The position numbers and the translations under genes are program-made. A model generated the notes under the pieces. That model made no database searches and had not been told where the DNA came from. It was given only the letters and a program-made list of their open reading frames with translations. Below are positions 1 through 64,000 of a stretch of DNA of 64,000 nucleotides, piece by piece. The stretch is from IMG/VR virus record IMGVR_UViG_3300018916_000001, positions 62,001-126,000 of that record; one strand, given 5' to 3'. The first letter of the stretch is position 1. Each line of letters starts with the position of its first letter. This stretch comes from a virus.

Positions 1-1
1 T

Positions 2-121
2 AATGAACTTCTAATACGTAAAGATAGAAGAGATGGTTTCAAAACTAAAATTAAAACTGTAGAAGAAGGTAGAAAATGGATAAATACTTTCCTAAATTTA
101 AAGAGATATTTTAATAATTAA
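2..121 (+). CDS. 3' end of an upstream structural gene (partial)
   Basis: An open frame enters from the left edge and runs about 39 codons to a TAA at 119-121. Its stop overlaps the ATG of the next gene as TAATG, the coupling used throughout this operon. The visible tail is basic and contains a Trp (GRKWINTFLNLKRYF). Nothing in the fragment identifies a family. By position it is probably a head or neck gene. Confidence 0.6.
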   Translation, partial: NELLIRKDRRDGFKTKIKTVEEGRKWINTFLNLKRYFNN

Positions 122-708
122 TGTATAAATATATAACAATTGAGAAAATTCAGAGAAGTTTAGGTAGGAGAGCTAATGTATTTAGTAGTGATTTAATTCC
201 TAGTGATAATGTATCTGTCATATCTAGCAATATAGATGTTGAATTAATACATGATTTAATAGTTAGAAATGAAACTCTTATAGATACGTATTTTGGAATG
301 ATTTATGTTCTTCCTATAGATATTAGAGATATTCCACTTATCGAACCTATATTAGAAGGTTTTGTTATTAATGATTTAATGATGAGAGTTTATGACCAAG
401 GAATGATTGCTTCTCTAGGTGGAGATGGAGGATTTGGTTCTACTATATATCAAAAAGCTAAAGAATTACTTAAAGGATATTTTATTGGTACGGGCATTTA
501 TATACCAGGAATATCAGCACCAGAAGATAATGGATATGGAAAAGAAGCTTATCCTTTACTTCTACCTTATACACCTCAATTAACTAATAGAAGAGATAAT
601 ATTACTAGGAACTATACAGTAATAGGAACTTATCAAAATAATAGAAGAAATATGGAATTTGATTTTCAAGATAATAGAAGATATTTAGGAGTTGAAAGAC
701 CATTTTAA
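121..708 (+). CDS. putative neck / head-tail connector protein
   Basis: This 195-residue protein begins at an ATG that overlaps the previous stop. It has no signal peptide or membrane segment. The N-terminal half is acidic and helical, and the C-terminal half has several NRR and Tyr-rich stretches that look like beta strands. Size and place, at the head-proximal end of the tail operon, fit a connector or adaptor, but no diagnostic motif was recognised. The role is inferred from synteny only. Confidence 0.45.
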   Translation: MYKYITIEKIQRSLGRRANVFSSDLIPSDNVSVISSNIDVELIHDLIVRNETLIDTYFGMIYVLPIDIRDIPLIEPILEGFVINDLMMRVYDQGMIASLGGDGGFGSTIYQKAKELLKGYFIGTGIYIPGISAPEDNGYGKEAYPLLLPYTPQLTNRRDNITRNYTVIGTYQNNRRNMEFDFQDNRRYLGVERPF

Positions 709-733
709 TTTACTCATTTAAATAATATAAACT

Positions 734-1042
734 ATGAAATTTTTAGGTCAAATAGAATTTAGTAAAAAAGTAAAGAAAAGTCAAATGTGGAGTCCTGAAG
801 TAGCTAAGACTAATCTAGCTATTACTACAGGTTTAGGTGGAGGTATTGGGTATCTAGAAGGAATGAAATCAAATTCTAGAAAAGGAATGCTAACTAATAA
901 TCCCGTTAGAGCTATTAGTGGTAAAGGTTGGAAACGTAAACTTGTAGGAGCAACATTAGGTGCAGGATTATCTGCTGGAGTGGGTTATGCAATTTATAAA
1001 AACAACCCGTATAGTCCTATAGGTAAAAAGAAAAATAAGTAA
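734..1042 (+). CDS. small glycine-zipper membrane-like protein A
   Basis: A 102-residue basic protein. It starts MKFLGQIEFS, a motif shared with the next gene. Two Gly-rich hydrophobic stretches follow (ITTGLGGGIGYLEG at about residues 30-43 and GATLGAGLSAGVGYAIY at about 75-91), ending in a Lys-rich tail (GKKKNK). This is glycine-zipper architecture, typical of proteins that pack helices in membranes or form pores. The stop overlaps the next start as TAATG. A virion-carried membrane or DNA-ejection protein is possible. The function is not known. Confidence 0.6.
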   Translation: MKFLGQIEFSKKVKKSQMWSPEVAKTNLAITTGLGGGIGYLEGMKSNSRKGMLTNNPVRAISGKGWKRKLVGATLGAGLSAGVGYAIYKNNPYSPIGKKKNK

Positions 1043-1377
1043 TGATACGATTTCTAGGTCAATACACGGAATTTTCAAACTCTTTTACTAAGAATATGAT
1101 TAGAGAAAATGACAGATCTCTAACAAATGTTAATGGTAAGAAAGTAAATCTAAGTCACTTAGGTCTAATGAGTGCGTTAGGTGCTTATGGTGGATATGAG
1201 TCTGGCAAACTAGGTAATATGTTAAAAACCAAAAAGAATATAGCTGGTAAAGGTCTTAAAGCTAAGGTAATAGGTACTGCTCTAGGAACTGGATTAACTG
1301 GTGGGCTTAGCTATTATTTACAAACTAGAGATAGAGATGGACGTTCAGATAAAGGTAAAAAGAGGATTAATAAATGA
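1042..1377 (+). CDS. small glycine-zipper membrane-like protein B
   Basis: A 111-residue paralogue of the preceding gene: start MIRFLGQYTEFSN, first Gly-rich segment LGLMSALGAYGGYESGKLG, second segment VIGTALGTGLTGGLSYYL, then a basic tail. Order and spacing of the elements match gene A, so this is probably a tandem duplication. The stop TGA overlaps the next ATG. It has no catalytic motif. Confidence 0.6.
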   Translation: MIRFLGQYTEFSNSFTKNMIRENDRSLTNVNGKKVNLSHLGLMSALGAYGGYESGKLGNMLKTKKNIAGKGLKAKVIGTALGTGLTGGLSYYLQTRDRDGRSDKGKKRINK

Positions 1378-1865
1378 GTAGTATATATTTTGTTGGCTCT
1401 ACTAATACTGAATATGGTAGAGGAAAAGATAAAACTAAACGTAAAAGCCGTATTGGAAAGATTACTGGTGCTGCGGGTGGCCTAGCTACAGGTTTATTAG
1501 CTGGAAAAACCTTAACCAGTGGAGCAGTAGGAGCTTTAGCTGGTGCAGGAGCAGGAATGTTAGTAGATAAAGACATAGACAGAGAGAAGAAAAGATTTGA
1601 AAAAACAAAACGACCTCTTAGTTTGAATGGGAAAGTTAATAATGACTTTATTAGTGGAACAAAAGCTTTAGGTACTACTGGAGTGGGTTTAGGTGGATTA
1701 GGTGGTGGACTTATAGGTAAAGGTCTAAAAAATAAAGCTAAGTTAGCATTGATGGGGGCCGCTCTTGGAGGTGTTGGAGGAGCTGGAATTGGTGGATTAG
1801 GAGGAATAGCGAGTGGAGCAATCAGAGCTAAACTACAACCCAATAGTAAGAAAAAGAAAAAATAA
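1374..1865 (+). CDS. glycine-zipper protein C (long Gly/Ala repeats)
   Basis: A 163-residue protein with a short start, then the basic block GRGKDKTKRKSR (about residues 17-28) that recurs at the start of the next gene. Two long Gly/Ala zippers follow (about 32-62 and 100-150, for example GVGLGGLGGGLIGKG and GAALGGVGGAGIGGLGG), and the end is poly-Lys. It could insert into membranes as a multi-helix bundle. Start and stop both overlap neighbours, so it is translated as part of the operon. Confidence 0.6.
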   Translation: MSSIYFVGSTNTEYGRGKDKTKRKSRIGKITGAAGGLATGLLAGKTLTSGAVGALAGAGAGMLVDKDIDREKKRFEKTKRPLSLNGKVNNDFISGTKALGTTGVGLGGLGGGLIGKGLKNKAKLALMGAALGGVGGAGIGGLGGIASGAIRAKLQPNSKKKKK

Positions 1866-2239
1866 TGAATATAGGTCGTGGTAAAGACAAGAAGAAAAGA
1901 AAAAGTAGATTACTACAACTAGGTACTAAAGCTTTAGCTGTTATAACTGCGGGAAATCCTATAGACCGAGAAACTGTTAGATATAATAAGCAAGGCCCTA
2001 GAACTAGATTAGGTAAGATTGGTCATGACGCTGTAATTGGTGCAAATACTTTAGGTACTGGTAGCGCGTTTAGCGGATTAGTAGAAGGATTTACTAGAGG
2101 TAAGAATATCAAAAGTAAGTTATATCTAGGACTTTCTAAAGGAGCTAAAGAAGGTATTAGAGGAACGCTTTCTGGTGCAGGTATTGGAAGTACAATAGGA
2201 ATTACTAGAGGATTATTTCAACCTAATAAAAAGAAATGA
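1865..2239 (+). CDS. glycine-zipper protein D
   Basis: This 124-residue protein begins MNIGRGKDKKKRKSR, nearly the same basic block as protein C, followed by weakly hydrophobic Gly/Ser/Thr-rich segments (GANTLGTGSAFSGLVEG and GTLSGAGIGSTIGITRG) and a Lys tail. It is the fourth member of the tandem family. TAATG coupling joins it to protein C, and its stop overlaps the next ATG. Function unknown. Confidence 0.58.
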   Translation: MNIGRGKDKKKRKSRLLQLGTKALAVITAGNPIDRETVRYNKQGPRTRLGKIGHDAVIGANTLGTGSAFSGLVEGFTRGKNIKSKLYLGLSKGAKEGIRGTLSGAGIGSTIGITRGLFQPNKKK

Positions 2240-2571
2240 GTAAACCTAAATGTAAATATAGAACAAGATTTAATACTTGGAAAAGAAGTAGAGAAGCTTC
2301 TGAAGTTAGTAGAAGTCTTATAAGAAAAGCACTTTATCTATGTCCTATTTGTAGAAATCCATTATCTCTAGGAGAAGGTCACTTATTCCACATAATACCT
2401 ATTAAACTACTATCTCAAAATAATTGTATGAGTTTAGTATCTAGCGAATATAATCTACTATATTCTTGTAAAAAGTGCAATTTAAAGCAGAGAAGTGAGA
2501 TATATACTGAATGTCTAGAAGATAATTTATTGAATATATGGAAAAAGATAACTAATGAAGTTTCTAGCTGA
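2236..2571 (+). CDS. HNH-type nuclease-like protein
   Basis: A 111-residue protein with a zinc-binding HNH layout: CPICRNPL (about residues 37-44), HLFHIIPIKLL (about 50-60), then NLLYSCKKCNLKQRS (about 74-88). The two CxxC pairs and the central His match the beta-beta-alpha metal fold. The usual Asp before the catalytic His is Phe here (FHIIP rather than DHIIP), so activity is uncertain. It sits between structural genes, overlapping both, and could be a free-standing homing nuclease or a DNA-processing nuclease. Confidence 0.65.
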   Translation: MSKPKCKYRTRFNTWKRSREASEVSRSLIRKALYLCPICRNPLSLGEGHLFHIIPIKLLSQNNCMSLVSSEYNLLYSCKKCNLKQRSEIYTECLEDNLLNIWKKITNEVSS

Positions 2572-3556
2572 ATTTAAAAAAACTAAAGAAGAAAAGAAGA
2601 GAAATCTCACTAAAGGTATTGTTTATTTGGGTAGTGCGGGTTATACAGGTCAACAAACTATTAGATCAGGTATTCCTCGTTTATTAGGAGTACGATTAGA
2701 ATCTCATAGTACAAGTAATAAAAATGCAAAAGAAATACTAAAAAATGGTGGAATATTAGATCCAAATAAAAGTGGTTCAGGAGCTATTAGAGCATTGGAA
2801 GCTAATGAAGGGTCTTTAGCGGGATTTAAACCTTCAGATGCAAAAGGTAAAATTTATATTACTGGTATTCATCAAAATGCAAACTCTAGAACATTAAATG
2901 GAGTAAAAGTTGATCCTAAAAATGAAGATGTTTTAACTCAAGTTCTAAATAGAAAAGATCAGAGAATGGGTTATCGTGGACAATCTAGTATTAATTGGAA
3001 TGAAGTAAATAAAGATAGAGATAAAATAGCTCAACTAATAAAAGATTTTGATAACTCTACTGATTTAGATGAAAAGCTTGTCAAGAGCAAAGAAATAGGA
3101 AAATTAAAACAAGAAACATCTCTAAGAACTACTCAAGCTAGAGGAAAAGCTGCTATTAAAGCTCTTTTACCTACTACTGGTCGAAGTCTTTATATTGGTG
3201 GTAGTGACGAATATTTTAATAAGAACTTTAAACCTGATTTTGATGATGTTCGTGCTATGTACTCTGAAAATAAAATTAAAGTACATGGGAACAGAGCAGC
3301 AGCTACATTAGACGCACTTAAAAGAGAAGGTAATGGAAGTAGATTAAAAGGTGTTGCTAAATTAATTCAAGCTAATCCTAAAAGAGCATTGGCAGGACTA
3401 GCTATATTAGGTATTGGAGGAGGTCTTACAGCTAACTCAGCTAAAGTTGCTTATGAAAATCTAGCTCCAAGTGACGGTAAAGTAAAAAGTCATACTAGAA
3501 AAAATAAATCTGGTAAATGGTCAAATGTCAAATCTTTTGTAAGAGATAAAAAATGA
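2555..3556 (+). CDS. structural-module protein with glycine-zipper C-terminus
   Basis: A 333-residue basic protein overlapping the HNH gene by 17 nt. Its start MKFLAEFKK resembles the MKFLGQ/EFS start of the small glycine-zipper proteins. The centre is hydrophilic. Near the C-terminus (about 280-300) a hydrophobic Gly-rich helix (LAGLAILGIGGGLTANSAK) precedes a basic tail. It looks like a larger member of the same set, with a soluble domain attached. No enzyme motif was recognised. A virion-internal or ejected protein is possible. Confidence 0.5.
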   Translation: MKFLAEFKKTKEEKKRNLTKGIVYLGSAGYTGQQTIRSGIPRLLGVRLESHSTSNKNAKEILKNGGILDPNKSGSGAIRALEANEGSLAGFKPSDAKGKIYITGIHQNANSRTLNGVKVDPKNEDVLTQVLNRKDQRMGYRGQSSINWNEVNKDRDKIAQLIKDFDNSTDLDEKLVKSKEIGKLKQETSLRTTQARGKAAIKALLPTTGRSLYIGGSDEYFNKNFKPDFDDVRAMYSENKIKVHGNRAAATLDALKREGNGSRLKGVAKLIQANPKRALAGLAILGIGGGLTANSAKVAYENLAPSDGKVKSHTRKNKSGKWSNVKSFVRDKK

Positions 3557-4062
3557 ATAATGCACTTAAAGTAGACAAAATATTTAATTGGCAATCAAAC
3601 TATCAAAACTCTGTAAGAAATAATAATTGTCACATACAAATCTATTCTCCTCTATATGATTTTGATGTAACTGCAAAACGTATAAAAGAAAATCGTAGAT
3701 ATCTAAATCCTAAAGAATATGAATTAGTTATAGCTAGTGATTTTGATGATCATAGTAATGGATCTATTACTACTGAGATTTATTCTCTAGCATCTAAAGT
3801 TATATTAGAAAATACTTTATTAGTTCCACATACTATATGGATTAATAAATATGAACAACATCAAGAAGGTCTATTCAATTTCGACTATAAGATTTCTTTA
3901 GTAGAAATAAACGTTAACTATATAGGAAATGAAAGTTTTACTTATTATCCTATATGGCAAGATGAATTAGATTATTTAATCACTGGAGATCCTGTATATT
4001 TTAGAGAAGTCTGTTCTAGTGGATGGAGTCAGTTATATGAAAGATGGAAGAGTAGAATTTAG
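3553..4062 (+). CDS. hypothetical structural-module protein
   Basis: A 169-residue protein whose ATG overlaps the previous stop (ATGA). It is rich in Tyr, Trp and acidic residues, and predicted mixed alpha/beta without membrane segments or Cys motifs. It ends the first tightly coupled operon: about 90 nt of AT-rich DNA follow before the next gene. No family recognised. Confidence 0.5.
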   Translation: MNNALKVDKIFNWQSNYQNSVRNNNCHIQIYSPLYDFDVTAKRIKENRRYLNPKEYELVIASDFDDHSNGSITTEIYSLASKVILENTLLVPHTIWINKYEQHQEGLFNFDYKISLVEINVNYIGNESFTYYPIWQDELDYLITGDPVYFREVCSSGWSQLYERWKSRI

Positions 4063-4150
4063 ATCTCTTAGACATTCTTAAATCGAATAATAGAAATTAG
4101 TTCTCGTTAGATAATTTAGTATAAAAATAAAGTTAAAAATTAAAAATAAT

Positions 4151-4978
4151 ATGGCAGATAATAAAAGTCCCGCTCAAGCTACAAATTTACTGAACTTCTT
4201 AAAAGGTTTAGTCGTTACATCTCCGATTAATAATAACGTTTTCATTGGTTTATCTACTACTCTTCCAACTGCGGAAGGTGGTAATTTTACTGAACCTGCT
4301 GGATCTACGGGTTATGCAAAAGTTCAATATGCAACTGGTGTATCAAACTTCTCAGAACCTAATAAGCGCTCATGTTTCAATCAACAAGAAGTGAAGTTTA
4401 ATGTTGCTCTTACCCAATATCCTACTGTAGTTGCTGTAGGTATATTTGATGAGACTAGCGATACCGTTCCTCTTTATTTCGGTTCTATTGATTTAGGTCG
4501 AAGTATTGAAACTGGTGATAGAGTATATTTCCCACCTCAAGGAATCATCATTCATGAAGTTCAACCGACGTTTACTAAATCTGATTATTTAGCAAATGCA
4601 CAATTGAAACTCTTACGTAATGAGACATTTGAAACTCCGTCTGAGATTTATTTGGCTCTTGGTACAATGACTCCTACGATGACTGGAGATATTGGTGAAT
4701 TGACTAATACTAACTCCCCTGGCTATGTCCGAATTCCTATTCCTTGTAATGCAGCGAATTGGCAAGTTACTGGACGAACTGCGACTAATCTTATGGAATT
4801 AGTATTTCCAATGGCAACTGCACCTTGGGAGAATATTAAATCCTTCGCTCTACATAGAAGTGCTACTGGTAATACAGATATGCTCTATTGTGGAAGTTTT
4901 GGAGAGAACAACACTAAAGTTATTTACCTCAAAGATAAATTACGGATTCCAGTAGGCGCAATTACAGTTTCAGAATAA
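4151..4978 (+). CDS. virion protein with two tandem fibre/decoration-type domains
   Basis: A 275-residue protein made of two related halves. The first has VFIGLSTTLPTAEGG, GSTGYAKV, VKFNVALTQYPTVVAVGIFD and a terminal FPPQGIIIHEV. The second (from about 160) has EIYLALGTMTPTM, NSPGYVRIPI, MELVFPMATAPWENIKSFALH and RIPVGAITVSE. Each half follows the pattern of a common small phage minor tail or capsid protein: ..YVAL.....GGYAR....F..AT..W.TV..F.IFD....YYG....FPAG.L... The sequence directly shows duplication. Assignment as tail or head decoration is inferred. Confidence 0.6.
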   Translation: MADNKSPAQATNLLNFLKGLVVTSPINNNVFIGLSTTLPTAEGGNFTEPAGSTGYAKVQYATGVSNFSEPNKRSCFNQQEVKFNVALTQYPTVVAVGIFDETSDTVPLYFGSIDLGRSIETGDRVYFPPQGIIIHEVQPTFTKSDYLANAQLKLLRNETFETPSEIYLALGTMTPTMTGDIGELTNTNSPGYVRIPIPCNAANWQVTGRTATNLMELVFPMATAPWENIKSFALHRSATGNTDMLYCGSFGENNTKVIYLKDKLRIPVGAITVSE

Positions 4979-4988
4979 GAGGTATATT

Positions 4989-5891
4989 ATGACGGATTAC
5001 GCACTCCAAGCAAATATATATACTGATTCTTCTAGTCTAAATATCTCAAATGTAGATTATGATAGAGCATTTATGGCAACTATAAAGCCAGATAGTAGTT
5101 CTATGAAAATATCTAAAGTTGAGTATGACAGAGCATTGATAGCTAATATCTATACTGATAAAAGTAAGATTGCAGCATTAATGTTTAAATATACAGCTTA
5201 TTTAGCTAATATCTATACTGATAAATCTAAAGTAAAGGTAGATGCAAAACGTGATTTAGCTATTTCATCTAAGATTCAAGTTCAACCTGCTAAGACAAAT
5301 ATATTTCTAGGGGCGGATAGATCTCTTACAGCAAAATTAAATAAAGATAATAGCTCAATTAGTATTGTTCCTAAAGTAGATAGAGCGTTACAAGCAACTA
5401 TTGAAACAGATTCTTCTAAATTTAGTATTAGTAAAATTGAACGAGATATTCTAACTGAAGCACCAACCGGACAAACCTACGTAATTATTAAAGGAGTAGA
5501 TGTAAGTCTTAATGGTTATTCACTAGCTAGAAACTCAGTTCATGCTATTAATATTTTGATTTATGGAGATAGATTATCTGAGAAAGGCACAAATATAGAA
5601 TTTATAGTAAAACGTAATATTTCTGATCCGGATGATTCTGCTGTAATCTATAACTCTACTAATGGTAAAGGTATTAAGTTTATCCAAGTAAAAGATATTC
5701 CTGAAACTGAACTTAAAGAATATAAAGCACAAATCCAATTGAAAGAATCTGATTTCTATTTAATCACTAACCAACGACCTACCAAACTCTATTATGAAGT
5801 GAGAGTAATAGATTCGTTAGATGGTAGATATCCTCCAGTAGAAGCGGGATATTTCAATTTAAGTACAACTCTTATCGATACAAGATTTTAA
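4989..5891 (+). CDS. repeat-containing tail protein
   Basis: A 300-residue protein with a plausible ribosome site (AGAGGT) upstream. Residues about 4-155 consist of seven degenerate repeats of 21-23 residues built on D-R-A-L-x-A-x-I-x-T-D-S-S-x-x-x-I-S-K-V. The C-terminal half (about 160-300) looks like an Ig-like beta domain (YVIIKGVDVSLNG ... KLYYEVRVIDSLDG). Short beta repeats followed by a beta-sandwich suggest a fibrous virion component. It lies just before the tail completion genes. Confidence 0.55.
   Translation: MTDYALQANIYTDSSSLNISNVDYDRAFMATIKPDSSSMKISKVEYDRALIANIYTDKSKIAALMFKYTAYLANIYTDKSKVKVDAKRDLAISSKIQVQPAKTNIFLGADRSLTAKLNKDNSSISIVPKVDRALQATIETDSSKFSISKIERDILTEAPTGQTYVIIKGVDVSLNGYSLARNSVHAINILIYGDRLSEKGTNIEFIVKRNISDPDDSAVIYNSTNGKGIKFIQVKDIPETELKEYKAQIQLKESDFYLITNQRPTKLYYEVRVIDSLDGRYPPVEAGYFNLSTTLIDTRF
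4998..5455 (+). repeat. seven ~66-bp coding repeats
   Basis: Within the gene at 4989-5891 the encoded motif (Y/D)DRAL-A-I-TD-S-S---IS-V recurs seven times with 21-23 residue spacing. Copies 1, 2, 6 and 7 keep DSSS or SSK. Copies 3 and 4 share IYTDKSK. DNA copies have diverged, so this is an old repeat. Confidence 0.7.
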
Positions 5892-5892
5892 A

Positions 5893-6477
5893 ATGGTAAC
5901 TCTTTCAGCAGATTTTAGTGGATTAGAAGGATTGAGTAAGAAATTTGAGAATGCTTTAAAGCGTAAGAAAGATTTAACTCAGTTAGAAGCTGGTATTAAA
6001 GAAGTATTAGTAGAAGATGTAAAGTTACGTTTTGCTACTGCTCCACTAACTAATAAAGGTGGAATGGCTCATGGTAACGTATTTTGGTCTGCAATGACTC
6101 CTAATTGGTTAGCTACTCATCCCGATAGAATGGGTAAACCACTACTTAAAGATACTGGTAAGTTACTTAACTCTCTAATTGTTGGTAATGATGACTCAGT
6201 ATTTAGTATGACAAGAGAAGGTTTTCAATTTGGCACTAAAGTTGCTTATGCCAAAGATCATCAACCAGATTCTATCGGTACAACTATTCCACTAAATCTA
6301 CTTCAAGATGAAAGAATTACTGATATGTTTAGGAGTCAAGGTAAACTTGCTCCTAGACCATTCCTCTTTATTCACGAAACTCTTAATAATGAGATCGTAG
6401 ACGTAATATCTGAGTTTATTCTTACTGGAGAAACTAGAATCAGAACCAAAGATAATATAAAGGAATTAAAAGAATGA
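5893..6477 (+). CDS. Mu G-like virion morphogenesis / tail completion protein
   Basis: A 194-residue protein similar in layout to the phage virion morphogenesis family (Mu gpG; PF05069). It has an N-terminal helical part (LEGLSKKFENALKRK), a central WLATHPDRMGKPLLKDTGKLLNSL segment resembling the family's '..GKPLLDTGRL..SI' signature (about 78-100), then FGTKVAYAKDHQ and a RPFLFIHE end. Such proteins act at the head-tail junction during assembly. Its stop overlaps the next ATG (ATGA). Confidence 0.7.
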   Translation: MVTLSADFSGLEGLSKKFENALKRKKDLTQLEAGIKEVLVEDVKLRFATAPLTNKGGMAHGNVFWSAMTPNWLATHPDRMGKPLLKDTGKLLNSLIVGNDDSVFSMTREGFQFGTKVAYAKDHQPDSIGTTIPLNLLQDERITDMFRSQGKLAPRPFLFIHETLNNEIVDVISEFILTGETRIRTKDNIKELKE

Positions 6478-7007
6478 ATCCTCATACCTTAAATAAACTA
6501 ATATCTAAACAAAATCTAGGTTCTACTCAGAAGTTCTCTAGTAATATAATCATCAATCCTTTAGTAGATGAAACAGTAGATTATATAGCTAAATATCTAT
6601 ATGAGTATATTAATAAAGACTACTCAAATTATGTAGAAGCTAATCCGGGAGTACAGAAAGCGTTAGGAGATGTAGCAATTAGAACTTATAGAACTTGTGA
6701 TACTTATCAAGTCTCTACTCCTGAGTTTCCACTATTAAAGGTCTATAGAACTAACGATAATTGGAGAGATGATAAATTACTTAGAACTTCTAACATCTCA
6801 ATTACTTATTCTCTATTAGTTCCACAACAGGAGAGATTAATGCCTTTATTAAATTGGGTTAGCTATGAAATTCAGAAGCTTCTATTAACTCCAAGCTGTA
6901 AAGTAAAAATTGATGGAGGAGTAAGAACTCAGTATAGAACAATGATTAGTGAAATAGGACAAAATATGTTTTCTTTCTTACGAGCAGATATATCAATAAC
7001 AGATTAG
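6474..7007 (+). CDS. putative tail terminator protein
   Basis: A 177-residue protein between the Mu G-like protein and the tail tube candidate, the normal slot for a tail terminator. The sequence shows a helical N-terminus and a beta-rich C-terminal half (FPLLKVYRTNDN, ISITYSLLVPQ, FSFLRADISITD), compatible with the lambda gpU / SPP1 gp17 type of fold. Identification rests on synteny and size, not on a motif. Confidence 0.5.
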   Translation: MNPHTLNKLISKQNLGSTQKFSSNIIINPLVDETVDYIAKYLYEYINKDYSNYVEANPGVQKALGDVAIRTYRTCDTYQVSTPEFPLLKVYRTNDNWRDDKLLRTSNISITYSLLVPQQERLMPLLNWVSYEIQKLLLTPSCKVKIDGGVRTQYRTMISEIGQNMFSFLRADISITD

Positions 7008-7050
7008 CTCAATTACTTTCACTTAAGAAAAAAATAAATAAAAAAATAAT

Positions 7051-7410
7051 ATGGCAATTAGTATAAATTTCAATAGACCAAAATTACAAACTACGTTAGA
7101 AGAAGTAGTACCGATTACTGCAACTCTAGTAGAAAACACTACCGATAAACTTTATGTGATAGATGCTAAATACACTGTTACTAAAGACGATGCAAGTACA
7201 GTTACTAAAGTTATTAAACGCTTTAAGATTATCCCTGTAATTGTTGGTACTACCATTCGATTTGATATCACTGAGATTACTTTTCCTCCTACAGCACCGG
7301 ATAATCCTACTGATAATCAAGGAACAATTAGCGCTCCTATTCGTGGAGCTAGCTTAGTAGATTTAGATACATTTCTAACTGCGGTTGGTGATGTAAGAAA
7401 GAATTCCTAA
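7051..7410 (+). CDS. small tail-module protein, unknown
   Basis: A 119-residue mostly beta protein (RFKIIPVIVGTTIRFDITEI) preceded by an A-rich leader without a clear Shine-Dalgarno sequence, as also seen before 4151 and 7441. It is placed directly before the tail tube candidate. No family recognised; it may be a minor tail protein. Confidence 0.45.
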   Translation: MAISINFNRPKLQTTLEEVVPITATLVENTTDKLYVIDAKYTVTKDDASTVTKVIKRFKIIPVIVGTTIRFDITEITFPPTAPDNPTDNQGTISAPIRGASLVDLDTFLTAVGDVRKNS

Positions 7411-7440
7411 TATATAAGAACAAAATATAAATAAAAATAT

Positions 7441-8202
7441 ATGACAATTGAAAAACTTCAGTCAACCTTTATTGGTGTTACTGAACTTAAAATGAGGAGA
7501 TTTAAGGATAACTTAGTTTATCACTTACCTACTCCAATGAATATGGTCGTTGAACCAGGTAAAAATGAACGAGTATTAATGGGTCGAAATAAGCTTGGTC
7601 GTAGAGTTGAAGTGGCCAGCTTTATTGATGCAGAAAACCCAGTATTAAATATCTCTTATGGTATTGTTCAACCAGAATTACTTCAATTTAGATTGGGTAA
7701 TTACTTTGAGAACATGACTAAAGACTTAATGATTCCTACTACTTTCGATTTAGGTCAAGGTGGTACATTCCCAGCAGTTCAAGCTCCTTCGTTAGGTCAC
7801 GCTATTATTGCAGGTGCAGATGCTACAGCTTCTATTAAACGTCCTGATGGAACTTCTCTTGCCCTTGTTGAAGGTACTGATTTTACTATTGGTGCTGGTG
7901 GAATGGTAACTTTTAGTGCAGCTCTTGTTGCAGCGAAAGAGACTGTATCAATGTTAATTCCTTATACTGTAACTGGTCTAGGTATTGGTAGTGAATTAAT
8001 TGGTAGACACGAGGTAGTAGCAACAATTGTGGATAGTGAGGGTTATGTGTGGTTCTTCCATGCTCCTAACGCTAAACCTTCTGCTGCTGGTGGTTCTATT
8101 GATTTTTCCGCTGAATCATTTGATCTTCAACTTAAATTATATAATTCTGGCGGATGTCAACCTTTCACTTTAATTAAGAGTTCAGATAGAGTTTCTTGTT
8201 AA
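7441..8202 (+). CDS. probable major tail tube protein
   Basis: A 253-residue beta-rich protein in the tube position: after the terminator candidate and before the chaperone pair and tape measure. A middle section (about 120-180, AIIAGADATASIKRPDGTSL ... TVSMLIPYTV) looks like an inserted Ig-like or repeat domain. The sequence around it (VLNISYGIVQPELLQFRLGNYF) is compatible with a tube subunit. It is followed by a strong terminator, fitting a highly expressed virion gene. There is no sheath gene next to it. Confidence 0.6.
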   Translation: MTIEKLQSTFIGVTELKMRRFKDNLVYHLPTPMNMVVEPGKNERVLMGRNKLGRRVEVASFIDAENPVLNISYGIVQPELLQFRLGNYFENMTKDLMIPTTFDLGQGGTFPAVQAPSLGHAIIAGADATASIKRPDGTSLALVEGTDFTIGAGGMVTFSAALVAAKETVSMLIPYTVTGLGIGSELIGRHEVVATIVDSEGYVWFFHAPNAKPSAAGGSIDFSAESFDLQLKLYNSGGCQPFTLIKSSDRVSC

Positions 8203-8242
8203 GAATTAAGAACACTATATAATTTCTAATACTATAAAAATT

Positions 8243-8280
8243 AAGAGGTCTACTTATTCGTTAGGTAAACCTCTTTTTAT
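8243..8280. terminator. bidirectional rho-independent terminator
   Basis: AAGAGGT at 8243-8249 pairs with ACCTCTT at 8269-8275, followed by a T run (TTTTTAT). Read on the other strand the hairpin is followed by AATTTTTATAG, so it can stop both the tail operon and the convergent minus-strand genes. Confidence 0.75.
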
Positions 8281-8282
8281 CT

Positions 8283-8465
8283 TTATTTATCTTCTTTTTC
8301 TATGTGTTCTCTTGCTTTGTCTAGAGATTTTTGTATTTTCTCTTTTACTATATTGGTTCCATTTTCTCTATCACTTCTTATATCATCTTTCATTTCTTCT
8401 ATAGCTTCTTTATCTTCTTTACTTAAAAAACCATCAGGATTAGTAGGATGCACCATAGTATACAA
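8283..8465 (-). CDS. small acidic hypothetical protein
   Basis: Up to 60 residues. The longest frame starts at TTG (8463-8465), five bases after a GGAG; an ATG lies at 8456. The product is highly charged and helical (KEDKEAIEEMKDDIRSDRE). It is the distal gene of a two-gene minus-strand island ending at the shared terminator. Function unknown. Confidence 0.5.
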   Translation of the reverse strand: MYTMVHPTNPDGFLSKEDKEAIEEMKDDIRSDRENGTNIVKEKIQKSLDKAREHIEKEDK

Positions 8466-8915
8466 CTAGACTCCTAACTTAAGGCTTGCTATAAGAGAAA
8501 CTACTCCACAAGACCAAGAAAATAGAGCAAAGTCAACTACTTGCATTAAGTCTAGATGAAGAGTATTGAAATCCAAAATAAATAGGAGATATACAATATA
8601 ACCTCCCCAACATCCCTTACAAAATGAACAAGAATTTAATTGATAGACAATATTATATAATCTCTCCCATATAGAGCAGTAATTATTTATCTCTATATCT
8701 TCTTTGTTATTAGGTAAGTAAATATATAAGTTATCTTTCTTTATAGTCTTTTTATTAGAAATTTTATTTAGTTCTACAGCTAACTCTTTCTTCTCTCTTA
8801 GTTTATTTAATAGAAGATTCCAAAAATATCTTGGAACTTTATAATCAAATAAGACTATTCTTAAAGTTACAGCATATATATAAAGTAATGCTATATTAGT
8901 TACATAATCATTCAT
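8466..8915 (-). CDS. membrane protein, DUF1360-like
   Basis: A 149-residue protein with hydrophobic helices at both ends (about 6-22, 106-125 and 128-147) and a central motif SCSFCKGCWGGYIVYLL. That resembles the CPFCLGFW segment of small DUF1360-type membrane proteins. The middle is soluble and Lys/Asn-rich. Its start lies only 14 bp from the divergent chaperone gene, so the two promoters must overlap each other's coding regions. The role is unknown; envelope targeting is likely. Confidence 0.5.
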   Translation of the reverse strand: MNDYVTNIALLYIYAVTLRIVLFDYKVPRYFWNLLLNKLREKKELAVELNKISNKKTIKKDNLYIYLPNNKEDIEINNYCSIWERLYNIVYQLNSCSFCKGCWGGYIVYLLFILDFNTLHLDLMQVVDFALFSWSCGVVSLIASLKLGV

Positions 8916-8929
8916 ACAAATTAAACTCC

Positions 8930-9391
8930 ATGAAGAATTTCAAAGTCAAAGTACAATCATATAATAGCGAAAAAGATACATATGAAGTAGAGAAAGTATA
9001 TATCATACAAAGAGTTGTTAGATCTGAGTTAGATACATTAATTGAATTACATAAACAAATACTAATTCGTTTCTTAGATACTGATGCAAATATGGGAGAG
9101 TTTATTAGAGATAACGAATCTTGGGAATTAATGAGAACGTTAGCTAAAAATCTAAATGTCTTAGGTCAAAAAGATAAAGGATTTGATATAGAAGAAATAG
9201 CTGATGATTTAGAACAACTCTGCCAAATCTTTATTAGTCAAAGTATGAGTGATTCTGGTGAATTAGATTTAGAAGAAGGATGGAAACCTTCATTATTATC
9301 TAGTCTACATAAACTAGATTTTCCTATGTACATGAGAGAAGCAATAAAAAAGTATCAGGAGAAGAGAGAGAGTCAGATAGAAAAAAGTTAA
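8930..9391 (+). CDS. tail assembly chaperone (G-type)
   Basis: A 153-residue acidic, helical protein directly upstream of the tape measure, the conserved place of tail assembly chaperone G. It ends at TAA 9389-9391. A classical A AAA AAG slippery heptamer lies at 9346-9352 in the right reading frame, and the -1 frame is open through to 9702. Like lambda G and GT, two products are expected: this short one and a frameshifted long one. Such chaperones coat the tape measure during tail assembly and are absent from the virion. Confidence 0.8.
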   Translation: MKNFKVKVQSYNSEKDTYEVEKVYIIQRVVRSELDTLIELHKQILIRFLDTDANMGEFIRDNESWELMRTLAKNLNVLGQKDKGFDIEEIADDLEQLCQIFISQSMSDSGELDLEEGWKPSLLSSLHKLDFPMYMREAIKKYQEKRESQIEKS

Positions 9392-9702
9392 TAGCTCCAA
9401 TTCCTAGTAGTGGAGATTCTTCTATCGACCAACTAGCATTCTTACTAGAGATGTATAAAGACTATCCTATAAATCCTGTAACGGACTTATGGGAAAAATT
9501 AGATAATATATCTCTAGATTTACTTATTAACCAAACATTAGAACATCACAAACCTCAAGAAGAACGAGATAAAGAATTAGCACAAGAACTTTATAACAAG
9601 CTTAAAGAAGAGAAAGATTTAACTTCTAATTTACCTATTAATGGAAAAGTTATATCTGCTAAAGACTTTATGATGTTTAAACACGACTCAATACCTGAAT
9701 AA
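8930..9702 (+). CDS. tail assembly chaperone GT, made by -1 frameshift
   Basis: Predicted fusion: codons from 8930 to the slip site at 9346-9352, then the -1 frame (VSGEERESDRKKLIAP...) to the stop at 9700-9702. The T part read alone begins at an ATG at 9451 (83 residues), but the -1 frame is already open from the slip site, as expected for a GT fusion rather than a separate gene. The T part has a helical YKDYPINPVTDLWEKL segment. It ends one base before the tape measure ATG. Confidence 0.75.
9346..9352 (+). promoter_or_regulatory. -1 ribosomal frameshift site A AAA AAG
   Basis: The zero-frame codons are ATA AAA AAG, giving the efficient bacterial slippery heptamer A_AAA_AAG. Slippage gives AAA AAA in the -1 frame, which has no stop for about 115 codons. 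Confidence 0.78.
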
Positions 9703-9703
9703 T

Positions 9704-12700
9704 ATGGATACTGCTAGCAATATTAAATTTAATGTTGAGGGAGATGATAAGTTCTCTCAATTTCTAGAGAAAACTCAAAAATCATTTAAAGAACTTAATG
9801 AGAAATCACTTAGGCTATTTAATACTGGTCTTAGAGAAGGTTCTAGAGGTTTAAAAGATATAACAAAAGAAATTAGAACTAAGTCTAGTGTAGTAGAGAA
9901 GTTAATAGCGGATTATGGTAAAGCTACTAACTCTACTAATACTTGGACAGCTTCTCTTGGTAAATTAGCTAAAACTGCTACATTGCTAGGTGGAGCTATG
10001 ACAGCTTTAAATATTGCTAGCATTGGTGGTGGTATCGCAAGTATTGTAGGTACTGGTATTAATGGTGTAATAGACTCACTTACTAAAGTTAATACTGGTA
10101 TAGATGTTATGGCTGCTAGTGGATTTGACGGGACTCCACTAATGAATTCATTTCAAGAGATAACTGCTGTATTAACCGGAAATCAAGCTGCTATTGATGC
10201 TTTCACTTCTAGATCAACTGCTGCATTTAACTCGTTTGAGCAGAAATTAAATGAAGTTAACATTGTATTTGGCTTATCAAAAGAAAGATTAGCTGAATAT
10301 GGCGATGCTCTACAAAATGGTTTAGAAAAGAATTTAAAGAATAGTGTCTCTTCTCTTACTGCTTTAAATGCTGCGTATCAAGCTGCTTCTGCTGGATTTA
10401 CAGAATTTCAACAAAACCAAGATGTAGTTAATCTAGCAATCAAAGCGAATAAAGCTGCTCCGGGAAGTGACTTATTCCAGATTGGTGGAGCTATTGGTAA
10501 AGGTGCAGGTATCCTAGAAACTAAGGACATTGCAGAATTAGAAGAAGTTACTGCTAAATGGTTAGCTACGGAACAACAAGGTCTAACTACTGTAGGAGAA
10601 ATGACTGAGTATATTAGCGATATGTACTCATCTCTTAAAAACGCAGGTATTGGTACTAAAAATCTAGTTAATGAAACTCAAGGTTTAGTAGTAGCTTTTA
10701 CTAAGTTAGGTGGTAAAGTTACTGATATCTCTACTGAAATGCAAGCGTTCTCTAGAAATACTATTGGTAAAACTCCTGAAGCAACGAAAGCTTTAGAAGG
10801 ATTGGTAGACGCACAAGGAAAAGCTATTACTCTTAATCAAGAATATTTTGGTAAGAAAGGTGTAGTTCAAGGTATTGTAGATTTTGCTGAAGCCGTAGGA
10901 TATAACACTGAGAAGATTAAGGAAGTATATAACGAGACTAATGCTTTCAACTTTGTAATGAAGGTATTAGCTCAAAATGGTAATCTTGCTAAAAAATCTA
11001 TTGAAGATATTAGTAAAGTTACGTCTGAAAATTTAACTGAAGCTTTTGATTCTGCTACTTCTTCATCTCAAGCAAAAATGGAGCAAATTACTAATGCTTA
11101 TGATGAAATAATGATCTCTTTCGGTAAAGTATTCCAAGAAAGAAGTAGAGAAGGTGTTAAATCTATTGAGTGGTATAAAGAAGCTTTAGTAACTTTTAAA
11201 GAGCCATTAGTAGAAATAGCAGGAAGAATGGTAACTTTTTTTGATAATGTAGGAAAATTTACTGGAGTTCTTAGTTCAGTTGCTAAAATGCTCACTGGTA
11301 TAGCAGGAACTATTATTAGCTATAGAGCTTTTGACTTAATTTTTAAAGGACTAACTGATGGATTTAAAGATGTAAAAAAAGAAGGTTCTGTAATTAAAGA
11401 GCTTTATACATCTAATCAAGGTTTATTTGCTATAGGAAAGCAGTTATTAGGATTGGATCAACAGAAACTATTAAGTCAAAATAGAATCAATGAAGCAATT
11501 AAAAAGTCTAGTGAATTAGAACAAGGACTAACTAACTCTATAGGAAAAACTAATAGTGAAAGATTAACTTCTATTGCTACAGTTAAAAATGAGATAGACG
11601 CAATAGTTTCTAGAGATGAGTCTATAATTAAAGGTCAGCAAAAAGTAACTAAAGCTGAAGAACTACTAAATAAGAAAGTAGATAGTAGAAATACAGTACA
11701 ATCCGAAGTAAACTCTACTCAAAAAGGTTTAGCTAATCTAAAAACTCTTAAAGCTGATATTGACAATACTTTTAAAAATAATGTAGAGAATATTGAGCGT
11801 TCCAAAAAACTTAGTGAAATCGCTGCTCAAGAAGCTTTAATTAAACAAGGAAATATTGGAAAACAAGAAAGACAACAATTAAAAGAGCTTAACGCAGAAA
11901 AACTAAGACTTCAAAATACTTATAACACAACTACATTAGACCAATTAGCTTCATTAGAAAAACAAAAAGATATTCTAAGAAATAAAGCTAAGAAATCTGA
12001 TAGAGATTATGCTGCCTTAGACAATATATATAAGAGAGAAGATCAGTTATTAGATAGAGAAAGAACAAAAGATCGTACTCCTCTAACTAAAGAACAAAGA
12101 ACTGAGCTTAACAATACTCGTAAAGATATTGCTACTAAGATACAGCAAGAAGAATTAATTCTCTTAACTCAAAGACAAAAGTTACAAGAAGCTAATAATG
12201 TAGTAGATAAAGAAACTCAAAAACTAAATCAAGTTAGAGCTGACCAACAAGAAAAACTTAATCGAGTTACTAAAGCTACTACTGAATTAGCAGTTCTACA
12301 ACAAGATTTAAATACTAAAAAAACTAATCTAGATAAAATTGATTTAGCTGTTACAGGACAACGTGATAAGCTATACTCAATTCAAAATAATCTAAGAAAA
12401 GAACAAGCTACTTTAGATAAAATTCGTAATAAGGATAGCGCAGAATATCAACAGCAATTAAAAAAAGTTGTATCTTTACAAGAACAAGAAGCTACTCAAC
12501 AAACCGTATTTCAAAAAGCTAGAACTACCCAACTTACTGCACAACAAGCTGTTAACAAAGCAGAAATAGAAAGTAAAACTAAACTTAGACAATTAACTAG
12601 AGAACAAGGTTTAGCGGAAGGCTCGCTTATTGAATTAAGAACTCGTTCAGGTTCAGTAGCTCTTAAAAATACAGCTTTTAATAGAGATTTAGTGAGTTCT

Positions 12701-15700
12701 TATAATGCTTTTGGTACTGCAATAGAAAACGCTAAGAAACCAGTACAAACCTTTAATAATGCTCAAACAAGTCTAAGAAATGGTTTAGTAGATTTGAGAA
12801 GTAATTTAGGTCAAGTTGGAGTTACTGCTGGTAGAAACTTTACTACTATGGCTGCGTCTGCTAAAGCTAGTCTTGCTGCTATTGGAACTTCCGCTGTTAT
12901 AGCTGGAGAAACTATTAAAGCTGCGTTTATATCTACAGGAATAGGTTTACTTATATCGGCTGTTGTAGGGTTAGGAGTCAAATTATTTCAAGTAGGACAA
13001 GAATCAGCTAAGTTAGATCGTACTTATAAAGATTTTAATAAGACTTTAGAAGAATCTGCTACTAAATTTGATAGAGCTAATATATCTTTTGACCAAGGAA
13101 CTCAAGGACTTAACAAATTTAATGATAGAGTAGAAGCTTCTAAAAAATTGTTTGGTGATATTGAAACTACTGCTTTTGATGAGATTGGTGAAGGTATTAA
13201 AAATGCAACGGTTAATATAGTTGACTTTATAACTACTGTTACTGGATTAAAACTGCTAGACCCAATATTTAAAAAAGTAGGAGAAGGCTTTTCAGCGGTT
13301 TGGAATAGTTTTTCAGATGCAGAGTTTATTAAACGTTCTGCTAAAATGACTCAAATATCTGAGTTTATCCAGACTTATGAGTTAGCTTTACGTGGACAAA
13401 ATAAAGAATTAGAGAAAGGCAATCTATTAACTGAGACTTCTAATCAGAAGATAAAAAATAGAATGATTCTTACTGGTGAAGATTTAGAGCGGGAGAAAGC
13501 TGCTAATAGCACTAGAATTGAGTCATTCCAGTCTATGACTGATATTCAGAAGAAAGAATTAGAAGAACTTAAAAGTAAAGGAGATAAGTTAACTGATAGA
13601 GATAAAGCTCAAATTAGCATTCTAGAAGCTGAAATCTCAAGAAGAGAGAAAGTAATAGAAGTTAGTAAGAAACAATTTGATGAGCAACTTAAATATTATG
13701 AAGCTCGTAATCTTCTACTAGATAGAGAGAACAAATTTAGTAATGAGCAAGTTTCTTTAGAAGAACTTAAAGGATTACAAGACCAAGTAAACAATTCTCA
13801 GACTACTCTAAACAAGAATATAAGTGAAGGATTAGATATATATTCTTCTTCTATTAAAGATTCTTCTGTTAAATCTAGACAATTTTTAACTGATTTGAAA
13901 GATGGAAGTTTAAGTGTAAAAGCTTCTATTAAAAGTCTTGGTGGAGAAATCTATAAAGTAGGAGAAGATGGAAAAGCTGTTAGTAAATTGCCAGATACAG
14001 TTCTAAAATCTATTCAAGATGCTATTAAAGGTAATGAAGTAGATGGTAAGAAATATTCTTTAGAGCAAGTTCTAAATCTTAAAGAAACTAGAGATGCTTT
14101 AACTACTGCTGGAGTAGAAATACCTAAAGATCTCAAAGTCTTAGCAGATAAGATGAAGAAAGGCTATGAAGCTTCAGAAGGCGAACTCCAGTTAATCAAT
14201 CTAAAAGAGCTAGAAAAAGATTTAGCTAGTTTCTCTACTTTATCTGATAAATACCAAGAGAAAAGAAGACAGTTTTTATCTACTACTAAAGATGATATTG
14301 GAGCTACCACATTTTCTACTTCACTTAAGAAATCTTTAAGATTAGCTGAAACAGATTTACAAAACTTTAATAACGCTTTAGATGCGTCTTCTAAAGGTGC
14401 AAATAAGTTTGTGACTGGAGCTACTCAAAAGTTCACTACACAAGCCTTAGAAGGAACGTTAGACCTTACTGAAGGGTTAAAAGAGTTAGGTAAAGTAGAA
14501 AGTGAAATTGAACCTAAACAATTAGAAAAACTTAAAAACTCAATTACTGGTAAAAATAAAGATGAGATTTTAACAGCTCTTAAAGAAATTGGAATAGTTA
14601 CAGAACAAACTCTAACTGCCGATGCAATTGATTTTAATAAATTTGAGGCGGGAATAGGAGCTTTTGTAGAATCACTAAACGCGGTAGCAGAATCAGGAGA
14701 ACAAACCAGTGAAGAAATAGCTAAGAAATTTGAGTCTTTCTATGACCAAATGAAAGGCAAGGTAACTCCTGCTGCTTATAAAGACCTAACTGAAACACTT
14801 ATTGGTTATGAGAAAGCTGCTAGTGAACAAAGAATAAATAATATAACTCTTGAAACTAATGCTTTAGAACAGCAGAAGAAATATGGTTTAGTGTTAGAAG
14901 CTAATTATATCAAAGAGATTAACGCTCTTAACATTCAAACTACTGAAGAAAATATAAATAACAAGCAAATAGAACTTAAAAGATTACTTTCACTATATAA
15001 AGAATCTGCTCCTCAAGTAATAAAAGCTAAAGCTGAATTGGAATCACTAGAATTAGACCTTAAAGCTAAGAAATCTAATAGTCCAATAGAAATTGCCCAA
15101 GCGGAAAGTAAAGCTAGATTTGACATTCTTAAAAAAGATTTAGAGTTAGGTAAAGTAACTAGAAGACAATATATAGAAGAAGAACTTAAAGACTCTCAAC
15201 TTCTATATCAAACTCAATTAAGTGAAAAACAAAAAACTTTATTGGAGTTAATGAAAGATGAGGTTAAAAACGCTAAAGCTATAAAAGCTCTTAGAAAATC
15301 AATGGAGTCTGATGAAAAAGATTTCAATCTAAATGTCTTAGAGATTAATAGAAGAAGAATAGAAGAACAATTTAAAATTCAAACTAATGCTTTAAGTAGA
15401 CGAGAACTAGAAGCTAGAGAAAACGCTATTAATGGTACTACTAAAGATGAATTAGAGTCAGTTAGAAAATTAGAAACTGATAAGATTAATCTCAATATCA
15501 AAACTTTAGAGTCTAGATTAGCAGTAGAAAAGCAAGGAAGTGAAAAGTTCCTAGAAATAGAGAAGCAATTATTAGAAGCTCAGTTATCTCTTAGAGAAAC
15601 TCAAGTTAAACAATCTAAAAATAGAACTAATGAGGAAATCGAGAGAAAGAGAAATGAGTTATCTACTATTGCAGCTCTAGAAGAAAGAAATAATATTCGT

Positions 15701-18700
15701 GGGTCTAATACAAAGGACTTAGAGAGAACTAGACAACTAAAAGAGAAAGAAATCCAATTATCTATTGATTCTATCAACTCTCAAATTGCTTTGACTGAAA
15801 AAGGTAGTAAGGAACGATTAGCTTTAGAACAACAGTTAATTCTAGAAGTTAATAAGTTACAAAAAACTCAGCTAGATAATCAAAAAGAAAGATTAGAACA
15901 ATCTCTAGAAGAAAGAAGAAAGAAGTTAGAAGCTAGACAAATTGATTTAGAAAAGACTTCTATTAGAGGAACTACTGAACAAGATATTGAAGCTACTAGA
16001 AAACTAAAAGAAGAAGAGATTACTTCTACTATTGAATCTCTCAAACAAAGGTCTTCCTTATATAAAGAAGGTAGTAAAGAAAGAATTGCTCTTGAACAAG
16101 AGATAGCTAAAGAAACTCTTAAGTTAGATAAACAAGTCTATGAAAATCAAAAGTCTCGATTACAAACTCAAATAGACAATAAGAAGAAAGCTTTTAGAGA
16201 TACACAACTACAATTAGAGAAGTTAATGGTGCTTGGAACTTCTACTGAAGATTCTAAAAAAGTTCGTGCATCTAAGGAAGAAGAAATTCAAATTACTATT
16301 GAAAGTATCAAGAAAGAAATTAAATTAACTAAAGAAGGAAGCACTCAAAGAAAAGATTTAGAACGTTCATTGAGAGAAGAACTCTTGAAGTTAGATAAAC
16401 AAAGAGTAGCTAATAAAAGAGAATTGATAGATGAAGAAATATCTCTAGAAAAAACTAAGATTACTAAAATTCAGTCTTTATTGGAACGTTCAACTATTGG
16501 AGGAACTTTTGAAAAAGATTTAGAGAAGATTCGTGAGTTAAAAGTAAAAGAAACTCAAATAGTAATTCAATCTATACAAAAACAGTTAGCTACTTATAAG
16601 TTAGGTAGTAAAGAAAGATTATCTCTAGAAGCTCAGTTAACTCAAGAGATTACTAAATTACAAAAGATTCAGTTTGGTAATAAAGAAGAGAAACTAAAAT
16701 CTCAGTTGGAAGACGCCAAGAATAAGTTAGATAAGCAAATTGCATTGAAAGAGTCTAGCTTAATTGATGGTGCAACAGAACGAGAACTGAAAATAGTAGA
16801 AGAAGCAAAGATAAAAGAAACTCAACTTACTATTGATTCTATCAAGAAACAAATAAATCTCTATAAGGTAGGAAGCAAAGAACGTCTTGCTCTAGAAGCT
16901 AATCTACAGAGAGAAATCAATAATCTAAGAAAACAAACTTTAGATAAAGAGAAAAACTTAATTCAGAATGCTCTAGAGTTTAAGAAAACTAAGATTGATA
17001 TTACGAATATTGACTTAGAAAAGAAACTTCTTAGAGGAGATATTGATAGAGAAAGTTTTGAAGATAAGTTAACTGCTTCATCTCAAAAAGTTAATCTCTT
17101 ACAACAAGACGCATTTACCAAGCAACTTAAACTATATCAAAAAGGTAGTAAAGAATATTTAGAGATACTTAAAAATCTATCTCAATTACAAGTTGACTAT
17201 CAAAAATCTGTAGTAGATAAAGCTATTAGAGATATTGATAGAATTACTAAATCTCAGAATAATTCGATAGAAGCACAAAAAATCTCTATTACTAATCAAT
17301 TAAGTTCTAGTGATTCACTTACTAAAGAACTTCAAGAGCAAATTAAACTTGAAGATTCTAGAAGTTCTGTGATTAAAGCTACCTCAGATTATCAAGTAGG
17401 ACTATTAGAATTAACTAAAAGATCTACAGGAGATATAGAGAAGAGAGCAAAGATTGACGTACAAATTGCTGAACTAAAACAGAAAGCTCTATTAGAAAGT
17501 CAAGAGATTGAGATTAATAGTATAAAGAACAATACGTTAATAAATGAAGCTGCGTTAGAAAGAGAGAAAATTCAAATATCTCTTAATAGATTGGAGTTAG
17601 ACAGGAATAAAATTCAAACTGAAGCAGAACTAAGAAAAGCTAGATTAAATAAGTTAGATCAAGCCTCTATTAATGCACTTCAGTTACAGTTAGATTCTAT
17701 TAATAATCAATATGACGCTCTTGGTAGAAGTGAAAACTCAATCTTTACTCAAATTGCTAATCAAGCTGAGATTAGTAGAAATCAGTTAGAAGTGATTAGA
17801 CAACAACAAGATTTAGCTCAAAAGAATTCTGTGTTAGACGTTGAACAAGCTAAGCAAAACGTTATTATTGCAGGTTACGAAAAGCAGCTATCTCAACTAA
17901 AAGCTAAAGGTGATTTAATACAAGCTAATGCAAATAAAGAAAAAGTTATAGGAGATTTATTAACTAAAGCTTATGACACTCAAATTGCTTTACTAAATAG
18001 TAGAAAAGAATTGATGGACTCAACTTTAAGTTCTATTGATTCTCTATATAATATTGAACAATCAATGGCAAAGTCTGACTTAACTAAAGATAAATTAGCT
18101 AAAGAACAAGCTAAAGATAAATTGAGTTATCTAGAATTCCAACAAAGAGTTGAGAATGAAAGTTTTAATTTAGAAAAAGCTAAGAATCGGATAGTTAGAG
18201 AAAGACAGAAAGTTGAGTTAACAATCGCTGAGTTAAATGCTAAACAAGCTCTTGCAATGTCTAAAGCTGAAGAAGCTAGAACTAAGGCCCGTAAAGATGC
18301 TACTAATGAAGAGAAGTTAGCAGCTAAATTAGCGGTAGAAGCAGCAGAACAGGGTATTATTGCAGCTAAAGCTAATAGAGATATTAATCTAGAACTTATA
18401 AAAATAGAAGAACAATCAGAAAAGAATAAAGAAATAATCAATGCTCGTAATCAAAGGAACCAAAGACTACAAGCTGAACAATCTCTTGCATCTTTAACTT
18501 CTAATACTACTGATGATAGAGAAGTGAGAGGAAAAGCACAAAAATATAGAGAACTAGATGAAAGGACTATTAGTAGTACATTAAAGTCTACTTCTAATTT
18601 AAACATAGAGAATATACTTAAAGAGTTCACTAATGATATGAAGAACAGAAAACCTATAGAAAATAGTATTAATAAAGTTAATAACACTGATACACCTAAA

Positions 18701-19366
18701 ACTTCTCCTATATCTTCTGTTCTTAGTATTCCTGGTATTAGTAGAGGAAACGTTAACTCTAGAGAAAATAAGAATGACGATAAAGGTAAGAGAGATAATA
18801 AGGATAATGTCTTTACTTCTATCACTAACTTAAGTAAATCTATAGATAAAGCAGAAAAGTCTATTACTAAGAAGTTAGGATTAGATACTCAATCACTTAT
18901 CAAAACATCTAATATAAATAGTAAAACTCTTAATAAACTTATAGAAGTTAGTGTAAAGAGTATAAGTAAGAGTATAACTTCTGCTACTAATAGTATTACT
19001 GGTACAACTCTTAAAGATAGTAAAGTAGTAAAACCTCCTAAGCCAAAGAAAGGAGAAATTGTACCTGACTCACTTAGAACTATTAGAGAAGCTGTTACTA
19101 ACTTCAAATTATCTGTAGATAAATCTAACGTAGAGAAGAAAAAAGAAGCTGATATTAGATATAAAGAAGAACAGAAAGATAATGATAGATTACAAAAATC
19201 TATTGAACTTCTAATAGAGAAGATTGAGGAACATATAGAGAAAGGTGGAAATACTACTATTCACTCTCCTATTAATGTAACTGGTGGAGGAGATAAAAAT
19301 GTAGGTTTAGAATTTAATAAGCAGCTATATAATATATTGGATAAAACTCATAGGAGACAGAAATAA
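9704..19366 (+). CDS. tail tape measure protein (3,220 residues)
   Basis: This gene is the largest in the window. The N-terminal ~450 residues are Gly/Ala-rich and tape-measure-like (LGKLAKTATLLGGAMTAL, GGGIASIVGTG). A hydrophobic segment at about 1070-1100 (ISTGIGLLISAVVGLGVKLF) may enter the host membrane. Most of the rest (600-1000, 1100-1300, 1700-2850) is Gln/Lys/Glu-rich coiled coil. Residues 1911-2444 contain six exact-length 89-residue repeats. The tail end is Ser/Lys-rich and finishes with TTIHSPINVTGGG. At roughly 0.15 nm per residue the encoded tail would be about 480 nm. It follows the chaperones directly. Confidence 0.92.
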   Translation: MDTASNIKFNVEGDDKFSQFLEKTQKSFKELNEKSLRLFNTGLREGSRGLKDITKEIRTKSSVVEKLIADYGKATNSTNTWTASLGKLAKTATLLGGAMTALNIASIGGGIASIVGTGINGVIDSLTKVNTGIDVMAASGFDGTPLMNSFQEITAVLTGNQAAIDAFTSRSTAAFNSFEQKLNEVNIVFGLSKERLAEYGDALQNGLEKNLKNSVSSLTALNAAYQAASAGFTEFQQNQDVVNLAIKANKAAPGSDLFQIGGAIGKGAGILETKDIAELEEVTAKWLATEQQGLTTVGEMTEYISDMYSSLKNAGIGTKNLVNETQGLVVAFTKLGGKVTDISTEMQAFSRNTIGKTPEATKALEGLVDAQGKAITLNQEYFGKKGVVQGIVDFAEAVGYNTEKIKEVYNETNAFNFVMKVLAQNGNLAKKSIEDISKVTSENLTEAFDSATSSSQAKMEQITNAYDEIMISFGKVFQERSREGVKSIEWYKEALVTFKEPLVEIAGRMVTFFDNVGKFTGVLSSVAKMLTGIAGTIISYRAFDLIFKGLTDGFKDVKKEGSVIKELYTSNQGLFAIGKQLLGLDQQKLLSQNRINEAIKKSSELEQGLTNSIGKTNSERLTSIATVKNEIDAIVSRDESIIKGQQKVTKAEELLNKKVDSRNTVQSEVNSTQKGLANLKTLKADIDNTFKNNVENIERSKKLSEIAAQEALIKQGNIGKQERQQLKELNAEKLRLQNTYNTTTLDQLASLEKQKDILRNKAKKSDRDYAALDNIYKREDQLLDRERTKDRTPLTKEQRTELNNTRKDIATKIQQEELILLTQRQKLQEANNVVDKETQKLNQVRADQQEKLNRVTKATTELAVLQQDLNTKKTNLDKIDLAVTGQRDKLYSIQNNLRKEQATLDKIRNKDSAEYQQQLKKVVSLQEQEATQQTVFQKARTTQLTAQQAVNKAEIESKTKLRQLTREQGLAEGSLIELRTRSGSVALKNTAFNRDLVSSYNAFGTAIENAKKPVQTFNNAQTSLRNGLVDLRSNLGQVGVTAGRNFTTMAASAKASLAAIGTSAVIAGETIKAAFISTGIGLLISAVVGLGVKLFQVGQESAKLDRTYKDFNKTLEESATKFDRANISFDQGTQGLNKFNDRVEASKKLFGDIETTAFDEIGEGIKNATVNIVDFITTVTGLKLLDPIFKKVGEGFSAVWNSFSDAEFIKRSAKMTQISEFIQTYELALRGQNKELEKGNLLTETSNQKIKNRMILTGEDLEREKAANSTRIESFQSMTDIQKKELEELKSKGDKLTDRDKAQISILEAEISRREKVIEVSKKQFDEQLKYYEARNLLLDRENKFSNEQVSLEELKGLQDQVNNSQTTLNKNISEGLDIYSSSIKDSSVKSRQFLTDLKDGSLSVKASIKSLGGEIYKVGEDGKAVSKLPDTVLKSIQDAIKGNEVDGKKYSLEQVLNLKETRDALTTAGVEIPKDLKVLADKMKKGYEASEGELQLINLKELEKDLASFSTLSDKYQEKRRQFLSTTKDDIGATTFSTSLKKSLRLAETDLQNFNNALDASSKGANKFVTGATQKFTTQALEGTLDLTEGLKELGKVESEIEPKQLEKLKNSITGKNKDEILTALKEIGIVTEQTLTADAIDFNKFEAGIGAFVESLNAVAESGEQTSEEIAKKFESFYDQMKGKVTPAAYKDLTETLIGYEKAASEQRINNITLETNALEQQKKYGLVLEANYIKEINALNIQTTEENINNKQIELKRLLSLYKESAPQVIKAKAELESLELDLKAKKSNSPIEIAQAESKARFDILKKDLELGKVTRRQYIEEELKDSQLLYQTQLSEKQKTLLELMKDEVKNAKAIKALRKSMESDEKDFNLNVLEINRRRIEEQFKIQTNALSRRELEARENAINGTTKDELESVRKLETDKINLNIKTLESRLAVEKQGSEKFLEIEKQLLEAQLSLRETQVKQSKNRTNEEIERKRNELSTIAALEERNNIRGSNTKDLERTRQLKEKEIQLSIDSINSQIALTEKGSKERLALEQQLILEVNKLQKTQLDNQKERLEQSLEERRKKLEARQIDLEKTSIRGTTEQDIEATRKLKEEEITSTIESLKQRSSLYKEGSKERIALEQEIAKETLKLDKQVYENQKSRLQTQIDNKKKAFRDTQLQLEKLMVLGTSTEDSKKVRASKEEEIQITIESIKKEIKLTKEGSTQRKDLERSLREELLKLDKQRVANKRELIDEEISLEKTKITKIQSLLERSTIGGTFEKDLEKIRELKVKETQIVIQSIQKQLATYKLGSKERLSLEAQLTQEITKLQKIQFGNKEEKLKSQLEDAKNKLDKQIALKESSLIDGATERELKIVEEAKIKETQLTIDSIKKQINLYKVGSKERLALEANLQREINNLRKQTLDKEKNLIQNALEFKKTKIDITNIDLEKKLLRGDIDRESFEDKLTASSQKVNLLQQDAFTKQLKLYQKGSKEYLEILKNLSQLQVDYQKSVVDKAIRDIDRITKSQNNSIEAQKISITNQLSSSDSLTKELQEQIKLEDSRSSVIKATSDYQVGLLELTKRSTGDIEKRAKIDVQIAELKQKALLESQEIEINSIKNNTLINEAALEREKIQISLNRLELDRNKIQTEAELRKARLNKLDQASINALQLQLDSINNQYDALGRSENSIFTQIANQAEISRNQLEVIRQQQDLAQKNSVLDVEQAKQNVIIAGYEKQLSQLKAKGDLIQANANKEKVIGDLLTKAYDTQIALLNSRKELMDSTLSSIDSLYNIEQSMAKSDLTKDKLAKEQAKDKLSYLEFQQRVENESFNLEKAKNRIVRERQKVELTIAELNAKQALAMSKAEEARTKARKDATNEEKLAAKLAVEAAEQGIIAAKANRDINLELIKIEEQSEKNKEIINARNQRNQRLQAEQSLASLTSNTTDDREVRGKAQKYRELDERTISSTLKSTSNLNIENILKEFTNDMKNRKPIENSINKVNNTDTPKTSPISSVLSIPGISRGNVNSRENKNDDKGKRDNKDNVFTSITNLSKSIDKAEKSITKKLGLDTQSLIKTSNINSKTLNKLIEVSVKSISKSITSATNSITGTTLKDSKVVKPPKPKKGEIVPDSLRTIREAVTNFKLSVDKSNVEKKKEADIRYKEEQKDNDRLQKSIELLIEKIEEHIEKGGNTTIHSPINVTGGGDKNVGLEFNKQLYNILDKTHRRQK
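15434..17035 (+). repeat. six tandem 267-bp (89-residue) repeats in the tape measure
   Basis: Repeat starts, marked by a Gly before an acidic helix, lie at residues 1911, 2000, 2089, 2178, 2267 and 2356, each exactly 89 residues apart. Each unit keeps LKEKEIQLSIDSI-like and KGSKERLALE-like blocks at the same offsets. A seventh, diverged unit (2445 onward, KGSKEYLEIL) carries a two-residue shift. Protein similarity is clear while DNA has diverged. Confidence 0.88.
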
Positions 19367-19368
19367 TT

Positions 19369-19971
19369 ATGGCAGTATTTCAAGATATAGATAATCCAGT
19401 AATTTTAGGACATCATGGTAGAGAAGATGATTTGACTAAATGTTTTCCTTTTCACCGTAAACTCTGCTTCTTAAATGAAAAAAACCTCTTAGCTAATACG
19501 GATATAGGGAAAGAAGTTTTATATCAAATAAATGGAAAATCTTATATTTGTTTATACGTAGAATCTAATGCTTATCAAGTAACTATTGAAGGGGAAGCTA
19601 CTAGAATGGCATCTACTGGTTCCGGTACTTATGTTAAATATTCTCTAATACGAAAGGGATTTACCGCTCAGTTCGATTATATAACTACTGACATCTTAGT
19701 ATCTCTAGATAAGATTGCTAAAGATGCTATACGAGAAAAGAAGTTTGTAGAAGTAATAGATTACGTAAGACCTGAGACAGAAGATTATGATAAGGGATAC
19801 ACAATTAGAAAAGGATTAATTTATCTTCCACTCGCTTACTCAGGACTTATGAGTGGTCAAAAAGAAGGAATTTATAATGGAAATAATATAACTAAACCTA
19901 CTACTCGACCAATTATTGCTCCAGAAGGATTCTCTTTAACATTTACTGAAAACTCGTACAGGATGGGGTAA
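19369..19971 (+). CDS. distal tail-type protein, unknown family
   Basis: A 200-residue protein starting 2 nt after the tape measure stop. It is beta-rich with no membrane segment. Its position just after the tape measure is the usual place for a distal tail protein. The sequence has no diagnostic motif, so the role is inferred from order. Its end overlaps the convergent minus-strand gene by 29 nt. Confidence 0.5.
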   Translation: MAVFQDIDNPVILGHHGREDDLTKCFPFHRKLCFLNEKNLLANTDIGKEVLYQINGKSYICLYVESNAYQVTIEGEATRMASTGSGTYVKYSLIRKGFTAQFDYITTDILVSLDKIAKDAIREKKFVEVIDYVRPETEDYDKGYTIRKGLIYLPLAYSGLMSGQKEGIYNGNNITKPTTRPIIAPEGFSLTFTENSYRMG

Positions 19972-20263
19972 TAAGAACTACTTTAACAGGTGAAGCGTAC
20001 CAACCATATTCGTCGTCTATTAACCGGAATTTACTTTCGCAATTAGAGCAAGTAATAGTTTCTTGTCTATAAAAACCTCTATCTGGGTTACTAGGAGTAT
20101 ATTGATAGTTTAAATCTCTAAACTCCTCTAGTTCCGTATTTTTAGTTTTACACTCTGGACACTCTTCTAAATAATTAAATGTTACGGACTCACACCACTC
20201 ATTAGCACTATCATGGTTTAATTTAATATCTAAAACATTCTTTGCTACCCATTTATTACTCAT
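19943..20263 (-). CDS. small zinc-ribbon-like protein
   Basis: A 106-residue protein with two CxxC pairs, ECPECKTKN (about 34-42) and TCSNCESKF (about 70-78), spaced as in a zinc ribbon. It is the last gene of a minus-strand island inside the tail operon and overlaps the tail gene end. It might bind nucleic acid or protein. Specific function unknown. Confidence 0.55.
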   Translation of the reverse strand: MSNKWVAKNVLDIKLNHDSANEWCESVTFNYLEECPECKTKNTELEEFRDLNYQYTPSNPDRGFYRQETITCSNCESKFRLIDDEYGWYASPVKVVLITPSCTSFQ

Positions 20264-20466
20264 TTCTTTTTCTTACTTCTTTTTATTCGAGTGTTCTCAC
20301 AAGCATCTCTAAATATCTTTAATCCCTTAAGTAATTTAGGAAATACTTCTTCTGCTATCTCTTGATTTTCAAATATAATTTCACTAAACACAGCATCACA
20401 ATCTTCTATTAAATCGTCTTTCTCATCTCTACTTAGTTTTTTTGGGATGTCTTCGTTTTCTGTCAT
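20260..20466 (-). CDS. small hypothetical protein
   Basis: 68 residues, acidic in the first half and ending in a basic KRSKKKK tail. Its stop overlaps the next ATG, and its start lies 38 nt inside the upstream gene. There are no recognisable motifs. Confidence 0.5.
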   Translation of the reverse strand: MTENEDIPKKLSRDEKDDLIEDCDAVFSEIIFENQEIAEEVFPKLLKGLKIFRDACENTRIKRSKKKK

Positions 20467-20653
20467 TGTTAATTATTTCTATCTCGTTTTGTAACTTATC
20501 TACTTCTTCTAATATCTGTAAACTTCTTTCTATAGAAACTGGATAAGATATATTAGCAGAATCTAATACTTCATGATAAACTTCTTTTCCATATAAAGTC
20601 TGAGATATCTCATCTGGATTAGTATCTTCTTTCATACTTCTAGTCTCCTTCAT
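20429..20653 (-). CDS. small hypothetical protein
   Basis: 74 residues, helical and charged. The start is set by GGAG nine bases upstream, within the end of the preceding gene. The protein ends in basic KRRHPKKTK. Part of a six-gene cluster of short overlapping genes. Confidence 0.5.
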   Translation of the reverse strand: MKETRSMKEDTNPDEISQTLYGKEVYHEVLDSANISYPVSIERSLQILEEVDKLQNEIEIINNDRKRRHPKKTK

Positions 20654-20819
20654 ATATTACATATTCCTTATCTATACTTCTCTTTGTCTTATAGTAATTT
20701 AAGAGCTTTTGTAGTTCTTCTATAACTATATCCATTGCTTCAGGATATTCTATATAACAAAATAGTTCACTACATAAAGTCCAAGCTTTATATAACTTCT
20801 CACTTCTTTCTTTACTCAT
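20640..20819 (-). CDS. small hypothetical protein (59 residues)
   Basis: ATG at 20817-20819, TAG at 20640-20642. The product starts MSKERSEKLYKAWTL and is helical with two Cys. It fills an otherwise empty gap in the cluster, overlaps its neighbours by 14 and 8 nt, and its last codons carry the ribosome site of the next gene, all of which support real coding. Confidence 0.5.
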   Translation of the reverse strand: MSKERSEKLYKAWTLCSELFCYIEYPEAMDIVIEELQKLLNYYKTKRSIDKEYVIYEGD

Positions 20820-21045
20820 CTTCTAAAATATATTTACTAGGTTTTTTACGTCCTTTATATTGAGCTTTTACAGCTAAAGTAATAGAAGTTTTAGGAGGTA
20901 CAGAATTCCACTCTTCTACTTCCGATAACAAATGATCTACTCCAAATAGTTCAGCTAATCCTGAAGTTTTAAGAAATTTTTGTCTCTCACTATGAGTCAT
21001 TACTACTTTTGTTCCTGCTAAGCACTCATTAATTTCTTTATTCAT
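20812..21045 (-). CDS. small hypothetical protein
   Basis: 77 residues, with TKVVMTHSERQKFLKTSG and a basic KAQYKGRKKPSKYI end that could contact nucleic acid. It overlaps genes on both sides. No family recognised. Confidence 0.5.
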   Translation of the reverse strand: MNKEINECLAGTKVVMTHSERQKFLKTSGLAELFGVDHLLSEVEEWNSVPPKTSITLAVKAQYKGRKKPSKYILEDE

Positions 21046-21262
21046 GTTTTTTAAACTTCTGTGTATATAAAAGAGTTTTTTGTTTTCTCTCTTCTTTTTC
21101 TTCTAGAGATTCATTTTCTATGTGACAATATAAATCTTCTACTCTTTTTATATCTTTAAGAGCATGGAGAACATCTATTAGTGAGTCAGGACATTCTTTA
21201 GCTATTTCTTGTAGCAATAACTGACAATCAAATAGGATCTGATGTGGTAAATATTCATCCAT
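21038..21262 (-). CDS. small hypothetical protein, first gene of island
   Basis: 74 residues, helical, with LLLQEIAKECPDSLIDVLHAL. A related phrase, SIVEDIAKEFPGSLEELHQIL, is seen in the protein at 57866-58102, so the two are probably paralogues. Upstream are GAGG at the right spacing and a TATAGT -10-like box at about 21280, so this gene likely starts the minus-strand transcript. Confidence 0.55.
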   Translation of the reverse strand: MDEYLPHQILFDCQLLLQEIAKECPDSLIDVLHALKDIKRVEDLYCHIENESLEEKEERKQKTLLYTQKFKKHE

Positions 21263-21310
21263 TTATTTTTCCTCTATACTATAAATACATACATTCATCA
21301 TATCTTATAT

Positions 21311-21667
21311 ATGTTTCAAATCATAAGTTCTAATACTATATCAAATAATACTTTAGAAATAGAACCTACAAAGATAAATGTTCCTTGCTTCTATCTTACT
21401 AATGGTACAATATCTAATAACTTTACACCAATGTTTACTCTTAATTCTGTAGATGAAGAAATACTAGACATAGATACTCTTAACTTCAATACTTCTTCTA
21501 TACCTTCTCTATATACAATGGTTGAAATAGATATAGATAGTCTTGAACCTCTAGAAGATATCTCTACTCTATATTTAAACGGTAGTAAGTATCAAAATCT
21601 CTTAGAGATAGATGAACTAATACTATATAATGAACCAGAAATTATAGAAGAAAGAGAAAGCACTTAA
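21311..21667 (+). CDS. hypothetical tail-region protein
   Basis: A 118-residue acidic protein rich in Asn, Ser, Thr and Ile with short repeated IDxLxx phrases (DIDTLNF, DIDSLEP, EIDELIL), suggesting a small beta-repeat fold. It starts the second plus-strand tail block after the minus-strand island. No family recognised. Confidence 0.45.
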   Translation: MFQIISSNTISNNTLEIEPTKINVPCFYLTNGTISNNFTPMFTLNSVDEEILDIDTLNFNTSSIPSLYTMVEIDIDSLEPLEDISTLYLNGSKYQNLLEIDELILYNEPEIIEEREST

Positions 21668-21713
21668 ATATTCAGTAATATTAAATAAGTATAATTAGTT
21701 TCTTTTCTTCCAT

Positions 21714-24398
21714 ATGAAATCTAAACTCCCCCTTAATAATATAGTTAATTTAAATAACGAGCTATCTCTAGAACAAATTAATAAACTTAGTAATAGTCCT
21801 GGTACATTTCTTTTTAATCCTATAACTAAGAAAGTTCTTTTATGTTGTAAGGTAAACACTAAGATTACTAATGATCCTCTACCGCTAAAAATATTAGGAG
21901 ATAAAGAGATATTTATTAGTAACCAGATTGAGCTACCACCTTTTATAGTAAAGCATAAGTTAGTTGGAGGGTTTACTCTTACAAGAAGTTTTGAGAATCA
22001 TCCTTCTATTGGATTTAATCTTATATGTGATAGAGAAGAAATTGATGATGTAAGAGCAAAGTTTAGAGATAGAGAACAGAAATATATCTTCTATAATATT
22101 CCTTTCCGTTTAGTTAATTATTCAGAAAATATAGCTCATAGGTCTATTAATCCATTAGGTAAATACGAAATTAATCTTTCTTTTGAAGGTTGGTACTCAA
22201 AGCTAATTAATACTCCACTATTCGTGAAAAAGAGAGGAGATAGCTTAGTTAATAGTAAAAACTTTGAAGCTCCAGAATGTAGAATAGATGGAAATAAAAA
22301 TACTAATACTGAATTAGCTAACTCTCTTACTAAACCAAATGAATTAGTTATTCCTTTAACTTCTTTTGCTAATAGATTAGGTTTTAATTATTTAGGATAT
22401 AACTTCTTGTGTAATTATCAGAAACCTATATCTCCTGATTTAACTACTACATTTGCTAGTGAGTTAGATAGTAGAAAGAGAACTAAAGGGTTATATACAC
22501 TATTCTCTTCAGATGAAGGTGTCAAAACTATTAAATGGGCTAGACCTGCAACTTATAAGATAAAAGAGAATAAAACAATTAGTGATCTTAGCTATTCTGA
22601 TAATTTAAGTGAGTTGGGTTATAAACCTAGTGAATTAACTTGGAATAAGACAGATGAAGAACCTTTAGATAATGCACAAGAAGATACATTTCAAAATACT
22701 ATTCCTTCTTGGTTACAACTCAATATAAGAGTTACTGAAACTATTAGTGACCCGGATAACGCAACTACCCCTCCAAATGATGAAGGTCTTATCCGTACAA
22801 TGGATCTTAATTATGATGCTTCTGGTAAAGTAAAAATTAAGACTTTTACTAAAAGGGAAGGTACAACCGTCATCTGGGAGAAAGTAGAAACTTGGGGATT
22901 TATGTACGTCTCCAAAGATATTGTAATAGATAGGAATGGAGAAAAAGTAATTGAAGCGTCTCCTAGTAATTATTGGGGATTAACCGAATCTCAAGAAACT
23001 ACTCATTTATATGATTCAACTACTGGTTACTATTTAGGAAATAAGATTAATGGATGGAAAATGTGTCGTTTCAAGCAAGAATCTTCAACTGAAACAGCTA
23101 AATTAGAAATAGAAAAAGCTGGATTAAGCGACCCATTATCTAAGTTATATGAGTCAGATGAAGTAGTTAGAGGAGAGAAAATATATGAATTAAATCAAAT
23201 AATGGATTGTTATAGATTTAGAACTGTTCCAATTATTGGTGGTACTCAATATATACTTAGACAATTTAGAGACTACTATCAAGACGCTAATGCTTCTACT
23301 CCTAACATTCCCTATCAAGTATGTACTTCCAACGGTCAACTAATAACTAAATATGTAAGAGATCCAACTTGGGTAGAACCAATGTTCATTGGAGAAGAAT
23401 ACACTTATTACTCTTGCTATACTCGCACTGAAGATCCTTCTAATCTAGCTTTAAGAAGAGAGTTTAGAGATTCTCCACCTGAAACTCCAACTGATAATCC
23501 TGTATATAACCCCCCATTATCTACGGGTAGAGAAACTGAAATATATAAGAAAGTATTAATACACAGAAGTAAATCTACTATACAAGAAGAAGGATTAGGA
23601 TTTACGTCTACCGGAAGCTCAGTTAAAGATAATTTTATTGGAGATGATAAGGAAGGTTTAGAAGATAGATATGAAACACATATTACTGAAAGATCAGCTC
23701 AAGATAGTAATTTCAGAAATGCTTCTACCATTATCCGAATAGAAGAAAGCTCGGGTAGACCAGGAGAACCAGGAAGAAAACAATTGCCTTTTGTACCTAA
23801 AACTGAAGAGAGTATAAGAGATAACTCTGACTTCTATTACCAAATGATAGAAACTAAAAGAGAAGATAAGATTAAACAACCTAAAGATAACTATAAATAT
23901 CTTTTAGTTACTCAAGGTTATAACGTTAATGACCCAATTCAAGGATCAGTTTCTTACAATACAAAGCACAAATCTGAAGCGTTTTTAGGTGCTTGTACTG
24001 ATTTAGAAATTGATGATATGAATAGTAATTGTTCTATCTCTTTCACTACTTTATTTAGACCAGAGATTATAGAAGGAAGCAAACTCAATTTTAGTTATTC
24101 TTGGGATTCTTGGAAAACTAGAGTGATTAGTAATAGTTCAACTGTAACAATAATAGGAAACGTAGAGTTTGATGATGGTTCAGTACGGATAGAAGTTACT
24201 GGTTCTACTACTCTTAGCTTAGGGATAGATAGTAGTTTAGGTAGCTTAACGTCTTTACAGAAAATCAAACTACCCAAAGAAACTGTCCCAACTACTAATA
24301 CTCAAAATCCTAGTGAGTCTAGCGTATTTAATATGTACACTAGAGGAAAAGAACTTGGAAAAATTACCTATGGCTTTGGAAGTAGATATAGTGGATAG
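21714..24398 (+). CDS. large baseplate / tail-tip protein
   Basis: An 894-residue beta-rich protein without membrane or coiled-coil segments. The N-terminal quarter resembles a tail-hub arrangement of beta barrels (residues 70-160, HKLVGGFTLTRSFENHPS ... YEINLSFEGWYSKL). The centre is Pro/Thr/Arg-rich and acidic, and the C-terminus returns to beta structure ending YGFGSRYSG. It ends 1 bp from a convergent minus-strand gene. By position it is a tail hub or tip component; this is inference from size and order. Confidence 0.5.
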   Translation: MKSKLPLNNIVNLNNELSLEQINKLSNSPGTFLFNPITKKVLLCCKVNTKITNDPLPLKILGDKEIFISNQIELPPFIVKHKLVGGFTLTRSFENHPSIGFNLICDREEIDDVRAKFRDREQKYIFYNIPFRLVNYSENIAHRSINPLGKYEINLSFEGWYSKLINTPLFVKKRGDSLVNSKNFEAPECRIDGNKNTNTELANSLTKPNELVIPLTSFANRLGFNYLGYNFLCNYQKPISPDLTTTFASELDSRKRTKGLYTLFSSDEGVKTIKWARPATYKIKENKTISDLSYSDNLSELGYKPSELTWNKTDEEPLDNAQEDTFQNTIPSWLQLNIRVTETISDPDNATTPPNDEGLIRTMDLNYDASGKVKIKTFTKREGTTVIWEKVETWGFMYVSKDIVIDRNGEKVIEASPSNYWGLTESQETTHLYDSTTGYYLGNKINGWKMCRFKQESSTETAKLEIEKAGLSDPLSKLYESDEVVRGEKIYELNQIMDCYRFRTVPIIGGTQYILRQFRDYYQDANASTPNIPYQVCTSNGQLITKYVRDPTWVEPMFIGEEYTYYSCYTRTEDPSNLALRREFRDSPPETPTDNPVYNPPLSTGRETEIYKKVLIHRSKSTIQEEGLGFTSTGSSVKDNFIGDDKEGLEDRYETHITERSAQDSNFRNASTIIRIEESSGRPGEPGRKQLPFVPKTEESIRDNSDFYYQMIETKREDKIKQPKDNYKYLLVTQGYNVNDPIQGSVSYNTKHKSEAFLGACTDLEIDDMNSNCSISFTTLFRPEIIEGSKLNFSYSWDSWKTRVISNSSTVTIIGNVEFDDGSVRIEVTGSTTLSLGIDSSLGSLTSLQKIKLPKETVPTTNTQNPSESSVFNMYTRGKELGKITYGFGSRYSG

Positions 24399-24399
24399 A

Positions 24400-24798
24400 C
24401 TAAACTTCTACTATAATGCCATTACAATCATTAGCTTCATAAAACACTCTACCATATTGCTTCATTGCTTTACAAATATTTAATACAATTTCTTCTGCTA
24501 ATCCCCAATAGTTAACACTCCATATAATTTTAGAGTCACCATACTCACTATAATCAGAATCGCAACCAAAGTGGACACTTAGCATTCTAAACTCATCGTT
24601 GACTTTAAAACAGATATAAAAACACTTACTCCTAGGGACGTACTCTAATTCGGGAAGTTTACTTGTACTATCTCGAAAGATATGTTGATCTTTAGCATAT
24701 TTTCTAACTAACTCAGCTAGAGTATCTTCAATTGTAGTTAATACAGCAAAAACATCTTTATTCTCAGTTAATACAAATCCTGTTGTTGAAATCCCCAT
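24400..24798 (-). CDS. hypothetical accessory protein
   Basis: A 132-residue alpha/beta protein starting MGISTTGFVLTENKDVFAV, with a Cys/Phe-rich centre. It is the last gene of a five-frame minus-strand island inserted between two plus-strand tail genes. No family recognised. Confidence 0.5.
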   Translation of the reverse strand: MGISTTGFVLTENKDVFAVLTTIEDTLAELVRKYAKDQHIFRDSTSKLPELEYVPRSKCFYICFKVNDEFRMLSVHFGCDSDYSEYGDSKIIWSVNYWGLAEEIVLNICKAMKQYGRVFYEANDCNGIIVEV

Positions 24799-24809
24799 CT
24801 ACTTAACCT

Positions 24810-25064
24810 CTACTCTACTATTAAAAACTCACTTAATCTCTCCTCATCTACAGACCATTTCATAGGAATAAGTTCAAAAGTTCTAGTTAAAGTATTTAAT
24901 TCTTTGATAGTCTCTTTTGCTTTTTCTTTAGTACGAAATATTATTGGTTTACCAGATTCCTTATCAGTATATTCTTGTAGTGTTTCATGTACAGGTTTCC
25001 CTTCATCAGTCCAGTCTTGATATTCAATAAAGTAAAAAGATAAGTACATAATAATTAATAGCAA
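24810..25064 (-). CDS. hypothetical accessory protein
   Basis: 84 residues. The first residues are hydrophobic (MLLIIMYLSFYFI), though the real start may be the internal ATG at MYLSFYF. The remainder is a soluble domain that reads like a small phage protein: YTDKESGKPIIFRTKEKAKETI. It overlaps the upstream gene by 10 nt. Confidence 0.5.
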   Translation of the reverse strand: MLLIIMYLSFYFIEYQDWTDEGKPVHETLQEYTDKESGKPIIFRTKEKAKETIKELNTLTRTFELIPMKWSVDEERLSEFLIVE

Positions 25065-25591
25065 AACATAGTAGAAACTTCATCACTCCACTTATTGATT
25101 AAATCAACTTTTTCATCCTTAGTATAAAGCACAAAACTATTTGCTAAGTGAAAATTATTAAACATCATTTCAAGATTACTGTAACTTTCAATCCATAGAT
25201 TAGTAATATATCCATTAGTTTTAGTAACTTTTCTAGGATTTGAATATATATCTAACATATAAGAGACTGACATCCAACCCCAGTCAGGATTACTTTCACT
25301 TACAAGACGATCTGTTTTAAAATCTAATCGAAATAGACTTTCACCAATCCAACTTTCAGTGTCCCAAATTGTTCTACCATCTTCTTTATCGTATAGAGAT
25401 ATTCCTTTATCTTTGAAACCATTACGAATTCTATCAGCTTCTAAATAGTTCTTATTTTTTCTGGCGTCTTTTCGCTGTTCAATAAGCGACTCGATCTCTT
25501 CTTTAGTTAAGATAGATTCAATTATCTTAGATTCATATCTAAATGGTAGAAGAAATCTAATCTTTTTATTGTCTCTAGTTAATTCAATCAT
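25055..25591 (-). CDS. protein with a cysteinyl-tRNA-synthetase C-terminal-like motif
   Basis: A 178-residue protein. Residues about 32-78 read IESLIEQRKDARKNKNY, then EADRIRNGFKDKGISLYD, then GRTIWD. This closely follows the signature at the end of bacterial CysRS: I..R..AR..K.....AD.IR..L...GI.L.D...G..W. No Rossmann catalytic domain is present (no HIGH or KMSKS), so it is not a synthetase. The remaining ~100 residues are Trp/Tyr-rich and unknown. It may be a tRNA-binding or protein-binding fragment acquired from a host gene. Confidence 0.6.
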   Translation of the reverse strand: MIELTRDNKKIRFLLPFRYESKIIESILTKEEIESLIEQRKDARKNKNYLEADRIRNGFKDKGISLYDKEDGRTIWDTESWIGESLFRLDFKTDRLVSESNPDWGWMSVSYMLDIYSNPRKVTKTNGYITNLWIESYSNLEMMFNNFHLANSFVLYTKDEKVDLINKWSDEVSTMFCY

Positions 25592-26448
25592 TATAGTAAT
25601 CCATTAGCTTTCATTAATAACCTCATGAGATATTGAGCTTTTCTATCAGTAATACCAGCTCGATTAAGTCCTGCTGTTACTTCTGTAGGTGCGCCAAGAA
25701 ATGTATCATAGATGTCTTTTCCATCAGTAGCAAAATCTTTAGCCTTCTTAGTAATGTCTTGAATCTCAGGTTCCATTACTTTATTTATTCGTTTAGCTAA
25801 CTCTCTTCTAGATAAAGTTCTATAATCTACTCCTTCTCCTTTAGTCATTAATTCATCGAAATTATCGTGAACTCTTTTAAGTCTTTCACTATAACTCTTA
25901 GGATTATTAGGTTTAAAATTACCAGACCTAACTTCATCTAGCAATCTCTTTATAATTTTAGGTTTAACTACACGAGCATAGATAGCAGATTCAGTACCTT
26001 TAGCTAATCCCCTGCCAGTAGCTTTAATCGCTCCTCTCCTACCTGATATTGCTTGAAGTGCTTTTTCCCATTCCTCAGCTTTTACTTCAATGCCAAGTTT
26101 CTCTGCTTCAGGGTCTTTAGCTAATTTATTTATTCGTGCAATAGCTAATCCCATCGGACTTTTACGTTCGGCTATTGAAGAAATAGCTAAGTCTTTAATC
26201 TTATCTTTTTCACTTACTACTTCTTTTACTTTATCGATACCAGTTATTTTTCTCCTAGATGCGTTAGGTACAATGTCATCTAGTAAAATATCACTTTCTC
26301 TTTTGAGTCGAGTTTTAACTTTACGAACTGCTTTATCTACTGGTTTATTTAATACAGCTTCAAAAGATGTTTTTTCTGGAGGTCTACCTAAACCACTTCT
26401 GCGAGTAGGATTTCTTAAAGCTTTCTCAATTTGAAGATTAACTTTCAT
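25591..26448 (-). CDS. 3' half of a frameshifted basic virion-type protein
   Basis: 285 residues from the ATG at 26448, but the same frame is open without any start codon back to 26613. There it meets the end of the upstream gene at a run of nine A. The ATG-less 55 codons (IKRPQDNYLLEDVVKNPKS...) have normal protein composition, so the natural product is probably a fusion with the gene at 26601-27287, made by a -1 shift. The sequence is Arg/Lys-rich and helical (RNPTRRSGLGRPPEKT). Function unknown. Confidence 0.55.
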   Translation of the reverse strand: MKVNLQIEKALRNPTRRSGLGRPPEKTSFEAVLNKPVDKAVRKVKTRLKRESDILLDDIVPNASRRKITGIDKVKEVVSEKDKIKDLAISSIAERKSPMGLAIARINKLAKDPEAEKLGIEVKAEEWEKALQAISGRRGAIKATGRGLAKGTESAIYARVVKPKIIKRLLDEVRSGNFKPNNPKSYSERLKRVHDNFDELMTKGEGVDYRTLSRRELAKRINKVMEPEIQDITKKAKDFATDGKDIYDTFLGAPTEVTAGLNRAGITDRKAQYLMRLLMKANGLL

Positions 26449-26600
26449 CCCTAATGGGAGAGGCTCATATATATTCTTGTAATCACGTAAACCTTGTTGA
26501 GCTGGTGTTGTCTCTATTACTGGAATATTTACTCCTGCTTTAGAATTCGACTTAGGATTTTTAACTACGTCTTCTAATAAATAGTTATCTTGTGGTCTTT

Positions 26601-27287
26601 TTATTGTTTTTTTTTAGCAGGTGCAAGCAATTTGATTATTTTCTCTTCAGCTTTAGGTACTACCATATCTGGATTATTTATCTTAGTCTTAATAGGAGTA
26701 GTCCAGGGATCAGGAATATTATCTTTTCTACGAATTCTGTTTTGAGTTACTGGTTTTTTTACTGTCATCTTAGAACCTCTCACTCCTGATTTACTAGGAA
26801 TTGGAGTAGTCCAAGGATCTGGTAAAGGGTCAAAATTTTTCTTTATTTCTGTTGGTTTTTCAACTACTTTAGAAACTTCTGCTACAGGTTTAGTGTTTTC
26901 TACTACCACATCTTTAGGTTTTGTCGAAGTTGGAGTAGAAGCGGTTTTAGATTTTGGTGCAGAAGGAACTTTAAATTTTTCTAATGCTTCCTTATTAAAA
27001 GGATTTCCATCTCCAGGGCGAGGTGTAAGGTTTAGATTATCTACATCATCTACCTTAACCACCATACTCTTCTTTTTCTTAATTACCGATTTAAGATTAA
27101 TACCTTTCTTCTTTAAGAGTATTGCCGCTCCTAAACCAATGACCGCAGTAGTCCCTAACCCAATACCTATATTCCTATTTCGATCTTCATTTTTTTTCCT
27201 AAAGAAATCTTTAATTACAGTGACTTGAAATCCTTTTTTACCTTTAACTAATCTGTTGTGTCCTTTTACCTTATCTTTATTAAACAT
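26601..27287 (-). CDS. 5' half of a frameshifted protein with one membrane helix
   Basis: 228 residues: basic N-terminus (KGHNRLVKGKKGFQVTVIKD), a Gly/Ala-rich membrane helix at about 41-60 (IGIGLGTTAVIGLGAAILL), then a long Pro/Lys/Thr-rich region with two copies of DPWTTPI (about 157-163 and 195-201). It stops at TAA 26601-26603, immediately after GCT and nine A. The single-helix Gly-rich segment recalls the small proteins at 734-2239. With the -1 continuation it would be about 567 residues. Confidence 0.55.
   Translation of the reverse strand: MFNKDKVKGHNRLVKGKKGFQVTVIKDFFRKKNEDRNRNIGIGLGTTAVIGLGAAILLKKKGINLKSVIKKKKSMVVKVDDVDNLNLTPRPGDGNPFNKEALEKFKVPSAPKSKTASTPTSTKPKDVVVENTKPVAEVSKVVEKPTEIKKNFDPLPDPWTTPIPSKSGVRGSKMTVKKPVTQNRIRRKDNIPDPWTTPIKTKINNPDMVVPKAEEKIIKLLAPAKKKQ
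26607..26615 (-). promoter_or_regulatory. A9 slippery run linking two frames
   Basis: On the minus strand the end of the upstream gene reads GCT AAA AAA AAA CAA TAA. A slip of one base back within the nine A continues as ACA ATA AAA AGA CCA into the open frame of 25591-26613. It could be programmed ribosomal or polymerase slippage, a true mutation, or a homopolymer length error in the assembly. Confidence 0.6.
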
Positions 27288-27295
27288 ATTGAGAT

Positions 27296-27319
27296 ATTAT
27301 AGATATACATACCTATAAT
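27296..27319. promoter_or_regulatory. divergent pair of -10 boxes close to start codons
   Basis: TATAAT lies at 27314-27319 on the plus strand, 8 nt before the ATG at 27328. A second TATAAT lies on the minus strand at 27296-27301, 8 nt before the ATG at 27287. The symmetry suggests two outward promoters producing nearly leaderless mRNAs. Confidence 0.5.
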
Positions 27320-27327
27320 AGCAATAA

Positions 27328-27483
27328 ATGAAAGAAGAAGATTTAATTAAGAAACTCTTAGAGATATTAAAAAAAGAACCAATAACTATAAAAGGTAACG
27401 TTCTCTCTATAGGTAATCAAAAAATAAAAATATCTAATAGAGGAAACAGTATTACTAACATAAGACCTATACAAATTCGTTAA
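27328..27483 (+). CDS. small hypothetical protein (51 residues)
   Basis: ATG at 27328, TAA at 27481-27483. The product starts MKEEDLIKKLLEIL (helix), then short strands GNVLSIGNQKIKIS and GNSITNIRPI. It fills the gap between the divergent promoter and the next large tail gene, 4 nt away. Function unknown. Confidence 0.5.
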   Translation: MKEEDLIKKLLEILKKEPITIKGNVLSIGNQKIKISNRGNSITNIRPIQIR

Positions 27484-27487
27484 ATCA

Positions 27488-29968
27488 ATGGCCGTTACTT
27501 ACGCAAATAGCAGAATTATTTTACCTAGTAGTTGTTGGAATGTTACTTCTTCTACTGGAGGTCAATTATCATCTCAAAATTTATACTTCTCATTACAAGC
27601 AGAAAATAGAGTAGGTAGAAATTTATTACTTATCTCTTCTTTAATTTCTATACCTACATCGGGAAAAGTTACTTTCACTATTAATTCACAAGCTAAACTA
27701 CCTACTGAAGAAATATTTAATTATGTAATTGGTGCTTCTACCACTTCTAATCCAACTACTTTTAGTCAGTTATTCAAAATCCCAATTGATTCATCTACTA
27801 TATTTCCAATCACTTTAACTATTAGTAGAGATATTTTTCTTAAGAGAGGTTATATAACTTCTGACGATATTTCTAGTATCCCTTCTAGTGATTTACTTCA
27901 TGGAATGCTAATTGGATATAACGGAACAGGTTTAATTTATGAGTATGACTCTTTAGATTCTACTACTCCAATAGATAATGAACTAACACTTTTAGCTGGG
28001 TCTAATAAGCGATTTAAAGCTAGAGGAACCTTTTCAACTTATATATCTTCGGTTTATGATGTTGATGGCTCTAGACTCGATTTAAGAGAAGAAAATGATA
28101 TTAGACCAATACTAAGAGATTATAATCCTAATGGTAGTGATTCTTCTTCTATTCGGTTATGGATAGATAATCCTAGTGGTTCTGTAGCGGTTGGTACTAG
28201 AATTACTTTAATAGTAAAATTAAATGAAAATATAAAGACTAACCTATTCGATAAGAAGATCCGTTACGTATTTGAAGGAATAGTAGATTTAAATACTTGT
28301 GTTCTTAGAACTACTAAGAGGGATGGAATTACACCTTTCGAGAAATTAGGAATCCCTTTAGTTTTTAATACTAACTCTCCAAACTTTGCATTAGAAGAAG
28401 ATTTACTTATAGGAGAAGCTTTATCTTTTAGTTTCTACTTAAACTTTTTAGGAGCTGAAATAAACGATTTCATACCAGAGAAATCTATAATATCTATTTA
28501 CCCTTCTTTCGTTTCTAATGTTGGAAATTATGTTGCAGGTTCAGAAGTTATAGGAGATTGTATATTTGCAGAAGAAGGTAGACGAAGAATATTACCTTCT
28601 ACTACTATTAGCGGATTAGAAGTTCTTTCTGGTAGTGGATTGATTAAGAACTATACATTTCCTTTATTACCTAAAACTACTATCTTAGGATTGATATCTA
28701 ATCTAGATAATCAAAAAGTTTTTATTAGTAACTTAGGAAGCTGTTATCTTGCTCCTACTAACGTACCTAATAATTCAGCTATAAGAGCCTTTGTATCTAC
28801 TTTAAGTGGACAGACGAGTTCTAGTGCTTGGAGTAGCTATATCTCTATTACTCAAAATAGTAATTTTACTCTTAAACTTACTTTACCTACTTCTATTAGA
28901 TCTACTTATCCAGATGTAATTGCTAATACTACTTCTACTTTCTCTATAGCTAAATTTGTCATTTATGTACAAAGACAATCTAACTCTGAAATACGTAAAT
29001 TTGAAATTAACTATACTACAAATCTATCTACTATCACTTTATCTGATTGGAATGCTGGTACTATAGTTTCTTCTATACCAACTAATAGTAATAGTAGTTT
29101 CAATCTATACAACTTACCTTACTTCATAGTAGAGAACGGATTGGGAAGTGGATTTGTTATAGGTAATTATAGATTCTGTATTGCTTATTCATATGATGGA
29201 AATCAAGTAACATCAATAATACATGACGTAGCTAAAGGATGTATAGTAGAATTAGATATGCCACTTTCACAAGCTCTAAACAATATGAAATATTTAGGAG
29301 AACCTTTATTTAAGGAGCAATTAGTTTCACTAGATACTACTTATATCCCAGATGGACATAGAAGATCTCTTAAAGGAACTGATAGTAGTTACTTAGATTT
29401 AGTGTTCTATAAATATCAGACAGGTGCAGGTAATAATATAACTAGCTTTAAACCAGGTACTTTACCTTCTAGTTCTCCGGGTATTTGGAAAGAAAAAGAG
29501 TCAGGACTTAACTTAGACCAAGTAAGTGCTTATGTGTATTCTACTATATTTCCTAATTTATCTACTCTCAATGATTTAATTAGATCAGTAGATGATAGCA
29601 TGATTCCTTTGATACTAGCTTTAGGTGGTGGAGAAAGTTCTAGTAACGGTACTACTACATCTAGTTCTCCTACTTCATCTTCTCAATTACCTGTAGTGGT
29701 AAATGGGTCGTCTATTACTCCTAATCTAACTGAAGGAAACACTTATTTATTTAATAGTACGGGAACTCTTAGTCAAATAAACAATCCTTTGAATATAGTC
29801 GATGGTCAGAGGTTTGATATACAAGTAAACAATACAGGAACTTATAATTTTAGTAATCAATATCAGTTACCAGAAAGCTATACTTCTGTGTTTTTAGATT
29901 CTAGAAGTACAATAAGAGCAGTAGACCGTGGTACATTAGTAGATATTATGATTTTTAGCGTGTGGTAA
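27488..29968 (+). CDS. large tail fibre / tip protein
   Basis: An 826-residue Ser/Thr/Asn-rich beta protein without membrane segments. Composition and length resemble tail tip or fibre proteins. A Ser/Thr linker (about 720-735) leads to a compact C-terminal beta domain ending FLDSRSTIRAVDRGTLVDIMIF, typical of a phage fibre tip domain. The genes following it are also fibre-like. No enzymatic motif was seen. Confidence 0.5.
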   Translation: MAVTYANSRIILPSSCWNVTSSTGGQLSSQNLYFSLQAENRVGRNLLLISSLISIPTSGKVTFTINSQAKLPTEEIFNYVIGASTTSNPTTFSQLFKIPIDSSTIFPITLTISRDIFLKRGYITSDDISSIPSSDLLHGMLIGYNGTGLIYEYDSLDSTTPIDNELTLLAGSNKRFKARGTFSTYISSVYDVDGSRLDLREENDIRPILRDYNPNGSDSSSIRLWIDNPSGSVAVGTRITLIVKLNENIKTNLFDKKIRYVFEGIVDLNTCVLRTTKRDGITPFEKLGIPLVFNTNSPNFALEEDLLIGEALSFSFYLNFLGAEINDFIPEKSIISIYPSFVSNVGNYVAGSEVIGDCIFAEEGRRRILPSTTISGLEVLSGSGLIKNYTFPLLPKTTILGLISNLDNQKVFISNLGSCYLAPTNVPNNSAIRAFVSTLSGQTSSSAWSSYISITQNSNFTLKLTLPTSIRSTYPDVIANTTSTFSIAKFVIYVQRQSNSEIRKFEINYTTNLSTITLSDWNAGTIVSSIPTNSNSSFNLYNLPYFIVENGLGSGFVIGNYRFCIAYSYDGNQVTSIIHDVAKGCIVELDMPLSQALNNMKYLGEPLFKEQLVSLDTTYIPDGHRRSLKGTDSSYLDLVFYKYQTGAGNNITSFKPGTLPSSSPGIWKEKESGLNLDQVSAYVYSTIFPNLSTLNDLIRSVDDSMIPLILALGGGESSSNGTTTSSSPTSSSQLPVVVNGSSITPNLTEGNTYLFNSTGTLSQINNPLNIVDGQRFDIQVNNTGTYNFSNQYQLPESYTSVFLDSRSTIRAVDRGTLVDIMIFSVW

Positions 29969-29973
29969 TCAAT

Positions 29974-30162
29974 ATGCAAATAGAACAATCTACTTATCAA
30001 CAGACTCTAATAGAACACTATTACCAGCTTTGTGGGAAACAGTTAAACGATATTATATCTTTACAAGCTCAAGTGGACTTATTGATAAAAGAAATAGAGA
30101 TAAGAGATAAGAAAATAGCCGAATTAGAGGTATTAGATGTCAACACGAATACTGATACTTAA
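29974..30162 (+). CDS. small coiled-coil protein
   Basis: About 62 residues from the ATG at 29974. A GTG at 29962 would add four residues, but neither start has a clear ribosome site. The second half is a predicted coiled coil (LQAQVDLLIKEIEIRDKK). Its end overlaps the start of the next fibre gene by 26 nt in another frame, suggesting translational coupling. It may be a fibre-associated trimerisation partner or chaperone. Confidence 0.45.
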   Translation: MQIEQSTYQQTLIEHYYQLCGKQLNDIISLQAQVDLLIKEIEIRDKKIAELEVLDVNTNTDT

Positions 30163-31546
30163 AGATGGAGTTATTAAACCGGGTACTTCTTCTGATATAT
30201 CTCTAGTAGATTTAACAAGCAATCAGACTATAGGAGGTAATAAAACTTTTACAGGCACTATATCGGGGATAACACCTTTGATGGTAGGACTTGGAAATGT
30301 AAATAATACTTCTGACATTAATAAACCTGTTTCTACAGCTACTCAATCAGCTCTTAACCTAAAAGCTAATTTAAGCTCTCCCAACTTTACTGATATACCA
30401 ACTGTTCCTACAGCGAGTAACGGAACGAATACTACTCAGATAGCAAATACAGCTTTTGTATCTACTGCTATTGCCAATCTAGTAGCTTCTTCTCCTTCTA
30501 CTCTAGATACTTTAAACGAGCTAGCTACTGCATTAGGTAACGACCCTAATTTTGCTACTACTATTAGTACGTTATTAGGGTTAAAAGCAAATATAGCATC
30601 TCCTACTTTTACTGGGAATGTTGGTTTTAGTGGAACTTTAAGTTTACCTACTACTACAGGTACTACAATTGGAACTATTTGGCGTAACGGAAGCAATCTA
30701 GAATTTAAAGATACTTCTAACGTTACTCAGATAATTTTAAATAGTGCAGGTAACTTAAGCAACTTATCAGATAAACAACTATCTCTCAATAACTTAGTAG
30801 GAGCAGTTACATCAGGTAGTTATTTACGAGGTAATGGTACTAATGTTGTACTATCTGCTATTCAAGCTAGTGATGTTCCTACTTTAAATCAAAATACTAC
30901 GGGAACTGCTAGTAACATTACAGGTATTACTACTATAGCTAATGGTGGAACAGGAAGTAATACTAAGAATTTTGTAGATTTAACTACTAATCAAACTATT
31001 GCAGGGATAAAAACCTTTAGTGATACTACGGAATCTACTAGCACAACTACAGGAAGTAATATTTACCTAGGAGGAGTGGCAATAACTAAAAACTTAGCAG
31101 TTGGAGGCAGAATAATACAATCTATTAACTATACTTTTAAAGGTGCTGCATCTGTATTACAAGCTATTCCAAATGCTGTTTTTACTAAAGTCACGTTAAA
31201 TTCTGAGATAAATGATACTAACAATCAGTACAACCCAACTTTATCTAGATTGACGGCTGTTACTTCTGAGGTATGGCAACTGAGTTTGTATATTACTTTG
31301 AGACTAACAGCATCTACTAGAATATTACTATCGGTCTTTAAAAACGGAACTGAGGTAGGAGGAATCTCTAGAATATTAGACACTGTTGCAAACACAGGAG
31401 ACTTTGGTATTAATCTCTATATACCTGAATTTTCTTTAGTAGTTAACGACTATTTAGAAGTTTACTGTTATGCTACTCCTAGTATAAATGTTTTTGGAGA
31501 TTCTAGTTTGAATACTGTCTTTTGGAGCGGAAAGCGAATTAATTAA
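30137..31546 (+). CDS. tail fibre protein
   Basis: 469 residues with features common in phage tail fibres: IGGNKTFTGTISG and TSPTFTGNVGFSGTLSLP-like phrases, and the segment STLDTLNELATALGNDPNF (about 115-134), frequent in fibre shafts of many phages. Later there is a KTFSDTTES...GGVAITKNLAVGG segment. The C-terminal ~130 residues form a beta domain (C1q/TNF-like appearance) that may bind the receptor. Confidence 0.8.
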   Translation: MSTRILILKDGVIKPGTSSDISLVDLTSNQTIGGNKTFTGTISGITPLMVGLGNVNNTSDINKPVSTATQSALNLKANLSSPNFTDIPTVPTASNGTNTTQIANTAFVSTAIANLVASSPSTLDTLNELATALGNDPNFATTISTLLGLKANIASPTFTGNVGFSGTLSLPTTTGTTIGTIWRNGSNLEFKDTSNVTQIILNSAGNLSNLSDKQLSLNNLVGAVTSGSYLRGNGTNVVLSAIQASDVPTLNQNTTGTASNITGITTIANGGTGSNTKNFVDLTTNQTIAGIKTFSDTTESTSTTTGSNIYLGGVAITKNLAVGGRIIQSINYTFKGAASVLQAIPNAVFTKVTLNSEINDTNNQYNPTLSRLTAVTSEVWQLSLYITLRLTASTRILLSVFKNGTEVGGISRILDTVANTGDFGINLYIPEFSLVVNDYLEVYCYATPSINVFGDSSLNTVFWSGKRIN

Positions 31547-31548
31547 TT

Positions 31549-31872
31549 ATGCCTATCATTATCACTGATTCAGATAATATCTCTACTATTAATACTGCTT
31601 CTAGATTACAAATTAATTTAGAGGTTGCTAACGAAATAGTAGAAGATATGGAAATAGAAGTCTTTTTTACTGTAGAAACCCAACTATCAAACGGCAGACC
31701 TATCGGACAACCTTATTGGGATTCCGAACCTTTAAAACTTAACTGTAGAGGAAATCCTAAGCTTACGGAAGCAATGAGAGTTATTCAAGAAGCTATTGGT
31801 TATTATAGATATTTACAGCTTACAACTCCCAAAGAAGTAAGTATTACTCCTAAAAAACCTATACCTGAATAA
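31549..31872 (+). CDS. hypothetical tail-region protein
   Basis: A 107-residue protein starting 2 nt after the fibre gene. It contains METHxF-like beta strands (EIEVFFTVETQLSNGRPIG) and an helical AMRVIQEAIGYYRY segment. Close spacing to the fibre gene suggests an accessory or chaperone role; no family was recognised. Confidence 0.45.
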   Translation: MPIIITDSDNISTINTASRLQINLEVANEIVEDMEIEVFFTVETQLSNGRPIGQPYWDSEPLKLNCRGNPKLTEAMRVIQEAIGYYRYLQLTTPKEVSITPKKPIPE

Positions 31873-31874
31873 CT

Positions 31875-32258
31875 ATGCCAACAACTCTTCCACTAACAGA
31901 AACTATAAATCTTAATGTAGCCCCAACTACTCTATTTCAAGCTTCCACCTCGACTACTTATTTTATTGCTAAAGTATCTCTAAAAAATGAAAAATCTGAA
32001 GCTGCTAAAGTAACCGTCAGACTAAATAATTTAGAGATTGTCAAAGATTTGATTTTACCTATATTCAATCAAGAGCCATTAGAAATTAACTCTCTCTCGA
32101 AATTAATACTTAGAGGAACTGACAAATTAGAAATTACTGTCATACCTAACAGTTCAACTGGAGCTAGTGGAGGTACAGTAGGGGGGTTTCCTTGGTATAC
32201 CAACGTAGAATCAAATGCAGCTACAATAATAATGACTTATGTTAAACAAACTAATTAA
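31875..32258 (+). CDS. hypothetical beta-rich tail-region protein
   Basis: 127 residues, nearly all beta (TTLFQASTSTTYFIAKVSLKN ... KLEITVIPNSST) with a short Gly-rich loop near the C-terminus. It resembles small jelly-roll virion proteins but carries no diagnostic motif. It lies between small fibre-associated genes. Confidence 0.45.
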   Translation: MPTTLPLTETINLNVAPTTLFQASTSTTYFIAKVSLKNEKSEAAKVTVRLNNLEIVKDLILPIFNQEPLEINSLSKLILRGTDKLEITVIPNSSTGASGGTVGGFPWYTNVESNAATIIMTYVKQTN

Positions 32259-32270
32259 TAAATAAAAATT

Positions 32271-32837
32271 ATGCCATCTTATCAAGTTACTCCTGGTTCT
32301 GGTCTACGTATTGCTTGCGAAACATATTTAGAAGGTTCTGATACTGTTAATATCCCTATTATCACTAATAAAACAATTTCAGTTTCCAGTACAAATACAG
32401 GTGTTACAGCTACAGCTTATGCAGCAAACCAATTAATAGGAACTTCTGCATTTACGTTCTCTAATATCTCTCTAAAAGCTGGATTGGGAGGAGTAATACA
32501 AAATGCTTCTTTATTTTGTGATGTACCTTCTACTGGTCAGTATTTATTAAGGCTGTTCGATAAACCTATTACTACTGCTTTCACTGATAAACTTCTTTAT
32601 TCTTCTTATGCTCTAACAGACCTTGAAGCTCAAAACTTTATAGGAGATATTGAATTTTCTTTCGGTTTAGCTAGCTCCCTCAACACTCTTTATGGTGTCA
32701 ACGGAGTATCAATGGCTTTTACTACAGATTCTGCTGGTTCTCCTCATATTTACGGACTTCTACTAGCTAGAAATGCGCATACTATGACGGGAGTTAGTAC
32801 CTCAGGTCTTCGAGTTACTTTAGAAGCATTGCTATAA
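32271..32837 (+). CDS. hypothetical virion protein
   Basis: A 188-residue beta-rich protein with Ala/Thr/Ser-rich strands and a single pair of Cys. It has an A-rich leader (AATAAAAATT) before its ATG, as other structural genes here. Placement points to the tail tip or fibre complex. Family unknown. Confidence 0.45.
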   Translation: MPSYQVTPGSGLRIACETYLEGSDTVNIPIITNKTISVSSTNTGVTATAYAANQLIGTSAFTFSNISLKAGLGGVIQNASLFCDVPSTGQYLLRLFDKPITTAFTDKLLYSSYALTDLEAQNFIGDIEFSFGLASSLNTLYGVNGVSMAFTTDSAGSPHIYGLLLARNAHTMTGVSTSGLRVTLEALL

Positions 32838-32838
32838 A

Positions 32839-33321
32839 ATGAAAAGTCAGAATATAGCTAAGATAAATCCAATAATAGATATTACTTCTCCTGTACTTCT
32901 TCAATGTAAGAGTGGAGAATGCGGTAGTTGTCCTAACAATACTGGTAAAATGCTTTGGATACTAGGAGAGATAAGCAACATTGCTTTTAACTTTAGATAT
33001 AATTTCTTTGACAAAAGTGCAGAAAGTACAAGTAGTATTAGATATAACTTAGCTACTGGAACTATAAATGGTTCTAGCGTTAGTTACTCTAATAGACCGG
33101 ATAAAGCTTGGGCAATAGCTAATACAACGATAACTTCTAGTCCAAATCTTACCCCATCTTCTATGTCTGGGTATTCTACTTTATCTCATTCCTTTGCTGT
33201 TCCTAGCAGTGGAGGATGGTTATTCTTCAGACAACCTAATCCAGCTATTAGTAACATTCATGACGCTTTATGTTTTGAATATAACCATGAAAGACGATTG
33301 ATTACTTTTCGTTCGTTTTAA
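32839..33321 (+). CDS. hypothetical Cys-motif tail-region protein
   Basis: 160 residues. Near the start is LLQCKSGECGSCPNN (about 21-35), three closely spaced Cys that could hold a metal or a disulfide. The rest is beta-rich and ends with GWLFFRQPNP and YNHERRLITF. Its stop overlaps the end of the convergent HigA-like gene by four bases. Confidence 0.45.
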   Translation: MKSQNIAKINPIIDITSPVLLQCKSGECGSCPNNTGKMLWILGEISNIAFNFRYNFFDKSAESTSSIRYNLATGTINGSSVSYSNRPDKAWAIANTTITSSPNLTPSSMSGYSTLSHSFAVPSSGGWLFFRQPNPAISNIHDALCFEYNHERRLITFRSF

Positions 33322-33587
33322 CTACCATGTAAACTGTCCCAAATATCTACTTTTCTTTGTAGATTTAATAGGAGCTGAGTAGAAACTCCTAATCTAAGGT
33401 CAACCTCTACAGCTAAAAGATAAGTTATAGGTCTTGTACCTAGTAATACCTCTCTAAGTTTTAGGTTACTTTTACTAACCTCATTTATACTAATTCCTCT
33501 ATCTTCTAGAATATCTACTAAAATAGAACCAGGATGTAGAGGTTTTACTTTTCTCTGCATTATGTTAGTTACAAAATTCACACACAT
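33318..33587 (-). CDS. HigA/VapI-type antitoxin-like regulator (solitary)
   Basis: 89 residues from the first ATG; an ATG at 33560 would give the more typical start MQRKVKPLHPG. HPGSILVDILEDRGISINEVS (about 18-38) followed by LREVLLGTRPITYLLAVEVDLRLGVSTQLLLNLQRKVD matches the HigA antitoxin pattern 'HPGE.L...L...GIS....A..L.......L.G...I....A..L...LG.S...WLNLQ...D'. Inserted as a single minus-strand gene between tail genes. No HigB-like toxin is adjacent. It may act as an orphan antitoxin or repressor. Confidence 0.75.
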   Translation of the reverse strand: MCVNFVTNIMQRKVKPLHPGSILVDILEDRGISINEVSKSNLKLREVLLGTRPITYLLAVEVDLRLGVSTQLLLNLQRKVDIWDSLHGS

Positions 33588-33599
33588 AAATAATTTCCT

Positions 33600-36500
33600 A
33601 TGAATGACGACTTAATAGTTCAAAAGATTCTTAAGCTATTAGAGAACAACGCTGCTTTTATTGGTTATGCCCTTAACGGTGGAATTGGAACTAAGATAAA
33701 CGTCAGAAATACTGAGACAGGAAAAACTATTCAAGCTCTTAGTATTAATGTAGATTCTAGCGGGGAAGTTTTAGTTGTTAAAGATTCCGATGACGGTCAG
33801 TATAAAGCAGTTACATTCAAAGCAGCAGAACAAGTAACTGAAAGAATCATTCAGGTAAGAAAGACTAAGCCTGTGGATGACAAAAAAGTTATTGAATATA
33901 CAGATTCAGATATTGAAGTGTTTTATCTCTTTATCAAATTAATAGATACTGGTAGTCCTGTTTCTACTCAACTAACTTCTACTTGGATTAGAAAAGGTAG
34001 CTCATGTACTCAATTTGTTGGAGCGTATGAGAGATGTAATTATGCTGCTAGAGATACTATTGAAGGAACTTCTTATATGGGTTTGCCTTATAAACCTTAC
34101 TCAAGTTTAAATGATTGTCTTAACGACGATTTAGGCAGAGATGCTAAAACTCCTCATGGGACAGGGGATGAGCAAGGTTTAGGAGCAGGATTTAAAATAT
34201 ACTCTACTAGAATGACTTCGGATGCAGAACAAGCATTACAAGCTGCTTTAATCTCTCATGACAATTACTACGGAACTAATTTTAGAAAACTATTTGGTTA
34301 TGGAAGTATTTTAGAATGTTCTGGAGGAATGTTTGTTGTAGGATGGGAATCTGGATATGCAAGCCCAACACCAGAACAACAAGCTTTAGGTCAGTCAGGT
34401 ACCTATTTTACTCGCTGCGAATTTAGTTATTTGCCTGGATACACAAATGATTGTACTATTGCACAACAAAATGCTAGATATTGCGATACAAGAGGGTTTA
34501 TTAATAGTAAAGCTCCTCTTTTTGGTCAAGAAGAACCTGGACAACCTAGTTTAAATCAAGTTGACAATACTTGGGGACATCAATATGGTTGGGTAGATTT
34601 GTCTTACGACTTTATGTATAAGAGACACTTTATACCTTCCTATGTTAATGGAGCTGCTGCACAAGGTAGCTTTTTAATCTTAGAAGTAAATGATGACCAA
34701 ACACCTACTATTCCAGAAGGTTATTTCCCTTGGACTCCTGGTTGTCCTAGTAACTTAGGAGAAGGAGGCCCATATAATGGAAGTGGAGGTAACAGGTTTC
34801 CAGATGGCCCACCAAAACTAAAAAAAAGAGATATGAAACTCTCTACTCATAAAGCTGAAATTTGGTTGGGAAGCAGTAAAAAAGAAGAAGCAATTAAACT
34901 ATATGAGTTAGGTGCAAGTGACTTATTTTCTGGGATGTACAACGCCTTTATTTTAGCAGCTAACGAAACTCAAGTAGATATAGAAAATAGACTAAGAAGA
35001 AACTTTGCAATTAGTGAAGAAGACCAAGCAAAACATATTAAATTTTATGAAAACTGCAATAAAAACATTATTGATTTAAGAATTGACCCTAGAGTTTGGG
35101 TTTACATTTTAAATAACGTTCCTCTAAGTAACTATGTTACTCCTAGTATAGACGGAATTTTTACAGACCCTAGAAACCGTTCTTTACAACAAATCGTAGA
35201 TAACTTATATAACAGAACTATTAATTTAACAGTAGTAGATAATAAAACACAAGTTGTACATTTAAAACTAGGACTAGAACCAAAAAGTGTTCTTAGTAAT
35301 ACTGATTGTAAAGGAACAAAGTCAGGTAATCTCCCTATAAGTGCTAACGATTTAACACCTAATCAAAGTTGGGAATATAGGAAATACGTAACTATAAAAA
35401 TAAAAAACTGGCAAATAGAATCTACTTCTAACACTTTAGATACTACTTTAATCCCAAATACAACGTGGAATAAACAGTATATAGAAAGGAAATTTTTTAC
35501 TTCTTTTGGGAGCCTTATTTACAATGCTAGTGGAGGAGTTGGTACTGGTAATAGCGAGAGAGATGTTGCAAATAATATATTGCTTAGACCTAATAACGAT
35601 ATTTCTTTTATAGGCTTAACTTCTGGAAACAACTATGAACAATACAATTACAGTCAAGCTAATAATCCTACAAGTAGTAGCGTTTTTACCCCTATGATTT
35701 TCTTTGTTAATAGCAGCACTTTTTTAGCTAAAAATACTTCATCTGGGGATAGTCAACGACGAGTTTTACTATCTACTTCTAGTTGGTGGGCTTTATGGGA
35801 CAGAAGTATCTTAGACTCTACTAAAAAGAGATTAAGTTCTGTAGTAGGGTATGAGAGAAATATTTATCAAATACTTACAAGTTATGGGTTAGACCCTAAT
35901 TTAAACTACACAAGTATTAGTAATAACAGTCATATTAGTAATAGAACTTACTTTGATTATGTTCTTAACAGACCTAAACTATTAGTACCTTCTAATATTA
36001 AAAGTGTAAGAAATAAGCTAGTACCAGTAACTAATGATAATAGCTTTACAGCTTTATCTACTAGAAAAAATACTCTTAATGCTTACGGATTAAATTTCTA
36101 CTATACTTATCATCTTACTTCTTGGTCACAGTATCGTTTAAGTGGTAGATTAGATAATATTACGGTTCCTAACTTAGGTGTACTGTCTCCTTTTTATGGA
36201 AATTCTAATTTAAATACTCACAATACGAGAGAAAGTGTTTTGGCTATAAATACTGATTCTGGTAGTTATGTGTCCACTCGACGATTAGATACTAATCAAT
36301 GGTTTAATAATTTTTGGGCGCAATTAATATTTGACGGTTCTATTAAAGTAGATGTGGATTCTTATAAAAATGTAGAATTTAATCCTCCTACTAATCCAAC
36401 ACGATATATTAAATACGCTACTAATCAACTTAATTCTAATAATGAGTATAGCTTTGTCTTAGATAAAGTACAAAATTTAGAAACCGTCCTTACTCCCGGA

Positions 36501-36626
36501 GTTCTAGATATTACTAAACAAGTTCCTATTAAAAAGCCCACTAATGTAGAGCTAGACCCTAATATGTCTTTCCTAGTGTATTTATTTCCATTCGTTTCTG
36601 TGACTAAGAAAAAGAAGGAGATATAA
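33600..36626 (+). CDS. very large Cys-rich tail-tip / receptor-region protein
   Basis: 1,008 residues; the start is 12 bp from the divergent regulator. The N-terminus (about 1-80) is alpha/beta. Residues about 140-420 are Cys-, Trp- and Tyr-rich with an adhesin-like, loop-rich appearance (RKGSSCTQFVGAYERCNY, GYTNDCTIAQQNARYC, FPWTPGCPSNLGEGGP). The remaining C-terminal part is beta and Asn-rich. Several Cys could form disulfides. It is the last plus-strand gene before the tRNA cluster; receptor binding is plausible but unproven. Confidence 0.45.
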   Translation: MNDDLIVQKILKLLENNAAFIGYALNGGIGTKINVRNTETGKTIQALSINVDSSGEVLVVKDSDDGQYKAVTFKAAEQVTERIIQVRKTKPVDDKKVIEYTDSDIEVFYLFIKLIDTGSPVSTQLTSTWIRKGSSCTQFVGAYERCNYAARDTIEGTSYMGLPYKPYSSLNDCLNDDLGRDAKTPHGTGDEQGLGAGFKIYSTRMTSDAEQALQAALISHDNYYGTNFRKLFGYGSILECSGGMFVVGWESGYASPTPEQQALGQSGTYFTRCEFSYLPGYTNDCTIAQQNARYCDTRGFINSKAPLFGQEEPGQPSLNQVDNTWGHQYGWVDLSYDFMYKRHFIPSYVNGAAAQGSFLILEVNDDQTPTIPEGYFPWTPGCPSNLGEGGPYNGSGGNRFPDGPPKLKKRDMKLSTHKAEIWLGSSKKEEAIKLYELGASDLFSGMYNAFILAANETQVDIENRLRRNFAISEEDQAKHIKFYENCNKNIIDLRIDPRVWVYILNNVPLSNYVTPSIDGIFTDPRNRSLQQIVDNLYNRTINLTVVDNKTQVVHLKLGLEPKSVLSNTDCKGTKSGNLPISANDLTPNQSWEYRKYVTIKIKNWQIESTSNTLDTTLIPNTTWNKQYIERKFFTSFGSLIYNASGGVGTGNSERDVANNILLRPNNDISFIGLTSGNNYEQYNYSQANNPTSSSVFTPMIFFVNSSTFLAKNTSSGDSQRRVLLSTSSWWALWDRSILDSTKKRLSSVVGYERNIYQILTSYGLDPNLNYTSISNNSHISNRTYFDYVLNRPKLLVPSNIKSVRNKLVPVTNDNSFTALSTRKNTLNAYGLNFYYTYHLTSWSQYRLSGRLDNITVPNLGVLSPFYGNSNLNTHNTRESVLAINTDSGSYVSTRRLDTNQWFNNFWAQLIFDGSIKVDVDSYKNVEFNPPTNPTRYIKYATNQLNSNNEYSFVLDKVQNLETVLTPGVLDITKQVPIKKPTNVELDPNMSFLVYLFPFVSVTKKKKEI

Positions 36627-36633
36627 TTAAAAA

Positions 36634-36703
36634 GCGAATAAAGAGGCTCGAACTCTTGACTTCTAGTTGGAAGCTAGAAATATTACCACTATACTATATT
36701 CGC
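36634..36703 (-). tRNA. tRNA-Gly (UCC)
   Basis: A 70-nt cloverleaf read on the minus strand. The acceptor stem GCGAATA/TATTCGC is perfect. The anticodon loop CTTCCAA is closed by TCTAG/CTAGA. The T arm is AAGAG-TTCGAGC-CTCTT and the D loop contains GTGGTAA. No encoded CCA. A short T run follows the 3' end. Confidence 0.92.
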
Positions 36704-36708
36704 ATTAG

Positions 36709-36781
36709 CGCACAGAGCTAAGATTCGCACTTAGGATTCTAGTTTTGGAGACTAGCGTGTTCCTACTACACTATTCTGGCG
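36709..36781 (-). tRNA. tRNA-Trp (CCA)-like, imperfect acceptor stem
   Basis: Minus-strand cloverleaf with D arm GTGT-AGTAGGA-ACAC, anticodon arm CTAGT-CTCCAAA-ACTAG (anticodon CCA) and T arm CTAAG-TGCGAAT-CTTAG. The acceptor arms CGCCAGA and TCTGTGCG pair only with one bulged U, and T-loop position 55 is G rather than U. It may be a decaying or unusually processed tRNA. It lies 5 bp from tRNA-Gly. Confidence 0.6.
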
Positions 36782-36803
36782 GATAAACTAAACCTAGCAC
36801 AAG

Positions 36804-37010
36804 CTAATCAGTATTGTCAACTTTAATACTAATATTAGTTATTGCAAACTCTATAGACTTATAAAAAGACTTATAAAACTCTATTTCTTCTTTTAGTCTA
36901 TTAGGAATATCATCTATAGTTTCTACATCAAAAATATGCTCAACACCTCCACTATTACCAGATAAACCAATAGTAGGAGCTTTAGCCTTGATAGTAGTTA
37001 AGTAGTTCAT
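36804..37010 (-). CDS. small hypothetical protein
   Basis: 68 residues with an N-terminal TTIKAKAPTIGLSGNSGG segment and a helical IPNRLKEEIEFYKSFYKSIEF. It sits between the tRNAs and the ferritin-like gene, 4 nt from the latter. No family recognised. Confidence 0.45.
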   Translation of the reverse strand: MNYLTTIKAKAPTIGLSGNSGGVEHIFDVETIDDIPNRLKEEIEFYKSFYKSIEFAITNISIKVDNTD

Positions 37011-37014
37011 TTAG

Positions 37015-37500
37015 TTATCTCTTTAATTGGCTATGAATCTTTTCGTCTTCTCTTATAGTAGATAATATTTTAATATCTAACTTATATAGAGAATTTTTAG
37101 TGATATAGCTTAGAAACTTAACTAGATACAAAAGAAGTGAGTAATATGAATAAGCTATCTTCTCTCCATTTTGTACAAATCTTAGTAAATCTCTTGTAGA
37201 ATAGCTAGATGCAGTTTTTCCTCTAAAGATTATGTAAAATAATGGATTTCTTATAGATAACTTATTATTTACTTTCTTTTTCTCATTTTTATATTGTATA
37301 GACTCTACTAGATATTTAGAGGGTATAATTTCCTCTCGTTTATCTAATAGAGAATACAACATCTTAGAGTGTTTCTTTTCTTCTATAGATAACTGATTAA
37401 AGAAGTTAGAATACTCATCATTTCTACTAGATATCTTTTTATAGAAGTTAGATAGTGCATATTCATAATTAGCTAGTTTTCGATATATAAGACTTAACAA
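37015..37500 (-). CDS. ferritin-like (rubrerythrin-type) four-helix protein
   Basis: A 161-residue helical protein. NYEYALSNFYKKISS (Glu13), LSIEEKKHSKML (Glu40/Glu41/His44), a third helix NGEKIAYSYYSLLL (Glu near 112) and IREDEKIHSQLKR (Glu153/His156) repeat the E...ExxH...E...ExxH order of diiron ferritin-like proteins. The similarity is by pattern, and metal binding is inferred. It overlaps the sulfotransferase-glycosyltransferase gene by 32 nt, suggesting coupled expression. Confidence 0.55.
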   Translation of the reverse strand: MLSLIYRKLANYEYALSNFYKKISSRNDEYSNFFNQLSIEEKKHSKMLYSLLDKREEIIPSKYLVESIQYKNEKKKVNNKLSIRNPLFYIIFRGKTASSYSTRDLLRFVQNGEKIAYSYYSLLLYLVKFLSYITKNSLYKLDIKILSTIREDEKIHSQLKR

Positions 37501-39259
37501 AACTTTTAAACTTATTAAAGATTACTCTCATTATAAATTTAAAGTCTAAATCTTGTATATTATCTAAACTAAAATTCTTAAAAGAAAGATAGTAACAGAA
37601 TAATCTAGTAAAACTCCTCTTGTATTCTTCTCTATCTACCACATATCTCTGAAGTATCTTTTTACCTATAGATACTAAATCTCTTTTATTACTGGAGAGT
37701 GAATCGTTTAGTCTTCTATAAGTTACTATATAGTCTTTCGTACATTTGAAAGTTGCTACTTGAGACAGTTGAATAAGAAAATCCCAATCTTCACATACAT
37801 TATAAGCTGTACAAAATTCTATATCATTCTCTCTAATTACTTCTGTTTTAATGAAGAGATTAGAACCACATCCTAAGAAGTTATATTGAATAGCATCTTT
37901 AAAGACATCTCCATTACAAATTTTAGCTTTACTTTTAGTTACTATATCTCCTCTCTTATCTAGAACTCTACTATAAACACAATCTACATAAGGATATCTC
38001 TTAAATGTCTCAACGGATTTCTCTACTAATTGAGAATCCCAAGTATCATCTGCATCACAAAATGAGATAATGTCTGTACATAAAGCTAATCCTTTATTTC
38101 GTATAAAAGAAACACCTTGATTACATTCATATTTAAGTAAAGAAAACCTATCTCTTATATCTTCACTTAAACAACCTATAAATCTCTGGGATATCTCATA
38201 ACTTCTATCTGTACTAGCATCATCTATAATTACTACTCTAATATTTTTATATGTTTGATTAGCTATAGAAGATAATGTTTCTTCTATATAATCTTCCTTA
38301 TTATAAAGAGGTACTACTACATAAACTTCAGGTATATAATCTTTTAAAGAACTATTTTTGACAACACCTTTATTTAGATAAAATTGATAATCTAACTTCT
38401 TTTTATTAACTACTAAATCATATATAGTTTCTTTAGTTATTGGATGCTCAAAGCAGTTCTTTATATAATCAAATCTTTCTCTATATCTTTTACTAAAGCC
38501 CTCTTCAATTTGTTTAGATATATTCTTATCTCTATTAGATTCGACTTCTTCTGTAGTTTTTAATATATTCTCGTGATGTTGTTCATTACCTATATTAGGA
38601 ATTACTTTTAATGTGTTTTCTATCCTACCATTTATAAGATATTGAATGTCTGCTTCAATATACAGTGAGTTTAATAAAGATTCTAGAGTTTTATATGGAT
38701 TCTCAGTTAGTTCTCTATAAGTAATACAAAAACTATAAGGAATGATAGTCGTATCATTGTACCAACTTACTTTTACTGAGTTCTCTAGTATATCTTTGCC
38801 ATATACATATTTCTTAACTATAGAAGTATTAGGTTCATTTCTCTTAGAGATTAAATGTATATATATTTCTACTAGAGATTCTTCGTACTTTTCACAAGCT
38901 CCTAGTAAATCCATTTCTCCAAATAGCTCTAAATTATCTTTACTAGCTTTTAATATAGATAATACAGTAGGTATAGGAGGTCTTACGATGTATATAACAT
39001 AAATATCTCTCTTACATAATTTTCTCAGTTTATCAATATCTTCTAGATAAAGAGCGTGGCAAGGTGTCTTCTCTATAAGTATTCCCTCATTAAAAGAATC
39101 TAAATAAGTTGCTAACTCTTCTAATGTCTTTACTCTATTACTAAGAAGTTTACTCTCATATAAAATCTTAGTATTAGGTAATCCACACAAATAAGAAAGT
39201 AATAATGTACTTCCTGATCTACCCGCACCTACTATAAATATCAGTTTTTTGTTACTCAT
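37469..39259 (-). CDS. sulfotransferase - family 2 glycosyltransferase fusion
   Basis: A 596-residue two-domain enzyme. The N-terminus has VGAGRSGSTLL (Gly11-Leu20), the PAPS-binding P-loop of sulfotransferases, followed by EKTPCHALYL and IYIVRPPIPTVLS, which fit the sulfotransferase core (about 1-270). The second domain begins near 310 with VYVVVPLYNKEDYIEETL, continues with VVIIDDASTDRS and FCDADDTWD (the DxD nucleotide-sugar motif near 400), and ends with CEDWDFLIQLS, a GT2 glycosyltransferase. One chain could add and sulfate a sugar on host surface glycans, virion proteins or DNA. Target unknown. Confidence 0.85.
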   Translation of the reverse strand: MSNKKLIFIVGAGRSGSTLLLSYLCGLPNTKILYESKLLSNRVKTLEELATYLDSFNEGILIEKTPCHALYLEDIDKLRKLCKRDIYVIYIVRPPIPTVLSILKASKDNLELFGEMDLLGACEKYEESLVEIYIHLISKRNEPNTSIVKKYVYGKDILENSVKVSWYNDTTIIPYSFCITYRELTENPYKTLESLLNSLYIEADIQYLINGRIENTLKVIPNIGNEQHHENILKTTEEVESNRDKNISKQIEEGFSKRYRERFDYIKNCFEHPITKETIYDLVVNKKKLDYQFYLNKGVVKNSSLKDYIPEVYVVVPLYNKEDYIEETLSSIANQTYKNIRVVIIDDASTDRSYEISQRFIGCLSEDIRDRFSLLKYECNQGVSFIRNKGLALCTDIISFCDADDTWDSQLVEKSVETFKRYPYVDCVYSRVLDKRGDIVTKSKAKICNGDVFKDAIQYNFLGCGSNLFIKTEVIRENDIEFCTAYNVCEDWDFLIQLSQVATFKCTKDYIVTYRRLNDSLSSNKRDLVSIGKKILQRYVVDREEYKRSFTRLFCYYLSFKNFSLDNIQDLDFKFIMRVIFNKFKSFVKSYISKTS

Positions 39260-39260
39260 C

Positions 39261-39647
39261 TTAGAGAAAATCCTTATAATCTACTTTAAAATACTTACCT
39301 AAAACTTTAGCAATAGATCTATCTATCTCACGAATTTCATGTAAAATATCTCTAGTTAAACTATCACTTCCAATCACAGAAACTAAGTCTTCAAAAGTTA
39401 GCTCTAAATTTTCCATTAAAGCTTTTAAAAATTCTAAGGGTTCTAACTGTGGCAAAGGATAATGTTCATCTTCATACTCTTCGATTAAAAGAGATAAAAG
39501 ATGTCCTACCATTTCATCTTCTTGAGTACGATTATCTCCAAATAGTAAAGATTCTACTAACTCTAAGTATTTGTCGTATTGTTCTTCAGATTCGATTTTC
39601 TTAGGAACAATCTCAGATAATTGAATGTATCTCTCTTGATAGAACAT
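39261..39647 (-). CDS. HigA-type antitoxin / HTH protein (COG5499-like)
   Basis: 128 residues. LLSLLIEEYEDEHYPLPQLEPLEFLKALMENLELTFEDLVSVIG, then LTRDILHEIREIDRSIAKVLGKYFKV follows the layout of the large HigA-like antitoxin family: an 'L.E.YE..HYP....P.E.L..LME...L...DL...IG' start and a degenerate HTH. No adjacent toxin. The HTH recognition segment lacks the usual 'G.R..S..VL.GKR.IS' match (IREIDRSIAK instead). It could regulate phage transcription or counter host toxins. Confidence 0.7.
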   Translation of the reverse strand: MFYQERYIQLSEIVPKKIESEEQYDKYLELVESLLFGDNRTQEDEMVGHLLSLLIEEYEDEHYPLPQLEPLEFLKALMENLELTFEDLVSVIGSDSLTRDILHEIREIDRSIAKVLGKYFKVDYKDFL

Positions 39648-39651
39648 AAAA

Positions 39652-40047
39652 TTACTTCTTCCTAATAATCTTTGGATCTTCTGATTCTTCGTATCTACTA
39701 AATCCTAAGAAGTCACCTGAATCATGACTGAGATAAGGGTCAATCCAATTTACAAAGTTCTTTATCTCATTAGAATAGTTCTTTAAATTACAACGAATAC
39801 ATAGAAAATACTGTTCTGCTATATCATCAAATCTTAGAGTAGAAATAGTATCAGCAGCAAAATAGTAACTATCACAAGTTAACATATATTGCCATCTCTC
39901 ACTCTGACTAAATAAAGGATGTGAAGAAAGTGATATATTTACCTCCTCTATCTCGTGATAAATCATGTACTTTAGAATATCGATTATTCTCTTAGGAGTA
40001 TCTTTACGTAACCTAGCATTAAAATGAAACTCAGTGTACATTCCCAT
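39652..40047 (-). CDS. conserved-looking phage hypothetical (MGMYTEFHF start)
   Basis: 131 residues starting MGMYTEFHFNARLRKDTP, an opening found in a recurring group of small phage proteins of unknown function, with a Cys/Tyr-rich centre (MLTCDSYYFAADT, YFLCIRCNLKNY). Four bases separate it from each neighbour. No catalytic motif identified. Confidence 0.55.
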   Translation of the reverse strand: MGMYTEFHFNARLRKDTPKRIIDILKYMIYHEIEEVNISLSSHPLFSQSERWQYMLTCDSYYFAADTISTLRFDDIAEQYFLCIRCNLKNYSNEIKNFVNWIDPYLSHDSGDFLGFSRYEESEDPKIIRKK

Positions 40048-40051
40048 AGTC

Positions 40052-40279
40052 TTAGTTCTCCAATATATAAACAGTTAAGTTCTCTAATACATCTGTGAAA
40101 TTACCAGAAAATAACACTTTATCTTTTTTCTTAATATCATAAGTATGTAAATTAGGAGAAAGCACTACTTTTGCATTTATCTTATTTGCTAGTATTTCTA
40201 AAGTTTCTTTTGGATATTCACTTCCCCAAGTAACATAATCTACTAGAAACCTAATTACTTCACGTTTAGATTTTTTCAT
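40052..40279 (-). CDS. small hypothetical protein
   Basis: 75 residues with a basic N-terminus (MKKSKREVIRFLVDY) and an alpha/beta remainder. It is the first gene of the minus-strand operon that runs to 36634 and is divergent from the portal gene. No recognised family. Confidence 0.45.
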   Translation of the reverse strand: MKKSKREVIRFLVDYVTWGSEYPKETLEILANKINAKVVLSPNLHTYDIKKKDKVLFSGNFTDVLENLTVYILEN

Positions 40280-40330
40280 AAATAGTAATATGTTAAACTT
40301 TTTAATAGATATAAATAATTATTAATACTA

Positions 40331-41626
40331 ATGAATCCAAATTTTCAAGAAGCTTTATATACAACTAATCATTCATCTAAAATCTCTAGACTTTCTCAAA
40401 ATGTAGTACAAGAAATTAGTAGAGACGACCCTACTTCTCTTACTGAATATCTTAAAATGTTACATTCCGATCCTGTAGTAAAAGCTTGTGTAGATATCAA
40501 ATGTCTACGAGCTTCTAATACTTTCGGAATTTATCAGCATACTAAATCTGAAATTACAGACTTTATGCAAGGAATGTTTGCTAATATGCGAGATACATTG
40601 AAGAAAAATGTAGGTGAGTTAGCAATATGTACTGCATTAGGCTTCTCTGTTGCTGAAATCAACTTTAAAATAGATAAGTCATATCTTGTATTAGATAGTA
40701 TTTATGCGCTTAATTTAGAAAGAGTAAAGTTTAAAGGTAGTAGAGGTTATATTGAGTACGTAATTTACTCAGATAATAAAAACACTAATATAGAAATTCC
40801 ATATAAAAAAGTCATTCATATAACCAATTCATCTTCTACTACTTTTAATGACCCATTTGGAAGTGCAGAATGTAAAAGAGCTTATAAATATTCTCAAGCA
40901 AAGATGGCAATTTTATCTGATATGGTACTTTCAGGTAGAAATTTAGCAACTGGAATCTTAGTAGGTAAGGTGGATAGTAATATTAGCACTGTAATGATGG
41001 ATATGTATGGTAATCCATTGATCGGAGCTAACGGTCAACCTGTTAAGAAAGGCGCTCATCAAGCATTATTCGAGAAGTTAATTGCTTTAGAGAATCATTC
41101 AGTATTAGTGACAGATAAAGCTAATGATATTATGCCTATCTCAGTACCAGATGGAAGTCAATTTTGGAACAATGCACTTCAACAATTAGATAAATATATA
41201 ATGAGGAGCTTTGGTGTACCTACATTAGTATTTGAGGAAGGTTCAGGTGCTTTAGGAGTAGCTACCTTATCTGTTAAACAATCAACTCTTTTAGACGCAA
41301 CAGTAGAAGTCATTGTAAATCAAATCCAAGACCAGATTATAGAGAAAGTCTGTAAACCCATTATCTTATGGAACTTTGGCAAACAAAAAGATTATGGTAA
41401 GTTCGCTATTGATTCTAGTTCTGACCCTGGAGTTGAAATGCAACAACTTCAAAATATATTCACTGCTATATCAATGGGTATATTTAGTGCAGATGACCCT
41501 GTAGTAAGCAATAGAATTAGAGGGGTACTTAATCTTCCAATTCAAACAGAGAAAGAGATTGAAGAAGCTAAAGCTCTAAAACAAATAGAACAACAAAGCC
41601 AAATGCAGCAACAACCTCCAATGTAA
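40331..41626 (+). CDS. portal protein, Mu gp29 (DUF935)-like
   Basis: 431 residues with the course of a DUF935 portal: LTEYLKMLHSDPVVKACVDIK near the N-terminus (about 37-57), GELAICTALGFSVAEINF (about 97-114), a middle KVIHITNSSST.. DPFGSAECKRAY segment (about 158-182), then NNALQQLDKYIMRSFGVPTLVFEEGSGA and a Gln-rich C-terminus. Portal rings form the DNA entry channel in the head vertex. It is the only head gene in the window and is isolated on the plus strand between minus-strand operons. Confidence 0.85.
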   Translation: MNPNFQEALYTTNHSSKISRLSQNVVQEISRDDPTSLTEYLKMLHSDPVVKACVDIKCLRASNTFGIYQHTKSEITDFMQGMFANMRDTLKKNVGELAICTALGFSVAEINFKIDKSYLVLDSIYALNLERVKFKGSRGYIEYVIYSDNKNTNIEIPYKKVIHITNSSSTTFNDPFGSAECKRAYKYSQAKMAILSDMVLSGRNLATGILVGKVDSNISTVMMDMYGNPLIGANGQPVKKGAHQALFEKLIALENHSVLVTDKANDIMPISVPDGSQFWNNALQQLDKYIMRSFGVPTLVFEEGSGALGVATLSVKQSTLLDATVEVIVNQIQDQIIEKVCKPIILWNFGKQKDYGKFAIDSSSDPGVEMQQLQNIFTAISMGIFSADDPVVSNRIRGVLNLPIQTEKEIEEAKALKQIEQQSQMQQQPPM

Positions 41627-41874
41627 TTAATTTAATAGCTCTATAACTGTGCCTTGGTAATACAGATTAAAATCCTCCTGATAGTCTCCGTTCTCTTGGC
41701 AATCTTCTCCTACATAAACTTTCCAATTACCATTAAGGTCTATAACACATCTCTACTAAAACTAAAGTTATTCTCTATAAAATCTTCTATAACAGCACTC
41801 AAATATGCTATAGAAGTATCTGTTTTTGTTTCAAGAATACTTTTAAAATCAGGACTAATGAATACTCCTCTCAT
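41627..41874 (-). pseudogene. small gene with a -1 frame break
   Basis: From ATG 41872-41874 the frame encodes MRGVFISPDFKSILETKTD... for 44 codons and stops at TAG. In the -1 frame the next codons immediately read CVIDLNGNWKVYVGEDC... and continue to a TAA at 41627-41629, one base from the convergent portal stop. Together they make a natural-looking ~82-residue protein. There is no slippery heptamer, so a mutation or sequence error is more likely than programmed shifting. It overlaps the end of the release-factor-like gene. Confidence 0.55.
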
Positions 41875-42541
41875 TTTCTTTCTCCAGTAATTCTTCTAAC
41901 CAAGACTTAAATTCTTCTTTACTAAGTTCATCAAAAAACTCTCTAACATCTTTAAATTCTCTAAGCTCAGATTTAGGTGTATTGTGAAATTCTTCTATAA
42001 TTTCTCTCAAATGAGCTTGAAATTTAAAGTCATTATTTTCAACTTCATTTAACTTCTCATCAATTTCTTGTTCATTGTTTAAATCTTGTACTCCAATACT
42101 TAAGAGATAATTCTTCCACTTCTCTTCTTCTACTTGTTCTTTATAGAGTTTAGCTTTTACTATTCTCTCCGCCATTTCTCTATTTCTTAGCTGATCAGCT
42201 TCTTCTCCACAAATAGAAGAGAGTCCAGAAGGTATATGAGTTACTTGTGCGTAATACTCAACTCTAGCTGTTTTCTGGTCTTTACCTTCTTGAGTATCTA
42301 TAAACTTACATTTAAGTTCTTTTGGGTCTATATAGAAATCATCAGGTTCTTCGTATATAAGATTTTCATACTCTTGACTTTTCTCCAAAATAAGTTTGTA
42401 GATGTTAGAATCTTTACTTATTAAATAGATTATCTCTACTCCATTATCAGTAATTAGCTCTTGTACTGGTCTAAAATTATAGTCTGTTGAAAGATTAGGA
42501 TTTTTACTACTGAAACATTCTACAAATATAGTTTCTATCAT
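41855..42541 (-). CDS. release-factor-like protein lacking GGQ
   Basis: 228 residues. Residues about 80-136 read KFIDTQEGKDQKTARVEYYAQ, then VTHIPSGLSSICGEEADQL, then NREMAERIVKAKLYKEQ. This parallels the class I release factor core 'SGPGGQ.VN...SAVR.THIPTG....C..ERSQ..N...A...L.A.L', with GKDQ where the catalytic GGQ should be. The rest of RF1/RF2 (codon-recognition domain) is absent, and the C-terminus is an acidic helical extension. It could bind ribosomes without hydrolysing peptidyl-tRNA. Confidence 0.6.
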   Translation of the reverse strand: MIETIFVECFSSKNPNLSTDYNFRPVQELITDNGVEIIYLISKDSNIYKLILEKSQEYENLIYEEPDDFYIDPKELKCKFIDTQEGKDQKTARVEYYAQVTHIPSGLSSICGEEADQLRNREMAERIVKAKLYKEQVEEEKWKNYLLSIGVQDLNNEQEIDEKLNEVENNDFKFQAHLREIIEEFHNTPKSELREFKDVREFFDELSKEEFKSWLEELLEKENERSIH

Positions 42542-42549
42542 TTTTTCTA

Positions 42550-42783
42550 TTAGATATATTTAGCCCAACGATTTCTTTCTTCATCTATAAACCAATCAAG
42601 TTCATCTAGCAAAACTACATCTTCGAGAGATACAGCTATTGAATTCTTATTATACCCAAAATATAATTTATCTTCTACTATATCTATTAAACATCTAGGT
42701 TCATAACTTAAAAGAATTCTCATACCTTCTAATACTTGAAAGGTAGAATTCATTTTTACATCTTCTATAATTACTTGTGTCAT
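42550..42783 (-). CDS. small phage protein, paralogue of next gene
   Basis: 77 residues: FQVLEGMRILLSYEPRC (about 15-31), a short strand YFGYNKNSI, then SLEDVVLLDELDWFIDEERNRWAKYI. The same order (G..ILL.Y.P ... Y ... S..DV..L.E.GW......W) is found in the upstream gene at 42784 and in other phage proteins of unknown function. Next to it, one base apart, is its paralogue. Confidence 0.55.
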   Translation of the reverse strand: MTQVIIEDVKMNSTFQVLEGMRILLSYEPRCLIDIVEDKLYFGYNKNSIAVSLEDVVLLDELDWFIDEERNRWAKYI

Positions 42784-43053
42784 TTAATAATTTATATTAG
42801 ATAAATACCAGCCATACTCATATTTCCAAGAGAAAGTAGTAATAGAATTTTCTACCTTACTAAACTCCCATCCCCATTCTTTCAAATTTTTTACATCTTG
42901 TTCACTTATCTCTTTATCATCTGTATATAGAAGATAATATTGAGTTACACTTTCACAATATAAATGAAGGTTTGGATAATATCTTAGTAGAATTGAGAAC
43001 CCTCTTAGTAAACATTCAGTATCAAAGTTTTGAGGTTGAGGTATTTGAATCAT
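42784..43053 (-). CDS. small phage protein, tandem paralogue
   Basis: 89 residues with LLRGFSILLRYYPNLHL, a LLYTDDKEISEQDVKNLKEWGWEF segment and a Trp/Tyr-rich end. It lines up with the product of 42550-42783 along its whole length, so the pair arose by duplication. Function unknown. Confidence 0.55.
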   Translation of the reverse strand: MIQIPQPQNFDTECLLRGFSILLRYYPNLHLYCESVTQYYLLYTDDKEISEQDVKNLKEWGWEFSKVENSITTFSWKYEYGWYLSNINY

Positions 43054-43074
43054 TTATCTAACTCCTATAAAAAT

Positions 43075-43172
43075 GTCCTACTCACGAATCGAACGTGAAT
43101 ACTACCTCATATAAGAGGCTGCTCTGACCCAAAGGACTGTGTTTATCAGATCTTCCGTTGAGCTAGTAGGAC
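43075..43172 (-). tRNA. 98-nt tRNA-like gene, anticodon ambiguous
   Basis: The minus strand has a perfect 7-bp acceptor GTCCTAC/GTAGGAC and a good T arm TCACG-TTCGATT-CGTGA. The middle can fold two ways. One is a class I tRNA with D stem GCTC/GAGC, about 25 extra nt in the D loop and an anticodon arm GCCTC-TTATAT-GAGGT with a 6-nt loop. The other is a class II tRNA whose anticodon stem TCTGA/TCAGA closes an 18-nt loop and whose variable arm is CCTC/GAGG. No fold is canonical, so decoding identity cannot be assigned. Confidence 0.55.
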
Positions 43173-43179
43173 TTACAAA

Positions 43180-43365
43180 CTAATTAGTCTTTTGTATCCT
43201 CACTATTTTATTCTTTTTCTCTTCCTCTTTACGTTTTTCGTAATCACTTATGTGTTCCCCAGTCCACGACTCGTATAGTTCTTCTCTAATTAAAAGACCT
43301 CCAGTTACACAAGCAGCATTATAAGCAATAAAAAATCCAGTACCAATTATACTCATAGGTTCCAT
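43180..43365 (-). CDS. small membrane protein
   Basis: 61 residues with one hydrophobic helix (SIIGTGFFIAYNAACVTGG, about 5-23), then a charged helix (DYEKRKEEEKKNKIVRI). It lies next to the tRNA-like gene. No family recognised. Confidence 0.5.
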   Translation of the reverse strand: MEPMSIIGTGFFIAYNAACVTGGLLIREELYESWTGEHISDYEKRKEEEKKNKIVRIQKTN

Positions 43366-43395
43366 AATCTTTTTACCTCTAGTTTTATTTTTCTT

Positions 43396-43665
43396 CTATA
43401 AATCATACATTAACTCTTCAACTCTTTCGTAACAATCATCGTAATACTTAGCTTCTCTTTCATCTACTACTTCTTCTATCTTTTCAATAACTACTCTAAA
43501 TCTTGTCCCTGTAGAAAAATCTCTAAGAAGTTTTTCAAGTTCTAGATACTCCTTTTCATTTAAAGTGAAAGCGTAAGAGATAAGTAGAGATAATACAGAA
43601 TAATTATCTGTTAACTCTTTATCTTTTATATCATCCCACCATTTTATAGTATTCAATTCAATCAT
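43396..43665 (-). CDS. small hypothetical protein
   Basis: 89 residues, acidic and helical (LLISYAFTLNEKEYLELEKLL). It overlaps the HD-domain gene by 8 nt, which suggests coupling. No motif recognised. Confidence 0.45.
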   Translation of the reverse strand: MIELNTIKWWDDIKDKELTDNYSVLSLLISYAFTLNEKEYLELEKLLRDFSTGTRFRVVIEKIEEVVDEREAKYYDDCYERVEELMYDL

Positions 43666-44239
43666 TCTTTTCTTCTAACTCTCTTAGCTCTTTTTGTCTA
43701 TATCTAGGTAATTCATCATTATCGAAATTAACTTCATCACTGTAAAGACCCTCCAAGTGTTCCCATAAGTCAATAATTATTCTATCTTTCTCATTTTCTC
43801 TATATAAAAGCTTCCTAAATCTAGGAAACTCTTTCTTATACATTTTATAGAGCTTAAGATTATTATCAATGCTAAACTCTGTATTTACAATTCTATCGGC
43901 TAATTTAATAGTCAAAGCTGCATAATTCTCTCTAGTTTTTGGAGCTGTCTTCTCAAGTATTTCTTCTCTATTTTTACCTGGTTCATTGGTTAAATCAAAT
44001 ACCATATCTGCTACTTCACTACCAAATACTGATTTAAGAAGCTCGTAAGTAACAGGAGTATCTTCTAATGAATCATGTAACCAAGCACCAGAAAGTACAA
44101 TACCATCTTTTATACCAAACTCCTGTAAAGTTAGAACTACCTCTTCTAGATGTTTTGTATAAGGTAACTCCCCATAAAACTGATTTTTATGTACCAATCT
44201 AGCAAATAACTCTGCTTGTTCACTTAATAGCATTTTCAT
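43658..44239 (-). CDS. HD-domain (p)ppGpp hydrolase-like protein
   Basis: 193 residues. ARLVHKNQFYGELPYTKHLEEV (about 14-35) supplies the first His, WLHDSLEDTPVTYELLKSVFG (about 52-72) the HD and the following ED, and ALTIKLADRIVN (about 104-115) the final Asp. This order and spacing are those of RelA/SpoT-type HD hydrolases such as MESH1. There is no synthetase domain. It may remove host alarmones or a related nucleotide. It overlaps the upstream gene by 20 nt. Confidence 0.75.
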   Translation of the reverse strand: MKMLLSEQAELFARLVHKNQFYGELPYTKHLEEVVLTLQEFGIKDGIVLSGAWLHDSLEDTPVTYELLKSVFGSEVADMVFDLTNEPGKNREEILEKTAPKTRENYAALTIKLADRIVNTEFSIDNNLKLYKMYKKEFPRFRKLLYRENEKDRIIIDLWEHLEGLYSDEVNFDNDELPRYRQKELRELEEKND

Positions 44240-44522
44240 TTAATTTCTCTATATCTAATAACTTTGTGTTCAAGTAATCTAAACTGCACTTAGTTTGCTT
44301 TATTTGTCTTTCTAAATATTCCTTCTCTCTTATAAGAAAAACATCTACCTCTTTCTTCATCTTATCTATTAGCTGTTCTACTGTATCAGCGTAATGTCTA
44401 TAAATATAGTAGTAAATATCTGAATTATAAATCTTACTATATAACGTACCTATTAACTTTTGGTTTTTCTTACTTTGACAAATAGTTATATAAAAGCCTT
44501 TATAGTTAATTTGAGTTCGCAT
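44220..44522 (-). CDS. HicB-like small protein
   Basis: 100 residues: INYKGFYITICQSKKNQKLIG, a strand TLYSKIYNSDIYY and a helix TVEQLIDKMKKEVDVFL. This is the strand-strand-strand-helix order of the HicB-like domain seen repeatedly in this region. A coiled-coil tail follows (REKEYLERQIKQTKCSL). No HicA toxin is adjacent. Confidence 0.5.
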   Translation of the reverse strand: MRTQINYKGFYITICQSKKNQKLIGTLYSKIYNSDIYYYIYRHYADTVEQLIDKMKKEVDVFLIREKEYLERQIKQTKCSLDYLNTKLLDIEKLNENAIK

Positions 44523-44524
44523 AG

Positions 44525-44896
44525 TTAACCTCCTACATTTTCCCTATTCATCCAATTAAGACAGTTAATAATTATATCTCCATGACACTTCTCATCTTCC
44601 TTACACCAACAGACTAATTTCAATGGTTCATGACCTAATTCCTCTCTAAATCTAATATCAGCTAATAACCAATCAAGAGTTTGTTTAGCTTCAGTATTAG
44701 CTTGAATTTGATTCCATAACCAACGTCTATATTTCTGTACTACCTCTTCTCTTGTACTGTCTTTACCAATCTTATACGGATTAGCTAATGTAGATTGAGG
44801 TAAACCAATATACTTACTGCCACGACCTATATAAAAACAATCTTTGTCAAACTCTATATCTTTTATGCAAACTCTTTTGACATTTAGCTTATTCAT
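44525..44896 (-). CDS. DUF4326-type protein
   Basis: 123 residues. FYIGRGSKYIGLPQSTLANPYKIG (about 21-44), a YRRWLWNQI helix and LVCWCKEDEKCHGDIIINCL (about 98-117) match the DUF4326 pattern: 'YIGR......LGNPF..' plus 'L.C.C.P..CHG..I'. The CxC...CHG cluster is likely metal-binding or catalytic. Found in many phages beside nucleotide metabolism genes; the reaction is unknown. Confidence 0.8.
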   Translation of the reverse strand: MNKLNVKRVCIKDIEFDKDCFYIGRGSKYIGLPQSTLANPYKIGKDSTREEVVQKYRRWLWNQIQANTEAKQTLDWLLADIRFREELGHEPLKLVCWCKEDEKCHGDIIINCLNWMNRENVGG

Positions 44897-45110
44897 TAGT
44901 TATCTCTACTACTCTAGAATAATTTTGTGCTATCTCTAGTAGAAGTTCTGAGTTTTCTAACAACCAAATAGCTGCTTTTCTATTTTTATCTAAAAAACTA
45001 TAATCTGTTTCTATAGGTAATTGAGGATTATCCCACCAATCAGGATTACGTCTAGCTACATAAGGAAACTCTCTAAGTAATACTTTTATTTCGTCTTTAT
45101 TTATTTTCAT
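44889..45110 (-). CDS. small hypothetical protein
   Basis: 73 residues, acidic, with a Trp-rich NPDWWDNPQLP and a helix AAIWLLENSELLLEIAQNY. Both ends overlap neighbours (TAATG-type at the start with the methyltransferase stop). No family recognised. Confidence 0.45.
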   Translation of the reverse strand: MKINKDEIKVLLREFPYVARRNPDWWDNPQLPIETDYSFLDKNRKAAIWLLENSELLLEIAQNYSRVVEITNE

Positions 45111-45694
45111 TAGATAATCCCTAAACTTCTTAAGTCTTCTATATCACATCTCATAGCTAACTTAGAAAATAATCTATGACCAATATGAACTTTCCCTAAC
45201 TTACTCATTACTTGGTTCCATTTATAGAAATCCTGACCTAAATAGAACATTACTACTGGAAATGGTGAAGAATCTTTATTGCTCGTATTCTCAAATTTAA
45301 CCCTTTTATCTAACTCACAAAAGGGATAAGGATAAAGTAACTTATACTTCTGAGTAGATACATCAGACTTAATCAATATAACTGCTTTTTCTACTTTACC
45401 CTTTTCATAAGACTCGATTAATTTAGGAATTGCTAATTTAGATAGTGAGAAAGGCGGATTTAACCATACTCTTCCATACCAATCTTTAGTTAATCCATCA
45501 TCTTCTTTAGTGTAGATATTACTAGCTTTTATTGTTTTATTAGCTATTAGATTAGTCATTGGGTCTAAATCAATCCCACCCATAACTTCTCTAGCAGCTT
45601 CAATTAAATAGCTAGGAGTATTATGTTCGTCGGAGTTCTTAGACGTGAGAGTCTTTAATGTTTTCTTAGAGCTAGTAGAATCAATAATAATCAT
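45110..45694 (-). CDS. phage DNA N6-adenine methyltransferase
   Basis: 194 residues of the phage DNA adenine methyltransferase type (PF05869-like): NTPSYLIEAAREVMGGIDLDPMT (about 27-49) is the SAM-binding region, YTKEDDGLTKDWYGRVWLNPPFS (about 57-79) carries the catalytic NPPF, and PFPVVMFYLG lies near the end. It transfers methyl to adenine N6, probably protecting phage DNA from restriction. Recognition site not predictable. Confidence 0.88.
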   Translation of the reverse strand: MIIIDSTSSKKTLKTLTSKNSDEHNTPSYLIEAAREVMGGIDLDPMTNLIANKTIKASNIYTKEDDGLTKDWYGRVWLNPPFSLSKLAIPKLIESYEKGKVEKAVILIKSDVSTQKYKLLYPYPFCELDKRVKFENTSNKDSSPFPVVMFYLGQDFYKWNQVMSKLGKVHIGHRLFSKLAMRCDIEDLRSLGII

Positions 45695-45701
45695 AAAGTT
45701 A

Positions 45702-46133
45702 CTAATTCCTCTCTACTACTCTATTATCTATTTCAGTGTATATCTTAGGTGGAGGTAACAATTCCGGTACATAACCTATAACTCTTAAATCAACATTATA
45801 TTTTTTAGCATTATCGATTGTATGTTTTGTACCTTTACTCGTCCCATTCCAGAAACAAATACAGTGAGTAGCATATTTCAACATTTCAATATTTCTTACC
45901 ATTCCAGCGCTTTTACCTTTTTCCCAATCAGGTATAAATTTCTTTACTTTATAATCTCTACTTTTAGCATAAGCTTCTCCTAACCTATCTGCACCTCTAG
46001 CACCACCAGATACAATTTCTACTTCACATTCTTCTTTTAAAATTTCTTCTAGATATCTATCAACTTCTCTATCTAATAGTTCTGGATTATTAAAATCTCT
46101 AGAACCTGCAATAATCAATTTTATGTCTACCAT
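45702..46133 (-). CDS. SLOG / DUF2493-type nucleotide-binding protein
   Basis: 143 residues. IIAGSRDFNNPELLDREV (about 7-24), EIVSGGARGADRLGEAYAK (about 39-57) and PDWEKGKSAGMVRNIEM (about 67-84), then FWNGTSKGTKHTI (about 94-106). This is the YspA/DUF2493 member of the SLOG superfamily, which binds nucleotides or nucleotide-derived ligands. In phages it clusters with nucleotide-handling genes as here. The exact ligand is unknown. Confidence 0.85.
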   Translation of the reverse strand: MVDIKLIIAGSRDFNNPELLDREVDRYLEEILKEECEVEIVSGGARGADRLGEAYAKSRDYKVKKFIPDWEKGKSAGMVRNIEMLKYATHCICFWNGTSKGTKHTIDNAKKYNVDLRVIGYVPELLPPPKIYTEIDNRVVERN

Positions 46134-46579
46134 TGTTTACCACTTTTATTGTAATTAACTAATTGATAATGAATATTCACTTGTTCTAATAGTTTATCAA
46201 TGTACTTCTCAAAAGAAGCTCTAACTCTTTCTATATTCTGTCCTTTAAAAGTAGGAGCTGCCATATTAGTACCAGGTAAACTACCTATTAATTTTCCAGA
46301 ACTATCTTTACTAACTCTTAATTTAAAGTCTTTATAGGTAAGAATTATACTATTGCTTTTCTCTAACTCTTTCTGTTTCTCATAGTATTCCTTTAAGCCT
46401 TCATCTACTTTCTTTTCAAACACTTCTCTTAATTCTTTTACGGTTACTCCAGATACATCGTAATAAACACCACTAGCTACAGGAAAATATTTATTCTTTC
46501 TAATTCTTCCTATTAAATAATCATCAGAATGAACATAAACATCTAAAATAAAACCTAGATACTCTAATGTATTACTCAT
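46127..46579 (-). CDS. double HicB-like domain protein
   Basis: 150 residues with two copies of a beta-beta-beta-alpha unit: LGFILDVYVHSDDYLIGRI ... VKELREVFEKKVDEGL (about 5-60) and YKDFKLRVSKDSSGKLIGSL ... IERVRASFEKYIDKLL (about 79-130). The layout is that of HicB antitoxin N-terminal domains. It overlaps the SLOG gene by 7 nt. No toxin partner. Confidence 0.55.
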   Translation of the reverse strand: MSNTLEYLGFILDVYVHSDDYLIGRIRKNKYFPVASGVYYDVSGVTVKELREVFEKKVDEGLKEYYEKQKELEKSNSIILTYKDFKLRVSKDSSGKLIGSLPGTNMAAPTFKGQNIERVRASFEKYIDKLLEQVNIHYQLVNYNKSGKQW

Positions 46580-46593
46580 TTTTCTTTTCCTAT

Positions 46594-46623
46594 AGAAGAA
46601 AAAGGGAGCTATTAAAACTCCCT
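46594..46623 (-). terminator. rho-independent terminator
   Basis: Minus strand: AGGGAG (46618-46623) pairs with CTCCCT (46603-46608) across a 9-nt loop, followed by TTTTCTTC. It ends the regulator transcript. Confidence 0.75.
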
Positions 46624-46633
46624 CATAAACTAC

Positions 46634-47494
46634 TTATTTACTATAATATCTATCGAAATAATCTTTCTTTACGTCTAATCTACTTAAATAGAGTAAATCT
46701 CCAAATAACTGATAAATATCTTCTAACTTTTCACTTAATGTACTAGCACTAAAATTAAGACTCACATCTTTCTCATATAATATATCTAAATGTTTTTGAT
46801 ATTGTTGCAATTCTGGTTCATGTATTTCTTCTTGCTTCACTTTCTCTACTACATTTTCAATATCTTCTATTCCTTCTGGAGATTCTATATTAATCAATCT
46901 TAATTTACTAGAATGACTACTATCATGTATAAATATAGGAGATAAATCTATATCTACATAACTAGCATTTTTATATTGATTGCTGTTAGTAATAAGTCTT
47001 AGATAACAAGTAATACCATTACTATGCTTAATAATATATAAGAGAACTTTCTTCGGTGTATTATTAGATACATTAAGGTAGTTTAGAAAAGATCTAAAAT
47101 ATTCATCTTTAATTAGCGCATATCTATACTCAAAAGAATTATCAACATACTCACTATATTCGGAAGACCTATAGTAGAGGTTAAATTTAATTTGAGTTGG
47201 ATCATCATCTCTAAAATCTCTAAACACTAGATTCTTGAATGCAAGAGTAATAATTTCACTTGTTGGATAAGATTTTTTATCTTCCATAGTATTTTCTTCT
47301 TTCTTAAGCTCAATGTTCATGATATATCCTAACTTACTAAAGATTTCGATTAGTGTTTCTACAGTCGGTACATTTTTGCCAGACTCAATTTTAGAAAGAT
47401 AAGGTTGTTCAATGCCAATAATCTTAGAGAACTGAACTTGAGTTAAACCTAAATCTTTCCTTATCTTAGTGATTTCTTTTGCAATGTTGAACAT
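46634..47494 (-). CDS. XRE-family HTH regulator with novel C-terminal domain
   Basis: 286 residues. The N-terminal helix-turn-helix reads ITKIRKDLGLTQVQFSKIIG, then IEQPYLSKIESGKNVPTVETL (about 8-50), a classical XRE DNA-binding domain. The remaining ~225 residues (FDRYY-ending, beta then helical) are unfamiliar and may sense a signal or dimerise. The gene is flanked by terminator-like hairpins on both sides, so it is a separate transcription unit. Likely phage gene-expression regulator. Confidence 0.8.
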   Translation of the reverse strand: MFNIAKEITKIRKDLGLTQVQFSKIIGIEQPYLSKIESGKNVPTVETLIEIFSKLGYIMNIELKKEENTMEDKKSYPTSEIITLAFKNLVFRDFRDDDPTQIKFNLYYRSSEYSEYVDNSFEYRYALIKDEYFRSFLNYLNVSNNTPKKVLLYIIKHSNGITCYLRLITNSNQYKNASYVDIDLSPIFIHDSSHSSKLRLINIESPEGIEDIENVVEKVKQEEIHEPELQQYQKHLDILYEKDVSLNFSASTLSEKLEDIYQLFGDLLYLSRLDVKKDYFDRYYSK

Positions 47495-47497
47495 AAA

Positions 47498-47528
47498 ATT
47501 AAAGACTCCCTAATATTAGTAGAGAGTC
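47498..47528 (-). terminator. possible terminator
   Basis: GACTC (47524-47528 on the minus strand) pairs with GAGTC (47504-47508), with partial inner pairing, followed by TTTAATTTT. It would end transcription of the small gene at 47550. Weak because of the inner mismatch. Confidence 0.45.
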
Positions 47529-47549
47529 ATAGCTTTTACATCTTAGATA

Positions 47550-47768
47550 TTACTTAGTCTTATCATTAAAACCAAAAATATCCTCGTAGTTTTTAGCAGC
47601 TTTCTTAAGCGATTCATTAGGTTCGGGTGAGTTTTCTATAATTTCCCATAGTTGTTCTGCATCTTCTCTACTCAACCTAATAGACTTACTAGACTTTTCC
47701 ATTTTTGGAGTTCGAGCAATTAGATTAAACTTGAGAGCTGTACGAGCTAACTATTGTCTAAATCCCAT
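47550..47768 (-). CDS. small gene with in-frame amber codon near its start
   Basis: The best ribosome site (CAGGAG, 9 nt spacing) precedes the ATG at 47768, which encodes MGFRQ and then TAG (47751-47753). The same frame continues LARTALKFNLIARTPK into a second ATG at 47702 and on to 47550, giving a 50-residue product MEKSSKSIRLSREDAEQL... that looks like an ordinary helical protein. Either the amber is read through (72 residues), or the internal ATG is used by reinitiation, or the gene is decaying. Other genes here stop normally at TAG, so wholesale recoding is excluded. Confidence 0.5.
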
Positions 47769-47805
47769 AATAAGTATCTCCTGTAAACGTTATATTTTAC
47801 TTCTA

Positions 47806-48270
47806 CTAATTACTATTTCTAAGATATGTACAATACGTTAACTCCTCTCTAGTTTGTTGCCTACTTAATATCCACTTACTATAATCAATATTCAAGTAAC
47901 AATCTCCAATAAAAGATCTATGTATATGAGTAATCACCATCATATTCGCCAAAGGTAAAAATAATTCATATATAGTTTTACCACCTATAACCCAAAAATC
48001 CCTATTAGTTTTTATTATTTCTTCTACACTTTTAGAAATTTTAACTTGAGTATAGTCTAGACTGTTCAATTTAGAACTTAAAACTATATTAGTTCTTCCT
48101 TTTAAAGGTTCTGAATTTAAATCATGTAAAAAGGTAGTAGCTCCCATGACTACTGTAGAATTAACGGTTAGTTCCTTAAATCTTTTTAAATCTTCGGAAT
48201 AATACCAAGGTAACTTGTTTTTATTACCTATTACATTGTTGAGGCTAATAGCACTAATTAGCTTTATCAT
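47806..48270 (-). CDS. folA: dihydrofolate reductase
   Basis: 154 residues with the DHFR course: ISAISLNNVIGNKNKLPWYYSEDLKRF (about 5-31), TVVMGATTFLHDL (about 39-51), GRTNIVLSS (about 58-66), FWVIGGKTIYELFLPLA (about 91-107) and a final strand. It reduces dihydrofolate with NADPH, regenerating the cofactor used by the thymidylate synthase just upstream. Its start overlaps that gene by 17 nt. A Trp follows LP as usual. Confidence 0.92.
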   Translation of the reverse strand: MIKLISAISLNNVIGNKNKLPWYYSEDLKRFKELTVNSTVVMGATTFLHDLNSEPLKGRTNIVLSSKLNSLDYTQVKISKSVEEIIKTNRDFWVIGGKTIYELFLPLANMMVITHIHRSFIGDCYLNIDYSKWILSRQQTREELTYCTYLRNSN

Positions 48271-49192
48271 AACCCCCTACAACGGTCAACGGAATGATAA
48301 TTGCGTCATTTGGTTTATAATTACTTATTTCAAAATCTTCAAATACAAAATCAGTTAAATAGTTTTGCCCTTTATCTTTCATATTTAGCTGTGGAAAAGG
48401 ACTAGGAGTACGCTCTAATTGTTTTTGCAGTGGTTCAATCTGGTCGGAATATATGTGAACATCATCTAACATAACAATCAACTCTCCTGGTTCATAGTTA
48501 CAACATTTAGAATACAGATGAGTTAATAATCCGTACTGAGCAATATTAAACCCTAGTCCCGTACCTATATCTGAACTCCTAAATTTAACACTTAGACTTA
48601 ATCTACTATTAGATACATTTACTGTGTAAGTGAAACCACAAGCAGGTAGTAATACACTCTCCCTACCACATTCATCTGCCATTGAGTATACTTCTTCTGG
48701 ATTCCAATAACTAACCACATAACTTTTTCTGTCTGGGTTTTTCTTAATACTATCAATTACCCATTTAGTTTGGTCTAAATAACCAGAATCAAATCTCCAT
48801 TTAGTGCTATTACTGTAATGGGTTGGAATAGTGAACACTTTACGTTTTAGTAAAATTTCTTCTACAAACTCTTCTAAAGAGATATTAGAATCAATATAAT
48901 TTTGTTGGTAGTATTTATATGCAAATTCATTCCAAATGTTTACTCTTTGCTGAGCTAGTTCTGCTACATTATTAGTTCCAGATAAAAACCATAGTATTTC
49001 TTTAAATGCGCCTTTCCAGAATAGTTTCTTAGTTGTAAGAATAGGAATACTATGGTTAGCCAGATTAAATCTAAGTAGCCTTCCAAATACAGAAAGAATA
49101 TATTTGTCTTCTACTCCATAAATAGCTTTTTTAGTACCATTAATCAAAACATCTCTAATTAAATCTAAATACTGCTGTTCTTCTAAATTCAT
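48254..49192 (-). CDS. thyA: thymidylate synthase (ThyA-type)
   Basis: 312 residues. LWFLSGTNNVAEL ... NIWNEFA gives the dUMP-binding Trp region. LLPACGFTYTV (near 182) carries the catalytic Cys. FRSSDIGTGLGFNIAQYGLL holds Arg, Asp and the pyrimidine-contacting Asn, and DVHIYSDQIEPL the His/Tyr pair. It should make dTMP from dUMP and methylene-THF. Unusually the residue after the Cys is Gly (normally His) and the usual Gln before RS is Phe. Asn is kept, favouring dUMP over dCMP. It forms an operon with DHFR. Confidence 0.88.
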   Translation of the reverse strand: MNLEEQQYLDLIRDVLINGTKKAIYGVEDKYILSVFGRLLRFNLANHSIPILTTKKLFWKGAFKEILWFLSGTNNVAELAQQRVNIWNEFAYKYYQQNYIDSNISLEEFVEEILLKRKVFTIPTHYSNSTKWRFDSGYLDQTKWVIDSIKKNPDRKSYVVSYWNPEEVYSMADECGRESVLLPACGFTYTVNVSNSRLSLSVKFRSSDIGTGLGFNIAQYGLLTHLYSKCCNYEPGELIVMLDDVHIYSDQIEPLQKQLERTPSPFPQLNMKDKGQNYLTDFVFEDFEISNYKPNDAIIIPLTVVGGYDKAN

Positions 49193-49199
49193 AATATTA

Positions 49200-49898
49200 T
49201 TAATTTGATTGGTTTAATAAATAATGTTGAAAATCTAAGTCATTAGATAAATAATTTTCTGTACCGTAAAATCTATCCCAATGTTCTTCATAAAAGTTAA
49301 ACATATTAGTGAGTAATTTACTATTCAACTCTTCGAGGTCTAGAGTAATTAGTTCTTGTAAAAGTTGTCCATAAATTTGCTGTGTTTCTTCCACCTTCTC
49401 TGTTAAAATTTCTAGCTCCAATAAATAACCATAACCAGCATTTAGGTCGATAGTTGCAGTAACATCATCTTTAATAAATGTTTCTCTTTGTCTGCCCCAT
49501 TTACTACTATAAGTTAAACCTGCATTTAACAATAAATTGTCTAAAGTAATAAAGGATATATCTAATAGAACTTCATACTCCTTACGAATAGTTCCATTAC
49601 TACTATTCTCGTCAAATATTGAGTATTTAATAATAAAAAAACTTTCTCTATTATCTATACATCTAGTTCTAATACTAAACTTGTCACCTCTACCTATTAC
49701 GTTACTTAACTCTAATTCTTGATCTGTTGTTAAATAATCTCTTAAAATATCAAATAAATAAGCAAGAGAATAATCACTATAATTAAAATAATGATTTAAC
49801 TGAGTTTCTCTACTTATATAAATATAACCTTTCTCTAATAGCTTAGACTTAGTTATATTGTAATCTGGTATTAAAGCCTTAACTTCTACTTCAAACAT
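49200..49898 (-). CDS. CYTH-domain phosphohydrolase / cyclase-like protein
   Basis: 232 residues. It starts FEVEVKALI, the ExExK signature of CYTH (CyaB/thiamine triphosphatase) tunnel proteins. RGDKFSIRTRC (about 90-100), FFIIKYSIFD, RKEYEVLLD and YLLELEIL supply the inward-facing charged strands. Such proteins act on triphosphates (polyphosphate, thiamine-PPP, sometimes ATP). Immediately upstream of thyA; a nucleotide-related role is likely but the substrate is unknown. Confidence 0.8.
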   Translation of the reverse strand: MFEVEVKALIPDYNITKSKLLEKGYIYISRETQLNHYFNYSDYSLAYLFDILRDYLTTDQELELSNVIGRGDKFSIRTRCIDNRESFFIIKYSIFDENSSNGTIRKEYEVLLDISFITLDNLLLNAGLTYSSKWGRQRETFIKDDVTATIDLNAGYGYLLELEILTEKVEETQQIYGQLLQELITLDLEELNSKLLTNMFNFYEEHWDRFYGTENYLSNDLDFQHYLLNQSN

Positions 49899-49911
49899 TT
49901 TTCTTTCTCTC

Positions 49912-49944
49912 TAAAATAATAAAAGGGCAGCTATTACACTACCC
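49912..49944 (-). terminator. rho-independent terminator
   Basis: Minus strand GGGTAG (49939-49944) pairs with CTGCCC (49925-49930) with one G-U, followed by TTTTATTATTTT. It separates the coiled-coil gene at 49965 from the CYTH-thyA-DHFR unit. Confidence 0.7.
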
Positions 49945-49964
49945 TATAACTAAACGACTATTGA

Positions 49965-50417
49965 CTACAAATCTTTCAGCTCAGCTTTCAATTTCTCTAA
50001 CTCAGCTTTCAACTCTTCAGTTGCTTTACTAGCTGTTTCTTGGTACTCTTTCTCGTACACAATCCTTTCTAGATTTTGAGCGCGTTGTAATTTCTCTGTT
50101 CTAATGTTAGCTTTCTCCTTAGCTTTTTCTTCTTCCTCTAAGCGAGTCTCTAAGATATACTTAGCAATATCAAACTTGAGTTGAGTTAGATAATTAGTAA
50201 GATTAGGCTTCTTAAGAAAAGTAATTTGAGTAGAACTTTGCAATTCAGTGTATAAGTCTACTGTTACTTTATCTAAACTACCTAAATCTACATCCCACAA
50301 ATCTTCAATACTCCAAAACCCAGAAGGCTTAGTCTTATCTCGATTCTCTACTTTATAACGTACTTTCTTACGTGTACCTTCAGCAATTCGATTAGTGTCA
50401 GTCATATTCTTATCCAC
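49965..50417 (-). CDS. coiled-coil hypothetical protein
   Basis: 150 residues. The N-terminal half has FWSIEDLWDVDLGSLDKVTV. The C-terminal half (about 88-150) is a long Glu/Lys/Ala coiled coil (EEEEKAKEKANIRTEKLQ). It directly follows the large DUF2135-containing gene, probably co-transcribed. Function unknown. Confidence 0.55.
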   Translation of the reverse strand: MDKNMTDTNRIAEGTRKKVRYKVENRDKTKPSGFWSIEDLWDVDLGSLDKVTVDLYTELQSSTQITFLKKPNLTNYLTQLKFDIAKYILETRLEEEEKAKEKANIRTEKLQRAQNLERIVYEKEYQETASKATEELKAELEKLKAELKDL

Positions 50418-50427
50418 TGTATTTTGT

Positions 50428-52509
50428 TTACTTACTTACTACTTTAAAAATTCTAGTGCTTCCATTACTCTCTACTTTAGCATAGAAAGTTGGATTACTA
50501 GAAAGTGAAAAACCCAATCCACTTAGCTGTTCTTGTCCATCATCTTCTACCTCTAATTTATGAGTTAACATCTCAAAGACTCTTTTATGGTTCCTATACA
50601 AATCATCTTTTAGAAATTCATTAAAGAATCCATTAGCTTTAGGGCTTCTACATTTATCTAAGATAAAGAATAAATGCTTATTACCAATCTCTACACTATC
50701 CCAATAATTAGGAGAATAAAGAATCATGTTCACTTTCTGAAACTTATTAGTATCAATCTCCCATATTTTAGTAGATTGTACTTGAGAAGTCTTAGGTTCT
50801 GTGGGAAATACTACTCCATCTTTCTTAGTATAAGTAAACTTAGTGACAATTACACTTTTTCTACTAGAAATAATCTCTTGAGAGTCAAATGTATATACTT
50901 CTCCATTAAATTCTAGTTCTACTGTGTAATTCCTAGTAACAGCACGATTTGTATAATTATGTACTGTAACAACGTATGTACCTTCTAAAAGATTAGAATC
51001 ATGAGAGTAAATAATATTCTCTACAGGTTGTTCAGTTGTAGGAAATACGTTTTGATCTACGTCTAAATGACCTTTAGTTTTATAAGAGCGCTTATTTCCA
51101 TAATAAATCTCATTGCCGTCAGGTTCAATCACATGAAGGTCGAGGTCTGTATAATTGTCCCAAGCTAGTGAGATTCTTAACTTACCATCTATCTTCCCAC
51201 CTGCTTTCTTAACCTTCTCTTTAATTGAATCTGCTACTCCATTGTTATAACTCCAAGAGAAATGATTATCCCATTTAAATAAAGAAGGAGCTTCAGAGTT
51301 AACAGCAGTAACAAGACTTACTAAGTTATTCTCCTTACTCTTCTCAAATAAGATAGAGATTGAATCAGCTTTAGGTATTTCATCATTCAAAAACTTATCT
51401 AAAGTAATCTCTTGTACATTCTTCAAGCTCTTAGGACTAACTGGAATTTCTTCTTTTAACTTATTGAAGAGAACTTTAGTTTTGTTTTCAGAATTAGCAG
51501 TAGTTCTAGAATCTCCACGATTGAGATATATTGTATTATTGACCTTAACATCAGTATAATTAGCAAACCTACGAGCTAAAGAGTCTTCATAGCCCAACTC
51601 GATGACAGTTTGAAGTGCATCATCCACCATTCTTTGAGTAGGAGCCACCTTAACACGTTTATAGTTATTAGGGTCTACTACCGAACCATACTTATTAACT
51701 GCTGTCTCAATATCAGTGTCATTACTTAAATCGATTAGTAACGTGCCAATAGCAGAGTTTCTAATTCTTGCTCCTAACTTCTGACAATTAACCCAAGCAA
51801 AATTATCTTTTTTCTGCTCCAAAACTACACTAATACTATTTTCAGCTATCAATCTTCTATACTCATCTTGAAGTTTCTGAAATGATTTAACAACAGCAAT
51901 AAACTCACTACCACGATAGAGATTTCCTTCTTTCTCCAAATCAATTACCGATTGAACTGCATAAGGAGTAATTTCATCCAAAGCTCTTTTAAAGACATTC
52001 TTAGTATCTCTATAAGAAGCTTGAGTAGGAGTAATATCTTTCTCAGCATTTACCTTCTGATATTCTTCTCTATTCAAATGATAGTAAAAATGATCCCAGC
52101 GAATTACACCAGTAGACAATACATCAACTTCTGGAGTTTCAAAATTAAAATCAGTTCCTAGCTTAGGTTGATTGTTGACAAATACATCTCGAATATTAGA
52201 GCGAAATACTAATTCACTCAAATTATCTACTACTTTCTGGTACATCTCATCTGGAACTTCAAAATTCCAAAGAGTAGTTAACGACATATTTTCTTGATTG
52301 ACTTTGACTAATCCACCATAAGATTTAATAAATTGACGGCAAGAATTACAGTTAAAGCTTTGACGTAAATCTTCAGGAAAAGAATTGAGATAAGTATCCC
52401 ACAGCTCATCTTTACTTACATCACTAATAAAAATAACTCCTTTATCTACAGAAGACATTAATTTAGCAACATGAGCTTGGAATATAGACTTAAATTGATT
52501 GAACAACAT
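50428..52509 (-). CDS. large protein with DUF2135/YfaP-like domain
   Basis: About 693 residues from the ATG at 52509, which has TGAGGAATT upstream; a longer frame to 52602 would run over a hairpin and the previous gene. The N-terminal part is helical with SCRQFIKSYGG. Residues about 455-570 form a beta domain: LRISLAWDNYTDLDLHVIEPDG, IIYSHDSNLLEGTYVVTVHN, YTVELEFNGEVYTF. This is the YfaP/DUF2135 pattern, found in secreted or surface-linked bacterial proteins. No signal peptide. Role unknown. Confidence 0.65.
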   Translation of the reverse strand: MLFNQFKSIFQAHVAKLMSSVDKGVIFISDVSKDELWDTYLNSFPEDLRQSFNCNSCRQFIKSYGGLVKVNQENMSLTTLWNFEVPDEMYQKVVDNLSELVFRSNIRDVFVNNQPKLGTDFNFETPEVDVLSTGVIRWDHFYYHLNREEYQKVNAEKDITPTQASYRDTKNVFKRALDEITPYAVQSVIDLEKEGNLYRGSEFIAVVKSFQKLQDEYRRLIAENSISVVLEQKKDNFAWVNCQKLGARIRNSAIGTLLIDLSNDTDIETAVNKYGSVVDPNNYKRVKVAPTQRMVDDALQTVIELGYEDSLARRFANYTDVKVNNTIYLNRGDSRTTANSENKTKVLFNKLKEEIPVSPKSLKNVQEITLDKFLNDEIPKADSISILFEKSKENNLVSLVTAVNSEAPSLFKWDNHFSWSYNNGVADSIKEKVKKAGGKIDGKLRISLAWDNYTDLDLHVIEPDGNEIYYGNKRSYKTKGHLDVDQNVFPTTEQPVENIIYSHDSNLLEGTYVVTVHNYTNRAVTRNYTVELEFNGEVYTFDSQEIISSRKSVIVTKFTYTKKDGVVFPTEPKTSQVQSTKIWEIDTNKFQKVNMILYSPNYWDSVEIGNKHLFFILDKCRSPKANGFFNEFLKDDLYRNHKRVFEMLTHKLEVEDDGQEQLSGLGFSLSSNPTFYAKVESNGSTRIFKVVSK

Positions 52510-52536
52510 AAATAATTCCTCAGTGTGAATAAAGAT

Positions 52537-52567
52537 AATATCAAAGGAGCAGTAATACCCACTCCTT
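52537..52567 (-). terminator. rho-independent terminator
   Basis: Minus strand AAGGAG (52562-52567) pairs with CTCCTT (52544-52549), then TGATATTATC. It lies between the small gene at 52577 and the start of the DUF2135 gene and supports the internal start at 52509. The T tract is poor. Confidence 0.55.
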
Positions 52568-52576
52568 ATCTTAAAA

Positions 52577-52780
52577 TCAATGTCTTTTAGCAGAAGCTTC
52601 AAGTTCTAGTCTCATTAGTCCAGACTTTTCTGATGCTTCTTTCTCTAACTTTTTAATTGTTTCTATCATATCTTCCACTAAAGAATGATAACTACAAATT
52701 GTCCCTTCTGGAGAATCATAACCTTCTGCATTTAAAATCTCTCCGAACTCTTTTTGATATTCCTCTGCTTTACTGCTCAT
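52577..52780 (-). CDS. small acidic helical protein
   Basis: 67 residues, helical: KAEEYQKEFGEILNAEGYDS, then MIETIKKLEKEASEKSGLM. It overlaps the membrane protein gene upstream by 11 nt. No motif recognised. Confidence 0.5.
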   Translation of the reverse strand: MSSKAEEYQKEFGEILNAEGYDSPEGTICSYHSLVEDMIETIKKLEKEASEKSGLMRLELEASAKRH

Positions 52781-52985
52781 TCTCTCTATCCTTTGTCAGT
52801 CTCTTTTCTTCACTATAGGCAACAAAAGCAATTCCACCTAATACACTACTCCCTAAAATTAAAGGAGATGGATTTCCACCTGTTAATAGTAAAACTCCTG
52901 CGAAACCCAACCCTACTTGAGCCATCTGTTTAACTAATGACGACAGACTAGACTTAGACTCTTCATATAAGCTTTTTCTTCTCAT
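52770..52985 (-). CDS. small membrane protein with two helices
   Basis: 71 residues. Two hydrophobic segments, VGLGFAGVLLLTGG (about 24-37) and LILGSSVLGGIAFVAYS (about 42-58), separated by an NPSP turn, give a helical hairpin with both charged ends on one side. It lies beside the PduO-like gene with 2 nt between. Confidence 0.6.
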   Translation of the reverse strand: MRRKSLYEESKSSLSSLVKQMAQVGLGFAGVLLLTGGNPSPLILGSSVLGGIAFVAYSEEKRLTKDRENEQ

Positions 52986-52987
52986 AT

Positions 52988-53683
52988 TTAAAACTCCGGT
53001 GGATTATAACTACCTATTTTAGCTTCCCATACATTTTCATCTAAATTGAGCTTCAAAGTTGAATATCTACTAATCCAAAATAAATACGTACTTATCCGAT
53101 TTAATAAAGCTGAGGTATCCAATCTAGCTCCTTCCATCTTCTTCAACCCATAAAGAGTAAAGTACCAGAGAGTATAAGTAGTCTCTAATATACGAAAAGC
53201 TAATCGAGCTAAATCTATACTTAAAAGGCGTCCATCAGTAAAAGAAAGAAAATCTTGACAATCTCCTAAACTCTTACCGTTTACTTCTGTAGTTTGTAAA
53301 TACTCAATTCGTTTATCTATAGTGTCTAGAACTTCAATAGGAAATATGTGATTAATAGAGTCATCACTTCCCCAATTAAAACAAAATGCTCCTAAAGAAT
53401 GTAGATTCTCAATAAACCATTGTAATTGATAAACCTCAAACTCTTCTAGAAACGGAGATTTAGTGTGATGAAGAAGAATCTTGCTACAACACCATTTACT
53501 AAATTCCAATGCGCTATAAACTAAGTGAGCTGGAGAGTGTTTAGGTAGACGAATACCTTTAATAAATTCACTGGTTCCATCATCTCCTCTACTATAATGT
53601 CTAATACCAGACTTAATTCTAGGAGTTACTTTCTTTTGATTGACTAAAAGACTGAGGTTATAAAGTAATTGATTAATGTTCAT
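52988..53683 (-). CDS. PduO-type cob(I)alamin adenosyltransferase-like protein
   Basis: 231 residues. HYSRGDDGTSEFIKGIRLPKHS (about 29-50) follows the ATP-binding start of PduO enzymes (TRTGDDGT...G.RV.KD.P), one residue shorter. YSALEFSKW aligns with Y.T.DELN, an EEFEVYQLQWFIENLHSLGAF helix follows, then IDLARLAFRILE (Arg160) and LLNRISTYLFWISR (Asn195), matching the 'ARTV.RR.ER ... LNRLSD.LF..AR' helices. PduO makes adenosylcobalamin, the cofactor of the class II ribonucleotide reductase encoded at 61544. The family match is by eye. Confidence 0.68.
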   Translation of the reverse strand: MNINQLLYNLSLLVNQKKVTPRIKSGIRHYSRGDDGTSEFIKGIRLPKHSPAHLVYSALEFSKWCCSKILLHHTKSPFLEEFEVYQLQWFIENLHSLGAFCFNWGSDDSINHIFPIEVLDTIDKRIEYLQTTEVNGKSLGDCQDFLSFTDGRLLSIDLARLAFRILETTYTLWYFTLYGLKKMEGARLDTSALLNRISTYLFWISRYSTLKLNLDENVWEAKIGSYNPPEF

Positions 53684-53685
53684 TA

Positions 53686-53991
53686 CTAATCTCCAAATAA
53701 ATCTATCTCTTCTACTAAAACTCTAAAATCAGTCAACTCTCCCTCACAATTATTTTGTATTTTCATATTTTCATCTAAAAATACTGGATAATCCTCGTAA
53801 TTAGCAATTAACTCAATCTTATTCCAAAAACAAAAATACCGTACTACATTAAATATAGAAGTAGTAGAAGTAGAGATCTTATATTCTAACTTCTCTTTAT
53901 CTTCTAAAAACTTCTTTAATGATTGAATTACTTTATATTCAGAATGAGGTAAGCTATCTCTTTTATAGTAGAAGTGGATTACTTTCTTCAT
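53686..53991 (-). CDS. hypothetical protein
   Basis: 101 residues with a basic start (MKKVIHFYYKRDSL), a helical YKVIQSLKKFLEDKEKLEY and a Phe/Trp-rich centre. Its start overlaps the upstream stop as ATGA. No family recognised. Confidence 0.45.
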   Translation of the reverse strand: MKKVIHFYYKRDSLPHSEYKVIQSLKKFLEDKEKLEYKISTSTTSIFNVVRYFCFWNKIELIANYEDYPVFLDENMKIQNNCEGELTDFRVLVEEIDLFGD

Positions 53992-54341
53992 CCCAATCTC
54001 TTAGCTAATTTTTCTTGTTCCATTCGTAATTGCTCTTTATACATATCACATTGCAATCTATACCCTTCGAGTTGCCAGAGTTGATTCATAGCGTGCAACC
54101 TACACATCTTACGACCAATACCAACATCAAACTTTTTGTGATTTACTACTGCTGACCTACCCAAGACAGTGAACCCATTTTGTAATCTATAAGAGATAGT
54201 CATTGAAATAGGTGGGTCGTGTTGAAATTGCTCTACTTTTTCCACTGCATTATCCAATAAAGATGCAATGTGTTCCTCAGTTGTAAAGTAAGGGTTATCC
54301 TTGTGATGTTCTTTAATTTCTTCTTCTAAAGTCTTGTTCAT
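53988..54341 (-). CDS. phage Gp49-like protein (N4 gp49 / Sf6 gp66 type)
   Basis: About 117 residues from the ATG at 54341; a longer TTG start at 54401 is possible. ISMTISYRLQNGFTVLGRSAVVN, then KFDVGIGRKMCRLHAMNQLWQLEGYRLQ matches the Gp49-like family: 'YRL.NGFTV.G.SA.V....FD..IG...A...A...LW.LEGY.L'. The family is widespread in phages and its function is unsettled. Preceded by 30-50 aa that do not match. Confidence 0.8.
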   Translation of the reverse strand: MNKTLEEEIKEHHKDNPYFTTEEHIASLLDNAVEKVEQFQHDPPISMTISYRLQNGFTVLGRSAVVNHKKFDVGIGRKMCRLHAMNQLWQLEGYRLQCDMYKEQLRMEQEKLAKRLG

Positions 54342-54426
54342 AATTGCGAGATACTTAATGATAAAAACGACATAATCATTATCCATGAGAGTAACACCCA
54401 AAATCTTAATTCAGTCTTAATATTCA

Positions 54427-54528
54427 CTACATATCTTCCTCAATAAACGTATCTACATACCAAAGTACAAAGAGTACCATAAATGCTATAAATCCAATAG
54501 TAGATAATAAAATATTTATAATGGTCAT
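54427..54528 (-). CDS. 33-residue single-helix membrane peptide
   Basis: ATG 54526-54528, TAG 54427-54429. MTIINILLSTIGFIAFMVLF is almost entirely hydrophobic and is followed by WYVDTFIEEDM. The start overlaps the stop of the upstream gene (TTATGA). Small coupled membrane peptides like this can act in lysis or membrane modification, but nothing here proves it. Confidence 0.5.
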   Translation of the reverse strand: MTIINILLSTIGFIAFMVLFVLWYVDTFIEEDM

Positions 54529-54692
54529 AACTTCTCCATATTCCAAAGTAGACCAATAATAATACCGTTAATATAAGTACAACCAATTAATACTGCTACT
54601 AATACACTAAGACTTCCACTCATAAGTAGAATTGCGTGTAAAGTAATAAACATTAAAACTAAAAACTTTGCTACTTTCTTAGGATTATTCAT
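54525..54692 (-). CDS. 55-residue membrane protein with two helices
   Basis: ATG at 54692, TGA at 54525-54527. A basic start (MNNPKKVAK) is followed by FLVLMFITLHAILLM and SVLVAVLIGCTYINGIIIG helices. It overlaps both neighbours. With the 33-residue peptide it forms a pair of tiny membrane genes. Confidence 0.55.
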   Translation of the reverse strand: MNNPKKVAKFLVLMFITLHAILLMSGSLSVLVAVLIGCTYINGIIIGLLWNMEKL

Positions 54693-54964
54693 TATAATAA
54701 CTCCTTCAATACTTCTTGAACTTGATCGGCAGTTAGTAGAGTGTATTTCCTATCATCTATACTATCTCCTACTATATCAAAACAATCATCTTCACTAATA
54801 TCTTCAATAATAGTATTTATTTTTAGAAGACTTTTATCTTCAAATTGATCTTTTAAGATTTCAATAGGATAGTAATTATCTTCTTCTATATACTCAACTA
54901 AATCAAAATCTTCACTACATTTTCGGATATAGATATTTCCACGATTAACTTGGATATAGTACAT
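54692..54964 (-). CDS. small acidic hypothetical protein
   Basis: 90 residues, strongly acidic in the middle (EDISEDDCFDIVGDSIDDRK) with a beta start MYYIQVNRGNIYIRKC. Acidic small phage proteins sometimes mimic DNA, but there is no family match to support it here. Confidence 0.45.
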   Translation of the reverse strand: MYYIQVNRGNIYIRKCSEDFDLVEYIEEDNYYPIEILKDQFEDKSLLKINTIIEDISEDDCFDIVGDSIDDRKYTLLTADQVQEVLKELL

Positions 54965-54977
54965 AATATCTTTCTAC

Positions 54978-55457
54978 CTACTTATACTCTTTTCCCATTA
55001 TCTGATTATATAGATAAGCTGTTTCTTCTAACTCATCTATATATTCCTCAAAATCGACTTGCATATTAGACACTACTTTATGATAAAATTTTCTTGTACC
55101 TTTTGGAGCATTTCTAATTCTTCCTATCATATAACCTTTATCTAATCCATCTTCTACGCCATACTCAAGAACTACTCCTTTATAAGTCAATATATCTTTC
55201 TCTTTCTTAACTTCTTCTAATTGAGTAGTTATAGAAGCTAATTGTTCTTCTAATCTTTTAATACGTTCTTCTTTAGATTCAACATTATCTATAGTATCTC
55301 TAAACTTCTTCAATAAATCTACTCTACTTTTATTTAGTAACACTACATTAGCTTCAGTACATTCTCCTTTATAGAGATTAGTAGAGAAATCATATACTAT
55401 ATCTAAGACATACTCTTTATAAAAATAAGAAGTAGTATATATAGTTCTCTCTAACAT
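54978..55457 (-). CDS. double HicB-like domain protein with coiled coil
   Basis: 159 residues: unit one YKEYVLDIVYDFSTNLYKGEC (about 13-33), a coiled coil (SKEERIKRLEEQLASITTQL), then unit two YKGVVLEYGVEDGLDKGYMIG with a helix QVDFEEYIDELEETAYL. The two HicB-like units are joined by the coiled coil, an arrangement also found in 46127-46579. It is next to the Thg1-like gene. Confidence 0.55.
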   Translation of the reverse strand: MLERTIYTTSYFYKEYVLDIVYDFSTNLYKGECTEANVVLLNKSRVDLLKKFRDTIDNVESKEERIKRLEEQLASITTQLEEVKKEKDILTYKGVVLEYGVEDGLDKGYMIGRIRNAPKGTRKFYHKVVSNMQVDFEEYIDELEETAYLYNQIMGKEYK

Positions 55458-55470
55458 TTCCCTATTCTCC

Positions 55471-56220
55471 TTAATTAATTAGTGATTCGAGAAACTTACC
55501 ATAATCTTCTTTCATTGGTAAATCTTCGTCTACCTTCAACCTTCGCCTAGTAGTTAATACTTCTTCTTGAGTTATTGGATTATATCCAGTCTTGTCATAA
55601 GTCTCCCAATAAATACCTGTACCTCTTCTCTGCCAGCTAGGAACATCGTTGAAGTTAATTCCATTACTAAATAGAAGCTTGTTCTTAAATTCTCTAGTTT
55701 GCTTATCTAATATACTTGTAGCTTTTCTAGCTGAATGACCTAAATTTCTCAATGTCCAATAGCTATAACCATTTAACGCACATCTTGCAGCATCAGCTTG
55801 TCTCCATAGAAAATAATCTATTACTTGTGATTTATTAGCTAGAGATATAAGTCTACTATCAAAACTAACTATTGAACCAGAAAGATGAGTGAAATTAGAA
55901 CTTGCAATACTAGCCGAGATACTTACTAACTTCTCTACTGACCTATCAAATAAATTCCAATTAAGAGGAAATAAAATAGATATCTCATCTGACTCAGTAA
56001 AGGCATACAAGCCATCTAAATCGGTTATTAAAGCTTTTGTAGTTTCAATCATCCAAGAATGGAAAGTTAAGTCAAATGGTTTATCAAATTTAGAGTTATA
56101 TGTAAAATTACTAAATGAACGTCCATCTACTCTAATTACTGTATAAGTCTCAGGTAACAATCTTAAGTTGTGGAAATACTCAAGTGAGCGCATCTTAGAC
56201 TCAAATTGGTCATTATTCAT
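55471..56220 (-). CDS. Thg1-like tRNA guanylyltransferase family protein
   Basis: 249 residues. TYTVIRVDGRSFSNFT (about 21-36) carries the first metal-binding Asp (VDGRSF). LYAFTESDEISILFPL (about 74-89) supplies the SDE catalytic pair. SASIASSNFTHLSGSIVSFDSRL and the helical ARKATSILDKQT follow the Thg1 order. Thg1 proteins add nucleotides to tRNA 5' ends in the reverse (3'-5') direction; bacterial Thg1-like proteins repair truncated tRNA 5' ends. It could act on the phage's unusual tRNAs. Confidence 0.85.
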   Translation of the reverse strand: MNNDQFESKMRSLEYFHNLRLLPETYTVIRVDGRSFSNFTYNSKFDKPFDLTFHSWMIETTKALITDLDGLYAFTESDEISILFPLNWNLFDRSVEKLVSISASIASSNFTHLSGSIVSFDSRLISLANKSQVIDYFLWRQADAARCALNGYSYWTLRNLGHSARKATSILDKQTREFKNKLLFSNGINFNDVPSWQRRGTGIYWETYDKTGYNPITQEEVLTTRRRLKVDEDLPMKEDYGKFLESLIN

Positions 56221-56224
56221 TGTT

Positions 56225-56386
56225 CTATCCTCCTACTCTTTCACGAAAACAACTCTCTAACCATTCCTTACTAGAAGCTTCAATATAAATACCTAACTTC
56301 TCACATTTACCTTCATATTTCTTAGTAGTAGGATTATAATCAATCTCTAGTTCGTAACTGTTATACCCGTAGATAAACTGAGCCAT
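56225..56386 (-). CDS. 53-residue HicB-like protein
   Basis: ATG 56384-56386, TAG 56225-56227. YGYNSYELEIDYNPTTKKYEG, KCEKLGIYIEAS and a terminal helix KEWLESCF reproduce the HicB-like pattern (YELEIxYNP...WEGxCxKLGI) found also in 56397-56729. Coding is supported by overlap-free packing between two genes of the same strand. Confidence 0.55.
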   Translation of the reverse strand: MAQFIYGYNSYELEIDYNPTTKKYEGKCEKLGIYIEASSKEWLESCFRERVGG

Positions 56387-56396
56387 CGTTCTCTCC

Positions 56397-56729
56397 TTAT
56401 ATTACCGAATCTACATATTCCATGAAGTCGTTCTTTAGATTCTGTTCTATATCTGAATTACTAAAATAATTTAATTCTGCACAACTACCATAGTAAATAT
56501 CCTGACTTTTATTAATGATCAATTCATAATCTAAATAAGGAAAAGTTATCATTTCATTTCTCTGCTTTATTAGTTTATTAACTAAGATTCTAAACTGAGA
56601 ACTTAATACTCCTCTACTTATATCTTCTAACTTAACTCCTAACTTAGGACAATTACCTTCCCATAATTGGGATTCGGGGTTATAAGTTACTATCAACTCA
56701 TAAGTTCTATAAGTGTAATTACTGCTCAT
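56397..56729 (-). CDS. double HicB-like domain protein
   Basis: 110 residues: first unit YRTYELIVTYNPESQLWEGNC ... KLGVKLED ... LSSQFRILVNKLI (about 7-55), second unit YLDYELIINKSQDIYYGSC ... IEQNLKNDFMEYVDSVI (about 64-110). It is a tandem paralogue of the 53-residue gene just downstream. Confidence 0.6.
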   Translation of the reverse strand: MSSNYTYRTYELIVTYNPESQLWEGNCPKLGVKLEDISRGVLSSQFRILVNKLIKQRNEMITFPYLDYELIINKSQDIYYGSCAELNYFSNSDIEQNLKNDFMEYVDSVI

Positions 56730-56796
56730 AACCTCGACTTCCTTCTAACTTTTTAGTATTTGGTAATCGTCTTGATTCTCTATTAAATAAGCTCAT
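56719..56796 (-). CDS. possible 25-residue peptide
   Basis: ATG 56794-56796, TAA 56719-56721. The product MSLFNRESRRLPNTKKLEG... is basic and overlaps the start of the double HicB-like gene. It may be a real leader peptide coupling translation, or spurious. Kept at low confidence. Confidence 0.3.
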   Translation of the reverse strand: MSLFNRESRRLPNTKKLEGSRGYEQ

Positions 56797-56807
56797 AGTA
56801 ACCTCGT

Positions 56808-56975
56808 TTAATTAACTAAATCTAACTTTGCATTTACAAATCTCTCAAAAGAATCTACTAAAGAAGCAATAGTATCTAGTGTTCTCTTAAAACCTAACTC
56901 TTTGCATTCTCCAGTGTAATAGAAACCTTTTTCAGATAATAGTAAAGTGTAATTTTGATACTTATAGCTATTCAT
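56808..56975 (-). CDS. 55-residue HicB-like protein
   Basis: ATG 56973-56975, TAA 56808-56810. YKYQNYTLLLSEKGFYYTGEC, KELGFKRTLDTIASLV and SFERFVNAKL follow the same strand-strand-strand-helix pattern as neighbours. First gene of the minus-strand operon, facing the divergent homing endonuclease. Confidence 0.55.
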   Translation of the reverse strand: MNSYKYQNYTLLLSEKGFYYTGECKELGFKRTLDTIASLVDSFERFVNAKLDLVN

Positions 56976-57020
56976 TTGGTTTTTTTATTTAGTTGATATG
57001 GAACCTGAAGGAATCGAAAA

Positions 57021-57054
57021 TAGTAAATATGTTATATTAGTATTTTATTTACTA
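57021..57054. promoter_or_regulatory. inverted repeat upstream of the endonuclease gene
   Basis: TAGTAAATA (57021-57029) and TATTTACTA (57046-57054) are perfect inverted arms around 16 nt that contain TATATT. It lies between divergent genes and could be an operator overlapping a promoter. Confidence 0.45.
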
Positions 57055-57061
57055 AATAACT

Positions 57062-57691
57062 ATGACAAAAATACTATTAAAATGTAGATTTTGTAACACT
57101 ACTATAGAAAGAGAAAGGTCTGCCTATAATAAAGCAAATAAAGTAAGTCAAACAAATCATTTCTGCTCTAGATATTGTTCTTTCAAATATAATACTTTAA
57201 TAAACAATATAGATGTTATCTGCTCTCAATGTAAAAAAGAACTTAGTAGAAGAAAGTCTGAAGTTGCTAAAGTTAAAAATTGTTTTTGTTCTAGCAGTTG
57301 TGCAGCTAGCTATAACAATACTCATAAAATTAAAGGTACTAGACGCTCTAAACTAGAACAGTATTTAGAAGAACAATTATCTGCATTATTTCCTCGATTA
57401 GAAATATTATTTAATTATAAAGATACTATAAACTCAGAACTTGACATTTATATTCCTCAATTTAGATTAGGGATTGAACTAAACGGTATTTATCACTCAA
57501 AACCTATCTACGGAGAGAAAAAGTTAAAAAAGATTCAAAATAACGATTTACTTAAAATAGAAGCTTGTAATAAACACTTAATTACGCTAGTCATTATAGA
57601 TACTTCTAACCAAAAGAAATGGAATCCTAAATCTTCAGAAGAATATTTAGAATCTATAAAAGAGCTTTTAAATAGCTATATGCTTTTATAG
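57062..57691 (+). CDS. free-standing homing endonuclease with zinc fingers, PD-(D/E)XK-like
   Basis: 209 residues. Two zinc modules: CRFCNT...HFCSRYCSFKYN (about 8-42) and CSQCKKEL...CFCSSSCAASYNN (about 53-90). The nuclease part then reads KLEQYLEEQL (about 98-107), INSELDIYIPQFRLGIELNGIYHSKP (about 122-147) and IQNNDLLKIEAC. Glu, Asp, Glu, His and Asp in that order resemble the EDxHD homing endonucleases known from cyanophages. It is the only plus-strand gene in the right part and probably a selfish insertion. Confidence 0.7.
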   Translation: MTKILLKCRFCNTTIERERSAYNKANKVSQTNHFCSRYCSFKYNTLINNIDVICSQCKKELSRRKSEVAKVKNCFCSSSCAASYNNTHKIKGTRRSKLEQYLEEQLSALFPRLEILFNYKDTINSELDIYIPQFRLGIELNGIYHSKPIYGEKKLKKIQNNDLLKIEACNKHLITLVIIDTSNQKKWNPKSSEEYLESIKELLNSYMLL

Positions 57692-57834
57692 TAAAATTGC
57701 TAATCGAAGAATAGAAGGAACTATATTTCAAGGTTGTATATTTTTATAAATGATGATAAAAGTTGTAGGTATTGTAGTCGTATATAGAGTAATAATTACA
57801 TTTAGTCATCAACCACAATAGTGTAGAGATTAAT

Positions 57835-57857
57835 GGGGGGGAGAATTAACTCCCCTT
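57835..57857. terminator. strong GC hairpin
   Basis: GGGGAG (57838-57843) pairs with CTCCCC (57850-57855) around AATTAA, preceded by three more G. There is no good T run on either strand. It may be a terminator or an mRNA 3' stabiliser for the minus-strand genes. The ~140 bp between it and the endonuclease gene show no coding sequence. Confidence 0.5.
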
Positions 57858-57865
57858 ACTACTAT

Positions 57866-58102
57866 CTACTTATTCTTCTGACTTTCTTTGAATTCAACTA
57901 AAATCTGATGAAGTTCTTCTAAAGAACCTGGAAATTCCTTTGCAATATCTTCAACAATTGAGGAACAACTACTAACCAATTCTTTTCTCCTATTCTTCAA
58001 AATTCTCTTCTTAGCTTTGTCAAACTCAGGTTTCAATTCATCATAGTATTTTTTAACTTTAGGGTCAGACAGAAGTTTAGCTGTGAGAGCTTCGAGAGTC
58101 AT
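57866..58102 (-). CDS. small hypothetical protein
   Basis: 78 residues, basic and helical (YDELKPEFDKAKKRILKNRRKE), then SCSSIVEDIAKEFPGSLEELHQIL. The latter phrase resembles the protein of 21038-21262, so both may belong to one family spread over the genome. Function unknown. Confidence 0.5.
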   Translation of the reverse strand: MTLEALTAKLLSDPKVKKYYDELKPEFDKAKKRILKNRRKELVSSCSSIVEDIAKEFPGSLEELHQILVEFKESQKNK

Positions 58103-58111
58103 TGTTTTTCC

Positions 58112-58336
58112 CTACAAATAAGTATCGTGCATTAATAGGTGTGTCCCGAATTCTTCCTCATCTTCGTCTCCCTCATTATTTATAGATTGGATGTACTTAT
58201 CATATTGTCTTCTTTCTAGAGTTCTAAGATAAGAAATTAATTGTTCTATATCTTCTTGGTTATTTCTTAACATAGAATCCCAATCTATTATTTTTCCTAG
58301 TAGTTCGTAACATTCTGACCGTTCATACTCATTCAT
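58112..58336 (-). CDS. small acidic hypothetical protein
   Basis: 74 residues, helical at first (YELLGKIIDWDSMLRNNQED), acidic near the end (EGDEDEEEFG). Nine bases separate it from the next gene. No family recognised. Confidence 0.45.
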   Translation of the reverse strand: MNEYERSECYELLGKIIDWDSMLRNNQEDIEQLISYLRTLERRQYDKYIQSINNEGDEDEEEFGTHLLMHDTYL

Positions 58337-58393
58337 CTTATTCTCTCCTAATTAATTTTATCTCGGGATTTAGTCACCTCATCCCACTACTAC

Positions 58394-58912
58394 TTATTTC
58401 TTATCTACTATTGAATTGTAGTAAATAAGTTCCTCTTCATCATTTAAGTACCCAATAACTGAATAAGTTACTCTAGGAGAATTACTAGAATAACAATATT
58501 GAATTGTATTAGAGCTGATAACTTCTCTAATTTCTTTATTGTCTTTTCCATTATGAGAATTAATGATTGAAATATAAGGTTCACAACTATGATATCCCCT
58601 AACCATAAAGCCAGGTAGATATCTTACTAATTTAGTTGGGTCTCCTATCCATTCATCGTCTGATTCGTTGAAGACTATATTATCTTCTAAGTCTAGATAA
58701 CCAACTTGAACTAACTCATTTTTACTAGAAGTGGAATCTTTGAAATAACAAGAAGTTACGTATTTAAATACGCCTCTCGTCTTTTTAAGAATGTCTTTCT
58801 CTATTTGCTTTTGTACTTCTTTCATCATTTCTTCAGTTTTAAGAGTTATAAAGTTTCTAGAATCGTTCTTATCTGTACCACGTATTTGAGTAGTAAAGTT
58901 GTTAGTGTTCAT
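58394..58912 (-). CDS. hypothetical protein with repeated beta unit
   Basis: 172 residues. Two similar parts appear: CYFKDSTSSKNELVQVGYLDL.. and YCYSSNSPRVTYSVIGYLNDEE.., each ending in a strand and acidic turn. The last phrase (IGYLNDEEELIYYNSI) resembles VGILNDKNDSVVFYDQY of the small gene at 59535. GGAG lies before the ATG. Function unknown. Confidence 0.5.
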   Translation of the reverse strand: MNTNNFTTQIRGTDKNDSRNFITLKTEEMMKEVQKQIEKDILKKTRGVFKYVTSCYFKDSTSSKNELVQVGYLDLEDNIVFNESDDEWIGDPTKLVRYLPGFMVRGYHSCEPYISIINSHNGKDNKEIREVISSNTIQYCYSSNSPRVTYSVIGYLNDEEELIYYNSIVDKK

Positions 58913-58983
58913 TGATTTTTCTCCTTAACTAAAATGGTGAATCTCGATACTCTGGAAATGTGTTAACTTGTGGTCTTTCTTTT

Positions 58984-59535
58984 CTAAGAGTTTGTCTCTA
59001 ATTTTTTTAGTTCATCTAATAGTTCTCTGACTAAATCAGGATATTTACCATGGGTACCAATAGGATGACTTCCATAAATTTGATAGAATCTCTTTACAAA
59101 TTTCTCTAAACTTTTCTCTTTAGTGAATATATCTGCTAACTTATCTAACTTTTGCTCTATTCTTTCTAGACTATTAGGTATTAGTTGCTTCTTCTCTTCA
59201 GAAATTTTCCAATTGATATATTTCTTAAATTTAGTAATGTTAGCTTCTTCGTCTTCTCCATAAGTTTTGTAATCTAATTCTTTGCAATAACCACCTTTCC
59301 TCTTTTGTCCGTAATTGTCCTCTATTAATCCTAGTTTTAAGAGATAACCTTTATACTCAAAAGACTTTATAAGATTATCTACCTCCCATCTAAACCTACT
59401 AACTAATTGATAAAGACTACAACCTTTCCATGCACCATTTATAAAAGAAAGAGTAGATTCATCACATTTAGTTTTAAAACCGTTATATTCTTCCTCAATC
59501 TCTAAAATGTAACCTTTATACTCTAGTTTCATCAT
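58984..59535 (-). CDS. double HicB-like domain protein
   Basis: 183 residues. Unit one: LEYKGYILEIEEEYNGFKTKC ... SLYQLVSRFRWEVDNLI (about 3-57). Unit two: FEYKGYLLKLGLIEDNYGQ ... ITKFKKYINWKI (about 59-112). A helical tail follows. It starts at ATGATG overlapping the stop of the upstream 50-residue gene. Among the clearest HicB-like members. Confidence 0.6.
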   Translation of the reverse strand: MMKLEYKGYILEIEEEYNGFKTKCDESTLSFINGAWKGCSLYQLVSRFRWEVDNLIKSFEYKGYLLKLGLIEDNYGQKRKGGYCKELDYKTYGEDEEANITKFKKYINWKISEEKKQLIPNSLERIEQKLDKLADIFTKEKSLEKFVKRFYQIYGSHPIGTHGKYPDLVRELLDELKKLETNS

Positions 59536-59687
59536 TACTTTCTCCTTAAATACTGGTCATAAAACACTACTGAATCGTTTTTATCATTTAGTATTCCAAC
59601 TTCTATAAATTGGTCACTATTATCTTGAAGCTTGAATACTTTCTTAGTTCTTTTAATACTACTAGAATCAGCTAAGTTAATTTCCAT
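59535..59687 (-). CDS. 50-residue beta protein
   Basis: ATG 59685-59687, TAA 59535-59537. MEINLADSSSIKRTKKVFKL, then FIEVGILNDKNDSVVFYDQY. It is similar to the end of 58394-58912 and is coupled to the next gene by TAATG. Function unknown. Confidence 0.5.
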   Translation of the reverse strand: MEINLADSSSIKRTKKVFKLQDNSDQFIEVGILNDKNDSVVFYDQYLRRK

Positions 59688-59692
59688 TGTAT

Positions 59693-59908
59693 TTAATCTC
59701 TAGTAACTATACGAATTGTCATTTCTTCTCTTTTCTCTAGCTCTGATGCCGTAGAGATAAAACTACCAATTAGAGTGTTAAAATCTACTTTCCAACAATC
59801 TTCACAAAAAGAAAGAATATCAAGACAAGAAGTTTTATAGCAATCTTTTTCTTCCTCTATACTTTCTACGGTTAAGATATATCCATTACATTTACATTCA
59901 AACTTCAT
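59693..59908 (-). CDS. single HicB-like domain protein
   Basis: 71 residues: NGYILTVESIEEEKDCYKTSC (about 8-28), LSFCEDCWKVDFNTLIGSFI (about 32-51), helix TASELEKR. Similar to unit one of 58984-59535 (both have a LSF-x-x-x-x-WK phrase). Contains six Cys, unusual for the family. Confidence 0.55.
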   Translation of the reverse strand: MKFECKCNGYILTVESIEEEKDCYKTSCLDILSFCEDCWKVDFNTLIGSFISTASELEKREEMTIRIVTRD

Positions 59909-59937
59909 TTAAACCTCCAGCTAATTTGTAAGGATAT

Positions 59938-60234
59938 TCACCAATTATGTAACTTAGCCCAATCTCTTAACTTAACATTGTCTTCTACTAATTGATTGTG
60001 AAATTTATAGTGTATCTCTTCATCAATTCTTCTTTCTATTTGTTCTATAAGATGAGTGAGAGAATCTGAATCATACCAACCATTAAGACCTAGAATTTCA
60101 CCTGATAAACATTCTCGTTCTGCGTCTAGATATATCTCGTATTTGTAATCTCGATATTCTTTAGTTAAGACAGGATTAAAGTCACCTTCTAGTTCATTTA
60201 TTTTTATTTTCTTTACAATATTCAGGAGGGACAA
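59938..60234 (-). CDS. HicB-like domain protein
   Basis: 98 residues. YRDYKYEIYLDAERECLSGEI, then LGLNGWYDSDSLTHLIEQIE and RRIDEEI follow the strand-strand-strand-helix order. The N-terminal ~20 residues overlap the next upstream gene by 41 nt, so the start may be further in. No HicA-like partner nearby. Confidence 0.5.
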   Translation of the reverse strand: MSLLNIVKKIKINELEGDFNPVLTKEYRDYKYEIYLDAERECLSGEILGLNGWYDSDSLTHLIEQIERRIDEEIHYKFHNQLVEDNVKLRDWAKLHNW

Positions 60235-60475
60235 GTTCTTCTAGAAAGTAATCGTACTTATCTAGTTCAATCTTGACTTTAATAAACTGAGATAGATAAT
60301 CTACTTGTTCTTGATTTTCAAGATAACAACCATTAAAATATCTTTCCCGATTAAGAAGTCCTAAAGGCTCTAACTCATCTTCATTTAGTCTTTCTGTTAA
60401 ATATTCCTTACCTATTTGTGTTTCAGTTTCTTTATCTACCCAAAACAAAGCTGCTAACATAAAATTAGATTTCAT
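60194..60475 (-). CDS. small hypothetical protein, family of 60646
   Basis: 93 residues. LEPLGLLNRERYFNGCYLENQEQVDYLSQFIKVKIELDKYDYFLEEL parallels LERLGLLRFCSNKVETQEQIDYLTQLVKLNIDVTKYDYFIEVE in the gene at 60646, so these are duplicated genes separated by one gene. Function unknown. Confidence 0.55.
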   Translation of the reverse strand: MKSNFMLAALFWVDKETETQIGKEYLTERLNEDELEPLGLLNRERYFNGCYLENQEQVDYLSQFIKVKIELDKYDYFLEELVPPEYCKENKNK

Positions 60476-60662
60476 TGTCTCCTCCTGACAAATTCAAATC
60501 GTCTAATCTAATAAACTCTGAGTTTTCTTCTTTAGCTACTTGTACAGATATCTCAAATGCTTTAGTATCAGAGAAACCTAACTCATCCAATGCAAATTCG
60601 TAAGAGTCTAAATCGAATTGAGTTAAATTAAGTGGAATGTCTGAGTTAGTCATTATCTTCAA
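60465..60662 (-). CDS. small acidic hypothetical protein
   Basis: 65 residues, acidic (FDLDSYEFALDELGFSDTKA). It overlaps both duplicated neighbours by 11-17 nt. No motif. Confidence 0.45.
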   Translation of the reverse strand: MKIMTNSDIPLNLTQFDLDSYEFALDELGFSDTKAFEISVQVAKEENSEFIRLDDLNLSGGDNEI

Positions 60663-60885
60663 CCTCTATGAAATAATCGTACTTAGTTACGTCAATATTA
60701 AGTTTTACTAATTGAGTAAGATAATCTATTTGCTCTTGAGTTTCTACTTTATTACTACAAAATCTAAGTAACCCTAATCTCTCTAGTTCTGTTTCATCTT
60801 GTACATTTAGACTGACTTTTCCTATAGAAGCTTCACCGTTATAACCGTTTTCCCACTTTGTCCACCAACTAAGAATCTTATCCAT
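60646..60885 (-). CDS. small hypothetical protein, paralogue of 60194
   Basis: 79 residues starting MDKILSWWTKWENGYNGEAS. The C-terminal 45 residues match the gene at 60194 (ETQEQIDYLTQLVKL / ENQEQVDYLSQFIKV). No known family. Confidence 0.55.
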   Translation of the reverse strand: MDKILSWWTKWENGYNGEASIGKVSLNVQDETELERLGLLRFCSNKVETQEQIDYLTQLVKLNIDVTKYDYFIEVEDND

Positions 60886-60932
60886 GACTGCTAATTATTA
60901 AGTACAAAACTATCTGAACTAATACGATTAAG

Positions 60933-61096
60933 CTAAGAACTTGAAGAATCAACAAAATCATTGAACTCTTTTAGTAATTGATATAATTTTTCTGCTGCGT
61001 TAGGATCACCTTTATCTATTTTTTTAATGCTATCTCCATTTTGTCTAATAATTCTTTTCGTTTCTTAGCTTTTGGACTTAGTTCTCGTTGATTCAT
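60933..61096 (-). pseudogene. small gene with a frame break
   Basis: ATG 61094-61096 encodes MNQRELSPKAKKRKELLDKMEIALKK and stops. In the -1 frame an open reading frame without start codon runs IIRQNGDSIKKIDKGDPNAA ... KLYQLLKEFNDF to TAG 60933-60935. Joined near the CGAAAAG stretch they give a ~54-residue helical protein. Mutation, slippage or a sequencing indel are all possible. Confidence 0.5.
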
Positions 61097-61101
61097 ACCT
61101 T

Positions 61102-61287
61102 CTACCCAATTTTTAGAAATATAGAAATACTATCTATTAATTCTTGCAGTGAACTAAAGTTATCAAGAAATATTGTTTCTCTAACTCCCCAATAATAGCC
61201 ATCTTTATTTTCTCCCCAGTACAAATCATCAAATGTATTTGTCAGAAATCCAAGTAAATCTAGATAAAAGCTTTGACTATATCTCAT
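61102..61287 (-). CDS. small hypothetical protein
   Basis: 61 residues with SFYLDLLGFLTNTFDDLYWGE and YYWGVRETIFLDNFSSLQEL. The second part could be a minimal strand-helix unit of the HicB-like type, but the match is weak. It lies downstream of a terminator. Confidence 0.45.
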   Translation of the reverse strand: MRYSQSFYLDLLGFLTNTFDDLYWGENKDGYYWGVRETIFLDNFSSLQELIDSISIFLKIG

Positions 61288-61288
61288 A

Positions 61289-61324
61289 TAATTAATAAGG
61301 AGAGCTTATAATAAAACTCCCCTT
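61289..61324 (-). terminator. rho-independent terminator
   Basis: Minus strand GGGGAG (61317-61322) pairs with CTCTCC (61299-61304, one G-U), followed by TTATTAATTAT. It closes the transcript carrying the ribonucleotide reductase and the 67-residue gene. Confidence 0.6.
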
Positions 61325-61340
61325 GATAACGTTTACTTAT

Positions 61341-61544
61341 TTAAACTTTAAATGTGATATCTACACTAACCATCTCAGTAATAAAGTTAGCTAGACAAGC
61401 TCCTTTACTACCGTACCAATTCTTTGATTCTATCCATATATCATCTTTAAAGTATCTCCATTTATAAGCATCATATCCACAGCTATCTACGTGAACAAGA
61501 ATCTCAAATACTTTATACGTCACTATTTCTTCTTTTGCTTCCAT
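61341..61544 (-). CDS. 67-residue hypothetical protein
   Basis: ATG 61542-61544 overlaps the reductase stop (TAATG) and follows GGAG; an ATG at 61568 has no such site. The product MEAKEEIVTYKVFEILVHVD ... CLANFITEMV is alpha/beta and coupled to the reductase. Function unknown. Confidence 0.5.
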   Translation of the reverse strand: MEAKEEIVTYKVFEILVHVDSCGYDAYKWRYFKDDIWIESKNWYGSKGACLANFITEMVSVDITFKV

Positions 61545-62617
61545 TATTTTTTCTCCGGTAATAGACATTTATCTGAGTCACATCCAGCATTTCCAGAATC
61601 AGCTACAAAATCCAACCCTTTAGAATATTTATTTACTAAGGACACAAAATCAGTAGAGACTTGGCGATTTTTTACATCTTCCATTAACTCTAAATATTTA
61701 GCTTCTGTAATAGGTTCAAAAGGAAGTCTAGGAAACGTCTCTTTAGCTTCAAATTTAGCTAATAACGCTGCTGAGATATAACCTTCGTCATTCTGAATTA
61801 AATCATGAATAGCAGTTCCTAATGGTTCAATTTCATTTTCTGAAAGTTCGATAGTAGCAGATGAGGAGTGAGTAGTATAGAAGTTATGAACTTGCATATA
61901 AAAGTCCAATTGAGCTAATGCACTACAGTCTTTAGGGTTAAAATCTGCCTCATCACCTATTTTTGCCCAATTAACTTCTACTGGAATTTCTACTAACCAT
62001 TCTGTAACTCTTGGGTCATTAGGATCGTTTAGTAAATTACCTTCTTCATCTTTACAATCTTGAGAGGGAATAATGTTGTAACCGTAATCTCGACAAGCAA
62101 GTGCCACTGGGTCATTTACTCTATACGTAATTCGTCGGATATAACGAGTTGCTTTAGGAGGATGCCAACCAGCACTAGCTCCAGTTAGAAGAGATTTACT
62201 TCCACTAGGAGCAATAGCAGTATATCTATTAGGAACTCTTATTCCATTCCTTTCACAGAATTCTACTACTGTATCTCTAACTACATTTTTCCATCTAGTT
62301 AAATATTCTCTTTCTGTCTCTAAAAAATAAGAAGCTTTTTCGTAATCTCTACTTCTACCAGTTTTCCACCATCTTAACCAGTCAGCTCCAAATAGATTGA
62401 CGAAGAAGTCGAATAATCCAGTAATACAAACACCAATAATAGGGTCAACTTCCCTAGAATATCTAAGTTCTTCAATATCAAATTCGTGTTGAAGTAATGG
62501 TAGAGCTGCTAATGTAGATGCTTTGAATGCTTCTTCTTGCTGTTTAATATCTAATGGGTCTAGTAAATTAGCATGAACGTCGGCTAAATTACATAAAAAC
62601 GTGTTACCAATAATTTC
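61544..62617 (-). CDS. nrdJ: class II ribonucleotide reductase, exon 2 (C-terminal part)
   Basis: The exon starts EIIGNTFLCNLADVHANLL directly after the intron. DPIIGVCITGLFDFFVN, WLRWWKTGRSRDYEKAS, VVEFCERNGIRVPNRYT and APSGSKSLLTGASAGWHPPK ... RRITYRVNDPVALACRDYG match adenosylcobalamin-dependent (NrdJ) reductases, including the APSGS phosphate-binding loop. It ends CDSDKCLLPEKK, with the C-terminal Cys pair expected of a self-reducing tail. It reduces ribonucleotides to deoxyribonucleotides using B12. Expression requires intron and intein removal. Confidence 0.9.
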   Translation of the reverse strand, partial: EIIGNTFLCNLADVHANLLDPLDIKQQEEAFKASTLAALPLLQHEFDIEELRYSREVDPIIGVCITGLFDFFVNLFGADWLRWWKTGRSRDYEKASYFLETEREYLTRWKNVVRDTVVEFCERNGIRVPNRYTAIAPSGSKSLLTGASAGWHPPKATRYIRRITYRVNDPVALACRDYGYNIIPSQDCKDEEGNLLNDPNDPRVTEWLVEIPVEVNWAKIGDEADFNPKDCSALAQLDFYMQVHNFYTTHSSSATIELSENEIEPLGTAIHDLIQNDEGYISAALLAKFEAKETFPRLPFEPITEAKYLELMEDVKNRQVSTDFVSLVNKYSKGLDFVADSGNAGCDSDKCLLPEKK

Positions 62618-63513
62618 CAGTTTTGTTATCCTAGTGGCTTTTTATCCTCTAGTTCTATAGATTCTCTATTCTCTATAGCTCGGCGTACCTTTTCATCTTT
62701 TTACGGATGCCCTGCACTCTTGGAGCTACACCAAAAAAGTATAGGAGAAAATTTTCTCGGATTATATTTTTTGTAAGTTATGTCTTTTAACTGCCCTTCT
62801 AATAGTATCTTCGTGAACTCCAAGAAGATTTGCAATTGCTTTCTGTGATAGTTGCTGAGCAATATAAAGTTCCAAAAGAATATCTTTGGTAATTTTACTG
62901 CTTCTATCTGGTAGATTATGTTGTTTTGGTCTAGTAATACCATACCTACTAACAACTTTTTGAATTTGGTATCTAGAAACTTTATATAAGTGGGCTAGAT
63001 GTCTAGTGGAGTGACCTTTAAGATACAAATCAACAACGTTAACAATTTCACTTTCAGGTAATTCTAGAGGTTTTCTCCTCCATTTTTGACCACCTGGACA
63101 TAAATTGTAACCTTTTGCGATGGAGTCGTATAATTGTATATAAAACTCCTCACGCTGATTTAGTTGGTCTAGAGATATAGACTCTTCTAGCACCTCGAAA
63201 TAAAATTTATCTTTACCGTATTTAGCAATTGCTCTACTTATTATTTGGGAGCGATTAGTTTTTAGCAGCTTTAGATGCTGCTTAAATCTTTTTACAACAG
63301 GCTGTATCGTCTGACCAATGTAGACTTTACTATTTATTGTATTTCTAATAATGTAGATACTACCTGTTTCAGTTTCCATAACATAATTTACAAAAGTTCA
63401 CCCTCTACGCTCTACGGTGTCAAAAGCATATTACCTCTTCTGATTACCACGGGATTAGCAATTCACAGCCTTCCCCGTTTTTGCAAGGTTTTTTAATTGA
63501 GGCAATATTATTT
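62618..63513 (-). other. group I intron in nrdJ
   Basis: 896 nt. Removal joins TGT GGT to GAA ATT and restores the conserved NPCGEI frame. The 5' exon ends in U and the intron ends in G, as in group I introns. GCCTCA (63498-63503) can pair with the exon end UGUGGU, including the U-G pair at the splice site. ACGGGGAA and TAATCCCGTGG (63446-63478) resemble the P and Q core elements of T4 td-type introns. Candidate 3' core lies near 62680-62735. The non-coding ends flank a GIY-YIG gene. Confidence 0.85.
62762..63379 (-). CDS. GIY-YIG homing endonuclease inside the intron
   Basis: 205 residues. GSIYIIRNTINSKVYIGQT (about 6-24) is the GIY-YIG motif, with RFKQHL (about 31-36) holding the catalytic Arg/His region, and EEFYIQLYDSIAKGYNLCPGG (about 77-97) with the Glu and Asn. 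The C-terminus has two helix-turn-helix-like DNA-binding segments (HSTRHLAHLYKVSRYQIQKV and SQKAIANLLGVHEDTIRRAV). It spreads the intron by cutting intronless nrdJ alleles. It may be translated from the precursor. Confidence 0.9.
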   Translation of the reverse strand: METETGSIYIIRNTINSKVYIGQTIQPVVKRFKQHLKLLKTNRSQIISRAIAKYGKDKFYFEVLEESISLDQLNQREEFYIQLYDSIAKGYNLCPGGQKWRRKPLELPESEIVNVVDLYLKGHSTRHLAHLYKVSRYQIQKVVSRYGITRPKQHNLPDRSSKITKDILLELYIAQQLSQKAIANLLGVHEDTIRRAVKRHNLQKI

Positions 63514-64000
63514 ACCACAATTGTGCGTAACTACTCCTTCTACTACTCCCCAATTAGTAAGCGGTTCAGTAAAATCATAAACTTTAGCTACTCCTGAAGG
63601 TTTTACAGATATAACAAATGGATTTTCTTTTTCTTTATCAAAAGATTGTAGAGTCTCCATTAATAAAAACTCAGCAGCTACTTCTCTATCATCTGATGTT
63701 AGAAAAATATGGTCGAGTGTACAATAAATCTTCTTATCGTTAGAAAGAGTAAGTTCTACTGTTTCTTTTACCCCTGTTTGCCAAACCTTAGATTCACTAA
63801 TATCTCCATTAGGATTAATGATATTAAACGTCTTTCCTTCTAACTCCTCTAGTGTTTTATAACCTTCTGTAGTGAGCAAGTTCGCATCTCCTCGGAGGCT
63901 AGGATTTAAACCGTAACGACGAATCCTATGTTCTAGCTCTCTACCATCCATCTCAGGAGATAACTCTTTTAAGTAATTAGCTCCTTTCCTAATAGAAGTT
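63514..64000 (-). CDS. nrdJ: class II ribonucleotide reductase, exon 1 with intein (partial, runs off the window)
   Basis: From the right edge the frame reads TSIRKGANYLKELSPEMDGRE, then LEHRIRRYGLNP: typical of the region just before the active-site loop of NrdJ. A mini-intein follows, then CG, the last two codons of the exon. After both splicing events the protein reads RRYGLNP-CG-EIIGN, in which Cys is the thiyl-radical residue. The N-terminal part of the gene is outside the window. Confidence 0.88.
63520..63900 (-). other. mini-intein in nrdJ (127 residues)
   Basis: Starts with Ser1 in SLRGDANLLTTEGYKTLEEL (block A), contains TLSNDKKIYCTLDHIFLTSD with the TxxH of block B (CTLDH), and ends KVYDFTEPLTNWGVVEGVVT-HN (blocks F and G), followed by +1 Cys. 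No LAGLIDADG or HNH domain fits in 127 residues, so it is a minimal splicing unit. It sits exactly before the catalytic Cys of NPCGE, a known intein site in reductases. Confidence 0.88.

Follow-up and report, generated by a model that had tools for sequence, protein, structure and literature searches.

Why a phage should carry many small proteins resembling the antitoxin HicB without its toxin, HicA, is the question raised by the window, the 64,000-nucleotide stretch analyzed here, which covers bases 62001-126000 of a 151,199-base virus record (G+C content, 31%). The phage is most likely a cyanophage, as judged from its portal, which is 27% identical to the related portals of Pseudanabaena phages PA-SR01 and Pam2. 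Nine minus-strand open reading frames of the window together held 13 copies of one unit of about 54 residues, with the consensus Y-K-G-Y-x-L-x-I ... G-x-C-x-E-L ... L-x-x-x-F-x-x-x-V-D. All nine genes named in a preliminary description of this DNA were present at the coordinates it gave, with one or two units each:

44220..44522, minus strand: one-unit protein with a long C-terminal helix; unit at 44316-44510; orthologs in the related phages G001, G002, and G003
46127..46579, minus strand: two-unit protein; units at 46373-46567 and 46175-46342
54978..55457, minus strand: two units joined via a coiled coil; units at 55275-55430 and 55008-55190
56225..56386, minus strand: single free-standing unit, 53 aa
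56397..56729, minus strand: two-unit protein; units at 56556-56717 and 56400-56549; the first unit was modeled (pLDDT 96)
56808..56975, minus strand: single unit, 55 aa
58984..59535, minus strand: two units and a helical C terminus; units at 59362-59526 and 59194-59361
59693..59908, minus strand: single unit, 71 aa; ortholog G003_87865 (59% identity)
59938..60234, minus strand: single unit at 60004-60162; TTG start as listed, uncertain

The coiled-coil segments that had been proposed were also found, in 54978 as matches to coiled-coil families and in 44220 as a helix of about 50 residues. A GGAG/AGGA-like ribosome site preceded seven of the nine starts, and promoter-like sites were not more frequent than in shuffled sequence.

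A profile trained on the 13 window units was searched against the whole record. Six proteins outside the window, none of them used in training, were matched at E values of 7e-17 to 2.5e-6:

C14037-15092: 351 aa, E 7e-17; five units, by eye and rescan
C131926: E 3e-10
C15156: E 1e-8
C38603 and C34114: E 2e-7
C37577-38599: 340 aa, E 2.5e-6; four units, by eye and rescan

After iteration, the record contained about 17 proteins, one of them added by eye (C147568; first-pass E value, 0.14), with 29 units in all and as many as five in tandem. The count of at least nine genes in the preliminary description therefore stood for the nine but understated the extent of the family. C130547 is a possible, weak 18th member (unit at 130568-130735, E 0.002), and with it the unit proteins occupy about 5% of the record's bases. 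When each window protein was left out of the profile in turn, eight of the nine were regained at E values of 8e-14 to 0.015. The remaining protein, 44220, was not regained alone (E 1.2); its four-phage ortholog group aligned with the other units (hhalign E 1e-4). The reversed profile gave no match at an E value of <0.01 in the contig or in the cyanobacterial loci. No relatives emerged when viral contigs were scanned with 56397 or 46127 individually or genomes with one G002 unit, and tblastn of 46127 against known phages gave no match. The mean identity between units was 21%, and their tails and coiled coils were varied.

Three relatives of this phage (G000) were found by portal and tail searches: G001, a 65-kb fragment with a 97% identical portal; G002, 150 kb (68%); and G003, 147 kb (69%). 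In the regions that were read, G002 had 12 unit proteins with 15 units and G003 had 14 with 19, mostly near the portal. Further records carried three units (G296) and one unit (G297), and no unit was found at an E value of ≤1 in PA-SR01 and Pam2, which among named phages have the closest portals. Some window unit genes had orthologs in the relatives at 30 to 59% identity. The orthologs of 59938 were G002_107795 and G003_87394, and 54978 resembled G002_97499 (four units) and G003_97204 (three units). Among the unit genes lies an unusual phage cargo that is a possible host clue:

55471-56220, minus strand: Thg1 tRNA-His guanylyltransferase (PF04446, E 3e-30)

This Thg1 was 83% identical to the G002 copy and 65% identical to a chromosomal gene of Microcoleus sp. 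FACHB-61, and because of the latter identity the genus Microcoleus may be named as host, as a lead only.

The HicB-like identity that had been proposed was upheld by four kinds of evidence, namely, a blind recovery of HicB, a profile-profile comparison with a shuffle control, a database match, and a fold comparison. A phage-only alignment of the units (A1) was searched blind in 292 cyanobacterial genomes and gave ten matches at an E value of ≤1e-3, compared with about 0.3 expected by chance. Nine of the ten were HicB-type proteins, aligned over nearly the whole unit at the N terminus, that is, in the toxin-neutralizing domain; the other, the peptidase-like protein L029, was set aside as a chance match. 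Small genes adjoined the matched HicB genes, and all five of those tested encoded HicA (PF07927, E 2e-9 to 7e-12). Comparison of the phage units with the cyanobacterial HicB N-domains by hhalign scored 47.3 over 53 columns, whereas 200 column shuffles gave a mean of 8.8 (standard deviation, 1.9; maximum, 15.5). In addition, 46127 matched phrog_9151, annotated "HicB-like antitoxin" (E 3e-5). A Pfam search of the nine window proteins gave no match to HicB. The unit escapes Pfam because the HicB model there, PF05534, is restricted to the C-terminal part of the protein, spanning residues from about 51 onward in cyanobacterial HicB. The PF15919 profile, which the preliminary description had recommended, found no match in the record. 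Alignment of A1 with E. coli HicB alone was not useful, a weak test with a single distant sequence, and profile searches of the PDB with the units returned chance matches only. Altogether, homology of the units to the N-terminal toxin-binding domain of HicB antitoxins is well supported on sequence grounds. The units are without the D-V-I-x-F-x-G stretch of HicB and have G-x-C in place of G-x-V; given these losses from the consensus, the interface with HicA may not have been preserved.

The predicted structures agree with this relationship. The first unit of 56397 (56397a), modeled with a 28-row alignment, had a pLDDT of 96 and the order strand-strand-strand-helix. Its best PDB match by Foldseek was 2yzt of Thermus thermophilus (probability, 0.98; TM, 0.73; E 0.38). 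VIA-align returned 2yzt, TTHA1013 (1wv8), Burkholderia HicB (6g1c and 6g1n), and E. coli HicB3 (6u0i) at Z values of 5.2 to 5.8, and the HicB chains superposed on the model at 1.6 to 2.4 Å over 50 residues (6g1c N-domain: Z 5.5, 1.6 Å). The model thus has the partial RNase H fold of the HicB N-terminal domain, at Z values below 8, which alone are moderate support. MmoD ranked first in the same search (Z 6.7), and similar scores went to release-factor domains, T7 gp1.2, and phiKZ Dip. In a viral library, a protein of the Ackermannviridae annotated "HicB family" and one of a Mycobacterium phage annotated "HicB-like antitoxin" were among the matches. For 44220, the most diverged unit, a model built from its own four orthologs alone showed three strands followed by a long helix (pLDDT 84); its best structural matches were MmoD and AcrIF24, and HicB was absent among the VIA-align matches listed for it. 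The two divergent units modeled thus share the strand-strand-strand-helix order, and the claim of a common structure withstood this comparison. The Z values alone would not decide the family; that choice is decided by the sequence evidence.

The absence of HicA, also part of the preliminary description, extended beyond the window. PF07927 found no HicA gene in the whole record or in the three relatives, so that no hicA stands beside a hicB-type gene in G000 to G003, and Pfam gave no helix-turn-helix (HTH) or ribbon-helix-helix (RHH) match in the nine window proteins. With neither HicA nor a DNA-binding domain, the unit genes are therefore not HicAB modules. PADLOC matches in the record were coiled-coil or HTH look-alikes and were rejected. 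Like HicB N-domains, 22 of the 29 units were acidic, and four of the six HicA neighbors had a pI above 9; the acidity of the units would suit a basic toxin better than a nucleic acid.

Among the three functions first offered for the units, which were the binding of host HicA, RNA, or DNA, neutralization of host HicA is the best supported, and we give counterdefense by HicB-derived units that neutralize host HicA RNases about an even chance of being correct. A HicA-neutralizing set would best account for a phage with many diverged HicB domains but no toxin. HicA is an mRNA interferase according to its E. coli annotation and is neutralized by HicB N-domains (review, PMC11594946). It was found in 29 of 59 sampled cyanobacterial genomes, with as many as 31 matches per genome, and all 29 of the Microcoleus genomes sampled had it. 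HicAB as an anti-phage system has itself been proposed from genomic context, not demonstrated. In the proposed mechanism, the toxin-binding domain of HicB would have become separated from the DNA-binding domain of that protein as well as from HicA, and would have multiplied within one cyanophage lineage. Upon infection, the phage would make a panel of diverged proteins of one to five units, and each unit would bind and block one host HicA-type RNase or a few of them, keeping the toxins that infection releases from stopping phage growth. We infer HicA binding, early expression, and a benefit to the phage. In a more elaborate form, which we regard as rather doubtful, the set would be modular, each unit having its own toxin partner, with multiheaded proteins disarming the whole HicA set of a host and swaps updating it for each host.

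Comparison of close relatives bears on such turnover. The backbones of G000 and G001 were collinear, and 46127 was missing from G001 although the flanking DNA aligned. The 44220 proteins of the two phages were 41% identical (dS 1.4), whereas both neighbors, 43658 and 44525, were 92% identical (dS 0.19 and 0.48, respectively). This pattern fits gene swapping within the accessory region. Positive selection on 44220 is not claimed (dN/dS 0.38, with dS near saturation); its divergence is explained, on these values, by a swap or by long divergence. Another fast-changing accessory gene lies nearby, outside the unit family:

44889-45110, minus strand: 73-aa nonunit gene, 31% identical in G001 between conserved neighbors

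A serious rival to HicA neutralization is that the HicB-derived domain was reused as a general binding scaffold, with units inhibiting varied host proteins such as defense enzymes, RNases, and metabolic enzymes, and not mainly HicA. Small inhibitors of similar strand-strand-strand-helix order include the N-terminal domain of AcrIF24, MmoD, T7 gp1.2, phiKZ Dip, and SPO1 PEIP. Against 56397a, T7 gp1.2 bound to dGTPase scored Z 5.5 and the RNase E inhibitor phiKZ Dip Z 5.0. The 44220 model matched AcrIF24 (Z 5.6) and the enolase-directed SPO1 PEIP (Z 5.2), with the AcrIF24 N-terminal domain and MmoD together spanning Z 5.6 to 7.1. The AcrIF24 domain was likened by its authors (PMC9001735) to MmoD, the top VIA-align match here too, and the low identity between units and their varied tails and coiled coils also favor a scaffold. 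However, all of these inhibitor matches lie at Z values below 8 and have no sequence match in the PDB profile searches, whereas HicB and the units are clearly related in sequence, and we consider the scaffold a tentative alternative, possible at perhaps one chance in three.

Binding of RNA or DNA by the units, for instance in regulating phage or host transcripts, is less likely because most units are acidic and the nine proteins have no DNA-binding domain. Double-stranded RNA-binding domains and other RNA-binding entries did occur lower down the fold list of 56397a, and HicB proteins are also known as repressors, but HicB represses through a C-terminal HTH or RHH domain that is missing here; we judge such a role improbable. 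The units could also be remnants or selfish passengers of little function, spread by homing endonucleases, of which there are candidates close by:

57062-57691, plus strand: putative zinc-ribbon nuclease, among the unit genes
62762-63379, minus strand: GIY-YIG homing endonuclease, near the unit genes

HicB-like antitoxins have been reported in association with homing endonucleases in moraphages. Nevertheless, the reading frames are intact, ribosome sites are present, orthologs are kept across phages whose portals are 68% identical, and the 44220 alleles have diverged yet are intact in all four phages, which makes passengers the least probable of these explanations.

HicA neutralization can be set against known systems. 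The units resemble the toxin-binding N-domain of HicB antitoxins (COG4226 type, N-domain plus PF05534 C-domain) in sequence and predicted fold, but differ from HicAB type II toxin-antitoxin modules in having no adjacent HicA or DNA-binding domain, in their tandem arrangement, and in their number, about 17 paralogs. Class 1 and 2 HicB antitoxins also have no DNA-binding domain (Gerdes 2024, PMC10865869), and such compact HicAB modules include one in a cyanophage, Planktothrix phage PaV-LD (PMC10865869); these are operons with hicA and one HicB each, unlike the units here. Free-standing antitoxins of moraphages, for which counterdefense was proposed (PMC12619734), and a phage antitoxin mimic that counters DarTG (PMC11481870) are likewise antitoxin-like phage genes without a toxin, with counterdefense proposed or shown. 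In the excerpts of those two sources, they are not described as a large multiunit family of one domain, and for the units counterdefense is a proposal. Compact HicB without a DNA-binding domain and free-standing phage antitoxins as proposed counterdefense are therefore already known, while in open-licence papers we found no phage family described as having HicB-type domains in such number or in tandem. Cyanobacterial HicAB modules are sometimes numerous, and their role in phage defense has been proposed mainly from genomic context; if HicA neutralization is true, toxin-less HicB-domain proteins in a phage would be natural evidence that HicA acts against phages, and the unit proteins would be a ready test set for that action. 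They also show why such proteins escape annotation, since Pfam models HicB of this type in its C-terminal half only.

Some neighboring genes deserve mention:

46634-47494, minus strand: Xre-HTH protein (PF01381)
57866-58102, minus strand: 78-aa protein, by eye like the N-terminal part of HigA-type antitoxins, without a Pfam match
60194-60475 and 60646-60885, minus strand: pair of similar small proteins (TQEQIDYLTQLVKLNIDVTKYDYFIE and NQEQVDYLSQFIKVKIELDKYDYFLEE), both matching G002_108471
63508-63951, minus strand: intein splicing region (PF14890), at the window edge

About 40 to 60 residues of the Xre-HTH protein matched the unit protein G002_105301 and G003_89909. On visual inspection, what they share is the C-terminal module of the Xre-HTH protein (IYQLFGDLLYLSRLDVKKDYFDRYY), which suggests domain shuffling between this regulator and unit proteins. 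The pair at 60194-60475 and 60646-60885 represents another small paralogous family adjoining the units.

Follow-up and report, generated by a model that had tools for sequence, protein, structure and literature searches.

Analysis of a phage genome of 151 kb revealed that nrdJ, the gene for B12-dependent ribonucleotide reductase, is interrupted twice within its active-site codons. A mini-intein is inserted at NP|C and a group I intron with a GIY-YIG endonuclease at CG|E, so that only TGT GGT (six nucleotides) lies between them. The guide sequence of the intron base-pairs with the last codon of the intein. The anatomy, splice sites and core structure are supported by sequence comparison, whereas splicing activity, the order of insertion, adaptation of the guide and mobility by the GIY-YIG enzyme are inferred. 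Overall we put the probability of this reading at about 0.85. The window analyzed was a stretch of 64,000 nucleotides, positions 62001-126000 of a virus record of 151,199 bases (IMGVR_UViG_3300018916_000001). The gene is cut by the window edge and its missing part was taken from the same record. Positions of the features are listed in the table.

Features of the nrdJ locus (positions are those of the window)
Feature	Position	Strand	Description
End of nrdJ N-extein	63901..64000	-	..RIRRYGLNP; the remaining ~400 codons lie beyond the window (record positions 125901-127193)
Mini-intein	63520..63900	-	127 aa (SLRGDANLL...VEGVVTHN) at NP|C; Ser1, TLDH block B (T61LDH64), C-terminal HN127, +1 Cys; no endonuclease domain
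TGT GGT	63514..63519	-	Cys432 (radical cysteine, intein +1 nucleophile) and Gly433; 5' exon of the intron, paired in P1
Group I intron	62618..63513	-	896 nt; starts AAATAATATT, ends AAAACTG with terminal G
Internal guide sequence	63495..63503	-	GCCUCAAUU; pairs with exon -1..-9 (8 of 9, U.U at -4), reaching into the AAT codon of the intein (63520-63522)
P3 5' strand	63483..63488	-	CCUUGC; partner GCAGGG at 62710-62715
P7 5' strand	63406..63412	-	G-(A bulge)-GCGUA; partner UACGCC at 62682-62687; guanosine-binding site
GIY-YIG homing endonuclease ORF	62762..63379	-	205 aa, between P7 5' and P3 3' strands
Exon 2 / C-extein of nrdJ	61544..62617	-	GAAATTATTGG from 62617; EIIGN.. to the stop; starts with Glu434 (= Glu410 of RTPR)

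Virtual splicing joined an N-extein of 431 codons to exon 2 and gave a protein of 790 aa, which scored 544.6 bits against TIGR02505 RTPR (cut-off 340). The protein was aligned to the Lactobacillus leichmannii enzyme (PDB 1L1L), with C432-G-E434 on C408-G-E410, the thiyl-radical cysteine and the active-site glutamate of RTPR. The intein therefore lies before the cysteine, and the intron between the neighbour of that cysteine and the glutamate. The intron also places a stop two codons after its 5' splice site (CGK*), from which it follows that the enzyme depends on both splicing steps. Most likely the intron leaves the mRNA first by two transesterifications, joining GGT to GAA, and the translated intein then excises itself using Ser1, the TxxH block, the terminal Asn and Cys432, joining NP to CGE. 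The first-pass annotation had suggested that such dependence might be regulated. Inteins and introns have been proposed as environmental sensors (cited in PMC6293099), and the two catalytic residues meet only after both steps. However, no conserved regulatory feature was found and most relatives have one or no element, which is also what neutral selfish elements would look like. A regulatory device remains a guess and appears very unlikely.

The intein scored 29.4 bits with TIGR01445 (cut-off 24.5) and 30.1 bits with Pfam Intein_splicing (PF14890), the latter being below its cut-off of 35.8. When it was modelled with eight same-site mini-inteins, AlphaFold predicted a HINT fold with a pLDDT of 95.8, and the best matches among solved structures were inteins, including the NrdJ-1 split intein. 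Relatives at the same NP|C point were found in Nodularia phages and in many IMG/VR contigs, giving 35 rows and 29 different sequences in all, both mini and with a LAGLIDADG-type domain. All except two, the window and the contig designated L117 (IMGVR 3300039008_000243), run straight into the reductase, although one contig ended too early. The L117 intein is 54% identical to that of the window. A scan of bacterial genomes with the intein gave five weak hits. Ser1 is unique among the same-site inteins collected, the others having Cys. This could suggest that nrdJ is decaying and that one or both elements no longer splice; indeed, a related reductase with the intron (L178/L184) has an in-frame stop in its upstream exon. 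Against this, both exteins are open over 790 codons with all RTPR residues, the intein model is confident and the guide still fits its exon after arrival of the intein. We consider decay very unlikely.

The intron was not found by the Rfam group I model RF00028, even at an E value of 10. The same was true for L117 and relatives, although RF00028 did detect the bnrdE intron of SPbeta at 92 bits. A distant blastn search with the two intron ends identified compact relatives in other phages. Five introns were aligned with a manually written structure: 97.5% of cells were paired, 29 of 56 pairs showed changes on both sides, none of 500 shuffles was as good, and pairing fell to 30-46% when the partners were slid. 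P3, P4, P5, P6, P7, P7.1, P8, P9 and P9.2 are supported. In P3 100% of cells are paired and four of six pairs have double-sided changes. P7 is X-(bulge)-GCGUA/UACGC-Y with an invariant G-C and an outer pair X-Y that is G-C, C-G or A-U; this is the guanosine site, with P3/P7 forming the usual pseudoknot. A covariance model of the nested part found introns from which it was not built: Leptolyngbya phage Lbo-JY46 DNA polymerase (199 bits), MT835492 (187), Bacillus phage PJN02 helicase (186), phiCDIF1296T (167) and CB457P1 (126). In this genome it found only the nrdJ intron, as two halves around the ORF (102 and 75 bits), but the window core was in the training set. The first-pass annotation had taken failure of a covariance model as evidence against the intron; this outcome was obtained with the Rfam model and not with the model built from related introns. 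The intron ORF scored 82.2 bits with TIGR01453, group I intron endonuclease (cut-off 56), and 44.5 bits with Pfam GIY-YIG (PF01541); SIY..YIG and the conserved R, E and N were seen in its sequence.

To look for further introns at this site we searched viral sequences for TGTGGT followed by the guide TTGCCTCA. Of 34 stretches found, 14 loci were confirmed by the covariance model, all at NPCG|E codons. These represent nine intein-less lineages plus L163, which is the L117 contig, and they sit in NrdJ-type and in NPCGEQPL-type reductases. L199 and L179 scored low (62 and 34 bits), without confirmation of their 3' ends. The junction pattern GATAACA..GGARAT gave 15 hits, of which only L163 was real by the model, and the pattern with TGC instead of TGT gave 65 hits, none of them an intron. 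Searches of viral contigs with the C-extein or the GIY-YIG ORF alone gave nothing. An empty site was found in 85 cyanophage-type alleles, and Microcoleus phage My-WqHQDG has an intein one codon later, at NPC|C.

The search pattern fixed TGTGGT and most of the guide, but left guide bases 7 and 8 and the upstream exon free. Guide base 7 pairs with exon base -7 in 10 of 10 introns with four different base pairs (permutation 3e-5). P10, in which exon 2 pairs with the bases before the guide, is formed at +4 in 9 of 10 introns (0.0036), and the joint test reached 0 of 100,000. The splice sites are therefore fixed by covariation, although P10 of the window has one mismatch (8 of 9 pairs).

Both elements together occur in three unrelated phages, that of the window being the first. 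In L117 an intein of 324 aa with a LAGLIDADG_3 domain is followed by TGTGGT, an intron of 249 nt without ORF, and EIIG; its intron also introduces a stop (CGI*), and a further intein lies downstream. In the third phage, represented by three contigs (L280/L284/L288), the N-extein ends in NP followed by a 100-aa intein N-half and a stop, then a free-standing endonuclease of 332 aa, and then a 35-aa intein C-half ending HN, CG, an intron of 239 nt without ORF, and EQFLWP. The reductases of the window and L117 are not sisters and that of the third phage is of a different type, so the pair probably arose more than once. Common inheritance of the pair by the window and L117 was rejected for the reductase and is unresolved for the inteins, and their intron cores are no closer to each other than to others. 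As the window comes from a metagenome-derived record, an assembly artefact joining two alleles was considered. It is highly improbable, given the same arrangement in two other phages and the presence of the same intron at the same site in the sister phage described below. Overall, the first-pass annotation was supported in proposing two unrelated elements in the NPCGE codons, an endonuclease in the intron but none in the intein, and repeated invasion of this site. Two corrections are needed: the intron is not recognised by the Rfam group I model, and the pair is not unique to this genome.

P1 reaches into the intein. In intein-less alleles exon bases -9 to -7 are CCN (Pro), and with an intein they are AAY (Asn, the last intein residue). 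At -8, eight of nine intein-less introns pair C with guide G; the window and the split-intein phage pair A with T(U), while L117 keeps G opposite A. Adaptation thus holds in two of three cases, and the Fisher value for guide base 8 = T is 0.045 on 3 against 9 lineages, which is suggestive only. The closest comparison is L196, a phage of 146.5 kb whose NrdJ is sister to that of the window (64% aa identity, node 100/100). Its intron core is 91% identical, while exon 2 DNA is 68% identical. L196 has no intein, a different ORF in another place, and the guide GCCTCAAGT against GCCTCAATT in the window. The single difference in the guide is base 8, which is G in L196, pairing with Pro CCT, and T in the window, pairing with Asn AAT. 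The window guide pairs at most 6 of 9 with the 85 empty sites. The L117 guide fits an empty CCC site better than its own (-9.8 against -7.1 kcal/mol), as expected if its intron also preceded its intein and has not adapted. Most likely the intron, a member of a site-specific lineage of viral reductase introns, was present before the intein and its guide then changed by one base, but the intein tree is unresolved and this order rests on one sister phage.

Because the insertion points are 6 bp apart, a break repaired from either element should usually convert both. A composite mobile unit, in which one homing endonuclease spreads both elements by co-conversion, is therefore possible, although we regard it as tentative. 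In the window the intron enzyme would carry the endonuclease-less intein along, and in each of the three phages a different part carries the endonuclease: the intron in the window, the intein in L117, and a free-standing ORF between the intein halves in the third. This free-standing enzyme is homologous (E 6e-18) to the endonuclease inside the CG|E intron of another locus, L191, which in turn matches the ORF in the L196 intron (9e-19), so that one endonuclease lineage is associated with both insertion points. The greater identity of the intron cores of the window and L196 than of their exon 2 also points to recent intron transfer. On the other hand, two neighbouring inteins with active endonucleases interfered with each other's homing in haloarchaea (PMC10643990), and an intein 6 bp upstream changes the target of an intron endonuclease. 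In addition, the second LAGLIDADG motif of the L117-type inteins ends in ANG rather than D/E, so its activity is doubtful, and trees do not show the two elements travelling together. A more speculative possibility, not excluded but unlikely, is that intein and intron form a co-evolving pair, with the guide retuned to the last intein codon and one endonuclease lineage moving either or both elements.

Attraction of both kinds of element to conserved sites is an established idea (PMC2814812), and an intron and an intein in one phage reductase gene are known from bnrdE of Bacillus phage SPbeta (PMC3653736). There the intein, which has an endonuclease, also sits before the homologous radical Cys (SNL|CSE), but the enzyme is of class Ib and the intron lies far upstream, after YADQMG. 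The inteins of Nodularia phages vB_NpeS-2AV2, kac65 and kac68 are homologous to that of the window (41% identical) and share its NP|C insertion point, but they have 336 aa with an endonuclease domain, Cys1 and no intron, and lie in a more distant NrdJ. Split inteins of fractured genes with a free-standing endonuclease (Dassa et al. 2009, cited in PMC3653736; NrdJ-1) also occupy NrdJ active-site codons, and L288 shows that arrangement at NP|C; no group I intron six bases away is mentioned in the part of the literature that could be consulted. The intron resembles T4 td-type phage introns with a GIY-YIG endonuclease in P1 with U.G, P3-P9, the terminal G, a stop codon just inside the intron and the GIY-YIG ORF. 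It differs in the location of the ORF between P7 and P3, the absence of P2, the lack of detection by RF00028, and a family shared with crAss-like, Staphylococcus, Bacillus and Leptolyngbya phages. A group I intron is also known in a reductase gene of Nostoc punctiforme (Meng et al. 2007, described in PMC12702839). In the papers examined, which did not cover all key work, we found no description of an intein and an intron in one motif.

In contrast to SPbeta, the two elements described here share one active-site loop. The P1 helix of the RNA element contains the last codon of the protein element, so a change in one element is visible in the guide sequence of the other. Three unrelated phages with the pair, nine lineages with the intron alone and many with the intein alone allow the order of invasion and the adaptation to be read from sequence.

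In L117, a viral contig (IMGVR 3300039008_000243) that carries both the intein and the intron, a second intein of 371 aa is present in the same nrdJ at QPEG|..|TKSLL, with Thr at +1 and a proper GLIDTDG motif. The second LAGLIDADG motif of the NP|C inteins (the L108-L151 intein family) ends almost always in ANG instead of D/E-G. This was observed across diverse phages that keep the whole domain, and its activity is unclear. The nrdJ of Microcoleus phage My-WqHQDG, which is annotated as a hypothetical protein, carries a mini-intein at NPC|C, one codon after the insertion point in the window. The NrdJ of a 195 kb phage (L140) has two inteins, at VRR|C and NP|C, and inteins of about 300 aa were found in cyanophage NrdJ (loci L099 and L100) at YN|C, the first redox cysteine.

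Coordinates of additional features in the phage under study and in other viral loci
Locus	Coordinates	Strand	Feature
L288 (also L284, L280)	7326-9811		fractured reductase gene
L117	2949-5108		second intein in nrdJ
L099	4001-5300		intein at YN|C
L100	4001-5300		intein at YN|C
L004	2938-5823		Microcoleus phage My-WqHQDG nrdJ with mini-intein
L140	1-10201		NrdJ with two inteins
L178 / L184	1-1042 (L178)		reductase with CG|E intron and in-frame stop
window	58984-60885; 46127-46579; 54978-55457	minus	runs of small ORFs
window	36633-36780	minus	two tandem tRNA genes
G000:C1 (same phage genome, outside the window)	814-1050		second GIY-YIG protein

In the window itself, runs of small ORFs (65-180 aa) with similar starts (..YKGYILEIEEE.., ..QEQVDYLSQ..) look like expanded paralogous families. 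Of the two tandem tRNA genes, the second is divergent (44.9 bits). A second GIY-YIG protein (32 bits) is encoded elsewhere in the same phage genome.

The reductase of L178/L184, which has the CG|E intron, contains an in-frame stop in its upstream exon (NNKD*NL), and this could be explained either by a decaying gene or by recoding. In L288 (also L284 and L280, contigs of one phage) the reductase gene is fractured: a split intein is located at NP|C with a free-standing endonuclease between the halves, and a group I intron follows 6 nt after the intein C-half. This gene therefore needs both trans protein splicing and RNA splicing.
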